From: Symbiodinium natans
Taxonomy: Eukaryota; Sar; Dinophyceae; Suessiales; Symbiodiniaceae
NCBI GenBank assembly: GCA_905221605.1
Contig: CAJNDS010002201.1
Coordinates: 347,522-411,521 of the forward strand
Length of the DNA stretch: 64,000 nt
Direction: 5' to 3'
The translations under genes were made by a program, and so were the position numbers. The notes beneath the pieces were generated by a model, which worked only from the letters and a program-made list of their open reading frames with translations, was not told the DNA's origin and ran no database searches. Shown here in pieces: positions 1-64,000 of this stretch. Positions within the stretch are counted from its first letter, which is position 1. Every line of letters begins with the position of its first letter.

Positions 1-3000
1 GAAGCCACAGCGTAATAGCGCGGAAGCCCTCACCAGGCATTGCTGGTGTAAGACGCGGTTTGGGAACATGGCATCCCTGCACCACAAGCCATTGATGGTG
101 AAAAGGCAACACGACTCAGGCACGCCTTCCCTTGAATCCTCACTCTCTCACTCATCAACAGCAACAACAATCACCACAACCGCAACCGCCCGCCGGCACC
201 ACCAGCAGAGGCGGCAGCGGCGGCAGCGGCAGCAGCAGCAGCAGCGGCAGCAGCAGCGGCAGCAGCAGCGGCAAGCAGCCAACAACCAATAACAAGCAAA
301 ACACCCTTGCTTCGTTCTGCCCTAGTGAGTTTCCACTCAAAGGTAGCACAGAAGCAGTGGCCATTTTTTCTCCCGCCGAACAACCGCCAAAGTGTTCAAA
401 AAGTGCCTCTTCAAGCATTCAGCAAGCTGATCCAAACATGCCGAGGAAAGCTGCCTTGTTGCAGTCTTCCAGGACATGTCGGTTCGAGCCCAGCTTCACT
501 TGGGGCTCGACATCTGCCACTTCTCGTTCTACCGGCATCACAAGCTACTTTATAGAACTTGCAATTTGAAAAACTCACACGCTTTGCAAGAGCGCTCTCA
601 CTTCTTCGTTTTGTTCATGCTGACAACATGGACTTGATGAATCTCACCTCTGTTGAAGATTCGCACAGCAGCTGAAGGCAGAAGGTCCTGCTTGTGGCTG
701 GTCGACTCTTAGCTCCCTCAAGGCGTTCAGTTAGACCTTCTTCAGCAAGTCTTGGCAGCAATGCTAGCTCATCCTTCCTCCATGCAGTATATACTTAAGA
801 CAATGGGCACCAAGGTGCCCTGCAACAAGCATCATCACCTGATTGGCCCCATGTGGGTTTGACAATTGCGTCTGAGGGACGAAGGTGTTCCAGCAAGCTG
901 TCGTTGGAAGTAAAGTACTTGTTGCCTCATCGCAGCGTGTGGTGACTTAACGCCGCTAAATGTAGAACGCGGCAATTCTGCAGAGCCAACAAGCTGGCAA
1001 GCCACATTTGACACAGCGGCGCTCATACCGTTGCCCATCTTGCGCCGGCAGCCATTTGTGCGACTTGGGATGCGAGGTGTCCAAGCTGTGCCTGCACGCA
1101 GAGATGTTGAAACAACGTGCTACAAGTTTGGCGCTGCGCTGTTGATCTCAGGTTACCAACATCCCACCTTCCACGCAAGTGCGCATCAAGGTCTTCCAGC
1201 CCTCCTCGACTGGCCCAGCCACAGTGGCATTGGTAGGGCATGTCGCCGATCACTTCGCAATGGGAGCTGCAACCAAGGAGGCAGTTGCGTTCATTGGCTT
1301 GCTAGTCACTACGTTCCTGCATTAGAGGTCTTTTCGTCAAATCGAATCATGAGGATGGCCACATGCCTCGCCGTTCTCAAGGCTCCAGGCTAGTTGGCTA
1401 ACACAAAAGCATGTTGACTTTTCCTTGGGCAGCGCAAAGGGCCAAGCACTGAACATGTGAATCCTGCAGCCGCCTTGGTCACCGAAACCGAGAGAGCCGA
1501 GGTCCCTGCTTGGCGCAAGACGGCTTTGCGAGCTGCCTGTGCAGACTTGTGATCCAGGTTGCTGTGGGATGGCTGGCCTGCTGCATGCTGATCCCTGGCC
1601 TCCCAGCACGTGTTGCAGAACCGATCGATCCGGTCGGCCTGCAAAAATTAGTAAGCGCGGTTTCTTTTTAAGTGCAGGGGCGTGGGCGACTGAGGCAAAG
1701 CACCTCAGAGGCAAAGCAGTGGCTTCTGGCCTCCCAGTCGGAGCCCTCCAGGATGGGCTGGATGGCCTGATGTCTGACTTCAAACCCAGTGCTGCGGCTG
1801 GTACGAGTAGAGCGCACCTCTGTCAGGCTGGCCCTCTCAAGCAAGGCTTGTGAGAACAACGCCTGTTGGCATGTCTCGCAGTCTCGCGCTTCATGGTGGC
1901 ACTCGGAGACGCGATGTGTCACCTGGCCTTCGTGATGGACTCTAGGTAGGAGGATACCTCGATCAGCAGCGGTCCGCCGCCCGTCTGCAGCCAATGTGCG
2001 ACACCAAAGTGCTCACAAACAGGAGCCGCAGGAGCCAGCAAGCATCATTTTCGAATTCCTACCACGTCCAACCCCGACACTCCCCCCCTGATTGTTCTTT
2101 CACCTCATTTTACCACCTAGATCGGTCTCCCAGATCCTGACAACCACGCAAACCCCATGGCCCAGAACCTTATCCAGCATCATCTTCACTGGAAAAGTGC
2201 CCCAAAATAGAATCCAAACCGGCCACCTGTAGCCCTGAAGTGGGACATGAGCCGGCTGGCAAAATACCACTTTTGCACCACATGCCCGACTCGCATCATC
2301 CTCCCCACCTCCCCACCCCCCCTGCCCTCTCGGAAGTCTCATGATCTCAGGATGAACGATCCAGACTTCTGTATGTTGCGTGGAGCTGGGACAATGGGGC
2401 TGTGCAAAGGTTCTGAAATTGATGGTCTTCTTATCGTTTGTCAGTGCCCGTCGCCATACGACAAAAACCTTGCAGGACTGTTGCAAATGAGGCAAGTCCG
2501 GACATTTTCGGCTCACTAAGTGGGCCAAGCCGACCTCTGGCTGTCTTCTGCTGCCCGTGGTCCCAGTTGCCACTTAGCTCCCCCGTGTCCCGTGTGCCCT
2601 GCTTCCATAATCCTAAACTTTGAAGATTGACGATCCAGAGCGAAGCAGTTTCGGCCAACTATGCCGCCGCAAAGTGGGGCAGCAAATTCAAGTAGCTCTT
2701 CCACGCCATGCTGTTCCTGCCTTGGCGTCCATGGCCACGGCACCCCGGAAGGCAGCCACCTGGGTCATGGCTCCGGTGACAGACCCAGGCTTTTCACGCA
2801 AACCCTGCATGCACACTAGTTAGTCAACGGAAGAGGTTACATTGATGTGTTGAGAATGCATGCGGCTTACAACAAGCGTTGGGCTCTGGTAGGAGAGTGT
2901 GACGTGGGTATACATGGGCCGAATATGGCGGGAGCGGGGGAGTAACTGTAACTAGGTAGGAGGCATCTAGACAGTAGACCTCGTAGCCAATGGAATCGAT

Positions 3001-3189
3001 GGGAAGAAGAAGTTGAGATCCCAGCTGCCACTGTCGGTGCCTGAGCCGTGTTTGTGTCCGATCTGCGTACGTTTGGTGATGAAAGGCTTCAATGGGTTCA
3101 TCCTAATAGCGCGTCAAACTGAGCCGGGAACCAACGGACCACCAATGCGCCTCAGCATAACTGCAGCTGCTGTGAAGACACGTCTATGA
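1..3189. other. No recognisable gene; trinucleotide repeat near 210-275
   Basis: No open frame on either strand shows a family motif or a chain of phase-compatible exons. Positions about 210-275 are an imperfect CAG/CGG trinucleotide tract, which produces artificial Ser/Gly-, Ala- or Leu-rich open frames. A C-rich stretch lies near 2310-2330. The minus-strand frame around 2740-2640 is weakly protein-like, but no splice partner could be found. Most likely intergenic or intronic. Confidence 0.5.
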
Positions 3190-3230
3190 CCCCTAAACCC
3201 TAAACCCCCTAAACCCTAAACCCTAAACCC
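3190..3230. repeat. Interstitial telomere-type repeat (CCCTAAA)n
   Basis: About five units of CCCTAAA with one expanded unit, followed by a T-run. A shorter related tract lies at 3523-3553. These match the plant/algal telomere heptamer (TTTAGGG on the other strand). They sit inside the contig, so they are interstitial and not a chromosome end. Confidence 0.85.
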
Positions 3231-3671
3231 TTTTTGCATCCGGCCCTTTTTGCTACTGGGCTTGCGATCTAGCCAGCATCAGTCCTGCAGGAAGCACCAC
3301 ACTCGTGAGTAGGTGCTGAACTCATGTTCACGATTGTCTGAGAAGACTGCCAGAAGGAGTTCTTCAGGGCATGAAAGGTACGCAAATTAGCATCCGAAAT
3401 CGCACTAGGGATTTAATGACTCTGCATTCGCATTCAAGCGCGCTTGGCGGCGAGCTGTCTTCTGAGCAAGTCGCTGTGCTTTATGTTGGGCCCGAAGAAC
3501 ACACAAATCATCTGGAGCATCCGGCCCTAAACCATAAACCCTAAACCCTAAACAGCCAGAGCTGGGGCATCTGGCTCACCATCCGGCTCCGTCAAGATGG
3601 CCGACCTCCGTGAGCACGCACTGAAACCACCAAACACGGCTTATCTGTCGGAGCTTCTTCATGCTTGTTTG

Positions 3672-3746
3672 TATATGAGTATGAATATGAATCTGAATAT
3701 GTACATGTACATGTATGTGTATATGTATATGTACATGTATATGTAT
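3672..3746. repeat. Microsatellite of TATG/TACATG type
   Basis: An alternating ATG/TAT-rich tract of about 75 bp made of imperfect hexamers (GTATAT, GTACAT). It gives a Met/Tyr-rich frame with no other coding character. Confidence 0.8.
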
Positions 3747-4018
3747 AGAGAAGCCTTGTCACTCCAACATCTTCGCCGGCATTTCATCGCCACGACCCCC
3801 ACATACACATAGCGGACGCAAGTCCAAGCAACGAGGTTCTGGCTCTTTGGTCGGCACCGGCCCTAACAACCAAACAGCACATCGGCTTCAGATGTCACAA
3901 ACGAGTCAGCGGATACTAGCTCTAGCAGCAAGCCTACTAGGTGAGAGACAAAGGGTTTGAGTGGCGGGCCGCGTCGTCTCCGGCTTCCCGGCATCACAGC
4001 GTCCTGCGCGGCCTGTGC

Positions 4019-4715
4019 AGGTGAATGAGGGCAAGCACACTGGCACTTGGAAAGGCAAAACGGAAAGACCCGACTCCGCCTGCGTGCAAAGCGCAACACT
4101 CTGCCACTGGGCCGAAGATGCCGAAGATAGGGGACAAACGGTGCCATGGCCCTAACTTTGAGATGCCAAGTTGCGGATCATGATCCGTGAGATGCCAAAC
4201 GTGGAAGCTTGTGGCATGGGGTGGGCTAGGCCAGGCTAGTGCTTCTCGGTGCTCCTGAACCGCATGGAATAGTGACAAGCCTCTTGCCAGTTGTTCCAGA
4301 GCCTGGAAGTCTGTGGCATACACAAAGAGTCGCTGCTGGAGGACTGTTGCGATGCCGCAACAAAGTACATGTTTACAGGTCACGGCAAGTGCAACCCAAA
4401 CAGGAATGCACATCAGCTTCTTTCGCTGCGCAGGCGGCTCTATTTGGATGCATGGAACCAGTAGAAGACCTTGGATCCGGATTGACCAGTTCAGCTACAG
4501 GTCTCATCCCGCAAACTGCAGCATCTTGCATCTGCCTCACCTCTTTCCTACTATCGATTTCTCCCCAACGTTTCCAGTCCGAGCTCGGGACGTGGTCCGG
4601 GGCCAAGTAAAGCTCTGTGCCCTCTCGTTCATGGAAGATCGTCTCCAGAATCCCAGGGTGCTCCTCTGTTCGAAGAGGTTCTTGCCACCACACCCTGTCT
4701 ACATCCCGTCTACAT
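4019..4715. repeat. Segmental duplication block X, copy A
   Basis: This block aligns with 8631-9312 over about 690 bp, with scattered substitutions and small indels. Shared landmarks are the tandem GCCGAAGAT motif (one copy-run here, more in the other copy), a segment around 4570-4670 and the CCTGTCTAC end. It is the first of three collinear blocks (X, Y, Z) repeated in the same order at 8.6-14.9 kb. It carries the conserved minus-strand exon listed separately. Confidence 0.85.
4580..4663 (-). CDS. Conserved exon of an unknown gene, copy A
   Basis: A minus-strand open segment containing EHPGILETIFHER and LYLAPDHVPSS. The same exon occurs at 9270-9187. The two copies differ at six codons, three of them silent third-position changes, which suggests past selection on the protein. 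As drawn, the exon runs from an AG acceptor to a possible GA donor and keeps phase 0 at both ends (84 nt, 28 codons). I do not recognise the family. Neighbouring exons of the same gene could not be assigned. The exon could be a relic if the duplicated locus has decayed. Confidence 0.4.
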
Positions 4716-4989
4716 CCTCTACATATCTCTACATGATACAAGTAGGCCCCCAAAACGCGCAAGGCAAGCAGAATCTCAGTGAGCGTGCCCCCCGGTCCCA
4801 AGGAAAATCATGGCACCTTGACATCCAGCACTTCATCCGCGACGAGGCCCTCGCTGCGAAACTTGTCCTATGGACCGTGTGCAGGGATCTTGGGTCAGGA
4901 TCGCATTCCCGGATAGGCCAAACTCTACGGTTCGAGTGCGTGCGGATCCCCAATCCAGAATCTTCCAAGACCACCGAGGCTAAATTCTA

Positions 4990-5755
4990 TTTTCGGCCTC
5001 GCCGAACTTGCATTGGCACAGTGACTCTCATGCATGAGTTTCATGCAACGTGATACCAAGCCGATGGTGAAGGCTGCTACTGCCAAGGGAAGCAGGGCGC
5101 GTAGAGCTGAAACACTGGGACATACTGGAACTAGATTGGATGACGGTATCCACGGCACCACGCTTCAACTTTGGCAGACATCGTGATCAAGTGGTCGATT
5201 CTAGATGAAAAAGGAGACAGGCCAAGATGCAGAAACGTGCAACCATTTCCCATGCATAACCGCATACTCTCGCGGCATCTCATGCCGCACGAAGTTTGTT
5301 CTGTCATCTGGGCCGGGTCAAAGCATCCTTGATCAACCTCTCCAGCTGCTGTCCTTGTGGCCTGGCTCTGTTGAGTCATTATGACATGGTAGAAACAGAC
5401 AGGCTTCTGCACATTGAGGGGGCAGAAAACTTTAAACGCCCAACCAATGGCTCCGCTGAGTCACGCTGCCGATGGTGCCTAGTCCGAACCCGACTTCTTC
5501 TTTGTGAGGTTCACCTCGGCTTCGAAGCGTGTGACACAACGCAAGCACGACCACCATCCCCCCCCACCCCATGCTGCGATCACAGGGGGCATGAACCCAT
5601 TTTTTAGCACGAGTGCAGCATGCCATGACATCCCGACATGTGGCTACATGGTCCAGGTGCAACCTGGTCACTGTCTCGCGCTTGAGCACCTCGGACAGGC
5701 ATGCATGCGGCCAAGACAACTTTCGACTCCGCGGCGGCTTCTTGCGAAAGAGCTA
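4990..5755. repeat. Segmental duplication block Y, copy A
   Basis: Aligns with 12178-13325. Landmarks are the shared stretch around the CGATGGTGAAGGCTGCT motif (about 5064 and 12255) and GCATCCTTGATCAAC (about 5324 and 12521). Copy B has an extra CCCTAAA-rich insertion near 12449-12499. It contains two short conserved minus-strand coding segments, described in the next entry. Confidence 0.85.
5490..5755 (-). CDS. Exon fragments of an unknown gene, copy A
   Basis: Two minus-strand segments are conserved with block Y copy B. One, about 5700-5650, encodes EVLKRETVTRL and differs from copy B mainly at third codon positions. The other, about 5530-5490, encodes EVNLTKKKSGSD followed by a stop in both copies. 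The shared stop and the silent changes suggest the 3' end of a real gene lying just downstream of SSNA1. The family is not recognised and the joining splice sites are not resolved. Confidence 0.35.
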
Positions 5756-6072
5756 CAACGGCACAGGCCCAGCGAAACTGCTTTTTCAGGATGTGGTTCC
5801 CATGCTGAGAAACCACGTCAAGTGCATGGACCTTTGGCTCGGACTTGTTTCCTGCTGGCTTGTGACCTACTACCACTCCGACAGTCACCACTACTATCAC
5901 AACGACGACGACTACGACTGCGACGCACTGCTCGTAGGTACTATACGTAGCAATAGACTAGTAGTGTGACTTTGATGGTGATTGCGGTATGGCGATCTCT
6001 TTCACTACCGCGACTCATCCCCACTGCCGCGACGAACTACGACTACTGCTCCCTACTCGTACTACGGCCTTA

Positions 6073-7064
6073 TCATATTACCGAAAAGCCTTCTAGGGCC
6101 CAAGCGTGCAGCAGTGTCTGCGAGGACTCGAGGATCTTCATGTAAGCGGCTTCGGTCTCCTTGCAGGAAATTCTGGCTACAGGGCCGCTGCCGAAGTCAA
6201 GAGCAGGTGCTCGTCATGAAGCTCGCAGCATCGCCTCCCCTTCCCTGCAACAGCTCTGGAGCTAGCGGGCATATCTTGAAGGCAACAATGCGAGGAAGGT
6301 GTCGGCCTGTCCTGGATGGTCTTGTCATACTCGTTTCGCGCTTGGGTCTTCCGCACCAGACTCTCGTTGATCTTCTGCAGGCGGTCCGTTAGGATGGAGA
6401 GCTCCTGGACAAGACCGCGTTGTGAGGAAAACCAGGATCTTCTGATTGTATGCCGCAAGCAAAGTTGCCACTTGACAGGTTGTCTTTGCCGTTGCACAAA
6501 GCAAACTGACTACCAAAGGCTAGCACATGTTATGAGTAGCACCCTCAGCTGCACGAGCAGAAGCCCGTCGTCCTTTTGGATCTTCGCCTTGTCCTGGCGC
6601 GCATTCGGCCGGATGAGCTTGCAGGCAGCATGGCATACAAAGGCTGCACACGGCCCTGAGTCATCCTGAGCCCTTCCAGACAATTACATCCCATGCCGCA
6701 AGCCTCCTCTTCCTTCAGGATCTGGCGGTTGAGCTCCTCTCGCTTTTCTCGGAGGTCCTGGTGAGCCGGATGGCTCATGATCACTATAGTTGCACTAATC
6801 TCATCGCGATCATAATGAGCTTCTGTGTACCTTTGACCATCGATGCTGAGCCCGAGGATGCTGCGAACGAGGTGCACCTGCCTCCACCTCCCTAAACCGA
6901 GCGCCCGCTAGAAACAAGAAAAATCCACTTCCTCAATCGACTTCACCAGCTCGTTGTTGTAGTTCTGAAGGGTGGCACCTGGTCAAGATTGGCGATCCGG
7001 GTGCAGTAGTAAAAACGCCATCCAGATCCAAACCCCTCCCCCAATCAGCGCCTTGAGAAGCCAT
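6073..7064 (-). CDS. SSNA1: SSNA1 / NA14 / DIP13-type microtubule protein, copy A (3' end altered)
   Basis: A small coiled-coil protein of basal bodies, centrosomes and axonemes that forms fibrils and promotes microtubule nucleation (family knowledge). Exons: 7064-7052, 6978-6929, 6757-6704, 6593-6570, 6404-6312, 6159-6073. The joined product is 106 residues (about 119 in human). Family hallmarks are MASQGATLQNYNNELVKS at the N-terminus, REKREELNRQI in the middle, INESLVRK, and TEAAYMKILESSQTLL near the end. Splice donors in order are GC, GT, GC, GA, GA, each with a phase-matched AG acceptor. Exons of 13 and 24 nt are microexons. Homology with copy B (14673-13500) stops exactly at the end of the last conserved codon block. 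Here the frame reads into a stop after GFSVI, whereas copy B has a GT donor and a further exon. This copy may be truncated, or may use a GC donor to an exon I did not find. Confidence 0.9.
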
Positions 7065-7305
7065 GATCACAAGCGCGGTGAGCGATGAGCAGTCAGGAGC
7101 AAGCACAGAATCGACGGTCAGCACTGCTTGAGCCGCAGTCGATCAACATCTCTCCCCTAAATGCGCCTGCCCTGGCACCCAGCCCGCGTTGCAGGAAACT
7201 TTTCTGGTGGGCCACTGTGCTCTCAAGACTTAAAAAACCTTCTCCTTGGGCTGGTTCTCCACGAGCTTGGCGTCAATCCATGAAAGCCTCGTATACCCCT
7301 TGCCA
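6088..7305. repeat. Segmental duplication block Z, copy A
   Basis: Aligns with 13669-14913 at high identity, including introns, and carries the SSNA1 copy. The left breakpoint coincides with the 3' edge of SSNA1 exon 6. On the right the similarity fades near 7305, just beyond the ACGAG motif shared with 14876. Intron identity shows the duplication is young enough not to be saturated. Confidence 0.9.
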
Positions 7306-8630
7306 CAATGCAGATGAAAATAATACTAATAGTAGTAAGAAGAACGATGACAATAACGAGAATCATGACGATCATGGGTACCTACTCATGCCATGTGCCT
7401 AAACCATGATCCTGCCAACCCAGGCTGGCTTTCAAAATCTCTCCTTATATGCGCCATCGCGTGTTGTGAATGGCCCTTGGGATCTAGATCGCGACCCCTA
7501 GGGGCATACATTTGCGCACGCAATACAATGTGCGAGCCATCCAAAGGTCCAAATGCGGGCTTTGGTAGAACAGTCATTTGTCATGTAGAACAATCGCGAC
7601 CCGCGCAATAACAAAAAGCATAGGCTGCGCTGCGGGGTTTCGAGAGGGTTACGGGCAGCGTTGCTTTTTGCACGATCTAAATCTAGACCTCAAGAGCCAC
7701 CCACAACACTCGGCTGAGAAAACACGACGTGCGAACGCGTCCTCATACAAACCGCGACCTACAACTCAAGATCACCCCATCCCTCAAATATCCCCCCCCC
7801 ACATAGATTACACACTGACCCCCCCGCACCCCTAATATTGAAACCCACCCTCGAAATTATCAATTCAAACACAACCCTGAGGGTTGGACCGGTCCCCCTG
7901 AGCCCTGCCAAAGCAAATCTAAACTTTCTCCGCCGTGTAGATTGTTGCAAACTCAAATCCCCAAGCGGGTGAATTAAGCTGGAACGCACAAGAAGGTGCT
8001 TAGCAAGTTTGACGCTTCTTATTGACGGCAGTTAAGGGTCTGCTTTCCCTGTAGATACTAGCTTCGCAGCTTCTGAACCGACCCTTTTTGCGCCACACAC
8101 GGGGAGTAGTGCGGGTAATTCCGTACGTGGTCAGTGTTAACTCGGCAAGGTGTTTCCGCACGTCGTGTCTGTAAAATTAATTTCAAAACAAGCATTTCAT
8201 GCGTAGTTTGTACCGTTCGAACAGCAACATTCCCAAGAATCCTATCCCAAGCCCAAAACCTCTTTTGCACCCAAACCTGTACACCAAGAAACCAAACAAG
8301 TTTGGTGTTAAGGGTTAGTGTTGAAGATTTCACCACCAAAAAGATCCAAGCCGGGCCGGCATGCCCCGAGCCCAAAGGCCCAAAAGCGAGAGAAAAGAAG
8401 CCCCAAGTATCTAAGGCTCAAGAAACCCACAACCAAAAATCCTAAACAGGCCCCAACACCAGCCCCAAGTGTCAAAAGCCCCACGTAAGAATTCAAAGCC
8501 CAGCCCATAAACTCAAGCCCAAGAGATGCGAGCCAATGCACAAAATCTCAATGTGCTTTGACTCCGAAATTGACCCTGAAATGGAGGGAGAGGGGCGAGG
8601 GGGAGCCACCCCTTCGCAACAGCCGGGGGC
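7306..8630. other. Intergenic, simple-sequence rich
   Basis: Contains an AAT/AAG-rich low-complexity stretch (about 7315-7375), C-rich runs near 7785-7835 and no open frame with family motifs on either strand. No gene seen. Confidence 0.5.
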
Positions 8631-9312
8631 AGCTGAATGAAGGAAAACACATTGGGGCACTTCGCAAGGCAAAACGGGAAGACCCGACTCCGCCTGCGCG
8701 CAAAGCGCAAGGCTCTGCCACTGGGCCGAAGATGCCGAAGATGCCGAAGATGGGGGACAAACGGTGCTTTGAGATGCCAAGTTGCGGATCATGATCCGGG
8801 AGATGCCAGACGTGGAAAGCTTGTGGCATGGGGTGGGCTAGATCAGGCTAGTGCTTCTCGGTGCTCCTGAGTGGCATGTAACAGTGACAAGCCTCTTGCC
8901 AGTTGCCCCACCTGAAAATCTTGCGGCATGCCGGAGGACTGCTGCAGTGCTGCCACAAGTAGATGTTTGCGGAAAAGTCAACCAGCAAGTGCAGCTCAAA
9001 CAGGAATGCACGATAATGCACGTCAGCTTCTTTCGTTGTGCAGGCGGCTCTGATTGGATGCCTGGAACCAATAGAAAACCTTGGACCGATAAGATCCGGA
9101 TTCGCCGCGCAAACTGCAGGATCTTGCATCTGCCGCACCTCTTTCCTACTAGTGTGATTTCTACAATTTCTCAAATTTTGCCAGTCCGAGCTCGGGACGT
9201 GGTCCGGGGCCAGGTAAAGCTCTGCGCCCGCTCGTTCGTGGAAGATCGTCTCCAGGATCCCAGGGTGCTCCTCTGCTCGAAGAGGCTTTTATCACCACAC
9301 CCTGTCTACCTC
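8631..9312. repeat. Segmental duplication block X, copy B
   Basis: Partner of 4019-4715. The GCCGAAGAT unit is repeated three times here. The block ends near 9312, shortly before the long C run. Confidence 0.85.
9187..9270 (-). CDS. Conserved exon of an unknown gene, copy B
   Basis: Same exon as 4663-4580, reading EHPGILETIFHERAG and then LYLAPDHVPSS. Both the length (84 nt) and the frame are kept. Substitutions relative to copy A are split evenly between silent and replacement changes. Function unknown. Confidence 0.4.
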
Positions 9313-9413
9313 TTCACGACTGGTCCCCTTCCACTTGCTGTTGGCCCAACCAAACAAGCCTGGAGAGAAACTCTCGCAGTCAGCACAAGCCAAGAATCTC
9401 AGTGAGACCGCCG

Positions 9414-9475
<62 letters not shown>
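9414..9475. repeat. Uninterrupted run of 62 C
   Basis: A homopolymer of about 62 cytosines on the plus strand, inside the enlarged second duplication copy. Its exact length may be affected by sequencing. The poly-Pro and poly-Gly frames across it are artefacts. The minus strand (poly-G) could form quadruplex structures. Confidence 0.9.
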
Positions 9476-9476
<1 letters not shown>

Positions 9477-10069
9477 CGGTCCCAAGAAAAATCATGGCCC
9501 GCGAGGAGGCCACCATCGCGAAGCAAAGGCGACCAGGCAGCCAAGTCACGACCTGTAGGGGGTTGGTTTCAAAAAGGGCACAAAGAAACCAGTGCCGTTT
9601 TGGGCAGGGTTCTGGTGTTGTGATTTTTGCTCTGGCCTTCTCATCCCCCCAAACTTGAGCTGTGCGGCAAGTAAGGTATGGTATTTGTTTTTTTAATCCC
9701 ACTGCAACACACCACTGTGTGCATGGACTGAGTGGCCACGCGGCGCCAGCAAACAAACGCCTGCCCGTTGAAAAACAAGAAATAACGCCTGCGTAGACAC
9801 GCGAAGGCCCAACCATTCTCAATTCATCCCAAGAGCTCCCAGATTATGCCGAGACCTTCCAAAGAGAGCGCCCTTTGCAACGCCGCGCGAAGTGAACGTA
9901 GTTATCCTGGAAGCTGTGCGCAAAAGCGCGATTTGGCGCCCTCCCCTCGCGATGCAAAGCCCAAAGCATGCTATTTGCGAGAGGTTTGAAGAACGTCGCA
10001 CCTGGGGAACAACGGTATTTTGATGTTGTGTGTTGCTCTTGTTTTGTTCCCTGCGAGTTGGTTGCTGGC

Positions 10070-10258
10070 TGCTTGCCTGCTTGCCTGCTTGCCTGCTTGC
10101 CTGCTTGGCTGCTTGGCTGCTTGGCTGCTTGGCTGCTTGGCTGCTTGGCTGCTTGGCTGCTTGGCTGCTTGGCTGCTTGGCTGCTTGGCTGCTTGGCTGC
10201 TTGGCTGCTTGGCTGCTTGGCTGCTTGGCTGCTTGGCTGCTTGGCTGCTTGGCTGCTG
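10070..10258. repeat. Octamer tandem array (TGCTTGGC)n
   Basis: About 23 copies of an 8-bp unit. The first few read TGCTTGCC and the rest TGCTTGGC. Because 8 is not a multiple of 3, all frames give the same Leu/Ala/Cys/Trp octapeptide pattern, which explains the repetitive open frames here. Confidence 0.9.
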
Positions 10259-10760
10259 ACTGCTAGCTGCTGGCCAACGCGATTGGGAAGGGAGCGTGCA
10301 AGGCTACCTTCGGCCACTTGCTGATCTCTCCACATTACCATCAGAACGTGACAGTTTGCCTGGAACGATGAAGCAAATTCAAGCCACAGGCGCAGCACAT
10401 GCAGAGATGCCACCGAGCCCCTGACGAATTCCGTGCGCAGTGTGGTCCCCATCCAGGAACCTGGCTCAATGCATGCGGCCCCTCATCCAACCTTACCAAA
10501 GCTGAAAGTCCAACCATTCGCTTCGCGTTTGGTTGTTTTTGCCTTCCATCTTGCTCTTTCTCTGGATATTTGCAGAAGCATGACCATTACGGTGTGCCTA
10601 GCGTTCGGCAAATACGACTGCGGACATGTATGGTAACATTGCGGGAAAAGTGCCGTTAAGGGGTAAGGTGTGTAACGGAAACCAAAGGGAATGTAACAGA
10701 AATTAAATGTAACGGAAATCACCCCAAGCCTGGAAACCAGACGCAGGTGTAACGGAAACC

Positions 10761-10872
10761 AACCCTAAAACCTAAACCAAAACCAACCCTAAACCCTAAA
10801 GCCTAGACCCTAAACCCTTTTCCAACCAGGTCTGCACAGACCCTAAACCCCAAACCCTTAAACCCTTAACCC
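10761..10872. repeat. Degenerate interstitial telomere-type repeats
   Basis: Imperfect CCCTAAA units interrupted by CCAAAACC and CCTAGA variants, bordered by copies of TGTAACGGAAA. Confidence 0.75.
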
Positions 10873-11652
10873 TGAAACAAAGAACCCGCATTGGTTTATG
10901 TTACGCCCCGGCCAGGTTTCTGTAACGGTTTCAAGCCGGCCGTTTCCTTCACAACCCGCCAATTTCCGTAACAGACGTTACTCGCCGTTAACTGGCTGCA
11001 TTCCTAGATGTTTGCGAATCTCAGTGCTTCCAGGTTTTTTCGGCACTTCATGTTCACGAAGCTCCAACTACAGCATGCCTAGGCCTAGATGTTTTCGAGC
11101 TCGTCATCTTCTGAATAGCAACTGCGGCAGTTCTAGGTGCTGTGAAGCCGTTTCGGAGCTCCAAATGCTGAGAAGCACAGCACTCCACATGACACTATGG
11201 CATTTCTTCGAAGCTTCAGCTACAGCATTTGAAAGTGCTGCCGAAGCTTTTTTCCATCCAACTGCTGAGACGTGGAGCATTCCACATGAAATTGCAAGCA
11301 TTCCTGGGTGCTTCGAATCTTCAGTTGCCAGAGTGCTCATCCAAGCATTGCGTGTTGACGCACACGTGCCGGCCCTCTTCCCCGGTCGTAGTCTTTGTTT
11401 GGCTTTCGCCACCCGCACTGCGCGCACATCAGCACCCGCTTTGTTGTGGAGGGGTGGGTGGAGGGGGGTGCGTGGAGCTGTGAAAGTGCGTGCTGACAAG
11501 CATAAGGTGGTCTTTGGCAAAAGCAGAACGGGACGTTCTCCTTGGCACCCGGCACTGCATCCGCGACGAGGCCCGCGCTGCCAAACTGCATTGCAGGGTG
11601 CTGCGAGAGGAACGGTTCTGCAGTTGGCATTTTTGAGTCTACATGGGGGGGT

Positions 11653-11748
11653 TTCCCAAAATAGGGGGTACCTTATTGGGGTCCTTATTGTAAGGGAATC
11701 CTATTATTTGGGGGTCTAGATTCGGGGTCCCTTCTTTTGCGTAAACTC
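11653..11748. repeat. GGTACC-family short repeat, copy 1
   Basis: Shares with 15181-15271, in the same order, GGGGGTACCTTATTGGGG, TATTTGGGGGTCTA and TTCGGGGTCCCTT. A related but inverted and rearranged copy lies at about 11890-11995 (GGACCCCCAAACGGGTACCC). Confidence 0.7.
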
Positions 11749-12177
11749 AGGAGTGCCCAATTTGGACGGTGTTCCATCTACCTGTCCTTGCCAACCCTCA
11801 TGCCTCGGCAGCCGCGTCCACGCTGTCCATGGGCAGGAGGTGGGCCTCGGACTAGTCTTCCAGCCCAAGTCAAGCACCGCCTGCATATGATGGGCATTTC
11901 CCAAAATAGGGCTACCCCGTTTATAACCCAAAATAGAATAGAATCCCCTTAAGGGGACCCCCAAACGGGTACCCCTAGTTTCGGAAACCCCCATATCAAA
12001 GTTCCGGGGGTTGGCCGTCTCGCTTGTCAAGCTCCTCACCCGATCTTGCAGAGGGCCCAGTGCATGCAGCAGCCTGTCCTGCAGAAGGGGCAAACTGGCA
12101 TCTTGTACTTCCTCGAACGCCTGAGACTAAGCAAGGGCAGAACCAAGCCAGAGAGTGACTTCCGAGGTTGGAATCAA

Positions 12178-13325
12178 CTTTTTGGCGTCGCCGGAATTTG
12201 CGTTGGCACAGTGACAGTCAAGCATGAGCTTCATGCAAAGTGATACCAAGCCGATGGTGAAGGCTGCTTCTGCCAACGGAAGCAGGGCGCATAGAACTGG
12301 AGCACTGACAGAGTCATGTTCCCCCGCACGCCGCTTCAACGCTGGCAAACAGCATGATCAAGCGGTTGATTCTAGATGAAACGAAGACAGGCCAAGATGC
12401 AGAAAGCAACTCCTGCTCCATAAGCCTCAAGCATCTTCATCATGTCCCCCAAACCCTAAACCCTCGAGCCTAAACCCTAAACATCCCGAAACCCTAAACC
12501 ATCTTGCCCGTCGAAACAAGCATCCTTGATCAACTCGGCCCTGTGCATTTGGCATCCAAACTGGGTGAAACTAGCTGCTTCTATGTTTTGCGGTGGCCTG
12601 CGCTCAGAGAATGCCATGCCAGGCATGCAATGGGGACAAGCTCCTGTGCAATCTGAAGAGATAAGCCAAGAGAGCCAATGCTGCATCGAGCAGACCCAAG
12701 TAGCAGAAGAACGCACGAACAGCCCCCACACCCCCATGCAACAACCCATGGCATGCCAAGGCACCCCAGGCAGCTCAGCATGGTTCTGCTGAGACACCGC
12801 GCCGGTGGCGTTTAGTCCGAACCCGATTTCTTCTTCGTCAAGTTCACCTTGGGCTCGCAGCATGCAATGCCTACGTCACGCAATGACCACATGATCGCCC
12901 AGTCTTTGCCACGAAGAGCCCTGATTTTCGGCCTTCCAAAAAGGGGACGTACGGATTTTTCGTGGAAGGGACCCTTCCCAAGAGCCCCCCATTTACCATA
13001 ACAAACGTGCTACTAGCGCACCTCTTCAAACAGGTTAGGATTTACATTCCTTTCGGCTCTCACGTACTGGTGGAAGCTAGCGCCACGCTAGCGCCAACGT
13101 GGCGTTTTCGAGGATGTTGCTGGAGGAGGGGCGATTCATTGACTTAACTTCCGAAGCCGGGGTCGGGTCCCCTGTAACCTGTAATCCTGCAACAAGAAAT
13201 TGAGAGCACCCTCACCATCGAGCTCCCTGATCCATCTGCAACCTGGTCACAGTTTCGCGCTTGAGCACCTGGGACACGAATGCACGCGCAGCCAACTCTA
13301 AACCCAAGGGCTCCTTCCTGAGGAG
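12178..13325. repeat. Segmental duplication block Y, copy B
   Basis: Partner of 4990-5755, longer because of insertions that include a CCCTAAA tract at 12449-12499. Confidence 0.85.
12820..13318 (-). CDS. Exon fragments of an unknown gene, copy B
   Basis: Counterpart of 5755-5490. About 13318-13240 encodes LAARAFVSQVLKRETVTR in a frame entered from a good acceptor (CTCCTCAG). About 12860-12825 encodes KVNLTKKKSGSD and a stop. The stop is TAA here and TAG in copy A, at the same codon. The gene would follow SSNA1 on the minus strand. No family was recognised. Confidence 0.4.
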
Positions 13326-13499
13326 ACAAAAGTCAGAAGAGTCAGGAACGGGGCCGCACAGATGCAAGGAAAGCCATCCCCAAACCCTATAATGCCCTAT
13401 AAAACATCAGTGGCCATCAGTAGCCCTTGAGGCCCAGAGAACGCTGGAGCAAGTGGGAGTGCGTGCCACACACGTCAAGTTGCAGAGGTCTCTTCGCCC

Positions 13500-14673
13500 T
13501 CAAAACCAAAAGAGATCCCACTGAGTAGAAGCTTTGCCTAAGCTTCCTCGAAAAAACTCCCTAAACTCAGCATCCAGAAGCCCTTGATCCACAATGTCTT
13601 CCATCCCTGGGGCATGCTGCCAGCGCTTGAAACGTCCTCCTTGCGTCGAAGCTAGCAGGACCTTCTAAGGCCCAAGCGTGCAGCAGTGTCTGCGAGGATT
13701 CGAGGATCTTCATGTAAGCCGCTTCGGTCTCCTTGCAGGAAATTCTGGCTACAGCGGTGCTGCCGAAGTCAAGAGCAGTGCTCGTCATGCAGCTCGCAGC
13801 ATCGCCTACCCTTCCATGCAACAGCTCTGGAGCTAGTGGGCATATCTTGAAGGCAACAATGCGAGGAAGCTGTCCTGGATGGTCTTGTCATACTCGTTTC
13901 GCGCTTGGGTCTTCCGCACCAGACTCTCGTTGATCTTCTGCAGGCGGTCCGTTAGGATGGAGAGCTCCTGGACAAGACCGCGTTGTGAGGAAAACCAGGA
14001 TCTTCTGATTGTATGCCGCAAGCAAAGCTGCCATTTGACAGTTTGTCTTTGCCGTTGCACAAAGAAAGCTGACTACCAAAGGCTAGCACATGTTATGAGT
14101 AGCACCCTCAGCTGCACGAGCACAAGCCCGTCGTCCTTTTGGATCTTCGCCTTGTCCTGCACAGCTGGCGCGCGCGCATTCGGCCGAATGAGCTTGAAGG
14201 CAGCATGGCATACAAAGGCTGCACACGGCCCTGAGTCATCCCGAGCCCATCCAGAGAATTACACCCTATGCCGCAAGCCTCCTCTTCCTTGAGGATTTGG
14301 CGGTTGAGCTCCTCTCGCTTCTCTCGGAGGTCCTGGTGAGCCGGACTGCTCATGATGACTCGATGACTATAGTTGCACTGTTCTCATCACGATCAGAATG
14401 AGTTTCTGTTTGCCTTTTACCATCGATGCTGAGCCCGAGGATGCTGTGCCCGAGGTGCAGCAGTTGAAGCTTGCAACTCTTAGACTTAGGCTTCGGCCAC
14501 CTAAACCGAGCGCCCGCTAGAAACAAGAAAAGTCCACTTCCTCAATCGACTTCACCAGCTCGTTGTTGTAGTTCTGAAGGGTGGCACCTGGTCAAGATTG
14601 GCGATCCGGGTGCAGTAGTAAAAACGCCATCCAGATCCAAACCCCTCCCCCAATCAGCGCCTTGAGAAGCCAT
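13500..14673 (-). CDS. SSNA1: SSNA1 / NA14 / DIP13-type microtubule protein, copy B
   Basis: Second SSNA1 gene. Exons: 14673-14661, 14587-14538, 14332-14279, 14156-14133, 13967-13875, 13731-13662, and a proposed last exon 13606-13500. The sum is 411 nt, so 136 residues plus stop. The first six exons encode the same protein core as copy A. Donors are GC, GT, GC, GA, GA, GT. The last exon (GMEDIVDQGLLDAEFREF onward) is entered in phase 1 through CCCAG and ends at a TGA at 13502-13500. It has no counterpart in the human protein and is less certain than the rest. By family knowledge the protein is a ciliary or centriolar filament former. This copy looks intact. Confidence 0.92.
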
Positions 14674-14913
14674 GATCACAAGCGCGGTGAGCGATGAGCG
14701 GGAGCAAGCGCAGAATCGACGGTCAGCACTGCTTGAGCCGCAGTCGATCAACACCTCTCTCCTAAATGCCCCTAACGACACGAGCCCTGGCACCCAGCCC
14801 ACGTTGCAGGGAAACTTCTCTAAAACCGCTGTGCTCTCAAGACTTTCAAAGCCCCCTCCTTGGGCTGCTTCTCCACGAGGTAGGCGTGAAGCCAGGGAAG
14901 GCCTTGTATGCCA
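13669..14913. repeat. Segmental duplication block Z, copy B
   Basis: Partner of 6088-7305, containing SSNA1 copy B exons 1-6 and their introns. Confidence 0.9.
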
Positions 14914-16149
14914 CTTCTCTCAGTCTCAGTCATTGCTCGAGCTCAGGACAGCCTAAGAACACAGTGCCAACCCATCACTAGAGTCACTAGAGAACGAGAT
15001 GACTGCAGGCTCAGCTTCATCTTTAGAAACAGGTCTTCGGGCTCAGGACAGGCAGTTGCATGGTACCAACAGGCAAGCGCACGTTTCTCTGTTTTTCTCC
15101 GCTGCAACGAAATGCTCCAGCAACCTTCCGCACTTCTGCACCGCCTCAGATGGCCCAGGCAAATCATGACAAAAAACATAGGGTTTTTTTTTTACGATAT
15201 TAGGGGTACCTTGTTGGGGACCTTACTATTTGGGGGGCTATATTCGGGGTCCCTTATTATCGTAAACCCCCACATCCACATCGAGCATGCTCTTGAGGCT
15301 CCCTCTGTTGTGCGCTTGCAGGAAGCCCACTTTTCGAGTCAATTTGAAACCCAACTTGAATAGAGCTTCTCTGCAAGTTGTTCAAAAGGTATCCCCTCCT
15401 GGCCGGCTCTCGAATCAAATCCTGCATGTGCTTCTGAAAGCGCAACTAAAGCACGAGGCAACTGCGGCTTGGCACTTTTTCAGGATCCCTACGGGTTCAA
15501 GTTCCACTAAAACTTGCCAAGAGGAAGGAGGCCCAATGAAAACCCCAAAACCACATACGGGGCCGAAATCACGAAGCACTCGGAACATCGCAAGATGTGT
15601 TGTGCGACGTCGTGCTTTCAAAGGTCGTACTCCAATCGCCGAGACATGTCGGCTGCCCAACTTGAGCGTAGCCGTAAAATTGCAGCAGTTCAATTTTCGG
15701 GTCCTCCGTGAATAAACATGTGGCAGCACATAGGCTGCGCAGGTCTTGAACTTGCGAGTAGAGCCCACACAAGCCAGCGGCCGGGGCGTCATCCGGCCAG
15801 GAGGCCATGACGAAACGGAGATGCTGGAGTGCGAAACACCAAGGACGAAAGAAGCATCACACCCAGGGAGCTGCGCGCTGGGGAGGAGCAAGACAACAAG
15901 AGGTGAGCAAAGATGGATGAGATCATTCGCGGGCCTTGGCCAAGCCCAAACATGCAGCTAAGCGAGACAGCTGCAGAAGTGAGGGCTTGACTCCATTTCA
16001 ATACAAGCACGTCGCGTCTTCCAGCGTGGCGTCTGTTGATGGGCTCTTTCGTTTTCGCGAGGACGCATCACGATGCATGTTGCTCCATGCTGACTGAGAC
16101 AACGATGTCTTCGGAAGACTCTTGCAGTCGCAGCTACGGCAACCCTGGC
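14914..16149. other. No assigned gene; small GGTACC repeat and weak open frames
   Basis: Contains a member of the small GGTACC repeat family (15181-15271). Open frames on both strands at 15415-15891 are moderately protein-like (for example a minus-strand segment with FGPVCGFGVFIGPPSSW), but no motif or splice chain supports either strand. Confidence 0.4.
15181..15271. repeat. GGTACC-family short repeat, copy 3
   Basis: Begins TTTTTACGATATTAGGGGTACC and ends TTATTATCGTAAACCCCC, so its ends are inverted (TTTACGATA / TATCGTAAA). It shares an ordered set of motifs (GGGGTACCTT, TATTTGGGGG, ATTCGGGGTCCCTT) with 11653-11748. Resembles a non-autonomous hairpin element. Confidence 0.7.
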
Positions 16150-16336
16150 CTTGCAACAAGTCATTCATGAGCTGCCGCGCGAGGGTGATTTCTACGACTG
16201 CAAGAACGACACGACATGATAGCCACCACAAGGGAACATACTGCATCCCAGGGACATCCTCGTGTCGTGACCGTACATGCTGACGCATCCTCTTGCGTGC
16301 ATCGTCCAGGCTGAACTGCAAGTCTTGGGACTTCAA
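16150..16336 (-). CDS. Candidate exon, possibly the 3' part of the neighbouring secreted-protein gene
   Basis: A minus-strand frame with clear protein character (LQFSLDDARKRMRQHV, then YVPLWWLSCRVVLAVVEITL). It begins after an AAGGTCAG acceptor and stays open to about 16000. It lies only about 120 bp downstream of the stop of the 549-codon exon and could be an alternative last exon of that gene or a separate gene. No family recognised. Confidence 0.4.
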
Positions 16337-16453
16337 CTGACCTTTTTGTCTCTCTCAAGGCACGAAGAATCTACAGGAGCCCATCATGCCGCTCACGGTC
16401 CCCTGAAATGGCTCTGAAATAAACCCGCCCTAGCTTAGCACTTAGGGGCATGT

Positions 16454-18103
16454 CTACAGTCTGCAACAAGGTATTCCGCTGAACAAAACGGTGCCGCGCC
16501 AGCTCTGAGTTCGGCAATTAGGCAAGGCACGCTGCAAGTCGGCAAGACCATTGAACATTATCACACCAGGGAAATGGAAGTAGTCAGCTGACGCAGTCCA
16601 CTTGATGATCTTCTGCATTCCATTGCTGCTCAGATTGAACGGAGCTAAGCCATCATCACTAGCTCCAACTCTCAACCGTGTTCGCGGGATAGCGCGATCG
16701 AACCAGCCATCATACACTTCCTCTGTATCCAAGCTCGAAACGTGCAGCCAGATGTGGGCCAAGAAGTTTAGGCTTGGTGTAAAAAGCGGCAGCAGCATGG
16801 AATACAGGTCATTGAAATAGTTCTTGTACGGGTGTTCCGGGAAGTAAACCGCACAACAGTGACTCAGCACCGTCTCGACATGCTCTAGCTCATTAAAGCT
16901 CCAGAACGTATTATGAGTGTGCTCAAAAAACTCGAATGACGCCATTTGCCGCAGTACGGCCCTCATGGCGAGGTAGACGGCAGAGCTCTGCATTATGAAG
17001 CTGGATGCCAGAAGCACCCGGCGGCTCAGCTGCCACGGAATCTGCACGGCCCAATTCAGTAGCTGGGATCTAAAGAGCGTAATTGTAAGAACCTTGGAGG
17101 CCACCTTACCGATGTGATAGTCGAGCAGGGCCCAGGTCACCTCACTCGTGCAGAAGATAAGGTCCCCTTGTCCAGCTCTCCGTACAAGATCGAGCTGCAC
17201 CGCGCCGGACAAGCTTGCAGGAACGCCGTGGCAAGGGTTCATGCCAAGAAACTGCAGTCGCGGAATACTTGGCAAAAGGTTAAAGAGCATGTAGCAGAGA
17301 GGCACGTTATAGCAAACAATCATATCAGCACTTCCCTCCCTGCGAACTATATCATCGGCAATCTCATAGAGCTGCTCGAAGCTCACGTCTGGTTCGTGAA
17401 AATACTCGCACAGGCTATCAGCTCGGCTTGGCACATTTCGTTCCAAGCACCTGGGTGACTGCATGCAAAGGTAGCAGGCACCATAATACGCAAAGTCCAG
17501 AGGACCAATTCCCGCACTTCTGGCACTTTGCTCTACATGGTCAGAGAAAACGTCGGCCAACGGAGCATGGGCGCTGACTATGGCCACCCTCACAGCTGAA
17601 CCGGCCATTGTCGGCGCAACGTCCTCTTGCAAAGAAGAGCCACTGACAGGTGGAGCTGGAACAGATTCGCCCAGCTCCAGCGGCCCCACGCCTTTGACCA
17701 ACCATTTGTTCTGCCGAAGAACGCTCGCAAAGATGTGGTCCACCCCGAGCTGATCCGCACCCTGGCTTTCTTCGCGCTGCATCTCCAACAACGTCTGTGT
17801 CAACCAGCCCTTGACTTGCAGGCAATGTTGCGAAGAAAGCCCTATCTCTCCTGCACACCATTTGGGCACACACACGATGTGGTAGTCGGTGTCAGCTCCT
17901 TCATCCGCATCAGTCAGCAACTGCAGCCCTTCAAAGATGCTCTGCCCCGTCGCAGCGTAGCCGAACTGAAGCTTGACGAAGATAAACTCGCCGCCTCTGC
18001 TTTGGCAGTCCTCCCTCGAGTCCCTCGTGTCGATGATGTCTTGCCCAAGCGCCAACCCTGAACATCCGCTCAGTATGGCCCCGATGAAAAAGAGCAGCCA
18101 CAA
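16454..18103 (-). CDS. Unknown secreted or membrane-anchored protein, 549-codon exon
   Basis: The longest open frame in the window, on the minus strand, with even amino-acid use and many cysteines. It opens with a hydrophobic stretch (WLLFFIGAILSGCSG) typical of a signal peptide, but without an in-frame ATG. An upstream stop lies about nine codons earlier, so a short 5' exon carrying the start is expected, probably entered at TTTAAG. Residues about 1-150 form a Cys-containing N-terminal region. From about residue 170 (VRVAIVSAHAPLADVF) an alpha/beta-looking domain runs to the end, with FLGMNPCHGVPASLSG and FWSFNELEHVETVLSH as distinctive segments. The start resembles a Rossmann/GT-B strand, so a glycosyltransferase-like role is possible but unproven. 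The lack of introns over 1.65 kb contrasts with most genes here and may indicate a retrocopy. Confidence 0.7.
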   Translation of the reverse strand: MWLLFFIGAILSGCSGLALGQDIIDTRDSREDCQSRGGEFIFVKLQFGYAATGQSIFEGLQLLTDADEGADTDYHIVCVPKWCAGEIGLSSQHCLQVKGWLTQTLLEMQREESQGADQLGVDHIFASVLRQNKWLVKGVGPLELGESVPAPPVSGSSLQEDVAPTMAGSAVRVAIVSAHAPLADVFSDHVEQSARSAGIGPLDFAYYGACYLCMQSPRCLERNVPSRADSLCEYFHEPDVSFEQLYEIADDIVRREGSADMIVCYNVPLCYMLFNLLPSIPRLQFLGMNPCHGVPASLSGAVQLDLVRRAGQGDLIFCTSEVTWALLDYHIGKVASKVLTITLFRSQLLNWAVQIPWQLSRRVLLASSFIMQSSAVYLAMRAVLRQMASFEFFEHTHNTFWSFNELEHVETVLSHCCAVYFPEHPYKNYFNDLYSMLLPLFTPSLNFLAHIWLHVSSLDTEEVYDGWFDRAIPRTRLRVGASDDGLAPFNLSSNGMQKIIKWTASADYFHFPGVIMFNGLADLQRALPNCRTQSWRGTVLFSGIPCCRL

Positions 18104-18118
18104 GGAGAACCTTAAACT

Positions 18119-18700
18119 AAATCATTCTCCCTCTCTCTCTCTCTCTTGTTTCTTCTTCTGCTTCTTCTTATTCTTCTTCTGTTCATTATTATTCCTTTTT
18201 TATTATTCTTCTTCTGGTTCTTCTTCTTCTTCTTCTTCTGATTCTTCTGCTTCTTCCTATTCCTTTTCCTCTTCCTCTTCCTCTTCCTCTTCCTCTTCCT
18301 CTTCCTCTTCCTCTTCCTCTTCCTCTTCCTCTTCCTCTTCCAATATGTCAGAGTCTTCAGCCACTTACATTTCTCTGCCTCCCTATGCTCCTTCTGTCAC
18401 CTCTTCTTCTCCTTCTTCTTCTTCTTCTTCTTCTGCACTGCTCCCTCTTCTTCTTCTCCAGGGCATGGCGCGGGGAGTTTTGCTCTCCCTCCCTCTCTCT
18501 CTTTTCCTCTTCTGCTGGGCTTGAGGGAAAAGGTAACCCTCCCTCTCTCCCTCCTTCTCTCTCTTTCTCCTTTTCTTTTCTTCATTCCTTTATTTCTTTA
18601 TTTCTTTGTGTCCTTCTTTCATTTATTCATTCTTTCTTTCTTTCGTCCTGTTTTTCGTCCTTTCTTTCGTCCTTTCTTTCGAGGGCTGACGAGGGGCTTC
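18119..18700. repeat. Pyrimidine-rich microsatellite tract (TTC, TCCTCT, TTTC)
   Basis: Nearly 600 bp of C/T on the plus strand, made of (TTC)n, (TTCCTC)n at about 18255-18340, and (CTTT)n. It sits directly upstream of the 549-codon gene. Ser/Phe/Leu-rich frames across it are artefacts. Confidence 0.9.
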
Positions 18701-19847
18701 GCGCCCCAGTTGCTAACAGTTGCCCACTGTGGCCAAAGACCCTGGAGGGGGTCCCCCTCATTCCCTGGCTGGCTAGCTTTCTTCTTCTTCTTCTGCACAG
18801 TCAACGCTTTGTGTTCAAGAAATTCGCCCAACTTGAAGGCGGAAGAACAATAAGCAGCACTGACAAGGCCAAATGGTATTTCATAGACACGTCCAGAAAA
18901 GTATGCCTATGCTCCGAGTGGCACGACGGGCGGGGGCCTCCCGTATTTGTTCATGGCGCCATTACAGTCGCCAGCCGCGCTTTCATGTGATTCTAAACAT
19001 ATTCTGAACAAGATCTTGACGGCATGACCCAGAACCAGCAACTGCAATCAAAGCGTGGGTCACAACACCATGAATCCCTGTGCGCGCACTATGGCTTACG
19101 CGGCTACGTGCCCATGTGCCAGTCATCATCTGGCAAAGCACAAGTCCTGTGGCATGCGTTTGCGGATGTTTGCGGCCTAGTCTGACCACTAAAGGTTGAA
19201 CACCTGCAGAGCCTGGCGGCTAGGCCGGCGCCGGTATCAAACAACACCAACCTTGAGGATTTGTGCATGAAATCAACGGGCAATTGAAAGATGCGATCTG
19301 TATAATTCTGTATACGGTGCACAAGGTTTGAAGAGCTTGACTGGAGCCGAAACCATGCAGTCTGGCAGTGAACAGCCACCTTCCTCTAACTTCCCTCACC
19401 CCGGCTCTTGGTCTCAAGGCTACCTGGTGACTACTGTCCATTTCCAGGGTTGTGATCAAGATCTTCGCGCAGGCGAGGTATCATTGACAGGGGAGGCGGG
19501 GGGTCCATGCTTGGAGACGCTGACCCAACATGACTCAACCACACTGGAAACGTTGAAGAACTCACTGCCGAAGCACGTCAACCAATGCCAAAGATAAGGG
19601 AGGAAACCCGGTCTGCAGCCCCACAGAATTGACACTGCAACGGAGGACCAAGGCAGTTGTGGTGACCAACGTGCGCGCGCAACGGTCGGGGGAGCTTGAG
19701 GGTAACCAGGTTCCCGCACGCATCAGAAAGAGGGCCGTCAGCCCATCGGCCTCGGGCAGGGAACCCACTTGTCAACTGGGCCCTGGCAAAAAGAAAATGT
19801 TGCATGTTGGGCAAGGTGGGCCATGATGGGCCATGCAGTCACTGATG
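18701..19847. other. No gene seen
   Basis: Short overlapping open frames on both strands without family motifs. Confidence 0.45.
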
Positions 19848-20067
19848 CTATTCAAGCTGCCCATCCCAATGCAAATGTGCAAACACTTGGCGCATGGCGA
19901 CACCGACTTCTACATAAACAAGCCTCTGTTTTCCAAGGTCCTGGACAGTGGACAACGATACAGGGCATGCTTGATATGCTTGTGACTTCAGCCACGAAAT
20001 CGCACTCCTGGCGTAGTCGCTCCAACAGCCCACCGAGAATCCTGTAGCGCTCACCTGACATCGCAGA
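19848..20067 (-). CDS. Candidate 3' end of an unknown gene (two exons)
   Basis: On the minus strand, a frame with ERYRILGGLLERLRQ and ECDFVAE ends at a GT donor (19986-19985). It can be joined in phase 0 to 19940-19848, which encodes GKQRLVYVEVGVAMRQVF and ends in TAG at 19850-19848. The joined protein reads naturally, but the intron would be only 46 nt. The 5' part is not resolved. Family not recognised. Confidence 0.4.
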
Positions 20068-21796
20068 CCACGTGGTCAAGCGCGGTATATGCAGCTGATG
20101 ACATCGGCGTAAAGGATCCAAAAACCGCAAGGACAACTTACCATAAGGCTCTGAGCGCCGAGAGAAGACAACTGACGACGAGCTAGGACGGGCGACACCC
20201 AGCGAAGCGATGGAACTTCAGAAAACGTTAGTTTTCATTGCACTGATGATTACACAGTGTCGAAGACGAATGACACCAAGTGACGACGAGCGTCGAGTAT
20301 CCAGCGACGCCAAGGGACGTTGCTGCAGGACTCAACCCTGCTTCGAACTCAGTCCACGAAGCCTGTGACTTCTACCAGGAGCGACTATCATCATCGCTAC
20401 ATTTCCTACAGTGTGGTTCATGCCCAACGCCTCAGATGCTCGTCCCCGAAAACTCTGGCACAAAATTCAAAAGACGCACGTTGGATGCCCAAAGCTGCCA
20501 CTGACTTCATTGAAACATTTCCCAACCTTGTACACTTTGTACCCAAAGCAGCGCCGTTCGTGGTGTGTAAAATGCCAGTTCCCGAGAGACAAAGCATGCT
20601 CCAGCTTGAAAACACAGAAATCGCCGACTCCTCCGTAGACTCATTTTCAGTTCCCGCGATGACATGTTCCGCAGGTCATGCGGTGTGGATTGTGGCCGCG
20701 CTGCTCCCATTCAAGCTTCACTGGTAGACTCCAAGAAGCTGCATACTCCGGAAAACTGATTCTGCTTGTGGCACCATGCAAGCAAAACTGAGGGCCTAGG
20801 GCCTGCGGAGCCTGCATGCACGGTTAACAGTCTCGAACAAGGGAACAGGTTTGGGGCGTTTGAGGGTGGAAAGTTTAGAGCAGAGCTCAGTGTTTAGTGC
20901 ATAGGTTCTAGGCAGCGGCTCAGGGCTTCGACGCGCGCACTCGCACCAAGCAGGCAAACCAACCCAACAATGTCCGACGTCTCTCCTACCCTACTTGGGA
21001 GTTTAGCTTTGCCGCGCGTGCGGGAGTGCGTGCGCTTCTCGCGTGTCTTCACTCCTCGTTGCGTCCCTTCGTGGCTTCGCCCGGCTTCACTCGGCTTGGC
21101 GTGTCTTCGCATCTTCGCTCGCCTTCGCAGACTCTCGTATGATCGCAGCAGCCGCAATTTGGATAATCAGGATTTGGTACTTTAAGTGTACTTTACATGT
21201 CGTGCCTTCAAAGACAAGACATGTCGCACAAACCAAGCGTAGCTGTTGAGCAGGAGCAGGGGACTTCGACATTGCTGAGACACGCACAGCAGGCGTCAGA
21301 ATGCAGCGGCGGATCAGAGAGTCGAAGCTGCGGTCCTGGAACCCCCCCTGCAGAACGTCAGGAGCTGACTCGCTGAGAACTCTCACCGAGCTGCTCCTGG
21401 AAACACGTTGATGGAGCGACGCCTTGGCGGTCGCGAGATGCCATGAAGAGTGAACAGTGAACCGTGTCTGGCGCCGAAGGTGCCAAGCCCGAAGCAAGTC
21501 AAACGTCGTCAGCAATAGAACCAAGCCTGCCAACACAGGAGGGACATTAGTTCCTTCTTAGCCTAGGATGTAGCAGACGCTGTGCTCGGTGTCATTCGGT
21601 ATGCAAGCCAACGAGCAATCACGCGGAACTGTATCCGAACGAATGCTTACCCCGCTTGAGCGGATCAGCGAATCCCAACCCTGTTCACCTTCCGAAAGTT
21701 CGGGGTGCTCCCCGAAGGTGTTATGTGCTGAACACGCGCGCCCTGCAAAGTTGACGTGAGACAAGCATGATAAGCTCGATGTTCCGTAGGCGGCAG

Positions 21797-21915
21797 CCCT
21801 AAACCCTAAACCCTAAACCCTAAACCCTAAACCCTAAACCCTAAAGCCTAAAGCCTAAAGCCTAAAGCCTAAAGCCTAACCCTTTTTTGCACTAAACCCT
21901 AAACGCTAAACCCCA
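21797..21915. repeat. Interstitial telomere-type repeat array
   Basis: About seven perfect CCCTAAA units followed by five CCTAAAG variant units and a degenerate tail. The clearest telomere-type array in the window. Confidence 0.9.
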
Positions 21916-22015
21916 GCACCAGGCTGTATACCAGGGCTGCTGCTCTGTGACAGCAGTGTCAACTCGCGGCTGAGCTTCCAAACCTTGCAACTTAGGAAGA
22001 AGCAGCCCATCCTTC

Positions 22016-22056
22016 TCACAGCCTTCACAGCCTTCACAGCCTTCACAGCCTTCACA
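22016..22056. repeat. Nonamer tandem repeat (CAGCCTTCA)n
   Basis: Four to five copies of a 9-bp unit. In frame it gives Thr-Ala-Phe or Cys-Glu-Gly repeats depending on strand. Confidence 0.85.
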
Positions 22057-22577
22057 ATACTGGCACACTCTGCCGCAAGCGTCTTGAGTCTTGACACGAA
22101 GCCGACCAGAATTACTCAGAATCGTCAAGCAGAGGTGTTCAGACATTGTAGGTGCAGGATGAAATCAAAGATCGAGTGGAAAGCGAATGGAGCCGTGTAG
22201 GGGGGGAGTTATGGAAGCCCAGCGGCAGACGTTAGCAGCTCTGCTGGTGATGCAGCAATCCATTGCACGCGCTGGACCTCGGCCAAGGATCTTCACGTGC
22301 CGAAATCAACCATGGAACTCCTTGACGCCCCGAAAGGCTACCACGCATGGGCCACCTCCTCCGAGAACCTTGCATGACGCCGAAGTAGAGAAGCGATACT
22401 GATAGGTGGAACCTTAGACAAACTGAAGGATGTGGTGCACAGGTGGTTTTGCCACGCGCATGCAAGGCTGCAATATTACAGGAGTTGGTGGCAACCTGGC
22501 CACTTGCCTAGTCGTGCGCAACTTGGAGAAACACGTTTGATCCACAGCTTGCTCACTGAATGTGACAATCAGATTAA

Positions 22578-23072
22578 ATGAGCGGGACACCCTTTGCAAT
22601 GTACAGTAGTTGTATGGTGAGCGTCTCCACCCTCATTCCTCTTATTCGAGCCCAACTCGCTCACTATTGTAAGTACAGACAAAAGCACGGAGGTGGACTG
22701 TCAACAAAGGTCTACGGTCAACAGAGACCTCCCAGGTCTCACAGCCTTGCCATGGACGCATGGACTGCGAGGGACGGTGACCCTGCCACGCTGGAATGGT
22801 TGCAGGCTCTCGCCTCTGCGCCTATCGGCACACACGCTCTACTTCCAGACACTAATTTGGCCACACCGGAGCCCTGGCCCGTGAATCTACTGGAACTGCT
22901 CTTGCATGGAGGTGGAGAAGATGCTCGTCGTTGCCAAAAAGCCATCCCGAATCATGTCGGTTGCTCTACGCTCGCCTTGCTTGCTTCGCACGGCAACAGA
23001 ATCCGCGCCATCCTCGGCAGGGTGCTGAGGAAAGCGAAAGGATTGTTCCCCGGCACATGTAGACACATGTAG
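22578..23072 (+). CDS. Uncharacterised open frame, doubtful
   Basis: A 164-codon plus-strand frame starting with ATG. The second half (LEWLQALASAPIGTHALL, then LLELLLHGGGEDARRC) is fairly protein-like. It is the only reasonable plus-strand candidate in a window whose recognised genes are all on the minus strand, and the complementary strand is also open here. No domain recognised, so it may be chance. Confidence 0.2.
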   Translation: MSGTPFAMYSSCMVSVSTLIPLIRAQLAHYCKYRQKHGGGLSTKVYGQQRPPRSHSLAMDAWTARDGDPATLEWLQALASAPIGTHALLPDTNLATPEPWPVNLLELLLHGGGEDARRCQKAIPNHVGCSTLALLASHGNRIRAILGRVLRKAKGLFPGTCRHM

Positions 23073-23103
23073 GCACATGTAGGCACATGTAGGCACATGT
23101 AGG
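23054..23103. repeat. Decamer tandem repeat (CACATGTAGG)n
   Basis: Five copies of a 10-bp unit, the first with one substitution, just downstream of the GDPD stop codon. Confidence 0.9.
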
Positions 23104-23155
23104 CAGAACTGTGCTGCAGCATCAGCTCTATGACCTTTGATTGGTTTAGCAGGGC

Positions 23156-24576
23156 TCAGCTAGCCAGGCCACGTTGTCGTGGGACATGAGGGACATGGCC
23201 CGCAAGCAAGGCCACAGCTCTGTCAGGATAGTTCGTAATGATACCATCGACGCCCACTGCAACTGCTGCTTCCAGATCGTCGATCGCATCCACGGTCCAA
23301 GCAAACACCCGTCCCTGCACGACGTGAAGCTGTTGAGTTGCCTGTGCAGACAGCGAAGGATGTCTGACAGCCACGCCCGAGAATCCAAGACCAACATGCT
23401 GCAAGTCCTCCTTCTCCAGCAATCCTAGCCTAGAGCTCAAAGACAGGTACATAACTTGCAGGCTGGGCATCAGCCCACGCAACTCATGCAAATAAGGCTG
23501 GTGGAAAGACTGAGCCAGAATCCGGCCCTCCTCGACCTGATGTGAGTAGGGCAGCAAGACATCTGCAACCAAGCGTGCCAAGCCGGGATTGGATGGCTCC
23601 TGCTTCAGCATGCCCACTCGCCGCAGCGTTCTCTGAACCCAATCCGGAACCCCAGAGAAGCCACCCTTCAGTTCGATGAGAACTTTCTTGTCGCCACCCG
23701 GCCAGTTCATGACGAGGTCAAGAACCTGCACTCATGGTTTACAGGTGTCTGCTGAACACCGCGTCTCGTAGCACAACACAACGAAGCCGAAGCCACAAAT
23801 CCTCGCAAATCCAGTAAAATCCTGTTTTTTTCATTTTGCCCAGTCTGCTTCTGTCTGCCACGGCCTCACTCAAGAGAGGCACCCGCTCGCCCCGGAAGGC
23901 TGCGGAGTGCTTCGCGCCAGCATCCAGTCGCCGGATCTCGTCCAGAGACGCACGGCAAACTAAGCCCGTGCCGTTGGTAGTTCTGTCCTTTCGGGATGCA
24001 TCCAGAAAGAAGGGCAAGTCAATTGCACCTGAGGCACAAGGTACTTGCCATGTGTCCTGCGTGGCATCGTGGATCACCACCACATGCCCATCCAATGTAG
24101 GGTGAACATCCAGTTCAACTCCGTCTGCTCCAGCTGCCAGTCCTCCGAAATACTTGAGTAAAGTCGCGGGGTCGCCGGGGTCTAGCAGGCAAACCTTTCT
24201 CATATCTCATGTTTTGTACTTCGACGGCACCGCTTGAACAAAACCAAGTAGACAGGTTGGGCGGGGGAGAGCACCCCCTCACCTTTTTGAGCTGTTGATG
24301 TCTTACACACTTTTTGCCGCATATCCTGACCCGCCAAGCGAGGTCGCGCTTGCGACTCCTAGGAGCCTTCCCACTTAAGCTAATGAAAACTGCCAAGTGA
24401 CGACGGCTCCATGACACTGTCCTTGCCTTCACATGCCCTTTCGAATTGTTCTAGGTAACGCTGCCCTGAAATTGAGAATAGACGCCTTCTCGGAAGGCTG
24501 CCAAGGTATTTTCCGGGCACATCTTGGATGCACCGCGGTGCGCCCAAACAAGGGGCCGAGCGCGAGCCATTGCCAT
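23156..24576 (-). CDS. Glycerophosphodiester phosphodiesterase (GDPD)
   Basis: Predicted to hydrolyse glycerophosphodiesters to glycerol-3-phosphate and an alcohol. Exons: 24576-24486, 24142-23862, 23725-23156; 313 residues. Exon 1 holds the catalytic start AHRGASKMCPENTLAAF. Exon 2 supplies GADGVELDVH and VVVIHD (metal-binding Glu/Asp and catalytic His). Exon 3 has VLIELKGG (Glu/Lys of the barrel) and ends with FAWTVD and GVDGIITNYPD, the family C-terminus. All expected active-site residues are present. Intron 1 uses a GC donor in phase 1; with that choice the spacing between PENT and GADGVE matches bacterial GDPDs exactly. Intron 2 uses GT in phase 0. The start is placed at the ATG at 24576 (a second ATG is at 24570); there is no clear signal peptide, so it is probably cytosolic unless a further 5' exon exists. 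Confidence 0.92.
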
Positions 24577-25445
24577 GCGCTGCTTGATGGACGTCCTCTT
24601 AATGCAATTGGTCATGAATTTGGTTTGGGTGCAGCAAGGCGAAACTTCAGAGGCCCGACACATTCAAACGACCCAAGGGGGTCTGTGCAGTGGAGCTTTG
24701 AGGGCATTCACTCTGCGGAAGGAGGGCATTTCATGTGGCAATCGTGGTGAAAAACGCCGGCTTCACAGCTTCACTGACTGGCAGCATGAGGGTTTAACCC
24801 ACAACCGGGAGTCGACCAAAGGGCCCGCGAGGTCCTGGCACGCACAAAACCATGTGAGAGGCCGTGGCTCGAAGTCTACGCAGATGCACAATGCCTCATC
24901 ACTGATAGGGACCATGGCCTTGCGTGCCACAGGACAAGCAGTCTCGCTGCAACAGAACATGCTGAAACATAGCAAAACCTGTCCCTGGCGCACCAGTGGC
25001 AACTGATGAGAAGGAGGCTGCAGCTCGACCTGGTTGAGTGGCCGCAAGCGATTTGTTGGCTAGTTCTGCTCGCAAGGACTGCAAATACATGCCACTACGC
25101 CACTACTGCCACTGCAAGTTGTTGTTGTTGTTGGCGTAGGAAGTTTGTGGTCAGTTGCTTGAGGCACATGTCTTGCAAGTACCGAGGGGCCTGCTAGCAA
25201 CACCTCCCAGCCGGGCCTCAATCACGGTCAGCACAACTAACACGACATCTCGTCCCAGCACGTCTGGCACTCTCTCACCCATTTCTCACGCCACTTAGCG
25301 GCAGGATCTCAGGGCGCAGCTCAACAAGCCACGGCTCGAAAGGGGAGGCTGGTGCCTTGCCCCTTCCCCAGTGGACGCACTATCGCTGCCACATCTCGGC
25401 GAACCCATGCAAAGTCTACCTGGCCTGATAACTTCGATTCCAGTG
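24577..25445. other. No assigned gene
   Basis: Upstream of GDPD. A minus-strand frame at 25090-24900 is weakly protein-like and could belong to a 5' exon, but there is no motif to anchor it. Confidence 0.4.
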
Positions 25446-25449
25446 CCTC

Positions 25450-25893
25450 TTCATTCCGCCATGAGTTCACACAGCTTCAACGCGAGTTCATATCTTCCGG
25501 CCGACGCTGCATGCAGTGCCCATCGGTTCAACAAACCACAGAGCTCCGCCTGGCATCCCAGACAGGGCCGAAACGCGACTCGCGACCTGGCAGCATGCCA
25601 AAAATGACCCGTGAACGCAAACCCATGACATTCAGGCCTGGGACTGAGGAATGTAGAAGAGAAGCCTGATGATGAGCAATGAATGGCATTGAGCACATGC
25701 TGCACGAGGGCATCGTGCAAGCTGCATCCGCACAATTGGCCTCCACATCATCCACAAATTTGAGCATCTCAAGAGCCAGCCTCCCCGGACGATGCAAAGA
25801 TGCGCCAAGAATGTTCGCAAAAACGTCGCGCACACCATCCGCATTGAGGTTGACCACCGCTTCTGGGAAGGAACGATCACCTGATCCATGCAC
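25450..25893 (-). CDS. Candidate exons of an unknown gene
   Basis: The minus-strand segment about 25860-25700 encodes VVNLNADGVRDVFANILG and RPGRLALEMLKFVDDVE, entered after a CCCAG acceptor. A second segment, about 25515-25452, ends ASAGRYELALKLCELMAE with a TGA. Both look like real protein, but they are in different frames and the link between them is not resolved. Function unknown. Confidence 0.4.
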
Positions 25894-26171
25894 TGCCCCA
25901 CCTGCTGCTGGAAACTAATAATCAACCAATCGACCCCGGAGCTACGTAAAACGGCCACGGATCGGTGCATCACCCACCACCTAGCAGACCTAGCACCGGA
26001 GGCTGTCATAAGTAAATGCCTGCAATGACACCACAAATGCCAGCCTAGCAGTAGCGCCAAGGTGGGCCCAAACCTCGCAGCACCCTTCAGCAGAGGACCC
26101 TCCCAGGATCACTGCTGAGGCCAAGGGCCACCGGCAGCGCCATCACCAGTTGAAGCAGCACCCCCCTGAGC

Positions 26172-26392
26172 GATGTTTTTATTGTTGTTATTGATATTGT
26201 TATTGATATTGATATTGATACTGATATTGATAGTGTTATTGATGTTATTGTTATTGTTATCGTTATCGTTATTGTTATTGTTATTGTTGTTATTGCTTTT
26301 GTTGCTAGTTTTATTACCTTTCTTATCTTTTATTATTATCAGTATTATTTTTGTTACTTTTACCATTACAACTATTATTAGTTCTTACTAGT
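26172..26392. repeat. AT-rich microsatellite (TTATTG)n
   Basis: About 220 bp of TTATTG and ATTGAT units. Similar AT-rich tracts occur at 27742-27912 and 50462-50604. Confidence 0.9.
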
Positions 26393-27389
26393 TCTTATTT
26401 GGCTTGAAGCTGAAGCATCGCATGACGCGGCCCGAGCCCAAAGCGCATCTTTGGCGTGGTAGGCGCTGTGGAGAGGCCCAAATCCTGGCGCGCAGGGTCA
26501 ACCTTTCCAAGGAACAACGCCCCAAAAGCCTTTTCCATTTAACTAGGACTCTTGCCACTTCTGCGGGCACAAAGACTTGAACCCCCAACGTTCGTGTGTC
26601 AACGGCCTCCAGCCAAGTCCTCCAGCAATGCTGATGGACTGAGCGGACCTTTGATACTGTCAGAGCACTCAAGCTTCAACAGAAGGCGGAAAAGGCCGCC
26701 TTTGCCGGGCGACGTTGACCATCTGTCAGAAAGCGACTCACGTGCCTCCGGACGCTTGGGTGACATATGATGTCAACCACATCTTGCAAACACAGGTGCG
26801 CATTATGAAGCCCCTCTAGTGTCTATGCAGGATTGGCGCCATTCCGCCTTCACAGTTGCCGCATGCCTCAGCTTGCTCTCAAAAAATCGCCCTTGACTTG
26901 CCAGTAAATTCGCTGCTATCCCAGCCATTTCAGGCCGCACAACTTCTAGCAAAGCCGTGCTGCTCCACGGAGAGGCAGCAGAGGAGGAAGGCGACCCCCA
27001 TCAAGGCTTCTGGCCAGCATCGGCTTTGGACCTAAACGTGAAGGGAGGTCCTGAAAGCACCCCAGGTAAGCCCAGCAGGCCTGCACTGAGGTGGCCTCGG
27101 CACGAAAGCAGCACGCCTGACAGAGAACGGGCTTCATCCTCCCAGCGACAAAGCCTGCCAGCAGAGTGCAAGCTTGACCTCGGCAGAGGCGGCCGGAAAG
27201 GACCAGCACCAGTCCTTGTGGCCTTAGAGATTCGACCCGAGAGGTTGCTCACATGCTTGTGGTTCTTGGCTTTTCATGGCCGAGGCCATGCGGGTGCCTG
27301 GCCCTCAGTGGGTGGAAGCTCAAAGGTTCGGAAAAGCGCAGGCTGCCTGGGCCCAAGCCCATGTCCTTTCCTTGCATCCATGACATTCG

Positions 27390-27741
27390 CTTTGCAAGCA
27401 GTGGCACGCCTTCTTTATCCTCCTCTTTTCGGCACCAGTCTATGCGTTGCACAGCAGGCTTGATCCGCTCGCGGTGTTGCACCGCATCTTGCACGAGCTA
27501 GGCGCCAGCTCGGCTCTAGACTCGGGAAGGCTCCTGACACCGGGCATTTACAAAAAGAAGAAACACCACTCCCACGCAGGAGAGCACCTGGCAGAGCCTG
27601 GGAACCAAACCCTAACCCCCAAACCCTAAACCCTAAACTCCTGTCCTTGGTCAGAGGCTCCGTTTCCCTCAGCTTGTCCTTCTCGGTCTGCTCTCGGATC
27701 TTCAGGTTGCCCCACAGGGCCTTGGAAGGATGAGGTGCCAA
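27390..27741 (-). CDS. Candidate exons of an unknown coiled, charged protein
   Basis: On the minus strand, about 27741-27640 encodes KALWGNLKIREQTEKDKL and then RETEPLTKD. About 27494-27390 encodes AVQHRERIKPAVQRIDWC followed by KEEDKEG before a GC donor. Both are charged and helix-prone and lie in tandem, so may be one gene just downstream of the transporter. Between them is a CCCTAAA tract (27606-27642). No family recognised. Confidence 0.35.
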
Positions 27742-27912
27742 GATACTTCTTAATACTTTATTTGACTATCATTATTATTACTATTACTATTCTTCCTAGT
27801 ATCATTATTATTATTAGTCTTCCTATTATTATTACCTGCTATTCTTCCTATTATCATTATTATGATTACTATTATTAGTATTATTATTATTAGTCTTCTT
27901 ATTATTATTACC
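27742..27912. repeat. AT-rich microsatellite (ATT)n
   Basis: About 170 bp of ATTATT and ATTACT units. Confidence 0.9.
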
Positions 27913-28083
27913 TGTGCAAATGTGGAACCAGGTCGGAACCAGTTCGGAGTGGGAACACAGGAGCATCACTTACTGAGCTGAGCTTTTTCGGTGTCGTAAG
28001 CTTGGGTCGCAGCAATGCCCGTCCTCGGCATAAAGGGCACAAACCAGCGCTTTCATGCTCGAGCCTCTGGAATCTGGGGCAGT

Positions 28084-30341
28084 CTAGGCAATGGCAAGGA
28101 GCATAACCACAGCGAAGCCAATCTGCTGCTGTGCGGAGATGTGGTCCCCAAACACGAAGGAAGAGGTTGCTACAATCACAGAGTCCTGTGGCAAAAATGG
28201 TGCAAGATGGCACGCAAAACCTAAACTGCGAGGCTTGCCGGATCTTGTGAGCTTGTCAGAACCGGGTCCTTCACAATTCCAATGATAACGAAGGCAACAG
28301 CGGAGAGCCGTTTCAGGGCCGTGGCGATGATCAGGTTGAGTGCCTGGTCAAGATCACAAAGCAGAGTCTCCAACAGGTCATCCTTTTGGCTTGGAGCCCT
28401 GAGTGCCATGCAAAAGCGTTGAGGGCATTCAGCATGATCCTGCATTGGTGGTCAGGCTTCAGTGCGGTCCGACCCCCCTTTGAACGCCTTTCTGCATGAC
28501 GCCCTAGCATTTGTTCGACAACGCTGTGCTGTCTCAACCCTGCAGCTTAGGCGCAACTGCCAGTGCGCCAGAAAGTTCGTCCACACTTCGGGCTCCCACG
28601 AGATCACGACACTGATCCTGGGAGCTGCTACCGGAGGAAAGACTTGGACGCATAAGTGTCATTCAACATTCCACTTGGCTCAGGCATGACCTCCGAACAG
28701 CAACCAAGAGACAGCAGGGGGACCAACGAGCATGGAGCCTGGAACATCACAAAAGTCAGCACATCCAGCCTTGGAGCAGGGCAGTAGCTGCACGAAGCAA
28801 TCCACATGGTGTGTCGGCTGCAGGCTTACTCCAAGCCAAACAGCTTCATGCCCGCCCCGGTCATCACCACCTCGCCGATGAGGTTCTTTGAGCACTCCGC
28901 AAACTGGGAGGTGATCTGGAGCATGAAGCCTGAGAGACCCCCTTGCCAGGCCCTCGAAACACGCCCCGTCTCTGAAAAATGAACCTAAAGCACATGGTCT
29001 GAAATGGATGTCTCCGGGTTATTGCTGGGCGGCCCATCCACACAAAGTTGATCTCGCCTCGGCTGATCCTATCTGCAGGTTCGGATCCAAGACCGGGGCT
29101 CATGAATAGCAACTTGCACTAAGCCAGGGCTCCATGAGCACACAGCGAACATCCGACTACGACGATGCTCAGCACTGCAACCTTCGTCCAGCTGAAGGCC
29201 TCCGAGGGGTATCGGTCTCGGCCTCTTTCTCTGTCTTAACCTTCACCCTCCACCCTCTCCCAAACTGGCCTGAAGGCCCAGCACGCAGGACATGGCAAAG
29301 ATCAGGGCCACATTGCCCTCCTTGCCTCGCTAGGCGCCCGAAAGCCGCAGCTGCAGAACAGGTTCGTGACAAAGCTGGGCATCACTACTTGGGGCTACAT
29401 TCCGTGCATTCTGCCCGTGTTCCTGCACGAGGCCGCTAGGTTTTCACTGTGTACCCTGGGGGGGCAAAGTGCTCTCTGACAGCAACTCTCCTTCACAGCA
29501 GCATGGCATGAAACAACGCTGCGCGAGAACATCCACGCGACCCATGCAGCTCGAGACAGCTCAGGCCCAGTGGCAGAACTGAAGGAAGGCAACCTGCAAA
29601 GATGCTTGGCTGAGGGAGCTCTGGGATGATACCCTTACTCGACACCTCTGACCGGCTTTCCCTGCCCTGTATCGGTCCACAACTGCCTAGACGGCCTAAA
29701 CATAAGACAAGGCCGAAGGTCTCAACCTGGCGGACTTTCTTGCAGCTTGGCAACGCTGGAGTAGAGGTAGGCGCGGTTGGAACAATACAAGGCCAGGGCA
29801 AACAACATTCCCAGTGGCACAATGTACTTCAACCTGTCAGCGAATCAACTTGCATAAGCTAGTTGTCGCTGGGGTCAGTCTGGCCAAGCTTAAGGCCCAG
29901 GCAGAACCTTCCAGTTCTCGCGGGCTTTTCCCATTGTTGGGTACAGGCTCGGCGAGGCAGTGTAGAGCAGCAGCGACATGACCATGGTCATCAGCATGTG
30001 CATTGCAGTCATCGCCTTTGGGTGGGGAAAGCGCTCAGCATTCCTTGGCTGCCGCATGATGTTCTCCCACATGTGCATGTGAAAGGATGCAAGAAAATGA
30101 AGACTCTTCCTGCACAGGTTCTCTTCTCTCCTAGGTGCAGCATGCGTACATGCACACAGCCGCTTCTGTTGCAGCCAAAGGTCATGAGGTATTTGTTAAA
30201 AGTGATCAGGCTGGCACTGATTAGTATGTAGCTGCCTCCGATGGCGCATGTTTCCGCAATCAGCTTGATTTCCTGCGTCAGCACATTGTAGCCACAGCTG
30301 TGAGTGGCTAACGACCCCAGCCGGTCCTTCATCCCAAGCAT
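28084..30341 (-). CDS. TPT/SLC35-type sugar-phosphate or nucleotide-sugar transporter
   Basis: A polytopic antiporter of the drug/metabolite superfamily; substrate not predictable. Exons: 30341-30184 (or a start spliced at 30272), 30043-29897, 29833-29755, 29593-29575, 29325-29270, 29199-29133, 29057-29034, 28929-28830, 28769-28713, 28617-28558, 28439-28412, 28343-28269, 28185-28084. The sum is 972 nt, 323 residues, in frame throughout. Hallmarks: ASLITFNKYLM, RFPHPKAMTAMHML, YIVPLGMLFALALYCSN, KEGNVALIFAMSC, QITSQFAECSKNLIGEV and KRLSAVAFVIIGIVKDSV. The last two are characteristic of TPT domains. Donors are a mix of GT, GC and GA. The exon 2 donor (GC at 29896, or a GA 17 bp earlier) and the exon 10 donor are ambiguous. 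The C-terminus ends MLLAIA at a TAG, slightly short for the family, so a further exon after a GC donor is possible. Confidence 0.92.
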
Positions 30342-30344
30342 GAG

Positions 30345-31000
30345 TGACACAAAGCTTCGCTTTTATATGGACTGTACGGGCGCTTCGTTGAATCCGGGCT
30401 TCTGGGAAAAATGGCTGCGACGATCCAGGGTGCATAACGTTCCAGGATACTGGCGACACGACGACACTGCCTAAACAAAGGCTGTACCAGATGTCTTGGC
30501 ACCCGGCACAGCCAGCAGCCATGGTGATGCCAGCATGTCCGGCACGATGATGGCTTAACAACGGAGGCAAGTTGAATTGGATGCTGCACAAGTTGTTTGA
30601 TGTTGTCAGGAAACTCGAACAAACACTTCCCTGTCAAATGTTTCCCAAGCGTAGTGAGCACATGTGAGCACTGCATCGGCCACCCTTGCCAGCCAGCAAT
30701 CAAACAAGTTGGCATGCTGCCCTGCTGACGGTTCCAGTTTTTGGCAAGTCGCTTCCCTGTCTATAGCAGGGCAGGACATGGCTTATCGGGCGTAGTTGCA
30801 CCGGACAATCATCTTCAGCGAGGCTAAAGAACCCTCCGAAACATGGCAAGGATCTTCCTCGCCAGGCAAGCAATTTACGTCCAAGACGTCAATGAATGCC
30901 TCAAATGGCTCAGTGCACGTGCAAACCTGCACCGCTAACTATTTTTCTGCCACTTGGCCCGCTTGCCCCACTTGCTTTGGTCGGGAAGCGGAAACGATAC
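30345..31000. other. Upstream of the transporter; no further exon assigned
   Basis: Open minus-strand frames around 30715-30330 have mixed character. A first exon of the transporter could lie here, but no motif anchors it. Confidence 0.4.
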
Positions 31001-31049
31001 GTGCCACTTGCCCTCCTTACCCCACTTGCCCTGTGTTAACTGCTGAGTG

Positions 31050-31560
31050 ATTTCTGCCCCTCTTGTCCCTCTTGTCCCTCTTGCCCCTCTTGCCCCTCTT
31101 GCCCCTCTTGCCCCGCTTGCCCCGCTTGCCCCTGTTGGCCCACTTGCCTCACTTGGGGGGAAGTGGGGGAAGTACGGGAATTGGGAGAATTGGGAGAAGT
31201 GGGGGAAGTGGGGGAAGTGGGGGAAGTGGGGAGGTGCGGGAAGCGGCGGAAGCGGGGCAACGGGGGAAGTGGGGGCGTCTGCATCAAACCGCGCTGTCCT
31301 TGAGGCAAACAGCCCACAACGAAGCGAGGCCCTTGCCCCATGCTTGCCCCAGCCACAAGTCTGTCTCAAATCGGGCTGTTCTTGAAGCAGACTTGTGGCA
31401 TGTAGCAGGTTGGGGCAAGTGGGGCAAGTGCAAGCGGGGCAAGTGGAACAACATAAACTAACTGGCTCTTCCGGGGCAGCGAGTGGGGCACGTGAGGCAA
31501 GTGGAGCAACATCAAGTAGCTCTTCCGGGGCAAGTGAGGCAAGTGGGACAGTATCAATTT
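31050..31560. repeat. Nonamer minisatellite in inverted orientation
   Basis: Copies of CTTGCCCCT (31060-31145) are followed by the roughly complementary GGGGGAAGT (31153-31245), then by scattered GGGGCAAGT (31400-31550). The result is an imperfect palindromic array. Read on the minus strand it makes Gly-Ala-Arg collagen-like triplets and Pro/Ser/Thr repeats; I take these as repeat artefacts. Confidence 0.8.
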
Positions 31561-31942
31561 GTGGCTGTTGTGGGCGCCCGCAACGAAATGGCTGGTACCA
31601 TTCACATATGCAACTCACCACAAAGTAAGCCCCCATTCAGATCAAGTTGCGGGGATGATTTTCAATTGGAAGACATGTTTCCATAAGTTCATCATTCAAA
31701 GGCTGAGGGCCCCTGGCTGCTGGCACTGGGACTGAAACATCTGCCCCCACACTCATTCCACCAAGATGGGGCCCGCCTTAATTGAGGCAGCGCTAGGAAG
31801 CTTGCAGAGCTCAAGTTGCTACTGGGGCTTGGCAGCTCATGCATCGCTCGGTTCAAGGCAACTTCCACATGGTTTCGGAAGCTGCCACCTCAGCACCCCG
31901 AAGCCCAATCAGGTATCGAGCAGCAAGGTCTGCGTCTCAGAT

Positions 31943-32550
31943 TCACAGGAAGCCAGGGCATTTCCAGGACTCCCACGTGAGGCACCACAGGCTACGTATT
32001 CCCAGTCGTGCTTCAGGAAGACCCAGGACTTGGTGCCAGACATGGCAAAAGCTCAAACGCGGCCTCTTTCCTATCACAAAGAGCTGCTGTTGCAATCTAG
32101 CCAGGGACGGCGCAACAGCTGCACCCAGCATGCAGATGACCTCATGCACACCGCTCATGTTCACGGGAAGCCTCTTTTGTACCAATTTGTTTGGCACCCG
32201 CTCAAAAAAAGCAGACGAGCTTCTAGGTCAAGGAAGGTCAGATCGGGCACCGAAATATTTGGGCGCCTTCTAGTCTCAACTGCCCAGCCCCCGACTCAAG
32301 GGCCGTGGTCTGTGAACATTTATTCTGCGGGAAATTCCCACTAGCTCCTTGATCCCGTCCACATCGTCAACTTGCAAACATCTCCTACCACGGGTAGAGT
32401 GTTGAAGCTGAGAGCGACTTGAGCAGGCTTCTCGAAACCGATGACGTATGGGGCGCTGGGTGCAAATCGTGTCTTTCGAGCTTCTAGCCCCAAGCTCCGC
32501 TTGACAAATGCCAACAGGTTTAGACGGTTTAGACGAGAATTGGAACCCAC
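31943..32550 (-). CDS. Candidate exons of an unknown gene
   Basis: On the minus strand, about 32520-32390 encodes FVKRSLGLEARKTRFAPSA, then YVIGFEKPAQVALSFNTLP up to a GTAGG donor. About 32195-31945 encodes VPNKLVQKRLPVNMSGVHEV and VICMLGAAVAPSLARLQQ. Both read as genuine protein, the latter with one hydrophobic helix. They could be successive exons of one gene. No family recognised. Confidence 0.4.
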
Positions 32551-32819
32551 GCCACGATCTGGAGCCTAAACACGACTCTGCCAGCACAGACTCCAAACAG
32601 CCACAGACCGTGTGGGCCCGGAAGTCCAAAATCGACGACAGCTTCGCATCTCGCGAGCACCGACGCGCAAAAGCGAGGATAGCTTCGAGGACGGCGAACA
32701 CGGGCAAGCCCGCGCCGAGGCGAGAAGGCGATTTGCGTCCAAAGATACGAGACAAACGTGCGGTCCCCAGCCACGAGCGCTGCGCGGCTTCATCGACCTT
32801 TTGCATCCAGCACGGGGTG

Positions 32820-32950
32820 GCCAACCCGCACCTGGAAGTTCAACCAAGTACCAACCTGCACCGGGGAGTTCAAACAAGTTAAAGAGTTTAACCCGCACGA
32901 GGAAGTTCAACCAGTCTACCAACCTGCACCTGGAAGTTCAACCAAGTTGT
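32820..32950. repeat. Imperfect tandem repeat, 20-30 bp unit
   Basis: Four degraded copies of a unit containing ACCTGCACCTGGAAGTTCAA. Spacing varies because of small indels. Confidence 0.75.
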
Positions 32951-33390
32951 AACCAAATGCACGGGTTGCCAATCGCACTGCGAAGATAGACCACAGACGG
33001 ACCTGTAGAACTGCAGACTTTGAGCTTTCACATGTGCGTATTGGGGGGGGGAGTCTTTATTCAACTTCGGGTTTGCTCCCTTCGATGTTGCTGCAAGGGC
33101 GTATGCTTTGCTGCAGACACGTGCTGCTTTTGGGAGGATAGAATTTGTTTGGTGAACGCAATCGAGGACTCACATTCTTGCAGTGTAGCTAGGCACCAAG
33201 CAGCCTGGATCCACAAAACCCCCGTCATGCCAAGGGGACCTGACAAGAAGCGACTTGCGGTTGAGGTATGCTTTGGTTGTTGGTGGCGAACGAATTGACC
33301 GAGATTGGCGCCGGAGCTGATGGGCTCGAAAATCAAGGCACCCACCTCGCTCAGCCCACTTGATCACGACAGCAACATTCGCCAGTGCTG

Positions 33391-34694
33391 TCAAGGGCCT
33401 TGGCCCCGCACCAGTGCCCCAACCTTGCCACCCGCACTTGAGAGTCCGTGGCCTCGGGAAAGCAGTGAAACAAACCCGGAACCCGATGCCATGAACTGTA
33501 AAGCCTGCTTACTGTTTTCCTCAGCCCTATCTCGCGGTGACCAAGTTGTTCGGTGTTGCGCAAGGTGCTGCATGTGCTGGCGCAGCGCCAGGGCGAGAAA
33601 AGTTGTCTTCCAAGGTCTCTTCTGTGCTGTTTCTTTGTCCTCATCTGGGGGCCCGAGGTTAGTCGCAGGAAAGATCTGCATGAAAATGACTGGTCCACAA
33701 ACGCGACCTTGTAGTGTCACAAGGAAGGCAGCTCTTGCCAGCTCAGACTTCCCATACATGGGCAAGCGTGGAGGGCAAGAACAACCATTCATGAATTCGA
33801 GAGAGCACGTAGCCGTTCGAAAAGACTGACCACAACGGGCATTCTTTGGATTCTTTGGGCCTGACATTTCAAGCCTGTGCACACACGTGGCTTGATGTCA
33901 CAGGTTGAGGTCTGATGACTAGGGTGAGTACTTCCGAAGCCAGGGACTCAGTGCCGCGCACGTGCTCCGGATCGCGGTCGGGAAGCAAACAACTGGGAGT
34001 ACCTTACATCTCTGACAGCCCCGAAAACCCCACATCTGCATTCTTTAACTCTTAAACACGACCTGAGTTTCGGGCGTATGTGCCGACGTTGGGACCCCAA
34101 TTGAGAAGGAAGGTGAGCAAGCAGAAAAGCACCTCTCACGAGGCAAGTGCCTGGAACGCCAGATCATCTCCGAGAGTGTTGTTTCAGGATGGAATGGTTC
34201 GACCATGCGCTGAGGAAGAGGCAAAGTGGACCCAATGCCTCAGTAGGTGAGCTTAGATGCTGACTCAAAGCTTCTTGCAATGTGCACAGGAAGGATCTGA
34301 AGTGCGCGGCGCGTGGGGCGCCAGCACCCAGGCCAGAGCAAGAGCAGCGAAAGAGACTGCAAGGGCCTCAGACATCGAAAAGACCCGGCCTGATTTCGAG
34401 TTCTGCGGGTTAGCTGTGTCACTTGGCCGAGCTGCTAGGAAACCGTAGGCATTCAGACGCTTGCAGCCCATCCTTGCCGATTCCCCATGCGTGGAAAATC
34501 GGGAAACTCCGGCACAACAGGCACAACACGCGCCTGTCGACCACCAGCATCGCAGCGTAGCAGCCTGGGATGCCTTGCAGGGCACGAGACTCCGCTGCAA
34601 AATTGCTACGCCATGGTGTGCCCACATTGGCACAAAATCTCAGAGGGAGGCCCATGGCCGTGATGATGGCGGTCTGCTGCGAGGTCTGCAGCAA
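33391..34694 (-). CDS. Weak candidate exons, unknown gene(s)
   Basis: Three minus-strand stretches are moderately protein-like: about 33830-33650 (YGKSELARAAFLVTLQGRVC, then GPVIFMQIFPATN), about 34690-34500 (AIITAMGLPLRFCANVGTPW) and about 34360-34270 (a hydrophobic MSEALAVSFAALALAWVLAP). No splice chain or family anchors them, and no start or stop was fixed. Confidence 0.25.
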
Positions 34695-34699
34695 CGTTT

Positions 34700-36428
34700 G
34701 TTCACCTCAGAGCATCGCCATGTGTACGTTCTCCTTGTTGGAGCTCCTCTCACAGCTTCCGCCGCTACTTCGGCCAAGCCGCAGCGCCCATCTACCATGG
34801 ACCCCGTGAGGCACATGTGCTGAAGGATCGTTGGCCTCAGGCTTTCCCACTGTCGCAGCCAAGGACCATCACCCTAAGCTCCTGAGCTGGAGCCCTGGCG
34901 CGAAGATAGAAGTGCCATAGAAGGCAGCGTCGTAGAGACCTGATGTTCAAAAGCTGAAATGATGTTGAGCCCCGACGCACGATGTTCTGCAAAATAGCGG
35001 CGGCGAGTACAACCAGAGCAGTGGCAACATATAATCATTGTATGGCAGGTATGAGCGACAATCCCAGGAATAGAGAGTCGATAGGATCTAGAAAGAAAAG
35101 AACAAATACTGGGTACAACCACCCCCTCCCCCCGCCCTACAAGACCACCCTATCTTTCTAAAAATGTGGCGTTCACATCTCCTAATGGAGGGTGCCAATT
35201 GCAGTGCACACGCAACTGCACAAACCCCCAAACAGCACGCGCTTCCCTCAGAAAACCGCAGATCCAGCAAAACAATAAATGAACACAAGAATATTCTCCG
35301 GACCCAGAGGGACTTTGTTCTGGTCGCTTTTCATTTGTTGTGTGTGTGTGGTTGCTCTTTGGGTCTTTGTTTTACTGGAATAAGGCGCCAAAATCACTTG
35401 TTGGAACAAAGAACACTTGTTCTAGTCGAAAGCGCATGCCTCTAGGACCAAGGCAAACAGCGCGCAATTTGTCTCCGAAGACCCCAAAACCAGCAAAAGG
35501 AAAACATAAACAATATTGTCCCCCCGACCCAGAGGACAAAGGCCCAGAAAGTTTGGCTGTTTGTGGTTTCGTTGTCTTGGCTGTTTGTTGCTTTGTTTTG
35601 GGCTTTGGCTTTTTTCGTTGTTTTGCATCTTGGTGGCTTTGCGGAGATCAGCCCACACACACAGGTTCGAAGGAGTCGTAAGTATCGGGTTTTTCGGGGC
35701 ATCATTGTGCCACTCTCTGGCAAGGCCTACTTCGTATGCTTCCAAGTGGCACCAGGAACCTGCGGTGCCTGCCACGGTGATCTCTTCCCACGCTCACTTA
35801 CTTGGATTCAGTTGCGAAAGCTACGCCGATGCCCGGCCCCTGCCCCGGCGGCCTAGAAGTGTCGACGCGATTCCTGCATGGCGAAGCTGCCGCGCACCAT
35901 GCGCTTGGGCGTCTCGTGCCGCTGCGAACTCCTCGGAGTCCTGCGGCAGTCTCTAGGGTGCAGGGGCGGGGGGAACTTGTAGGTTCTTGTTGCCTCTCGT
36001 TGAGTTGAGTAACGACGTACGTTTAAGCGGGCTTCGGGTTGGGCGCTCGCACCATGCAACATCTCCATATACGGAAAAGCTCAGCATGTCGCATCTCGTG
36101 CCTCCATGCTGTGTTTGCGCTCTTGCACGCAGGCAAAAAACTTCGAAAACGCCAAGCCAGCTCCGCAGCAAGACACGTGTCAGGAACATCATGCCAAAAT
36201 GGCTTGACCATTTTGGCTCTAATGTCCGCTGCCTGGGCCTCAGCTCAAAGTTTCCCAACTTGTCTACCCACCATCAAGAGATCGAGGACGGGCAAGCTTC
36301 TGTTCACAAAGTGTAAAAAACAGAGTGAGGAGAAAAGAACAGGGGGTCATTTCCAGAACCTGTGCCCGCTCCCGTTCTCGCATTGGAAGGCTCTATTGCT
36401 GACGAGCACACCAGAAGAGCGCAAAGCG
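34700..36428. other. No gene seen; T/G-rich low-complexity stretch
   Basis: Around 35320-35660 the plus strand is T/G-rich with strongly biased Phe/Leu/Cys open frames. No motif on either strand. Confidence 0.45.
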
Positions 36429-36951
36429 TTAGGCAATTGAGTACCCTTTCCCTTGTTTTGGTTCAAGGTTCTCGTATAAAGTAACGAAAAAAAGGTGCAC
36501 GTTAATAATACATGGTCTGACATCACCATGCTTGGCAAATCGTGGCACTGAAGTTGCGTGCCTGCCTCCTGCCCGAAGGAAGCTACCAACACCACGAGAG
36601 CAGGAACCTTGCAAACTCCATTTGCATGCATGCTTCTACTTCTCGACCTCCGCATGCCATGCAAGCATAAAGCAAAAAAAAGGCGCGCAGCTCAATTTTT
36701 CCGGACGCCTGCACGGCTTGTCCGCGGCAGCTGATTGACATGTTGATGTCATGCTTATGATATTTATGTTTGATCCCAGGGCCTTCGCACTTTGCCCAAG
36801 TGAGATTCGAGTGGGAGCTACGTGAAGCTGTCACTTCCCAGCTGCCGCGCCCCGTCTCAGACATGGCACGAAGAGCGCAATGAATATCGTCTGCATTTTG
36901 GATGCCCAGAGCTTCCATGAATTTTGGACCTGCGACATGACGCATAAGCAA
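36429..36951 (-). CDS. Candidate exons of an unknown gene
   Basis: On the minus strand, about 36930-36810 encodes GPKFMEALGIQNADDIHCAL, then RAMSETGRGSWEV. About 36545-36429 encodes RFAKHGDVRPCIINVHLFFV, then TLYENLEPKQGKGYSIA and a stop. Both have good protein character and could be consecutive exons. The family is not recognised and the intervening exon structure is not resolved. Confidence 0.4.
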
Positions 36952-38309
36952 GGCTCAAGAGCAGGCAACTGGCGGACGCAAATGACGCCAGTGCTTCGAA
37001 GGGACTGCCGCCCACCACAAGTATACGGCTCTGGCCATGAGCGCGCAACCTTGGCAGTGTCTGGCGAAAAGAACCGTTTCGTTGTTCAAGCAGACTCCCC
37101 TTCAGCTACTTGGACCCGAGCAGACCAACCCCAAGATTCCCAGCCTGAGCTGGCGAAAGCATATGCGAAAGCACATGTGAAAGCGCGCTGCGAACCTGTG
37201 CGAAGTGCATTCTAGATGCACAAATCATGCAGCCCGCCCCGCTTCAGTGCAGTCTTGGGACATTGGCCCATGCCTTCCAGGCGCCTCTAATGATGTACCT
37301 GGGCGAATACACTCATATCCACACTTTATTCATGTCTGCATGGCAGAGAGTAGCACACGGATTGCGAAACGTCCCACCACAACCCTATGAGTACGCGAGT
37401 CGACGGGACAAACTTGGAACTGTGCCGACAGGGCAAAGCAGGTAGAAAGCGGCATCAGAAGCAGGCTCGCCTGCATCATGTGCTGTCGCCACGGATTTTG
37501 TCGTGCGGCTTGGATGCCTGCAGAGAAGGTTGTCCTGCCGAACCCTGAGTCTTCACAGTCTTCACACACTGATGTGAGGCACTGGCCGGCTGTGCTTACC
37601 GCGCGTGCCAGCCGAATGGCCGTGCCTGACCGGGCTTGCCTGACGCAACTGAGAGAGCCATCGAGTCACTGGATCCACGGCACCAGGCGAGTATCGAGCT
37701 TCTGCGGCTACCCTGCCCAGGTGCCCGATGCTTGCGGTGCTGTCGCCGCAGCCGGAGATGAGACCTGCACGAAGATGGGTGCGTCCGGCATGTCCGCCCC
37801 AAAAATGATCCCCACATGCGGCCAAGCTTATGTCTGTCAGACTCAGGACCTGGTCCTTTGGAGTAGTGATCTCTTTGGATTCACCTCTGATGGCACTCGC
37901 GATGTCACGGCAACGGGTGACTTCTACTATCCATGCAGATGGGCTGCGAGTCCGGTTTCTGTTGATGCCGGTGCATGCCTATCCTCCGAGAGGTAGTGCC
38001 CTTACTGCATCAGGGGCTGCGCACACCGCGTGCTGGTGCACCAGGGCGAATGATCAGCTGTATCTGGCTCCAGCCAAGTCTCCAACAGTCTCGCCCAGCG
38101 CCGGACGAGTGCCAGAGCACCCTGTCAGCAACACTGGTGCCAGGATGAATGCGGCACCTGTGATGCACGCGGTGCAGTACAGCCATTCGGCGCGCACATG
38201 GATGACTATGCCTGTACCAAGCGCAAGCCGAGGAGCTGCCTCGCATTGCCTTGTGGCCTTCCGGCTCTGACTCCTCTCAGCTCGGGGAAGAACGGAAACG
38301 ATCCCTGCC

Positions 38310-39528
38310 AGTCGGGACCTAGCCCAACCTGCAGAAAAAGATGGAGACCTGAAGCCGAAACATCTGCGGGGTGCGCCAGCGAGATGAAACTTCAAAACGC
38401 CCCCCACACGGGTGGAGCTGCCATTTCAGACGCACAAGGTGCGGGCTGCCCCGAGAGCAAACAGCAGTCGAAACTGGAGTTGCGGCACCTGAGCATGTCA
38501 CTAAAGCACCCACCGGCCTGTCTCGTAGGTGAGAAATGTTTCGGTAGAATGACCAGCATGACAAAAAAGGACGAATGCAACTGATGTGACCGCAGCACGG
38601 GCCACGACCCACTCTGCCGGAGTGGAAGGCTGAAGCAGCCCCAACAAAAGCATCGCCACCAACTCAGCTCGGGCAATGTGCTTACCTCACATGCCAGCAA
38701 TCGAGTCAAGACTAATTCAGGCCCGAGCGTATGGCGCAAGCTGGCCAAAGGTTTGGAAGAAAAAGGCCTTCCAGCATCAACAACATGTAAACGAGAAATA
38801 GGGCGCAGCGCCGACTATCGAACATACGTTGCTGGCCATTAGCTCATCCTGCCCCTGGCCTGCCCCACATGCTTCCCTCGTGCTGCCGATTCCTGGCCAC
38901 GTCTTGCAAAAGCCGGGATAGTGCGTGTTCATGCGTGAGGCCAAATTCGACCTCACAGCCCTCGGCAGACGAAACAGCAGATAGGGGATAGATTCCGCCT
39001 GCATTCAAATGCAACTTGCAGAGGTGCGCTGTCGTCGACAAAGTCTCATCCCCATCCAAACGGTAAAGCCAAAACACAAGACTGGAAGGGGTGCTTCTTG
39101 CTGCGCCTACACCGAGTCCAAGGACCAAGCGTCCTACACATACCACAGCATACCTGCAACGAAAGGATCCAAACAAAAACTCAGCAACATGCCCACAGTC
39201 ACGATCCCAGAGGATGACAGGGAAGGCGCACGTGGCATTGCTACCACCTAAGGCGCATGCTGGGATCAAGGATCCCAGCACGGTCAGAGTCAGGGTCACC
39301 TGGCAAAAGCACGTTTCATAAGATTAGGGCCGGTTAGGGCAATACAAGACGAGCAGCGCCTGCATGGCGCTGGCTCGGCCCAGCAGATCACCGAGACCTC
39401 GGACTGTCCAGCAGAAAGTTGCGCACAAAGTTTTGCATGCTTTCGATAGTGGAAGGCCTAGGTTACGGACGTCCCATCACCAGCATGCCAAGCATTGCCC
39501 CCAGGAAAACCGTTGCCAAAGTGAAATC
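38310..39528 (-). CDS. Major facilitator superfamily transporter, phosphate-symporter-like (partial model)
   Basis: Exons assigned in order: 39528-39474 (LATVFLGAMLGMLVMG), 39397-39351 (LGDLLGRASAMQALL), 39299 to about 39262 (LTLTVLGSL), 39153-39107 (YAVVCVGRLVLGLGVG), 38998-38960 (GGIYPLSAVSSAEG), 38767-38729 (AFFFQTFGQLAPY), 38662-38609 (LVAMLLLGLLQPSTPAEW), microexon 38363-38349 (MFRLQ), 38328 onward (VGLG). The GxLGDxxGR loop between helices 2 and 3 and the RxxLGxGxGGxYPLSA signature after helix 4 point to an MFS carrier of the inorganic-phosphate-symporter type; the substrate is an inference. Donors read GA, GT, GC, GC, GT, GT. The first helix and start (somewhere in 39530-40900) and the C-terminal helices (perhaps 38225-37760, where hydrophobic frames occur) are not resolved. 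Confidence 0.8.
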
Positions 39529-39529
39529 C

Positions 39530-40900
39530 TTGGGTGAATGTGCATGTGCACAGCCATGGCCAGATGCCTTCTCACATCCTGGCCTCCGCCCACCTCGGCT
39601 CCTGGCAGAGGTACGGGATCTAGCTTAACACCTTTGGTGGGGAGGTTGATTGGCTCCTTAAACCCTGAGACAGATTGCCTCGTCCTTCTTCGCATGCCCT
39701 TATCTTATGTTTTTCCCCTCCCGCCCTGCCGAAGCTGCGAGGCCTATCTTAAAAAATGTCTGGCAGTGATGATGCCAGCCGTCCTCGCGGAGTGCATAGC
39801 CAAGGTATCCTGCCGACGTGGTGCATTGCAGTGTGTCCCTTCTACGGAGTTCGACTGGCAAGACACGTCTATTTAAGCCCTGCATGGGCTTTTTTGCACT
39901 GGCTTGCCCTGAGATGCTGCATGATCCACCAGGCCGATGAACCAAACACGGCACACAGAAACCGCTGTCGCAACACAAATCAGCCAGCCATGTCGACCCG
40001 TATGAAAAGGCCTGCCTGGGTCGCTGAGAACTTGAACAGCGATGGATGCAGAAGTGAAGTTGTACTGCACCTGAAGACTCACGAGCCACAGCAAAGGATT
40101 CCACGAAACGTCTCATCCAGCCAGAAACAGCCCGTCTTGGCTGCGGACACTAAAATTGCCAACCTGGCCGAACTGCTGAGTGCCGCGTGCCGCATCCTAT
40201 TGCCCTGATGTGCCCCCACCATGTCAGAGCAAGTCTTGCCATCCTGAGGGCAAAGCTGCAGGCACGAAGTTGCTTGCTGACTGTCGTTCCTTCAGGCAGC
40301 TTCAAAGCTTCCCCCGACAGAGTGCTGACCAAGACTGGGGAACGAAGAGAAACGCGCCTGCGAGCCCCGCGAGCGTGGAGGCATGGCAAATGTATGGTGT
40401 CAAACTGTAGTGTCAGCCGTATGCTGGGTGCAAGGTCTGCGATGCAAAAGCTCGAGGTGCCGATGATGGACATCGCCGATGCCCAAGCAACTGACCAACT
40501 TCATGATGACCCTAAGTGCGTCCACGTCTACCCTCAACCCATTTAATCTCTTGATCACGACGATGCTACCATTTCCACTCATCATGGAGCATTAACCCTC
40601 CCTCCCCTTCACTTCAGTGATGGTTCTTTTTTCGAGAAAAGTTGCTCGAGGTCGAGGGCAGAGCACCTACCTGGCAGGACTCCTGGCAGGACCTGGCACG
40701 TATGGCCGAGGCCCTCCGGTTGCTGCTTTGGACCTCTCTCCGGATGCTGTGTGCATCCACAAAAACCCACCTTGGGTCTGTTGCCCAGGTTGGCTACTGA
40801 ACTCCGACTGCACAGCACTGCGCAGGAACACATCCCTCAGAGGCTGACGCTGACCTCCAACAGCCTGTCATCACTTTGAACATCCGCTCCCTCTCTTTTC
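39530..40900. other. Gap between lipoxygenase and MFS gene; first MFS exon(s) expected
   Basis: Several minus-strand frames are hydrophobic (about 40050-39890, WLICVATAVSVCRVWFIG), but none matches an MFS first helix convincingly. Confidence 0.4.
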
Positions 40901-40902
40901 GC

Positions 40903-43630
40903 TCATCCGAAATCGGCACCCAGACCCAGCAACCTTGAGCCACAACATCCCCGGCCCCTCTCATGCCTCGGATTGTTCACGTACATGGGGAAATTCTCCG
41001 GGAAGTTCCTAGAGGATGAGGCAGCATTGAAGGCGTCACACTCATCAGCCATGGCCCTCAGATCCTCCTGAAACCTGAGCAAGAAAGCAATAAGCTTTGT
41101 AAAGGAGAATTGAACGTCAGAGACACCTGCATTGCTTCAAGGTTCCAGGCAAGCGACTTCTGAAAGACATTAGTTGGACTCTTCCCGGAAGCCACCGGCG
41201 TCGGAAACAAATGTGTCCAGTTATCATCCATTAGCCTGGTCTTCAGTCTTCGGACGCAGGCAGGCAAGTGCTGCTGTCTCACTCTGAATTCTTTGGGGCC
41301 CGTCAAAAAGCATTCCGCGTACTCCCCAATGCACGAGCACGCCCTTCTCCCGTCTTCTTCTCTTAGTTCGATTCATGTTCGGGATTGTCTCCTTCCCGGG
41401 TCTCTAGACTCTACACGCCATCGTCTTGCCGAGGAACTTGGGCATGGGCAAGCTGGTGAAGGACATCAGCAAGGCCGTGGCCGTTGCTGCCCTGTCATGC
41501 TGCTTCTTCGGACCCCGAATGCCCCCGGAACTTTGAACATCCAACGGCCCGAGAGCTGAAATGAAGCGCCGCCAAGCGACTGCTTGGTTCCCACAGTCGC
41601 TCCAGGAACCCACCGGAAGGCGCACCACGATGCGTCCTGTGCATAAACCTCCACTGCACCTGCCTGCTCGTGGCCTGCAGTCACCTCGGAAGTGCTCAGG
41701 CAGGTGTTGGCCATGCAGATTGGTCATATGCCACGGCTTGCTCAAAGAAGTCGTTGGGGCCCTACACTACATGCGGCCAATACTGCGACTGGAACCTTCA
41801 TAGCGCATCGGCCTGCTGGATTTCCCCTGCAATGCGATCTGTCACTTCCAAACTTGTGCCAAGCTGCCCAGAACATTATCTGCGCCAGGAACTTCGCATA
41901 GAACATGTACGTTTCATCGACACCAGTGACATAGTAAGACAAGGTGAAATCTCCGCTCGCGCCAATCATGTTCGGCGGAGCTGATTCTAGCTGGAAGAAA
42001 TACTGCTTCACCAACGCATGCATTTCTGGATCGTTTGCAAAATCCTCTTTCTTGGGGTAGTAGCACTCCAAGTATCCAAGGACGAAGCGTAAGAAGACCT
42101 CATAGAGCTGGGATACTTGCCTCCAGTAAGCACTGTCGACGCCTTGTGTTTTGAGGTACTCCACATACTCAGTGCGAAACATCATGGGGCCACCCGGGCC
42201 AACCGGAACTTCTGTTCCGGTTAGTACGAGTGACGGGGCTGCCGCCATGGCAAGCCCAAAGCCTTGATCTGTGAGGGCGAAGCACCGCGGAGCCATCCCA
42301 TTCTTGGTAATTAGGTTGTGGAAAGCATTGTCATTAACGGTGATCGTCCGGTAAGTGAAAGGTGTCATGAAGCGCCGGACTGGGTGGTCTGAAGACATCT
42401 TCTCGCGCATGGCCGTGACGAAAAGGTTGGCCTTCTGCAAGTGGATGTCGTAGAGGTGATCTACAAGCGTGACCAAAGTGAAGAGCGAGGAACGGAACCG
42501 AAACTTCGCACGATCCCAGTCAGCATCCCCGGGTCTGGTCGTGACTGTCTCCTGAGTTCCATCATCTCGCAAGGGACCGCGTCCTTTGTCCACGATCATC
42601 ACAGGCTTCCAGTGTTCGTCAAAGTACGCGTCGCCTCCATATCTCTCAAAGCCCTCCCGAACAGGGAGGCCAGATAACGCGTTGGTTTTGACAACCTTAC
42701 TGACATGCTCGTAGAATCTCGTAGACCACACTGACACAAGCACTGCAGAACTCTGCAAGTCAACGCGACTCTTGACTACAAGTTTCCAGTGGGCTGAACA
42801 GCAACCCAGTCACGAAATACTTCTTCCCATCTCCTGAGCACATTAACCCGGCACAACAAGCCAACTGTCATTGAAGCACGTTAATGACGTTAATGGTTTC
42901 CTTCTGGTTCTGGCCATCTTTTGTCATACCCAAAACCCGAACCTCCAAAACATTCTAGCGAAGCTTGAGTCATTGAGACAAAGAGGGGAATTCCTATGGC
43001 CCAAAAGCCCTCATACTCTGAAGCAGAGCGGGGGCACGCATCTCTGGGCGCCAGCGGTGGGCCCCGAGGCCGTGGAGGCAGAAGCGGGCCAGCGCCGTGT
43101 CGCTCAGCTTGTCTGGCCACTCCTGCTGGCATCTTTGCTAACCAAGGGGAAGCACCAGAGTCTTCGGGTGATCCCCTTAGCATCTCAGGCCGCCAGCGCG
43201 CTGCGGTGATACGCAGAAGCAGCACGCCGGCTCTTAGAACAATTGTTAGCAACTGGCACAGGTACTGCAACGACCGAAACGCAGGATCGGTCGGCGGACT
43301 AAGGATGACACCATTGAAAATCAACTTCAGCATTAAGCCCATTAAGCTAAGGGAACTGTGATTGACGGTGAACCTGCCTGGTAGATTGTAGGATAGATGG
43401 AGGAGAGCTGGTTCATGACATATTCCACAGGGTTCTCATCTGGACCGAAGGTCTCGAGGTGCTCGGACTGTGGAAGGACGGACATGGCCCGCTCGATCAT
43501 GCTCTCGCTCGACAGGCTGAACTCGTCCGCAGAGCCCAATGGCACACGCAAGAAAAGCGCGTAGTCCAGGAAAGACTTCGGGAGCTCTTCTCGTGGACGC
43601 AAGCCAGACACGGGCATAAACCTGGCAGAA
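40903..43630 (-). CDS. Divergent lipoxygenase, multi-exon
   Basis: Predicted iron dioxygenase acting on polyunsaturated fatty acids. Assigned exons: about 43630-43374 (PKSFLDYALFLRVPL region), 42742 to about 41854 (the bulk of the helical domain), a segment ending at 41417 (TALLMSFTSLPMPKFLGK), 41235-41127 (MDDNWTHLFPTPVA) and 41067-40903 (EDLRAMADECDAFNA; TGA at 40905-40903). Family evidence: VDHLYDIHLQKAN supplies the His-X4-His iron pair (about 42458-42441), followed by HPVRRFMTPFTYRT. Then comes YLECYYPKKEDF, and IMFWAAWH gives the third His position. The C-terminal part aligns best with compact bacterial-type lipoxygenases. Between 41854 and about 41490 the exon structure is unclear; a segment at 41761-41696 (GPNDFFEQAVAYDQSAW) is one candidate. 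The usual C-terminal Ile is not evident, so the last exon may be wrong. Confidence 0.85.
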
Positions 43631-43639
43631 TTTTGACCG

Positions 43640-44579
43640 ACCTTTGCATGTTGCATGCGCCGACGGCTTTATTGTCAATTTGGCTTGCAGAATCCAAGGC
43701 GCTCTGGCCCCGCATTTGGAGTCTTCGCGTTCATGCTCATCAACTGACAGGGGCAAGATTTCCAGGATTTCAGCCAAGAAATGATATCTGGCAGTGTGCC
43801 AGGTATCAGAGAAGCCCGGCGCATCAACGGAAAGCGAGTAACTAATACAAGGCCATTGGATGCCTAGCTTGTCACCGTACTTTTGGTAGCAGACCCCGAC
43901 CCCTTACTGTGCAAGGATCAGCTTCACAATGACGTGATTGTGTGCGCCCCAAAAGGAATGCACGAGTTCACTCAACTTCGTCAAGGGCAAACTGCCAGTC
44001 ATTATTATTGAATATGCTCGTCTGGCCAGGCCGTATGGGTGAAATAGATCGTCTTCTCATACAGGTCCGTCGGCCAATAACCTTCCAGGCAGACGATGCG
44101 CAGCCATCTAAACCGCCTCCTGATTTGTGCAAGCGCAAGGCACGACAATGCAGAAAGACCCGCCTGGGCAACATCGCCTGATGCATTGCAGGGAGAAAGG
44201 CTGATGCATGGCTGGGAGAAAGGCATTAGTGACTCCTGAAATTGGACCCCTGAATTCCTTGGATATCAAAACGCTTGGAAACTCCGTGCGGGCCAGACGC
44301 CCCCCCGTACTAGTAGGACTACAACACAGTTCCTGGCCCTGGTTCTGGCGGGCGGATGCCGGCACCACGCAACCACAAGCTGTTTGCCATTGGCTCTTGC
44401 CGAGTGCCAAGTCATCTTTCTTGCGAAGGCTTTGGGGGGAATTCTGCCAACTGGTGCGAGGTCTGGGTCCCAGCACGGCTTGGTGCTGGTTACAGGAACG
44501 CACTGGAATGTCGAAGTGGATGCACTGGAATGTCGAAGTGGATGGGGATCCCCTCCCAGAATGCAAGCTAGGCCACGCC
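43640..44579. other. Upstream of lipoxygenase; one possible 5' exon
   Basis: The minus-strand segment about 44110-44010 encodes RIVCLEGYWPTDLYEKTIYF and then THTAWPDEHIQ. It may be an upstream exon of the lipoxygenase gene or of another gene. The rest shows no motif. Confidence 0.35.
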
Positions 44580-44602
44580 CGGTGTGTGTGTGTGTGTGTG
44601 TG
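44580..44602. repeat. (GT)n microsatellite
   Basis: Nine to ten GT dinucleotides. A complementary-type (AC)n run occurs at 58068-58087. Confidence 0.9.
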
Positions 44603-44879
44603 GGACGGCTTTGACATGGTAGTGAGCAGGCAGGCAGGCAGCTGATTTCCGTGATTTTGCTTCTTCCGTTTCGGCAACAAGAATGACATCCCTTGGCGCG
44701 GGTTGGGGCTCTGGCAGGGTGGGGCACCAGAGAAAGGGGGGGTAGCTTCTTGCAACTTCGTTGTCCCCCAGGATCATGATACATCGTCGCCCCATCCAGG
44801 GGTTTCCATGCAATGTCTAGATCTAAGCTAAGCTGTACAATCACAGTGGATCGCCTCAAGTGATCTGGGACTCAATCCA

Positions 44880-45646
44880 TGGTCTGCCCATTCCACCCAA
44901 GCAATGCCCCAAAGAACACTGAGCCACATCCACATGTGCCCTCCGAAAGGAGCCCTGTTTGGCTGCCGAGATGCCAAAACCAGAAGTAGACCAGCGCGAA
45001 GCAGACCGGTAGACATACGATGAGCCCTGTCTGGCTGGGCTGTGCTTTCCCTAGGCTTATGATTCGGCCATGGTATCTATATGTATTTATGCATCGACAC
45101 CAACACAGCCCCCCCACTCTTTGCTTTCTTTGAGTGTTGGGCCTGCAGCCCAGGCGACAGTCAGTACCACTAGCGAGCCAATCTGGACGGCAAAGAACAA
45201 CACCTGCTTGACGTCGAGGCTGCTACAGCGAGTCAACTGTGGTTGCGGAACCTCCGTCTCATTGCGACTCAGCAGCCACAGCCAAGAAGGGAACAATCAG
45301 AATCCACGGGCAGCAGAAGAAGTAGTTTGGTGACGCGGATGGCCTTACCGAAGGCTGCAACCATCAACATCAGGACTGTGGTCAGCACAAGCGGTAGACA
45401 GAAACTACCACCGTATGTTTGCATAAGCCCCACACCTGTTTCGGGCAGAACCCCAAAAAACAAGCAAATGGCAAGCAATCGGGTGAACTTTATCACCCTT
45501 GGAGGCCACTGATTCAGTCCGTCTATGCACATGACATGTACATTGTGCCCTTCACTTCCGTGGGTTCCGTGTACCTCCATGTTTGCTGCCATCCCGTCAC
45601 ATCCACGGGACAGAATCTGAGATGTTCGCGATTTATTCCTACTCAC
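44880..45646 (-). CDS. Candidate polytopic membrane protein, unrecognised
   Basis: Three successive minus-strand frames carry strong hydrophobic helices. About 45560-45290: RVIKFTRLLAICLFFGVLP, then LPLVLTTVLMLMVAAFG. About 45215-45110: VKQVLFFAVQIGSLVVLTVA. About 45050-44900: TGLIVCLPVCFALVYFWFW. The order and spacing suggest one gene of at least three exons. Donor and acceptor choices were not fixed. No transporter or channel signature recognised. Confidence 0.5.
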
Positions 45647-45649
45647 ACA

Positions 45650-46410
45650 GTGGCGGCTGAGGCACTGCTCTACCGGCCAACCACTTCCTCCTCCTCCTCC
45701 TCCTTCCGCAGCCGATCATAGTGTCCAGGACACACAAGTCAGATCAAGCAACCCCAGGCCAACTTCATTTCATCACCAACCCTTCGCTGCCCAGCTCCTT
45801 CTTCCAGCCGCAGCAGCCGTTCAGCTTCATCTGCTTTCGCAGGCATGCCTTTGATTCACCAGTGATCCGGCTACAGAGAGTGACAAGCTCTCAACCTCAT
45901 GCCACCAGGGTGCTCAGAATAAAGCATGTGCTGCCGAGCTCAGCAAGGGTGTGTTCGGAGCTGCTTCCATCGAGCCTACATGCCAAAGGTTGAGGCACCA
46001 TTTGCACTTCCTGCCGGGCAACTTGTCAAAGAGCGATCTCTCAAAGCACAGGTTTGCTTCTACAGGCGACGCAAGACAAAAACATAGTTCATGCAATGAC
46101 ATCCCATGCATCCAGTTTTCCCGCAGGGCTGTGCCAATAGCATCTGTGTTTCAACACTTTCCCTGTTGACCCTTGGCTGGCCCCTTCTTCTTCCTCCTCC
46201 GCGGGGGCCCAGCACCTACGGACCGACGGAAGCCGAGAACCTTGCTACGTTCTCAGGCTTGGTCCACTTCACCTGCGACGTTGCACCGCTGTCAGGCCGC
46301 CTCGCTCGCAGGCATTGAGCCTCAGCTCAACATTCACATCGCACCCGTCCGATGAAACATAGCCATGAACTTTTCATCGTGCAGTCGGAAAGTTCCCAGC
46401 ATCACCAAAC
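45650..46410. other. No gene seen
   Basis: Short frames only, plus a (TCC)n run near 45685-45705. Confidence 0.45.
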
Positions 46411-47036
46411 TTAATCGCAAACGACAAAGTGTGAGAGCATGTGCCTGATCTCCACGACAATATCATGGACAACAAGAACAACACAGCTCCGAGCCGTGGC
46501 ACAGCTTGTGAGCCAGGCTGTTGAGACGAAGGCATCCGCTGTCAGCACCCGGACTGTGGCACCGATGTCGGTCGAGACAGCCGGCCGGAAGTTAATCAAC
46601 TCGTTGGTGGGGTCCTTCATCTTAAGCACAGAGCTTCCGAGCAACTTCCCGCATCTACGGAGCCAAGAGCAGTCCTGGTAGTGCTCAGGGGACATCAATG
46701 AGTGCACGCCAAGGAAATGCCAACGCCAGCTCCTAAGCTGCACGCAGCATCCAAACACGCTTCCAAAAACATAACTTCTCCAACATACGCTGTCCTCATA
46801 CCGGAACAATCCTACCTGCCGCGGGCTCATGAACGTCATGAACTGTGACTGGTTGTGGCAATCTGGGCGAGCCATCGGACCAACAACAGAAGGTCCCCAA
46901 AACTCCCATGTTTTCTTCACCAGGCACGACTGCGAGGAGATAGTCAGCGCGGCAAGCTCTAACCGCATCTGCACGCCCTCCCGGACCAAGTGCAAAACGA
47001 GGATAACACGCTGACCTGACACATCTGCGTCCCTGA
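46411..47036 (-). CDS. Uncharacterised protein exon, 200 codons open
   Basis: A single uninterrupted minus-strand frame of about 209 codons. It begins after a possible acceptor (GATGTGTCAG) with RVILVLHLVREGVQMRLELA. Further segments are VKKTWEFWGPSVVGPMA, FMTFMSPRQVGLFRYED and NELINFRPAVSTDIGATVRV. Hydrophobic stretches near 46790-46740 and 46480-46430 could be membrane helices. Parts of the frame may be intronic (a donor at the RQ|V position is possible). No family recognised. Confidence 0.45.
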
Positions 47037-47459
47037 GCACAGCTTCACTACCCCTCGGCCCTTTGAGATTAGGGTTAGGGAGCCTCGTGGCGACAGACGG
47101 AAAGGTGCAGGGCGTCCAGTCTCCGGCGCGGCTGCGGAGCTAACCTGGTGCTGGCTCTGCGAAAAAGTTCTCGATGGTGGACACATGGAGTCGAGACAGA
47201 GTCTGAGTGCTATGTTCTTCCCATCGGCCGAGGCAGGTGGTCCCGCCCTTGCCATGCTGCTCTCTTGCACTACGGGTCGATTCGAGCTCAAGCCACTTTC
47301 CGACATGATTCCCTGTTTGAGGTTCTCTGAGAGCATGTTGGAGCACGCCGTACATTGGTGTCAGGGTGGGGGCAAAAATCGCTTTCTGACAAGATGTCGT
47401 GCAAAGAATCTGCCACGATCGAAAGAAAACAAAGGCCAAGAGCAGAAGTGAAGCTTACG

Positions 47460-47510
47460 CCGCGAACTTCTCCGAACTTCTCTGAACTTCTCAGAACTTC
47501 TCTGACATCT
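47460..47510. repeat. Dodecamer tandem repeat (GAACTTCTCTGA)n
   Basis: About four imperfect copies of a 12-bp unit. The same stretch reads as Arg-Ser-Ser-Glu-Lys-Phe on the minus strand. Confidence 0.8.
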
Positions 47511-47691
47511 TTCCACATTCCCATAGAATTCCATAGACATCGCCGACCTTCGAAGGCTTTCTCCAACCTATGAGCTGCCTCAATGGAGCCACGCGGGCCC
47601 AACTCCTCAGGCGTGCTAGTTCTGGATCAGGCAAGGAAACCCTGACACATTAGGAAACTATCCGAACATCCCTGTTGGGCATGGGAGGAGT

Positions 47692-47967
47692 TTAGGAAAC
47701 TTTGTAGGGGATTGATCCGGCGATCGACTGTATTTGCGACAGCCCAGCCTGCCACCGGCTGACCCGAAGTGTCAAGAACTGTTCGGAGAACTGTATGACA
47801 GGATACGCCAGGATACTTTCTTGATCAATGCGCCCCTTTTTTGAATCGGCCAGCAACCCAGTAGGCAAAGCATAACCTGCTGGGGGGTTTAGACAGCAGG
47901 AGAAGAAAAGGATACCAAAGGCTACCAAAAAGACAAGCTTCCCAGCCCCAGGCGAGCCAACGGCCAT
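47692..47967 (-). CDS. Small protein or first exon with signal peptide
   Basis: A 91-codon minus-strand frame starting with ATG. A hydrophobic segment (LVFLVAFGILFFSCCLN) follows a short polar start, then PPAGYALPTGLLADSKKG and a charged stretch. It looks like a secretory signal or anchor plus the start of a mature chain, so it may be exon 1 of a longer gene continuing to lower coordinates. Unrecognised. Confidence 0.4.
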   Translation of the reverse strand: MAVGSPGAGKLVFLVAFGILFFSCCLNPPAGYALPTGLLADSKKGRIDQESILAYPVIQFSEQFLTLRVSRWQAGLSQIQSIAGSIPYKVS

Positions 47968-48486
47968 TGCTCTTCCTTAGCTGAAGCTGCGTTCGGCATC
48001 CGAGGCCCCAGAGTCCCGTCACCACCCCATACAAGGAATTAAGCTGATTTATCAGACCTTTAAGGCCCTAGGGTTCCTTTCCGATCTAACCAAGAAGACT
48101 TGACAAACGACAGCTACCGCAAGCTCCCGTGGGGCTAGCTTTCGTGATCCAGGTTCCCCAGGGTTGTGATGTGTCTAACTACCCCAATTTTGCTCTTAAG
48201 CTGAGCGCTGAAGCTCTCTCGCCGCAGCTGGACTGCCTCCTAAACAACACAACATACTTCTTTCAAGCTCCGCTGTCGCACCCAACAAAGCGTTGGACCG
48301 CAGCCGATCATCCGCCAGTCCGACACACAGAAGGCCTTCAGCCAAAGCCACCATCCAAGAATTTCAACACATGAAAGGCTGCTGACACTGATCTGCTTCA
48401 CAAGGCATGCCAGTCGTGAGCAAAACTAGAGTCGACTCCTGATTAGTGTAGGCCCCAAAACCTGCCCAGGCCTTTAAGCCTTTTCT

Positions 48487-48550
48487 GGTCTCAAGCACAC
48501 CTGAAGCCTGAAGTCTTGAGGCCTTGAGGCCTTGAAGCCTTGAAGCCCTG
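48487..48550. repeat. Nonamer repeat (GCCTTGAAG)n
   Basis: Six imperfect 9-bp units with A/G variation, followed by a G-rich run at 48599-48617. Confidence 0.8.
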
Positions 48551-48619
48551 CAGCATCGTAGGCCCCCAGAAGTTGACGTGATTGTCGGGGTGCAAACCGG
48601 GGGGGCGGGGGGGGGGACC

Positions 48620-50220
48620 TCGTGCTTTGAAAACTTTGCTTTATTGAGGAGGTGCACACTAATCAGGGTTTTGACACTACTCAATAAACCAAGGCTCCAT
48701 TCAACGATAGAATTTCCAGTAGCCATCGTTCACGCCCTCTCTGGCTGGCATGGCTCTGCCCAAGCACCTGACTGGCAACTCGTACACTCTTTGGCATCTT
48801 CACCACAAAAAGCCCGTCCCTCTTCCGTGCAACTGCCTACTGCCTAAGCGATGAGCTGGCAAGTCCAGGGCACGATGCTGCCTAGCACAGTTTCCCAACC
48901 ATCCTCTCCACTGGCAACACGGCTTCCAGTTCCTAGCCAGCCAAAGTTGAGAAGTGGTGCCTTGGCAAGCGCAAGCTCTGCATCTGGCTACCCTTTCATC
49001 ATAAGATCTCAACAGGTCAGGTGGGATGCCTCATGATATCTGCCGGACATTCAGACCGCCTTTCATCAAAAAGGTTGCTGTGCGCACTTTGCATCAACGA
49101 ACTAACACAGCCCCCTCTCGAAGGGTTCCTGGTTCTCGCATAGGTACTGCAAGCACGTGGCAAGCCTTCAGGCCCAGAATGGCAGCCAGGCTGTCCTGAG
49201 TTGGTGGCTTGGTGGCTCATGTTCACCAACTTTGACGGCTTCGTCTTGAACCGGAAACCCCCCCAAAAACCCCCCAGTCTTGGCGAAGCTGAACGCCTCA
49301 AGCACACGTGAATGCTGAGAAGAACCGAACGCACGTCTCAAATGTGCCAACGACAACACTGAACCAACGCAAACGTCCCACTTGCAGGCCCCCACTCCAA
49401 ATCCGAAACGTTGGAAAATCGAATCCGGCAAACCCTGACCTCTCTTTGCCCCTGCGCGACTTCCTGGGTGTGTTGGAGCTGCCGTGCTCGGAGTCCTCGA
49501 GATGCACCGCACCAAGTACGTGCAGAAGCGCTAGACGAAGGCATCAAAGCGGGCTTACAGACACAAAGGTGGTTGGATCCTTTGCTAAATTCTTAGGGTA
49601 GGTCCTTGAGTTCGGGCCTTCAATTAAGGAGCCCCCTTAGAAGGAGCCCCCAACCCTTAACCAAGTAAGTCACCTCTGTATTGAAACCGGGTGGGTATCG
49701 CTGCCAATTTGACTTCCCAAGCTTCACTTGGCAACAGCCACACAAGCACATACAACAAGCGCAGCGAAGGTTTTGCACAGCCTGCTGACGCTGCAAGACT
49801 TTACTGCAAATCATGGCAAGCACGTCTTCCCTGCAAGCTTTTACGTCCTCCGAGTTCACTTACTCTGCCGGTTCACGGTTTCAGGTTTACTTTTCAGCCG
49901 CGCTCCGGCATCCTTTTGCGTCGCCCCCCACGGTCGCTTGTCGTATCTGCAGCCCGACCGTACAGACTGGAAACTCCGAGGTGGATCGCTCGGACCGCCG
50001 ACGTGCTTTGGAAAGCCTACTGGAGCCTGCACGCATGCGTAGCATGCATCTAGGGTCTGGGGAATATTCGCGGTCTGCTGGCTACCGGGCCTTGCAAGAC
50101 AAAGAAGACTGTGACCAAACAAGCACGCGCAAGCCCATTGCAGCAGTGCGTCTCCCTATCCTCGCAAGCAGCAACGGGATTCATGGTCGCTCGCGGCTCA
50201 CACATTCCAGCTCCCGCTAC
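48620..50220. other. No assigned gene; weak minus-strand frames
   Basis: A minus-strand frame at about 49855-49770 (SEDVKACREDVLAMICSKV) is protein-like and could belong to the F-box-type gene upstream. The remainder shows no motif. Confidence 0.4.
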
Positions 50221-50289
50221 ACTGCTAAAGAAAGCAGGCTTAACCAAAATCGTCCAAAACCCCGACTGCTTGCAAGACATTCGGGCTGT

Positions 50290-50423
50290 CCTGTGCTGAC
50301 CCGGCGCAGCAACGCAAGTTCCAGCGGACTCAAGATGAGCAGGCCTTTCCTCCAGACATCTTCCGGCAAAGAGGCAAGCAAGTCGCGGTGGTGCTCCAGT
50401 TCGGCCCGTGGGAGGCTCACAGC
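50290..50423 (-). CDS. F-box-like exon
   Basis: The minus-strand frame contains LLASLPEDVWRKGLLIL and LSPLELALLRRVST. The LP-x-D-x-W, IL-x-x-L and Arg-Val-Ser spacing is that of an F-box, the Skp1-binding motif of SCF ubiquitin ligase adaptors. A possible GA or GT donor follows the VST segment. No substrate-binding repeats (LRR, Kelch, WD) were found nearby. The match rests on a short motif, so confidence is moderate. Confidence 0.45.
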
Positions 50424-50461
50424 CGAAGCCTAGGCTGGTCGAAACATGACAACGTGGCACT

Positions 50462-50604
50462 AGAAATATTGTTAATATTATCAATAATAGTAGTAGTATT
50501 ATTTATTATTGTTATTATTTTTATGATTTTGATTGTTATTCTTATTATACATATTATTAATATTTTTAACAACAATACTACTAATGTTCTTAATTTTATT
50601 TAGG
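50462..50604. repeat. AT-rich microsatellite (TTA/ATT)n
   Basis: About 140 bp of TTATTATT and related units. Confidence 0.9.
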
Positions 50605-50728
50605 GGCCGAGCTGCTGTGCGTTTGGCCGATCCCCACCAAAACGCGTACAGACCGCTGCAAGGAAGAATGGACGGCAGCTTCGGACAGCGCCAGCCCGTG
50701 CACCCGGACATAACATGGCTTTTTCTGG

Positions 50729-50804
50729 CTGGTTCTTAGTAGAGAATGAGGGAATGAGGGATTATATAGGGTACCTCATTCCCTCATTCCCTACTAAGAA
50801 CCAG
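50729..50804. mobile_element. Short hairpin (MITE-like) element with 31-bp inverted arms
   Basis: Arms 50729-50759 and 50774-50804 are inverted copies over 31 bp with one mismatch, around a 14-bp AT-rich loop. The octamer GGCTTTTT occurs on both sides (50717-50724 and 50806-50813), which could be a target-site duplication. No coding capacity. Interpreted as a non-autonomous element; the family is unknown. Confidence 0.7.
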
Positions 50805-50814
50805 GGGCTTTTTG

Positions 50815-51765
50815 GCCGGGTTCTCTTCCGTGGGAGCGTACCACCGTAGTATTCAGCGGGAACTATTGCCGGGAGATCAGATAAGGTCTCTTCGTGCTGG
50901 GGAGACCCTCCAAACCGCATGCGAAAAAACGCACGGTGTGAGATCAATGGCGGAGGCGCAGGCAGCCGAAACCGAAGTGAGGCAAGCACTTTCAGAATGA
51001 GACTTTTGCAGTGTCTGCGCGGTTCTGGAGCCACTCAGAGCTCACCACGTCGCCTCAGCGGTCGAGGTTTGCGGCATCACCTCTCGTAGGAGTTGACGTG
51101 CTCCAGCTAAGCGGTTTCAAGACGGGTTCAGCGAGCTCACTGCTTGCGCACCGGCACGCTGCCAGATGGTCACTGCAAGGTGAAATTAGGGACGCTCTAA
51201 GAGCAGCCAACCACGAGCAGCAAATTCGAGCAAGTGGACAGCTGATTCCCGACTCCAGCGGAATGATTTCGAATGCCCCAACAATTGGTCACAAAATGAG
51301 TGCTGCCTCTAGCTAAAGCTGAATGCGACAAGCCAGTGTCCGGGCGACTTCGGTTCTCAAAGGCTGCCTAGCCTCCAACTCCTCCAACTCCTTCAAGGCC
51401 TAGCTGTCTTATGCTGTCTAAGTAGTAGTTCGCTGCATAGCCTGCAACGATGGCTACGATGGACTGCGAGTGAGATGAGGAGATGTGGCAAGGCTGGGGG
51501 CTGTTCTTGAATGCCAGACATAAGCATATGGAACAGCTGGCCTTCAGGCGATGCCGTTTACCATTCTCTCGGAAAGGTCACAGGCAATCGAATATGAGCC
51601 CGGCATAGACAATGGAACTTCTACACTCTACGCTAGGCCACAAACATCCGCAAACTGTGGCCGAGTGCTTGGGGAAACTGCCATCTCATCGCTTCAATAA
51701 ACAACCGTGCCTGCATCAGGCTTAGACGATCATTGCGCCCGCGGCCGTGCTCCGAAAAGGAACTG
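50815..51765. other. No gene seen
   Basis: A small CTCCAACTC direct repeat lies near 51375-51390. No motif in any frame. Confidence 0.45.
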
Positions 51766-52062
51766 CTACTTTCTTATCCACACATCACCATCAGCCCACA
51801 TGATAGACGTCTGCGGCTTCGTCGTGACGGTCGCATAGCGGGTCTCATCTTCCATTTGCACAACCAGAAGCCCAGAAGAACCTGGCATGAAGTGCCTATG
51901 TGCCGCAAGCTCTGTGCTAATTCTTGCCCTGATCGAGCTCAACTTTGAGGCCAGGCCACCTTCAGACAAAGGCGACGACACATCTGTCAGGCCCCACTGC
52001 GGATTCCAGAACAAGCGCGAATCACAGATCTCACCTCTGACGGCAGCTGAGAATGATCTCAC
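51766..52062 (-). CDS. C-terminal exon of an unknown protein
   Basis: The minus-strand frame runs about 98 codons to a stop at 51766 and has strong protein character: LFWNPQWGLTDVSSPLSEGG, KLSSIRARISTELAAHRHFM, VVQMEDETRYATVTTKP and WADGDVWIRK at the end. Likely a last exon entered at an AG near 52050. No family recognised. Confidence 0.5.
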   Translation of the reverse strand: MRSFSAAVRGEICDSRLFWNPQWGLTDVSSPLSEGGLASKLSSIRARISTELAAHRHFMPGSSGLLVVQMEDETRYATVTTKPQTSIMWADGDVWIRK

Positions 52063-52084
52063 AGGGGTTCAAGAAGCTTGGCTT

Positions 52085-52225
52085 GGAATGCCGGGGCTAA
52101 GCTACACTTATACTTCTATACATAAATATACACACATATATGTATATAATATCTTATATGATTACATAACTCCCCCCCCCCCCGTGGGGGGGCGGGGGGG
52201 GAGGGGGGGCGGGGGCGACGTGCGC
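52085..52225. repeat. TA/CA-rich tract followed by C-run and G-run hairpin
   Basis: 52095-52160 is an alternating TATA/CACATA tract. 52170-52182 is a C-run, followed by GT and G-rich runs up to about 52217. The C-run and G-runs can pair into a hairpin. Confidence 0.85.
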
Positions 52226-52419
52226 TGGGCTTCTGCCCTCGTTTCTTGATCTTGTGCTGGACGGCAATGCTCGTGAGAAGCTGTTGCAAGTGTTCGCATG
52301 TTCTGAGGCGCGGCGTTGGCTCTGACAGATAGCTAGAGTCTGTTGGAGCTGTAGATTAGAGTTGACTACTGGCTGGAGCTTTTGGAGCTCTTGAATCGGG
52401 CTTGGACGTTGCGATTTTT

Positions 52420-52570
52420 TTGCAGGGCCAGCAAGGTCCATCCCAGCCCCGAGGCAGCTCGCGACTTACAATGTCCACCATGTCCCCAAATCACGAGTGC
52501 CCTAAGCATATCCGCCTGAGCACACAATACCATGACGCTAATTCCGGCTTGACTCAGAAGACTTGCCAGA
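52420..52570 (-). CDS. Candidate exon, unknown
   Basis: The minus-strand segment encodes SQAGISVMVLCAQADMLRAL, then VIWGHGGHCKSRAASGLGW. Moderately protein-like; no partner exons fixed. Confidence 0.3.
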
Positions 52571-53675
52571 AGGATCTGACGAACTGAAGGAACTCGAAGG
52601 GCTGGCAAGGGACCCACATGCTTCCTACAACGACTGCATCCTTCTTCGCAAGCCACGGCAGCAACAACAGAAAAACACAGAAAATCAGGTTTGTAGACCC
52701 ACAAACACTTCAGGCGATTGCGCGCGTTTACAGCTTGCGAATCTGCCAAGGGCCCGACAATCCTGACGGAAGGTTTAGCACAGCACATCTTCCTCTTGCT
52801 CGACTATATTAAAATCAAGATCCAGTCAGGACATGGTCCATCAGTCCATGAACCATGAGAGTCCAGAACTCATCTAAGCACCCTCTGCTATGATTGTCTC
52901 AGCTTAGCCAAGAGGCCTACATGTTTGGAGTCGCATTGCCGATACCAGTTTCCCTGAAGAGACTCGGTCAAAGGCTGCTTGTCCAGACTGACACTGACGA
53001 ATGCCACATCCTGAGCTGACGTCCGAAGTGGCATGCCACGAACCCTTCCCATCTTGACATGTCTTGACATGACTGACTCATTTGTCCAAGAGCAAGAAAA
53101 GACCACTAAGAAGACAGTCCCAGGCCGGCCTTCTTCAGGTTTTTCAAGGTCTCTGGCTTGTCCTCCTCCTCGCTGGCGCAGCAGTGCGCCGCCAAAGCCG
53201 TGCCCATCGCGAGAGGGCAAGCGACAGCCGCAACGCAGGGAAGAGAGGCTTTTGAGCGCCAGGTGAAGCTGTGACTTTCTATGGAACTCTTGGATTGAAT
53301 GGCTGTGCTTAGTTCGCAGACGAGTAGGGGAGTAGGGGCGTTCAACCAATGTCTACATTCTGGGTCTGCTGAACCGAAAATTCCACATGAACGCAGTGGC
53401 ATGGATGGCCAATACGACACGTTTCCAAGCACCAAGATTAAAAACTGCTACCAGTACAGACATCTCTCAGCGCCACAAGGGTGGCGAGGTGCATGAAGAC
53501 GGCTTAGGGGCCCGGCGCTCCTTTGCCAGGACGCTTCGAGTCGATGCGAGCCTTCAAGATCTCCCAAAAAAGCGGGGGAATTTCAAGAGAGTCACAGCAC
53601 ATGACGTCACACAAACACCAGCTTAAGTTCAAGGTTGGGGGACGAACAGAGTCAGAGCTGAGAAAGATGCTGCAC

Positions 53676-54019
53676 TCAGCTTGCGGCCAAGATGATCTCA
53701 TCCTCGTCCTCATCGTCCAGCTCATCGTAAAGCTCTGTTTTTCTGCGCTCCGCATACTGCCTGGCCATGGGGTTCTTCTGGTCAGTGGCTCGGCTCTTTG
53801 CCACAACAAAACAGTGTTTAAAAACAAACATGGCTTAAACATCTTGTCCAAAATGTGCTCACAAAACTTGTCGGGCTGACGCCCGCGTCCATTCCACGAA
53901 GCGGGGTCCATCTTCGCCCAACATAGCTTTGATCTTTCGATACATAACTGGCGTGAGCTGTTCTAGCAATGCATCCCCATAATACCTCACTTCAAACCCA
54001 GTGGACGACACTCTAAGGC
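53676..54019 (-). CDS. 3' end of an unknown gene with acidic C-terminal tail
   Basis: Two exons join in phase 0. The first is about 54019-53868 (RYYGDALLEQLTPVMYRKIK, then LGEDGPRFVEWTRASARQ before a GT donor). The second is 53795-53676 (NPMARQYAERRKTELYDEL, then a DDEDEDE run and a TGA at 53678-53676). The intron is 72 nt. The Glu/Asp-rich tail and Arg-rich middle suggest a nucleic-acid- or cytoskeleton-associated protein, but no family was recognised. The 5' exons are not resolved. Confidence 0.6.
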
Positions 54020-54179
54020 GTTCAGTTCAGACCTCAGGAAGCCAAAGCAAATACCTGTTGAAGCCGGAGTTGGCATGGCAGGAAGCGCGCCGGGCGTTCA
54101 TTCGATCTGTCCTTTGTGCTTCTTTCCTTCTAGCATGAGTCGCTCATAGAATCGAGCCACCTGAGATTGAACATCTGCC

Positions 54180-56660
54180 TCTGTGACACGTCTTGTCTCC
54201 TACTCACAACCTGACTCGATACCCCGGGACGACCGTCTGCAAAATAGCGTAAAGCAGGAAGAACGCACAAAAGCAAACTAAGGCACTGGCCGAGCGGAGG
54301 GCTTTGCTGAGGCCCGTAGGGGACCAACGCAAGACTTCCTGCGCCTGGAGCTGCAAAATGTCCGTGAGAACGACAAAGTGACAAAGCCCAAGGCAAACTG
54401 CACACCTGTAACCTGCACATGTTGAGGGCACGAGCAGCTGAGAAGCACTGATGCACCCACTTTGCCCAAGCCAAACACACTAACAGTAAAAATGCCGCCT
54501 GGGGAAGCAGGTGCAACATGCGAAGACAGCCTGTGCTGACCTCCTCATTATGAGCCCGGTACCACCCGAAAATCTCACTTCTCCAGCGTCCTTTGTCACG
54601 CTGATTGGGCCACCCAAGTTGTCCGGGTAGAGCACCACAGAACTGGCCGTCAAAACTGCAGCTGCTACGCGGCTAACGCCAGTGCGTCCAAAGAGTCGTA
54701 TCTCAGCTTGTGCAATGAGGCATGCGCTGATTGCGGGAAATCTCGATCGTTTCCACGTAGGGCACACCTGCCGGCCTGGAGTGGAGCACCAGTACAGTTT
54801 AGGCCGTCTCGCCAGATGTTAGGAATATCTGGGGGGTAAGGGTGGGACTCGCCGATGTAGTTGTACCTCCCCAGCAACATGCTTCTGGCATCTATCTACC
54901 GCAAAACCGCAATGTCGATGCTCACGTTATGCAGGAGGCACAATTCTCTCTGCGTCGGCATCTCCTCACAGGCTAGGTTGAAGGCCTTCCAAGAGCAGGA
55001 AAATATGCTCACACGGCAAGCCCTTAAATGCCTTTGACACTTTGGCTTGGTCCGGCTGCCTCTCCATGCACCTTCTCCGCACAGCACGTCTCGTTCAGGC
55101 CACGGGAGATCGACCGCACAACAGCCTGGCAAAACGGCTGCTGCCTGTGTGCCATCGGAGTAGTCTAAGGCCATTGCCTCGGCAATGTCCGGGGTGTACG
55201 TCATGCTAATTCGGGTGTCCACAAGGCTGGTGTCCTCAGCTGTCATGGGAGGGTTTTGGGGTGGGGTCGGGTGACAATGCCAGGCCATGGGCTTTGGGAG
55301 CGAGTTCTGGCTTAAGCCTTCAGTCTTCGGTCGCAATCTGAAGTGTTATGGAAATCAACCTTTGGGGCAGTGCGCAACGTGGCTGCTTTCCTGACATGCG
55401 CCAGCCAAACCCACGACTGTGCAGCTTCCTCTGTGGGGTGTTGCAAATCGAGAAATGGGACATCCTGAACTGGAATCGAACTCGGAATGCAAGTGAGAAA
55501 TTATCTGTGTTTCGCAAACAAATCCTGCAGCACTTGCCTTAGTTGATCTAATGTTGAGCTCACTTATGTTTCTGTGGGTAGTGTCTAGGTCTCATCATGA
55601 GAAACGCGATGACTGTCTCAGTCTGGGCCTTTAAGGCGTGGCCTCGATACCTCTAAGACTCTATAGGCTGCCGATGGATGCCCAAAGGGGATGGGGCACT
55701 TGCCCATCCTTACCCCGTTTAGCCCCGCGATCCTGTTCAATCTTTCGCGCGCCTCTCACGGGTGGAAACAGCGCGGGGGAGTCGAATGCCACGACCCTTT
55801 CCGAGCAATCTTACACACCCACGAGTGCTTTCCACTGCGAAGTAGATGGGCTGACTCAAGGTCGTCTGGTTTGAGCTCAGTGCCGTCAGGGCAACTGCTG
55901 GAGACAGACACAAGAAGGAGACCAGACTTTTTCAAGGAGCCAGCATGTGACACTTTGAGCTTTGCTCTTGAACATCCAAGCCCTCGACCACATGCAGAGG
56001 AAGTGTCAAAGCAACACAAGCCTTGACCTTAGCAAAACATCTTCGTGCGATGTCCACATCCAAAACCTGGGGAGAAGCGAGCATTAGGCAACCGGCCCAG
56101 AGGTGGAGAAGCCAATAACGGATGGTGTTCTCCTCATCCACGGTAAGCATAGACAAGGGGCAAGACGCACACACCCTCATGGCAATCCTTCGGTCCGAAG
56201 GTATTTCCCAGCCGAAGGGTGACATACGGAAATCCGCCAGCATTGTACCTGATACAGGCTGAGGAAATTACGGTGTAGCCTAGACGTTCACGGAATCTCC
56301 CGACTTCGCAAAGAGAGTGCACGAAGCCCATACTAAAAACAGCACCTGCCGTGCCTTGATAACTGAGTAACTTCATGCTGGGCACTGTTTCAACAGCTCC
56401 TCTTCACACTCGAGTTCGTTGTCGCCACGGACACTCTTTCCCTCCGGGTGGCTGCAGGACAACTCTAAATCCCTTCTCAAGATATCTTTATTTGCCGGGC
56501 GAGCAGTAGGCGATAGCAACCTGTATCGAAAGCACCTTGTTGCTAAATGACAAAACGTGCACCTCAGCCACAACAGCTGACCAAGCACCATCTCCCAACC
56601 ACGCAGATCATATTCCTCACCTTCCATTGAGTCTCTCTGCAGCTGGCCTTCAGGTTCCAC
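54180..56660 (-). CDS. Candidate multi-exon polytopic membrane protein, unrecognised
   Basis: A series of minus-strand frames with good protein character, from high to low coordinates. About 56500-56380: DILRRDLELSCSHPEGKSV. About 56370-56240: KLLSYQGTAGAVFSMGFVHS. About 56215-56060: ENTIRYWLLHLWAGCLMLAS. About 55940-55760: SGLLLVSVSSSCPDGTELKP. About 55240-55140: RISMTYTPDIAEAMALDYSD. About 54870-54780: YNYIGESHPYPPDIPNIWRD. About 54740-54550: ISACLIAQAEIRLFGRTGVS. About 54500-54430: AAFLLLVCLAWAKWVHQCF. About 54400-54220: LRSASALVCFCAFFLLYAIL. Several helices, a possible lumenal loop and short exons suggest one or two membrane protein genes. Exact splice sites were not fixed and the stretch may contain more than one gene. 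Confidence 0.45.
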
Positions 56661-56858
56661 CGATCAAGCGGCGAGATCTGCGTTCGCATGGAACCGGATT
56701 TCCCGTGCCAGTGGGGTGTGCCACATACATGAGCCATCACGAAATCACAACAAGCAGCTGTGGTTCATGAACTCGCCTCCCGTCCAGGCCGGACTGCATC
56801 TGATTCCAGGAGCACAGGCTCACTGTGTGTTCCTGATTGCAATGTTTGACCATTCATC

Positions 56859-56963
56859 TTGGGATGTTCCCCCCCAAAACAACTAACCGTCCTTACTATG
56901 GATTATAGTACCCCGTACTATAATCCCTATGAAGGACTGTTAGCACAAGGGGGAACATCCCAA
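56859..56963. mobile_element. MITE-like element, 15-bp perfect terminal inverted repeats, 8-bp target duplication
   Basis: The element starts TTGGGATGTTCCCCC and ends GGGGGAACATCCCAA, a perfect 15-bp inverted repeat. It is flanked by the octamer CATTCATC (56851-56858 and 56964-56971). The interior is also nearly palindromic (GTCCTTACTATGGATTATAG against CTATAATCCCTATGAAGGAC). At 105 bp it cannot code for a transposase. An 8-bp duplication is typical of hAT-type mobilisation, but the superfamily is an inference. Confidence 0.85.
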
Positions 56964-57029
56964 CATTCATCAAAGAAGGAGGCTGAGGGCATGGCTGTTT
57001 TTGGAGACATCATAGACAGCATGTGAAGA

Positions 57030-57385
57030 GATAAAGACCTGAGCTTCTGGATTCCGTTAAGTTGCGCACTCTGGATCCATTGTGCAAGTGCTTTGCTGCT
57101 GGCTTCATAGGTGCAAGCATGACAAATCATGTTGAGCTGCGACTAGTGAAGTGGCTAGCAATTCCCGAAACCCATGCCATAGCAAACTAGTCCTCAGCAA
57201 ACCCCCCCCTCCCCTCCCTCCCCCAAGTATAAGATCTAAGACTGAGTTAAAGCCTCCAGCCTTCAAGGCTGGCTGCAGCCCCAACGCTCTGAAATTTTCA
57301 GATGTAAGAATGAAGTCGTGCAGGCACAGCTCCAAGATCCGTAAAGCCTCCAGCTTCTGATCCCGTCTGGGCTTTCAAAGACATT
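57030..57385 (-). CDS. Two exons of an unknown gene
   Basis: On the minus strand, about 57385-57261 encodes DQKLEALRILELCLHDFIL, then TSENFRALGLQPALK before a GC donor. About 57100-57035 encodes ASSKALAQWIQSAQLNGIQK, ending at CTCAG followed by GT. Helical character; possibly part of a repeat protein. Short palindromic copies of GCCTCCAGC lie nearby. The MITE at 56859-56963 lies just downstream, probably in an intron or the 3' flank. No family recognised. Confidence 0.45.
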
Positions 57386-57389
57386 CCAA

Positions 57390-59060
57390 CAGACAGGCTG
57401 TCAAGAATCAAGATTTCAAAGGCGGTAGGTGGTCCACGATAGCCCGGAATAGCGCAAGGCCCCGGGAGGCTCCGGAGTCAAACTTCGAAACAGTCAAGGC
57501 TTGAAGCCTCCAAGGCTACAGCCCCACAACCTGAAGCCTAAAGACTTCAACCTTCCTGGCCACAGCCCAAAACTCTGGAACCTTAACTGTTACAGTTCGT
57601 TTTGAGACTGGCTTTGCGTGCAGTTTCTCACACGAACCCACACTCAGAAAACAACAATGGTAGCACTGCCATGCATTGCGAATCCGTGGATATTTCCTGA
57701 ATGCATGAAACGTCAGGAGTATATTTTGACAGTTTCAACACCGCCAACCACTGCAAGCTGACATGCCCACATACAGCGCAACTCGGTCTCGGAACACTTC
57801 AATAGCCTGCCGAGGCCAAGCCGCACACGGTCTCAGAACATACGACTGAACGATTTCATGGTCAATCAAACTCAGAGGTCCTGCTTCATCTCATCCAGAG
57901 TACGAGTGGAAAAATCAACTACCGCATCGAAAGATGCCTCATTCACTTGAGTGGCAATAGGCCAACTTCTTTCGCTGGCGCTCCATGCCTTCACATCGTC
58001 TACTTAGGCTCCAACCGTCGTTTTGGCTAGATCTGTACAATTTACCAAGCCAGACGACCTCAGTAGCACACACACACACACACACATCGGTCGGCATACC
58101 TTCTCCATGCTTGGCAGCTGACTTTCGAAGCACTCCTCCACCATGTTCTTTGGCCAACCTGTGCCAAATCTGACACGGAAGGCAGTGGTCCACATCCTTG
58201 AGGGAATAAGCTAAGCCGCGCACGTACGATTACATCTCCAGTGTGTTACATGGGGTGCGATGCGGTCGAAGACATCCCAGTACCTCAAAAGAATGAGGCA
58301 ACTTAGCGAATGTTTGCTCTTCGCTATATGACCTGACATCACATGGCGGGTCACTTGGCACCTCTGCTGATGACTGTTACCTGCAGATGCTGGCACAGGG
58401 CAGGCTGCCATGATGTCAAGCACGCGATCGGTGAGACGAGTGTATCGTACCGCCCGACAAGCCAACCCCTCCACGGAGCCACTCTGCAGGGAACGCGCTC
58501 CTCACTCCCCCTACTGCAGTCAACCTGCGTGCCAGCAAGCTCCCACCTACGAGCTGAGCTGTTTTGGAGGAGTCCAGGTAAAACTAATTGTTTGGTATGG
58601 TTGTATGTGCTTTTCTGAAGTGATCTTTCCACTCCCCCCTCGGCACTGCAGGGCGATGGTCTAGGCCCTGGGCATTGTGGCCCTCTCGCACCAAACGCTC
58701 CGTTGTGTAGTGGCCCCGGAAGCCTGTGCCACCTGCCACAGATCGCTTGTGCCAAGGCTTTAGAAAGGAACGGGCTCTTGCATTCGAAAGGGACGGGACT
58801 CCCTCTGTGCTATCGCGTGTGGCTCAATGTTGGGAGAGCCTAGAACCAGCACCGACCTCAGATCTGAACTCTGGGATACCATGCTCTTGCAAGCCTCAAC
58901 ATGTTCGGGCACGCACAATAGGCAGTTGCCAAGGAAGCTCAGTGCCTGGCCACCCGCAAACGCCTCCCGAGAGCTCTCACACCCTGCTGCTGCAAGAGCC
59001 CCTTTCCCCTTGCGGGCGTCTCGCCTCGTCTGCTTTTGCCCTTTTTTGCCCTTTTGCACT
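57390..59060. other. Mostly unassigned; one candidate exon near 58195-58100
   Basis: The minus-strand segment about 58195-58105 (FRVRFGTGWPKNMVEECFES, then QLPSMEK) ends at a canonical GTATG donor and may belong to the gene at 57385-57030; a second frame is open there too. (AC)n at 58068-58087. No other motif. Confidence 0.35.
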
Positions 59061-59065
59061 GTGTA

Positions 59066-59104
59066 GTCACTGTGGAGTCACTGTGGAGTCACTGTGGAGT
59101 CACT
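59066..59104. repeat. Dodecamer repeat (GTCACTGTGGAG)n
   Basis: Three to four copies of a 12-bp unit just beyond the sulfotransferase stop codon. Confidence 0.85.
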
Positions 59105-59125
59105 TTCTGTTGCACCTAGCAGCAT

Positions 59126-60040
59126 CTAGGGGAGGTCCTCGTGAATATTGTAACCGAGCCTGCTGCGAAACTCTTCGTAGCGAGACTGCAAATCAGCCGG
59201 CATGGACCTGGTTGCCTTCCTGGCTTTTGACATGCACTCCTCACTGTTGGTGTGCCCAATAACGTCGGGAACGCGGCGCAGGTCTGCTTTCTTGGCCGCT
59301 TCGAGCACCCGACCGTGCTCCTCCTCGGTTATAAGACCTGCGAACCAGAAGTCTATCAGCTTCCTGGCTTCCTCATCGAAGTCCTTGGACGAGCGTGTAA
59401 ACTTTTCATAATCTATCCGGAAGGTGTCATTCTGGGGTTCAGCAAAGCTTGACATGTTGGCCACTTGTGGGAGCATCCTGTGTGCCATGAACGCCACACC
59501 GTCTTGTGCATCCATGCTAGGCACCACTCCCAGCGGCCAAGCTATCGGGTTGTACCACTCCTTCCATTCGTGGTGAAAGCAGTATGCCGAGGCGACCATC
59601 TCCAGAGGATCCCGCACGGGCACTACCACTTTCAGCACCCCTGGCCCGGCTGCCTCACGTTGCTGCTGAACAGTTTCAGCCGAGCACATGTCCACCTCAA
59701 TCCGCACAGGCGCCTCCGGATTGTAACAGACGCCCGGCCCACACGGACGGGTCATCAGCCCCAGGTCGTGTGTCTCGCCCCTCTCACCAAAAACACCCAG
59801 CTCGCCAAAGACGAACCAGACAAGCTTCTTGGTGAGGTCAACACCGGACTTGTGATGAGCACATGCAAGATACTGATGGACTTCCCATGGCTTCTGCCGC
59901 ACTTCGTGGCGGCGCCCTGTTCGGGTGGTTCGAGCTGTTCGGGCCACATGTGTGGCCTGCATCTGTACCATGAACACACCTGGCTCGACATCACCCAGCG
60001 CAGCTCCCAGCAGAGCCAACCATGGACGCCATCTCATCAT
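59126..60040 (-). CDS. Sulfotransferase-family protein, single exon
   Basis: A 304-residue open frame from an ATG (60040) with a signal-like hydrophobic N-terminus (WLALLGAALG). YLACAHHKSG is the 5'-phosphosulfate loop and VVPVRDPLEMVASAY the 3'-phosphate-binding motif (Arg-Asp-Pro and Ser) expected of PAPS-dependent sulfotransferases. A C-terminal helical region follows (FDEEARKLIDFWF, then VIGHTNSEE). Predicted to transfer sulfate from PAPS to a carbohydrate or other secretory-pathway substrate. Family membership is from motifs; the substrate is unknown. It lacks introns, unlike most neighbours, which suggests origin by retroposition or simply a single-exon gene. Confidence 0.8.
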   Translation of the reverse strand: MMRWRPWLALLGAALGDVEPGVFMVQMQATHVARTARTTRTGRRHEVRQKPWEVHQYLACAHHKSGVDLTKKLVWFVFGELGVFGERGETHDLGLMTRPCGPGVCYNPEAPVRIEVDMCSAETVQQQREAAGPGVLKVVVPVRDPLEMVASAYCFHHEWKEWYNPIAWPLGVVPSMDAQDGVAFMAHRMLPQVANMSSFAEPQNDTFRIDYEKFTRSSKDFDEEARKLIDFWFAGLITEEEHGRVLEAAKKADLRRVPDVIGHTNSEECMSKARKATRSMPADLQSRYEEFRSRLGYNIHEDLP

Positions 60041-60930
60041 GTCTTATCTCAGCATTGCTTCAGTGATTCAGCGTAATGGAGGGCCATACTCAGAGAGGGG
60101 TTTCTTCTGAGCCCAATATGTCTTTGGATGTCTCTGGCTTGCTCTGGCTTGAGGCTTGCAGGCATCCACGATTCCCCTCCTCTGACCCTCAATTCGCAGG
60201 AGCGTCCCCTACACGAGCAAGCTCCGGACATGTTGGGCCTCGGGGTGCCAGTACCAGCATCACGAGCAGTATGGCCTCGGCTTCCCGCGAATGCATCGAA
60301 TCACCAGGAAGCACTCAATCATGCGATCATATGCGATCCCTAGCGTCCGGCATGGTGCACGGCCCCAACGCCACGAACACCACGAACCCGCCTCAGACGC
60401 CCGATGGGTCGCCGCGCCCTTCAATGCCCCTACACTGAGCATCGCTGAGACTGACTAGGACCTCACTTGTCGCAGATCTCCATCCCCGCGAGAACCATTC
60501 ATCGGGCAATGCTCAGCTTAGAGTTACAAGAGCTTCTGCGCTTGCAGGTCCTATGCATCGCAAGGACCTGTCCCTGCAGTTCCCTGTTGTTGCGTGCTGC
60601 TGGAAGCTAGCTTCCAATCACAAAAGCACCCGTCTTGTGAACGAAATGGCTTCGATGTCAAAGGATTTCTCACAACAAGGCAAAAGCCAGTGCACTGAAT
60701 CATGCACATGGCGTCTTACATCTTCTTTCTCATCCGGTTGCTGGTCGCCTGCCCCACCGTGGGTTCCATGGCCAACGGATGCTCACACCGGTGTCTTGCT
60801 GGAGAGGTGAGGTGGTCTGCTTCTTGGCCCATCTTCAGGCGGCTTCGGGTCTTCTTGAACCTGCTGGGCGTCCAATGCTTTCAGCGCGCTGCAGACACGT
60901 CAAGCTGGTCGAGGATCGAAGCATCGGGCT
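60041..60930. other. No gene seen
   Basis: The gap between the sulfotransferase start and the oxygenase stop. Only short frames without motifs. Confidence 0.5.
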
Positions 60931-61993
60931 TTACTCGGAGCTGTCGGCAAAAACGACATCAGAGCGAAGAACATACTTGACGCCCTGGGTCACCGCAAGT
61001 GACTCATGCAGAAGGCATTCCTCAGGTTTGCGGCACCTACGAGGAGGCCTTGGAACCAGAATAACAAGGAGTGCTGATCTACTGGTGGGTAGTGACGATT
61101 CTAGCAGGGAGCATGGGGCATGGGCCTCGGAGCTTCGCCGTGGCACAAAAAAGGAAACAGCCGCCATGCAACTCTTAGCCAAGCTGCGGATCCATGCCGA
61201 TGAACCAGCGCCTGCCCTGCGACCGGCGCTACTCGTAGCACCTCCGCTCCACCAGCATAGAAGGCTGTCTCTCCACCCACTAGCTCGTGCTCCTCGCCGC
61301 TCAAGTAGATCAGCAGTGTGAACTCAGTTTTGCCCCTGGCCGTCTGATTGCTACCATCCACGTGCTTTCCAAACACGTCGCCGCCGGAGTACTTGTAGAT
61401 GCGAATGTTCTCATTGAGGCCTGGTCGGTGCTCACGTGCCTGTCTAAAGGCCAGCGCTGTCACATCTGCTGAAAAATGCTGAAAACGGCCTACTGGGCGA
61501 CGACTGCCCACACGCAACGCTGCCAGAGCTGTGTTCAGGCCTCGCACTGCAAGTTTACCAGGCTACCTCTCATCTTACACCACGCTGCATGACAACCGCT
61601 GCATGTACCAAAACGGCCAGGCCTGCATTCCAAAGCGCATCTGCAAACTGCGGGTCTTCAAATGAAACCCGGTAGTGATGCCTTGGACGTAAGGAGAGAC
61701 AACCGTCGAGCTGCCTTTTGCAGACCAAGACCATCCTTTGCTGGCGAAGCCTTTAAGGGGTGCTTCAGGGTGACGTGCATTTGTTTCATGACTGATACTT
61801 CTTGCATTTATCCGGGTTCATTTTGCCTCTTGTACTGCTTCTGAGGGTGCCTGTGAGCCTCGCCGAAGGCCGGGCCGCGGCTGGTCTGCAGCTCGAAGTT
61901 CGCCTCCTCCGATGCCTTGATTAGGACATGGGCTTCCTCCGCGTCGAGGACGCCCGGGACCAAAAAGATGTTGGGAATCCTCAACTTCTCCAC
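60931..61993 (-). CDS. 2-oxoglutarate/Fe(II) dioxygenase, prolyl-4-hydroxylase type
   Basis: Exons: from 61993 or a few codons later to 61851, then 61681-61615, 61439-61185 and 61020-60931; about 184 residues as drawn. The N-terminal part (IPNIFLVPGVLDAEEAHVLI, then SRGPAFGEAHR) is the usual lead-in, and VSFEDPQFADALW follows. GLNENIRIYKYSGGD precedes the iron ligands KHVDGS (His-X-Asp). Then come FTLLIYLS and GGETAFY, and CLLHES gives the distal His, followed by GVKYVLRSD (2-oxoglutarate-binding Lys/Arg region). Donors are GC, GT, GC, all in matching phase. There is no in-frame ATG at the 5' edge, and a stop lies just upstream of the GTG at 61993, so the first exon must be entered by splicing (for example AG at about 61983) and an upstream exon with the start is missing. 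Predicted to hydroxylate a protein or small substrate. Confidence 0.92.
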
Positions 61994-61999
61994 TCGCCG

Positions 62000-62340
62000 C
62001 AGTCACTTGCCTCTCGCATGTCTAGCAAAATGCACAGATGCACTCCTCGTCTCCTGGCTCTTCAACTCCTTCCGTCTCGGTGCTGCAGCCTCCGATCGCA
62101 AGCAAGACCGCAGGAGCACCAAGTCCAAGAGAGTTGAAGTTTGACCTCGAATCTGCGTCCCGGCTCTGGCGGTCGACCGCCCCAGCGCATGCGTCGGGCC
62201 TCTCGGATGCAAAGCCTAGACCACAACTTAAAGTTTTCAGATCCGAGATGCCTTCTCCTTGACACTCTGGCGAAAGACCCACCGCGAAGCAAGCAATCGC
62301 CGACGCATGGCAGGTCAGCTCGAGCCCTGTTTGCTAGGTG
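62000..62340. other. Between the oxygenase and carrier-protein genes
   Basis: A minus-strand frame at about 62150-62040 holds a hydrophobic stretch (LGLGAPAVLLAIGGC) that might be the signal-bearing 5' exon of the oxygenase. Unproven. Confidence 0.3.
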
Positions 62341-62359
62341 TTCATGACTCATGACCAAC

Positions 62360-63231
62360 CTGAACCGGCAACCGTTGTTGCCACATGACGAACCACTGCT
62401 TTGCAGCCACGTCTTTTTGCAACGCGGCAAAACGACGTGGCTCGATGTTCAGACCGCAGGCACGGAAGAGCTGTGTACGCAAGACTTCCTTCGTCTTCAC
62501 AGGCTGCCAGCTACGAACACTACCTACATTGCAACTACATGTGAAGCTCTCACATTTCCTAAACTCCGGCCAACTGGCTTTGCTCCACGATGTGTTCCGT
62601 GAGCTCACGCAACGTGGGAAAGTCAAAAAGTACTGTTGCCGTGTCTGTCATAAAGGGGAACGTGGAAGCGATGAGGTTCTGCAGGTCGATGGCCGACAAG
62701 CTGTCCAAACCAAGGTCCATGAGCGGACTCTCAGCATCAACGTGCCTTGGCTGTAAGCTGGACTTTGTGCTTTGCCCCTTGCACCCTCTCACGCCTACCA
62801 GCGCCGGAGTCTTAAATGCCTTCTCATCACTACAGCAGTCAGCGTTCGTCAGACGCACGCATACGGACGCGCAGGGTGACAAGCGGAGGTTGCTGCTTTC
62901 AAAATCAGCGGAGCGGCTGCTCGTCCGTCAGGACATTTTGAACATGCGACATCAGCTTACTTCTGACCATCTCGCGATCGACGCCCTGTGACCGAGCAAC
63001 TTTTCCCGCAGCGTCTGGCCTCACCAGCCACTTTTTTGTCTGGTTGATTGCGCATGCCTCCAACGTGTGCACCTTTTTTGGGATGCCGCCAGCACTCTCA
63101 GATGGCGCCAAACCATCAAGTTGCAAACAGTCACGGTCGTGCCTGAGTGAGCTTGTGTCGTACGCGGCTTCAGCCTCGTAGTAGTCCTCGTCATCAGCAC
63201 GGTCAATCCACAAACGCCACTGTTCCGCCAC
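62360..63231 (-). CDS. Protein with a polyketide/fatty-acid-type acyl carrier domain (partial)
   Basis: Exons: about 63231-62915, 62745-62565, and a probable 62503 to about 62360. The carrier domain is assembled across intron 1: MVRSKLMSHVQNVLTDEQ (helix 1) joins ESPLMDLGLDSLSAIDLQNL, whose GLDSL serine is the 4'-phosphopantetheine attachment site, and then FDFPTLRELTEHI. Intron 1 uses a GC donor (62914-62913) in phase 2 and restores the normal spacing of the domain. Intron 2 uses GT in phase 0. The region before the carrier domain is acidic (ADDEDYYEAEAAYD) and unrecognised. Neither the start nor the stop is certain, and ketosynthase or other catalytic domains were not found in the window. 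It could be one module end of a larger synthase or a discrete carrier protein. Confidence 0.8.
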
Positions 63232-64000
63232 TTCTCAGCATTCTGATGCTAGCTGGCTTCCCCTCGTGGGCTGACTAGCACTGCGTGCATTCCTCCATTC
63301 TACCCGGTACTACCTCAACTCAGGCACTTGGCTCTGCCTCCTCTGTCTGCCGGGCGCGTTGCAGCTCTTCTCCTGATGCCAAACCCTAACACCCCAAAGC
63401 TAGTAACATAGTAAGAACTTCTCAAGGTGACTGCTCTGCATCCTCTGGGCTAGCCGATTCTAAAACATTTGCTTATTTGCATTATCTTCGGAGCCTCATG
63501 GGCAGGCGCTCCTCGATTTTTATGTGGCCAACTTGGAGATGTATTCTCTATGCAGGATACGTCTCGCTCTTAGTAATCTAGCGATCGAGTGAAGTTTCTT
63601 GTTAACCTGCAAATCGTGTCTGAGGGCCTGCCCCCCAACCGATTGACACCATGGTACAAGTGAAAGGAAGGTCGCACCGTTAGTTACTTTGAGGAAGCCC
63701 TTAGCTTCAGGCATCCCAAGTTTTTCACTGCTAACCGGTGGCGGAGATGGTGGGATTCTGGCTCGTCTTTCTCACATGAATAGCTATACACGTATATTCT
63801 CCAGATGGTGTCATCTTAGCCTTTGAATTTAGTGGGCAACACTCATTTGATTTTTGGCAAGTTCTCTTGTCAGTCATCCTTTTCTTCACTTATTTACTGA
63901 TTGTTGAAATTTCTTTCAGGGCTGGGGAGCGAATACCACAGACCAAGCACAATTGATTGCACATGGGCCAGGTGCTGCAGTCTGGCCACGCGCCATCTTT
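63232..64000. other. No gene seen
   Basis: More AT-rich than the rest, with only short frames. A short CCCTAAC motif lies at about 63382-63391. Upstream exons of the carrier-protein gene may lie here or beyond the window. Confidence 0.4.

Follow-up and report, generated by a model that had tools for sequence, protein, structure and literature searches.

The window, by which we mean the whole 64,000-nucleotide stretch analysed here, carries two copies of an SSNA1 gene and genes for a TPT transporter, a GDPD, a P4H-like 2OG-Fe(II) oxygenase, a lipoxygenase and an ACP with a PP-binding domain. Their introns are, we infer, spliceosomal and belong to a Symbiodinium-like nuclear genome whose 5' splice sites begin with G and have T, C or A as second base. 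An MFS gene that the original prediction had also placed here was not confirmed; Pfam on the three minus-strand frames from 34 to 44 kb returned lipoxygenase only. Because the exons are short, Pfam searches of translated frames are weak, and a codon-usage scan picked up mainly long ORFs and simple repeats. Junctions were placed by spliced protein-to-DNA alignment, by an unsupervised fit, by hand and against relatives. Two of these relatives are intronless paralogues from the window's own genome: L014, which matches SSNA1 across introns 1-5 over 284 nt with no gap, and L019, which does the same for TPT introns 1-11 over 244 amino acids. L062 is a single-ORF relative of the oxygenase, 40% identical to it. 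The introns are as follows, with a slash marking the splice boundary.

6979..7051, minus strand, SSNA1 copy A intron 1, donor GC (CAAG/GCGCTG), acceptor CAG/GT; gap-free to L014
6758..6931, minus strand, SSNA1 A intron 2, donor GA (GAG/GAAGTG); fit, spliced alignment, L014
6594..6703, minus strand, SSNA1 A intron 3, GC; fit, spliced alignment, L014
6405..6572, minus strand, SSNA1 A intron 4, GA; fit, spliced alignment, L014
6160..6311, minus strand, SSNA1 A intron 5, GA; fit, spliced alignment, L014
5690..6105, minus strand, SSNA1 A intron 6, GC; L014 has GT at the same site
5515..5671, minus strand, SSNA1 A intron 7, GT; site uninterrupted in L014
14588..14660, minus strand, SSNA1 copy B intron 1, GC
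14333..14540, minus strand, SSNA1 B intron 2, GA; spliced alignment
14157..14278, minus strand, SSNA1 B intron 3, GC; spliced alignment
13968..14135, minus strand, SSNA1 B intron 4, GA; spliced alignment
13732..13874, minus strand, SSNA1 B intron 5, GA; spliced alignment
13269..13677, minus strand, SSNA1 B intron 6, GC; fit
12848..13250, minus strand, SSNA1 B intron 7, GT
30044..30183, minus strand, TPT intron 1, GA; gap-free to L019
29834..29902, minus strand, TPT intron 2, GC; L019
29594..29754, minus strand, TPT intron 3, GT; L019
29326..29574, minus strand, TPT intron 4, GC; L019
29200..29269, minus strand, TPT intron 5, GC; L019
29058..29132, minus strand, TPT intron 6, GA before a GC exon, the sole GA donor without a GA exon; L019
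28930..29033, minus strand, TPT intron 7, GC; spliced alignment, L019
28770..28844, minus strand, TPT intron 8, GC; spliced alignment, L019
28618..28712, minus strand, TPT intron 9, GT; L019
28440..28554, minus strand, TPT intron 10, GC; L019
28344..28411, minus strand, TPT intron 11, GC; L019
28186..28268, minus strand, TPT intron 12, GA; just outside the paralogue alignment
24143..24485, minus strand, GDPD intron 1, GC; spliced alignment, posterior 0.71
23988..24056, minus strand, GDPD intron 2, GA; spliced alignment, posterior 1.0
23726..23864, minus strand, GDPD intron 3, GC; spliced alignment, posterior 0.96
61682..61850, minus strand, oxygenase intron 1, GC; posterior 0.24; no gap against L062
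61541..61622, minus strand, oxygenase intron 2, GC; hand placement; no gap against L062
61421..61489, minus strand, oxygenase intron 3, GC; hand placement; no gap against L062
61021..61187, minus strand, oxygenase intron 4, GC; hand placement; no gap against L062
43123..43377, minus strand, lipoxygenase intron, GC; low confidence, by reading only
62746..62920, minus strand, ACP intron, GC; low confidence, domain by Pfam, junction by reading

At GDPD introns 2 and 3, SSNA1 intron 2 and TPT intron 8, a reader is drawn towards a GT donor by an in-frame GT that follows within a few codons. The intronless paralogues rule it out for SSNA1 A intron 2, where it lies 3 nt downstream, and for TPT intron 8; at TPT intron 10 a GT donor is likewise ruled out, the paralogue showing GC. 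At GDPD intron 2 the GT 12 nt downstream would add four residues within HDATQ-DRTTNGTG. The unsupervised fit put the donor of SSNA1 A intron 1 further upstream and was overruled by the start codon and L014. GDPD 23599-23531 scored as an intron and was not counted, being open in frame with no stop. The aligner's own oxygenase junctions had posteriors of 0.24-0.42, and only intron 1 matches the hand placement; the protein itself also scored 18.7 with PF03336, below the cut-off of 25. Oxygenase intron 2 has the direct repeat AGGCCTG at both ends, and for the ACP intron another GC, 6 nt further downstream, fits as well.

The donors at 28 junctions, drawn from six genes of the window, number 18 GC, 7 GA and 3 GT. 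They run GC GA GC GA GA GC GT through SSNA1 introns 1-7, and GA GC GT GC GC GA GC GC GT GC GC GA through TPT introns 1-12, bearing out the statement that three donor types occur inside single genes. The original prediction that half or more of the introns begin with GC or GA holds and is understated (25 of 28 are non-GT, 18 GC and 7 GA); its tally of about 15 GT, 13 GC and 6 GA was not reproduced, as we found 3 GT in 28 and not some 15 in 34. Every one of the 28 junctions has a GT, GC or GA donor, an AG acceptor and then G. This matches the claim that all introns end in AG, mostly followed by G, in placements that were made with AG in mind and are not independent of it. An intron with AG/G at both ends has a register that is ambiguous from mRNA, and because of this the labels GC and GA depend on the usual assignment of AG to the 3' end.

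Donor models were compared by spliced protein-to-DNA alignment of five gene copies (SSNA1 twice, GDPD, oxygenase and TPT), with reconstructed reference proteins for three of the five. The ln-odds totals were 220.4 for GT only, 235.9 for GT/GC, 254.6 for GT/GA and 262.5 for GT/GC/GA; any GN donor gave 261.9, any donor with AG 249.4, and three donor triples without an initial G 227.1-232.9. The window's donor pattern is not chance. What the GT/GC/GA model gains, it gains on SSNA1 and GDPD; taken by itself, the oxygenase showed no preference for it (51.4 vs 52.4 for any donor), and an epimerase-like gene was uninformative on donors (14.6-14.9 under every model). Curated TPT gave a Pfam match of 72.2 bits, which was lost in a hand-made variant with shifted junctions that is not a strict GT-only control. 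An unsupervised dinucleotide fit moved to the equivalent GG...NA register, and a position-matrix fit run from four starts found AG/G acceptors in the best-scoring run alone (329 vs 307, 300 and 283 for the three without).

Non-GT donors are indeed known from dinoflagellates, as the original prediction said, but their density here is not exceptional. Passages of a review put GC or GA donors with AG at 25-74% of introns in Symbiodiniaceae (PMC11453091), and a table column matched to S. microadriaticum by exon and intron numbers gives 26% GT and 73.95% GC or GA (PMC7789003). Judged by that column the density is ordinary for Symbiodinium, and the observation is therefore already known: for its donors the window is a typical example of a recognised oddity. 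The excerpts available describe GC-AG and GA-AG introns in S. minutum, S. microadriaticum and F. kawagutii with the same GT/GC/GA donors and AG/G acceptor, half or more being non-GT in the first two as in the window, and in these excerpts Symbiodiniaceae do not differ from the window in donor usage.

Five other loci of the genome gave 44 GC, 25 GT, 14 GA and 0 GG donors (n = 83), with junctions of posterior below 0.75 dropped and MetH copy b, a near-identical tandem copy, excluded. All 83 combine a GT, GC or GA donor with AG, and 80 are followed by G, under a model that favoured AG and GN. When AG was assumed and all 16 donors were equally allowed, 53 junctions reached a posterior of at least 0.75, with 26 GC, 19 GT and 8 GA; the expectation summed over all posteriors of these flat donors has about 39 of 115 donors outside GT/GC/GA, and 2.8 of its exons begin with GG. 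Two matches each were obtained with E. coli valS and gcvP. For the repeat tests, seven CPSase introns common to both paralogues were counted once, which reduced the 83 to 76.

In both sets, taken separately, the introns share about 4 nt with the exon that follows, beyond chance. By permutation, intron and exon bases in the window agree at +2 in 17/28 (expected 10.1, p 0.0026), at +3 in 14/28 (7.2, p 0.005) and at +4 in 10/28 (6.6, p 0.09). The figures at the other loci are 37/76 (24.9, p 0.0018), 28/76 (20.2, p 0.03) and 28/76 (17.5, p 0.003), and there is no excess at +5 to +10. GA donors stand before GA exons in 19 of 20 cases, against 16 of 82 for other donors (p 3.3e-10; out of 104 pooled introns, the 102 with an exon that begins with G), and the link is found at the other loci (13/13, p 1.1e-8) and in the window (6/7, p 0.013). 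Exons starting GG after an intron number 0/28 in the window and 0/76 elsewhere; the coding sequence of one CPSase gene has G after G in 278 of 906 cases, and in 6 of 56 after AGG. At T and C donors the exon base has left no trace (p 0.4). Where +3 and +4 both match, a +2 match is not significantly commoner (11/18 vs 43/86, p 0.28), and GA introns do not look younger, with +3 and +4 matching in 7 and 5 of 20 vs 35 and 33 of 84.

Introns present in one copy and absent from a close copy, by gain or loss, occur in two CPSase paralogues, C2123 and C2424 (95.1% identical once spliced), and in SSNA1 relative to L014 and L016, the last of which is without introns 2-6 and is interrupted at other sites. 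Six paralogue-specific CPSase introns lie above a posterior of 0.75, and for four of them the donor dinucleotide is also present in the uninterrupted copy. These read CAGCCGCA/GTGG...AAAG/GTGG vs uninterrupted CAGCCGCAGTGG (GT); CATCGA/GAAC...CCGAG/GAAC vs CATTGAGAAC (GA); GGGGCT/GCAC...TATAAG/GCAC vs TGGCCTGCAC (GC); and CCGCAA/GAGC...GTAAG/GAAG vs CCGCAAGAAG (GA, with two of four bases differing). Exact 4-nt repeats flank three paralogue-specific introns. Introns specific to one CPSase copy include L051 1411-1518 and L052 4286-4489. Of the remaining two of the six, one has a GC donor and a GT exon where the other gene reads GG/GT, and one lies at the sequence end, where the full empty site could not be read. 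In an intron common to both genes, one gene reads GTATCATG at the donor and again at the exon; the other has GCATCATG at the donor and GTATCATG at the exon. Precise intron loss leaves the same uninterrupted sites, so the CPSase comparison alone does not prove gain; absence in one paralogue may reflect gain in the other copy, which is how we read it. A spliced-leader relict, the mark of retroposition, was looked for at the loci of the intronless paralogues and not found, and these may therefore be ancestral intronless genes.

These sequence comparisons suggest that an intron takes its second donor base from the coding sequence into which it was inserted. A short DNA element, presumably a DNA transposon of the introner kind, would insert ahead of a G in coding sequence and duplicate about 4 nt of target (GNNN). 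Its own 3' end would supply the AG acceptor and the upstream target copy would become the intron start, so that the donor dinucleotide would be G plus whichever base came after G in the gene. Targets with GT, GC and GA would yield spliceable introns; GG is unseen, and is probably excluded by splicing and not by insertion preference. The second base would later drift, apparently with T and C interchanging, A passing to C or T, and A hardly ever regained. That donors are a copied insertion target drifting afterwards at the second base is in our judgement the best explanation, and probably the right one. Whether the abundance of GC and GA is as such a by-product of intron birth and not of a looser code we regard as an even call. 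On that account donors copy target bases, GA survives almost only at GA targets and GG targets never gave introns; the second base would be a record of birth and the GA share a measure of how recent the gains are.

Could the donors simply be misplaced, with true GT sites nearby and protein spacing misleading us? Several introns do have an in-frame GT 3-12 nt downstream, and the oxygenase, lipoxygenase and ACP were placed mostly by eye. Yet the GT-only model falls 42 nats below GT/GC/GA across the five gene copies, the intronless paralogues are gap-free over 284 nt and 244 aa, which refutes the idea for SSNA1 introns 1-5 and TPT introns 1-11, and 53 of 53 confident junctions elsewhere are GC, GT or GA without a donor prior. 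We give it almost no credence, and, like the original prediction, take the donors to be genuine, in phase and not the product of misreading.

A spliceosome that in this lineage is simply lax about the second donor base, GC and GA being ordinary mutations of GT introns unrelated to their birth, would sit well with the absence of exon-base memory at T and C donors, with the one common CPSase intron that is GT in one paralogue and GC in the other, and with the occurrence of all three donors across Symbiodiniaceae in the excerpts cited above. It predicts neither the GA donors before GA exons nor the 4-nt resemblance, however, and we think it unlikely. Quite unlikely, to our minds, is a functional coupling in which splicing, or its register, would demand identical bases at the two ends and GA introns would be spliced only before GA exons. 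The GA-GA link is nearly absolute even though so few GA introns match at +3 and +4, and junctions with repeated ends are register-ambiguous, both of which speak for it; but GC and GT introns need no such match, and TPT intron 6 is a paralogue-checked GA donor before a GC exon.

If inheritance of the second donor base held genome-wide, Symbiodinium's break with the GT rule would gain a testable account, in which insertion targets set the donor spectrum and a spliceosomal filter accepts GT, GC and GA but not GG. Gene finders would gain a constraint, a GA exon being expected after a GA donor, and close paralogues would serve as experiments in intron gain and loss.

Inheritance from the target has a close parallel in the introners of S. 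microadriaticum (Gozashti et al. 2022, PMC9860276), which, in the excerpts of that paper, carry a 3' splice site and co-opt the 5' splice site from a 4-bp target-site duplication. The same excerpts attribute canonical splice-site use more to species than to the presence of TSDs or TIRs. Those introners are multi-copy sequence families with TIRs, whereas our signal comes from introns of conserved genes, whose ends hold no more pair-specific terminal inverted repeats than shuffled ends. The excerpts of the literature on Symbiodiniaceae GC and GA introns contain no link between donor base and exon base. Introner elements of Amoebophrya (Farhat et al. 2021, PMC7789003) are described, in the parts of the paper available, with 3-5 nt direct repeats at intron ends, as here, and with many non-GT donors; in the two strains with introners GC or GA make up few of the donors (0.45% and 2.95%), most boundaries there being of other kinds, unlike our confident junctions, which are only G[TCA]...AG. 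The consensus ends of our introns mirror each other, with CTYGG after the repeat and CCRAG at the end. Matches among 111 introns are mostly short with a 7-nt spacing, among the matches listed, and the few longer ones listed span 59 nt at 78%, 73-99 nt at 71-78% and 41 nt at 88%.

The genes and splice sites in the window mark it as nuclear DNA of a dinoflagellate; its GC content is 52-55% in 4-kb steps. It lies at C1889:347522-411521 of the species' own assembly (759 Mb, 2,543 contigs), which we used for genome searches. All the genes we identified are on the minus strand: SSNA1 (twice, in tandem), GDPD, a TPT-family transporter, a 2OG-Fe(II) oxygenase, a lipoxygenase and an acyl-carrier domain. 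Once spliced, the TPT, GDPD and oxygenase products match Pfam over its curated cut-offs (72.2, 130.6 and 33.4 bits, respectively), and SSNA1 gives sub-threshold matches only. We use the name SSNA1 because of an ungapped 89-residue match with PDB 9dsm (SSNA1 chain; E 7e-5), together with the human sequence. The two copies are as follows.

5479-7064, minus strand: SSNA1 tandem copy, 111-residue protein
12812-14673, minus strand: SSNA1 tandem copy, identical 111-residue protein

To check the junctions, we wrote a spliced protein-to-DNA aligner that did not assume a GT donor, supplying GDPD and oxygenase reference proteins from the database and SSNA1 and TPT reference proteins that may be approximate. 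Across five gene copies (SSNA1 counted twice), the donor set GT/GC/GA beat GT alone by 42 nats and, in the same test, beat triples whose donors begin with a base other than G, here by about 30 to 35 nats. The preference came from SSNA1 and GDPD, slightly from TPT, and was absent from the oxygenase taken alone. Final junctions in the window were then placed by hand, all from sequence rather than RNA, with paralogues standing in for cDNA. An SSNA1 paralogue on contig C2427 aligns ungapped with nucleotides 1-284 of the curated coding sequence (84% identity), spanning introns 1 to 5. A single-ORF TPT paralogue on C2013 aligns ungapped over 244 residues (155 identical), spanning introns 1 to 11, and so settled or corrected the placement of introns 2, 9 and 10. 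For the oxygenase, a relative with a single ORF and 40% identity is ungapped at all four junctions, its one gap falling a few residues ahead of intron 1. For GDPD, a search of the own genome matched the window gene only, and no paralogue was found. Within GDPD, positions 23531-23599 are in frame and free of stops yet scored by the model as an intron (posterior 0.59); this segment could be an optional intron.

Counting one SSNA1 copy, the window holds 18 GC, 7 GA and 3 GT donors (n=28). The original prediction, that half or more of the introns begin with GC or GA, is thus borne out (25/28 are non-GT), and its own tally of non-GT donors was too low. For an independent sample we turned to loci outside the window, picked via E. 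coli carB, metH, clpB and gcvP. At a posterior of at least 0.75, with GG allowed equally with the other donors, these gave GC 44, GT 25, GA 14 and GG 0 (n=83); with all donor dinucleotides equally allowed, GC 26, GT 19 and GA 8 (n=53). The metH genes, in tandem at C202:678500-704000, have their first half doubled in a single open frame of ~1,440 aa and their second half split by at least 20 introns. Figures given in PMC7789003, its species columns matched by exon and intron numbers, are 26% GT and 73.95% GC or GA for S. microadriaticum, 48.23% and 51.77% for S. minutum, and 65.38% and 25.30% for S. kawagutii. The abundance of non-GT donors here is therefore a known phenomenon at an ordinary density. 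Two further papers describe GC and GA donors in S. minutum, with acceptor AG then G (PMC4083563), and predominant GC, GT and GA donors in a column we took as S. microadriaticum (PMC5177918).

The exon following the intron starts with GA after 19/20 GA donors versus 16/82 GT or GC donors (p 3.3e-10), a rule that holds in the other loci alone (13/13, p 1.1e-8) and in the window alone (6/7, p 0.013). Conversely, a GA donor precedes a GT or GC exon in 1/67 introns. No such memory of the exon base was seen for T and C donors, and no exon after an intron starts with GG (0/104). Across introns, bases 2 to 4 are similar to those at the same positions of the next exon, the excess disappearing from the fifth base on. 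We propose that an A at the second donor base would be lost only by slower routes, since mutation of A to G would give a GG donor, and that it would seldom be regained. The titles and abstract openings returned by a full-text literature search do not contain the GA rule; the work of Roy et al. (2023) on introners in dinoflagellates may hold it. The added value here is a proposed, paralogue-backed mechanism for the donor spectrum, for which a genome-wide test would be both sharp and cheap.

The paralogues in question are two CPSase genes (C2123 and C2424), 95.1% identical after splicing. Six introns are present in one gene only at posterior > 0.75. At four of these the uninterrupted site in the other gene has the donor dinucleotide (GT, GA, GC, GA), with exact flanking repeats GTGG, GAAC and GCAC, and GAAG repeated with two changes. 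The fifth is a mismatch (donor GC, exon GT) and the sixth sits at the edge of the sequence compared. Gain is our preferred reading, unproven since loss from the other gene would yield an identical uninterrupted site. One intron common to the two genes differs at its donor, GTATCATG in one gene and GCATCATG in the other, before an exon that reads GTATCATG in each; this suggests later drift of the donor base. Against reading the donor base as a copy of the insertion site, memory at the second base shows no significant rise where the third and fourth bases both match, and GA introns show no sign of younger age.

Gain with duplication would resemble the S. microadriaticum introners, which, in PMC9860276, have 4-bp target-site duplications from which the 5' splice site is co-opted. 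That paper also finds canonical splice-site use better explained by species than by the presence of target-site duplications or terminal inverted repeats. Two further points speak against the reading. In our introns, terminal inverted repeats are present as consensus ends only, not as pairwise matches; and when 111 introns were compared mutually, the matches listed did not establish a multi-copy family, being mostly short and at 7-nt spacing, with at least a few longer. Related accounts describe introns of Amoebophrya with repeats both direct and inverted (PMC7789003), gained introns with boundaries MWG|gy and sag|GY in Symbiodinium PCP genes (PMC4201569) and introner elements in P. cordatum (PMC10666404).

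The two SSNA1 copies are 88.5% identical across the longest block, differ at 12 coding positions (all synonymous) and agree in all seven donor dinucleotides. Introns 1-5 are 87-100% identical, intron 6 is 45% and intron 7 is 64%, as if introns 6 and 7 had been replaced in one copy. Intron positions differ among the window copies and two paralogues: the paralogue on C2427 carries one at CDS 282 and lacks those at 13, 60, 114, 135, 228 and 300; that on C2122 is interrupted near CDS 105, 168 and 238 and is without introns 2-6.

The window has other features. Two long single-exon ORFs, at 16454-18121 (555 aa) and 59126-60043 (305 aa), share the strand of the intron-rich genes, the latter with no Pfam match at E 0.01. 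Two hairpins are possibly MITE-like: 50729-50804 (31-nt arms, 97% complementary, 14-nt gap) and 56856-56966 (29-nt arms, 86% complementary, 3 nt apart, within 18-nt arms 94% complementary). Telomere-like CCCTAAA-type tandem repeats lie inside the contig at 3189-3231, 10761-10818 and 21797-21913, a 62-nt C homopolymer at 9414-9475 and a 25-copy TTGGCTGC array at 10058-10257.
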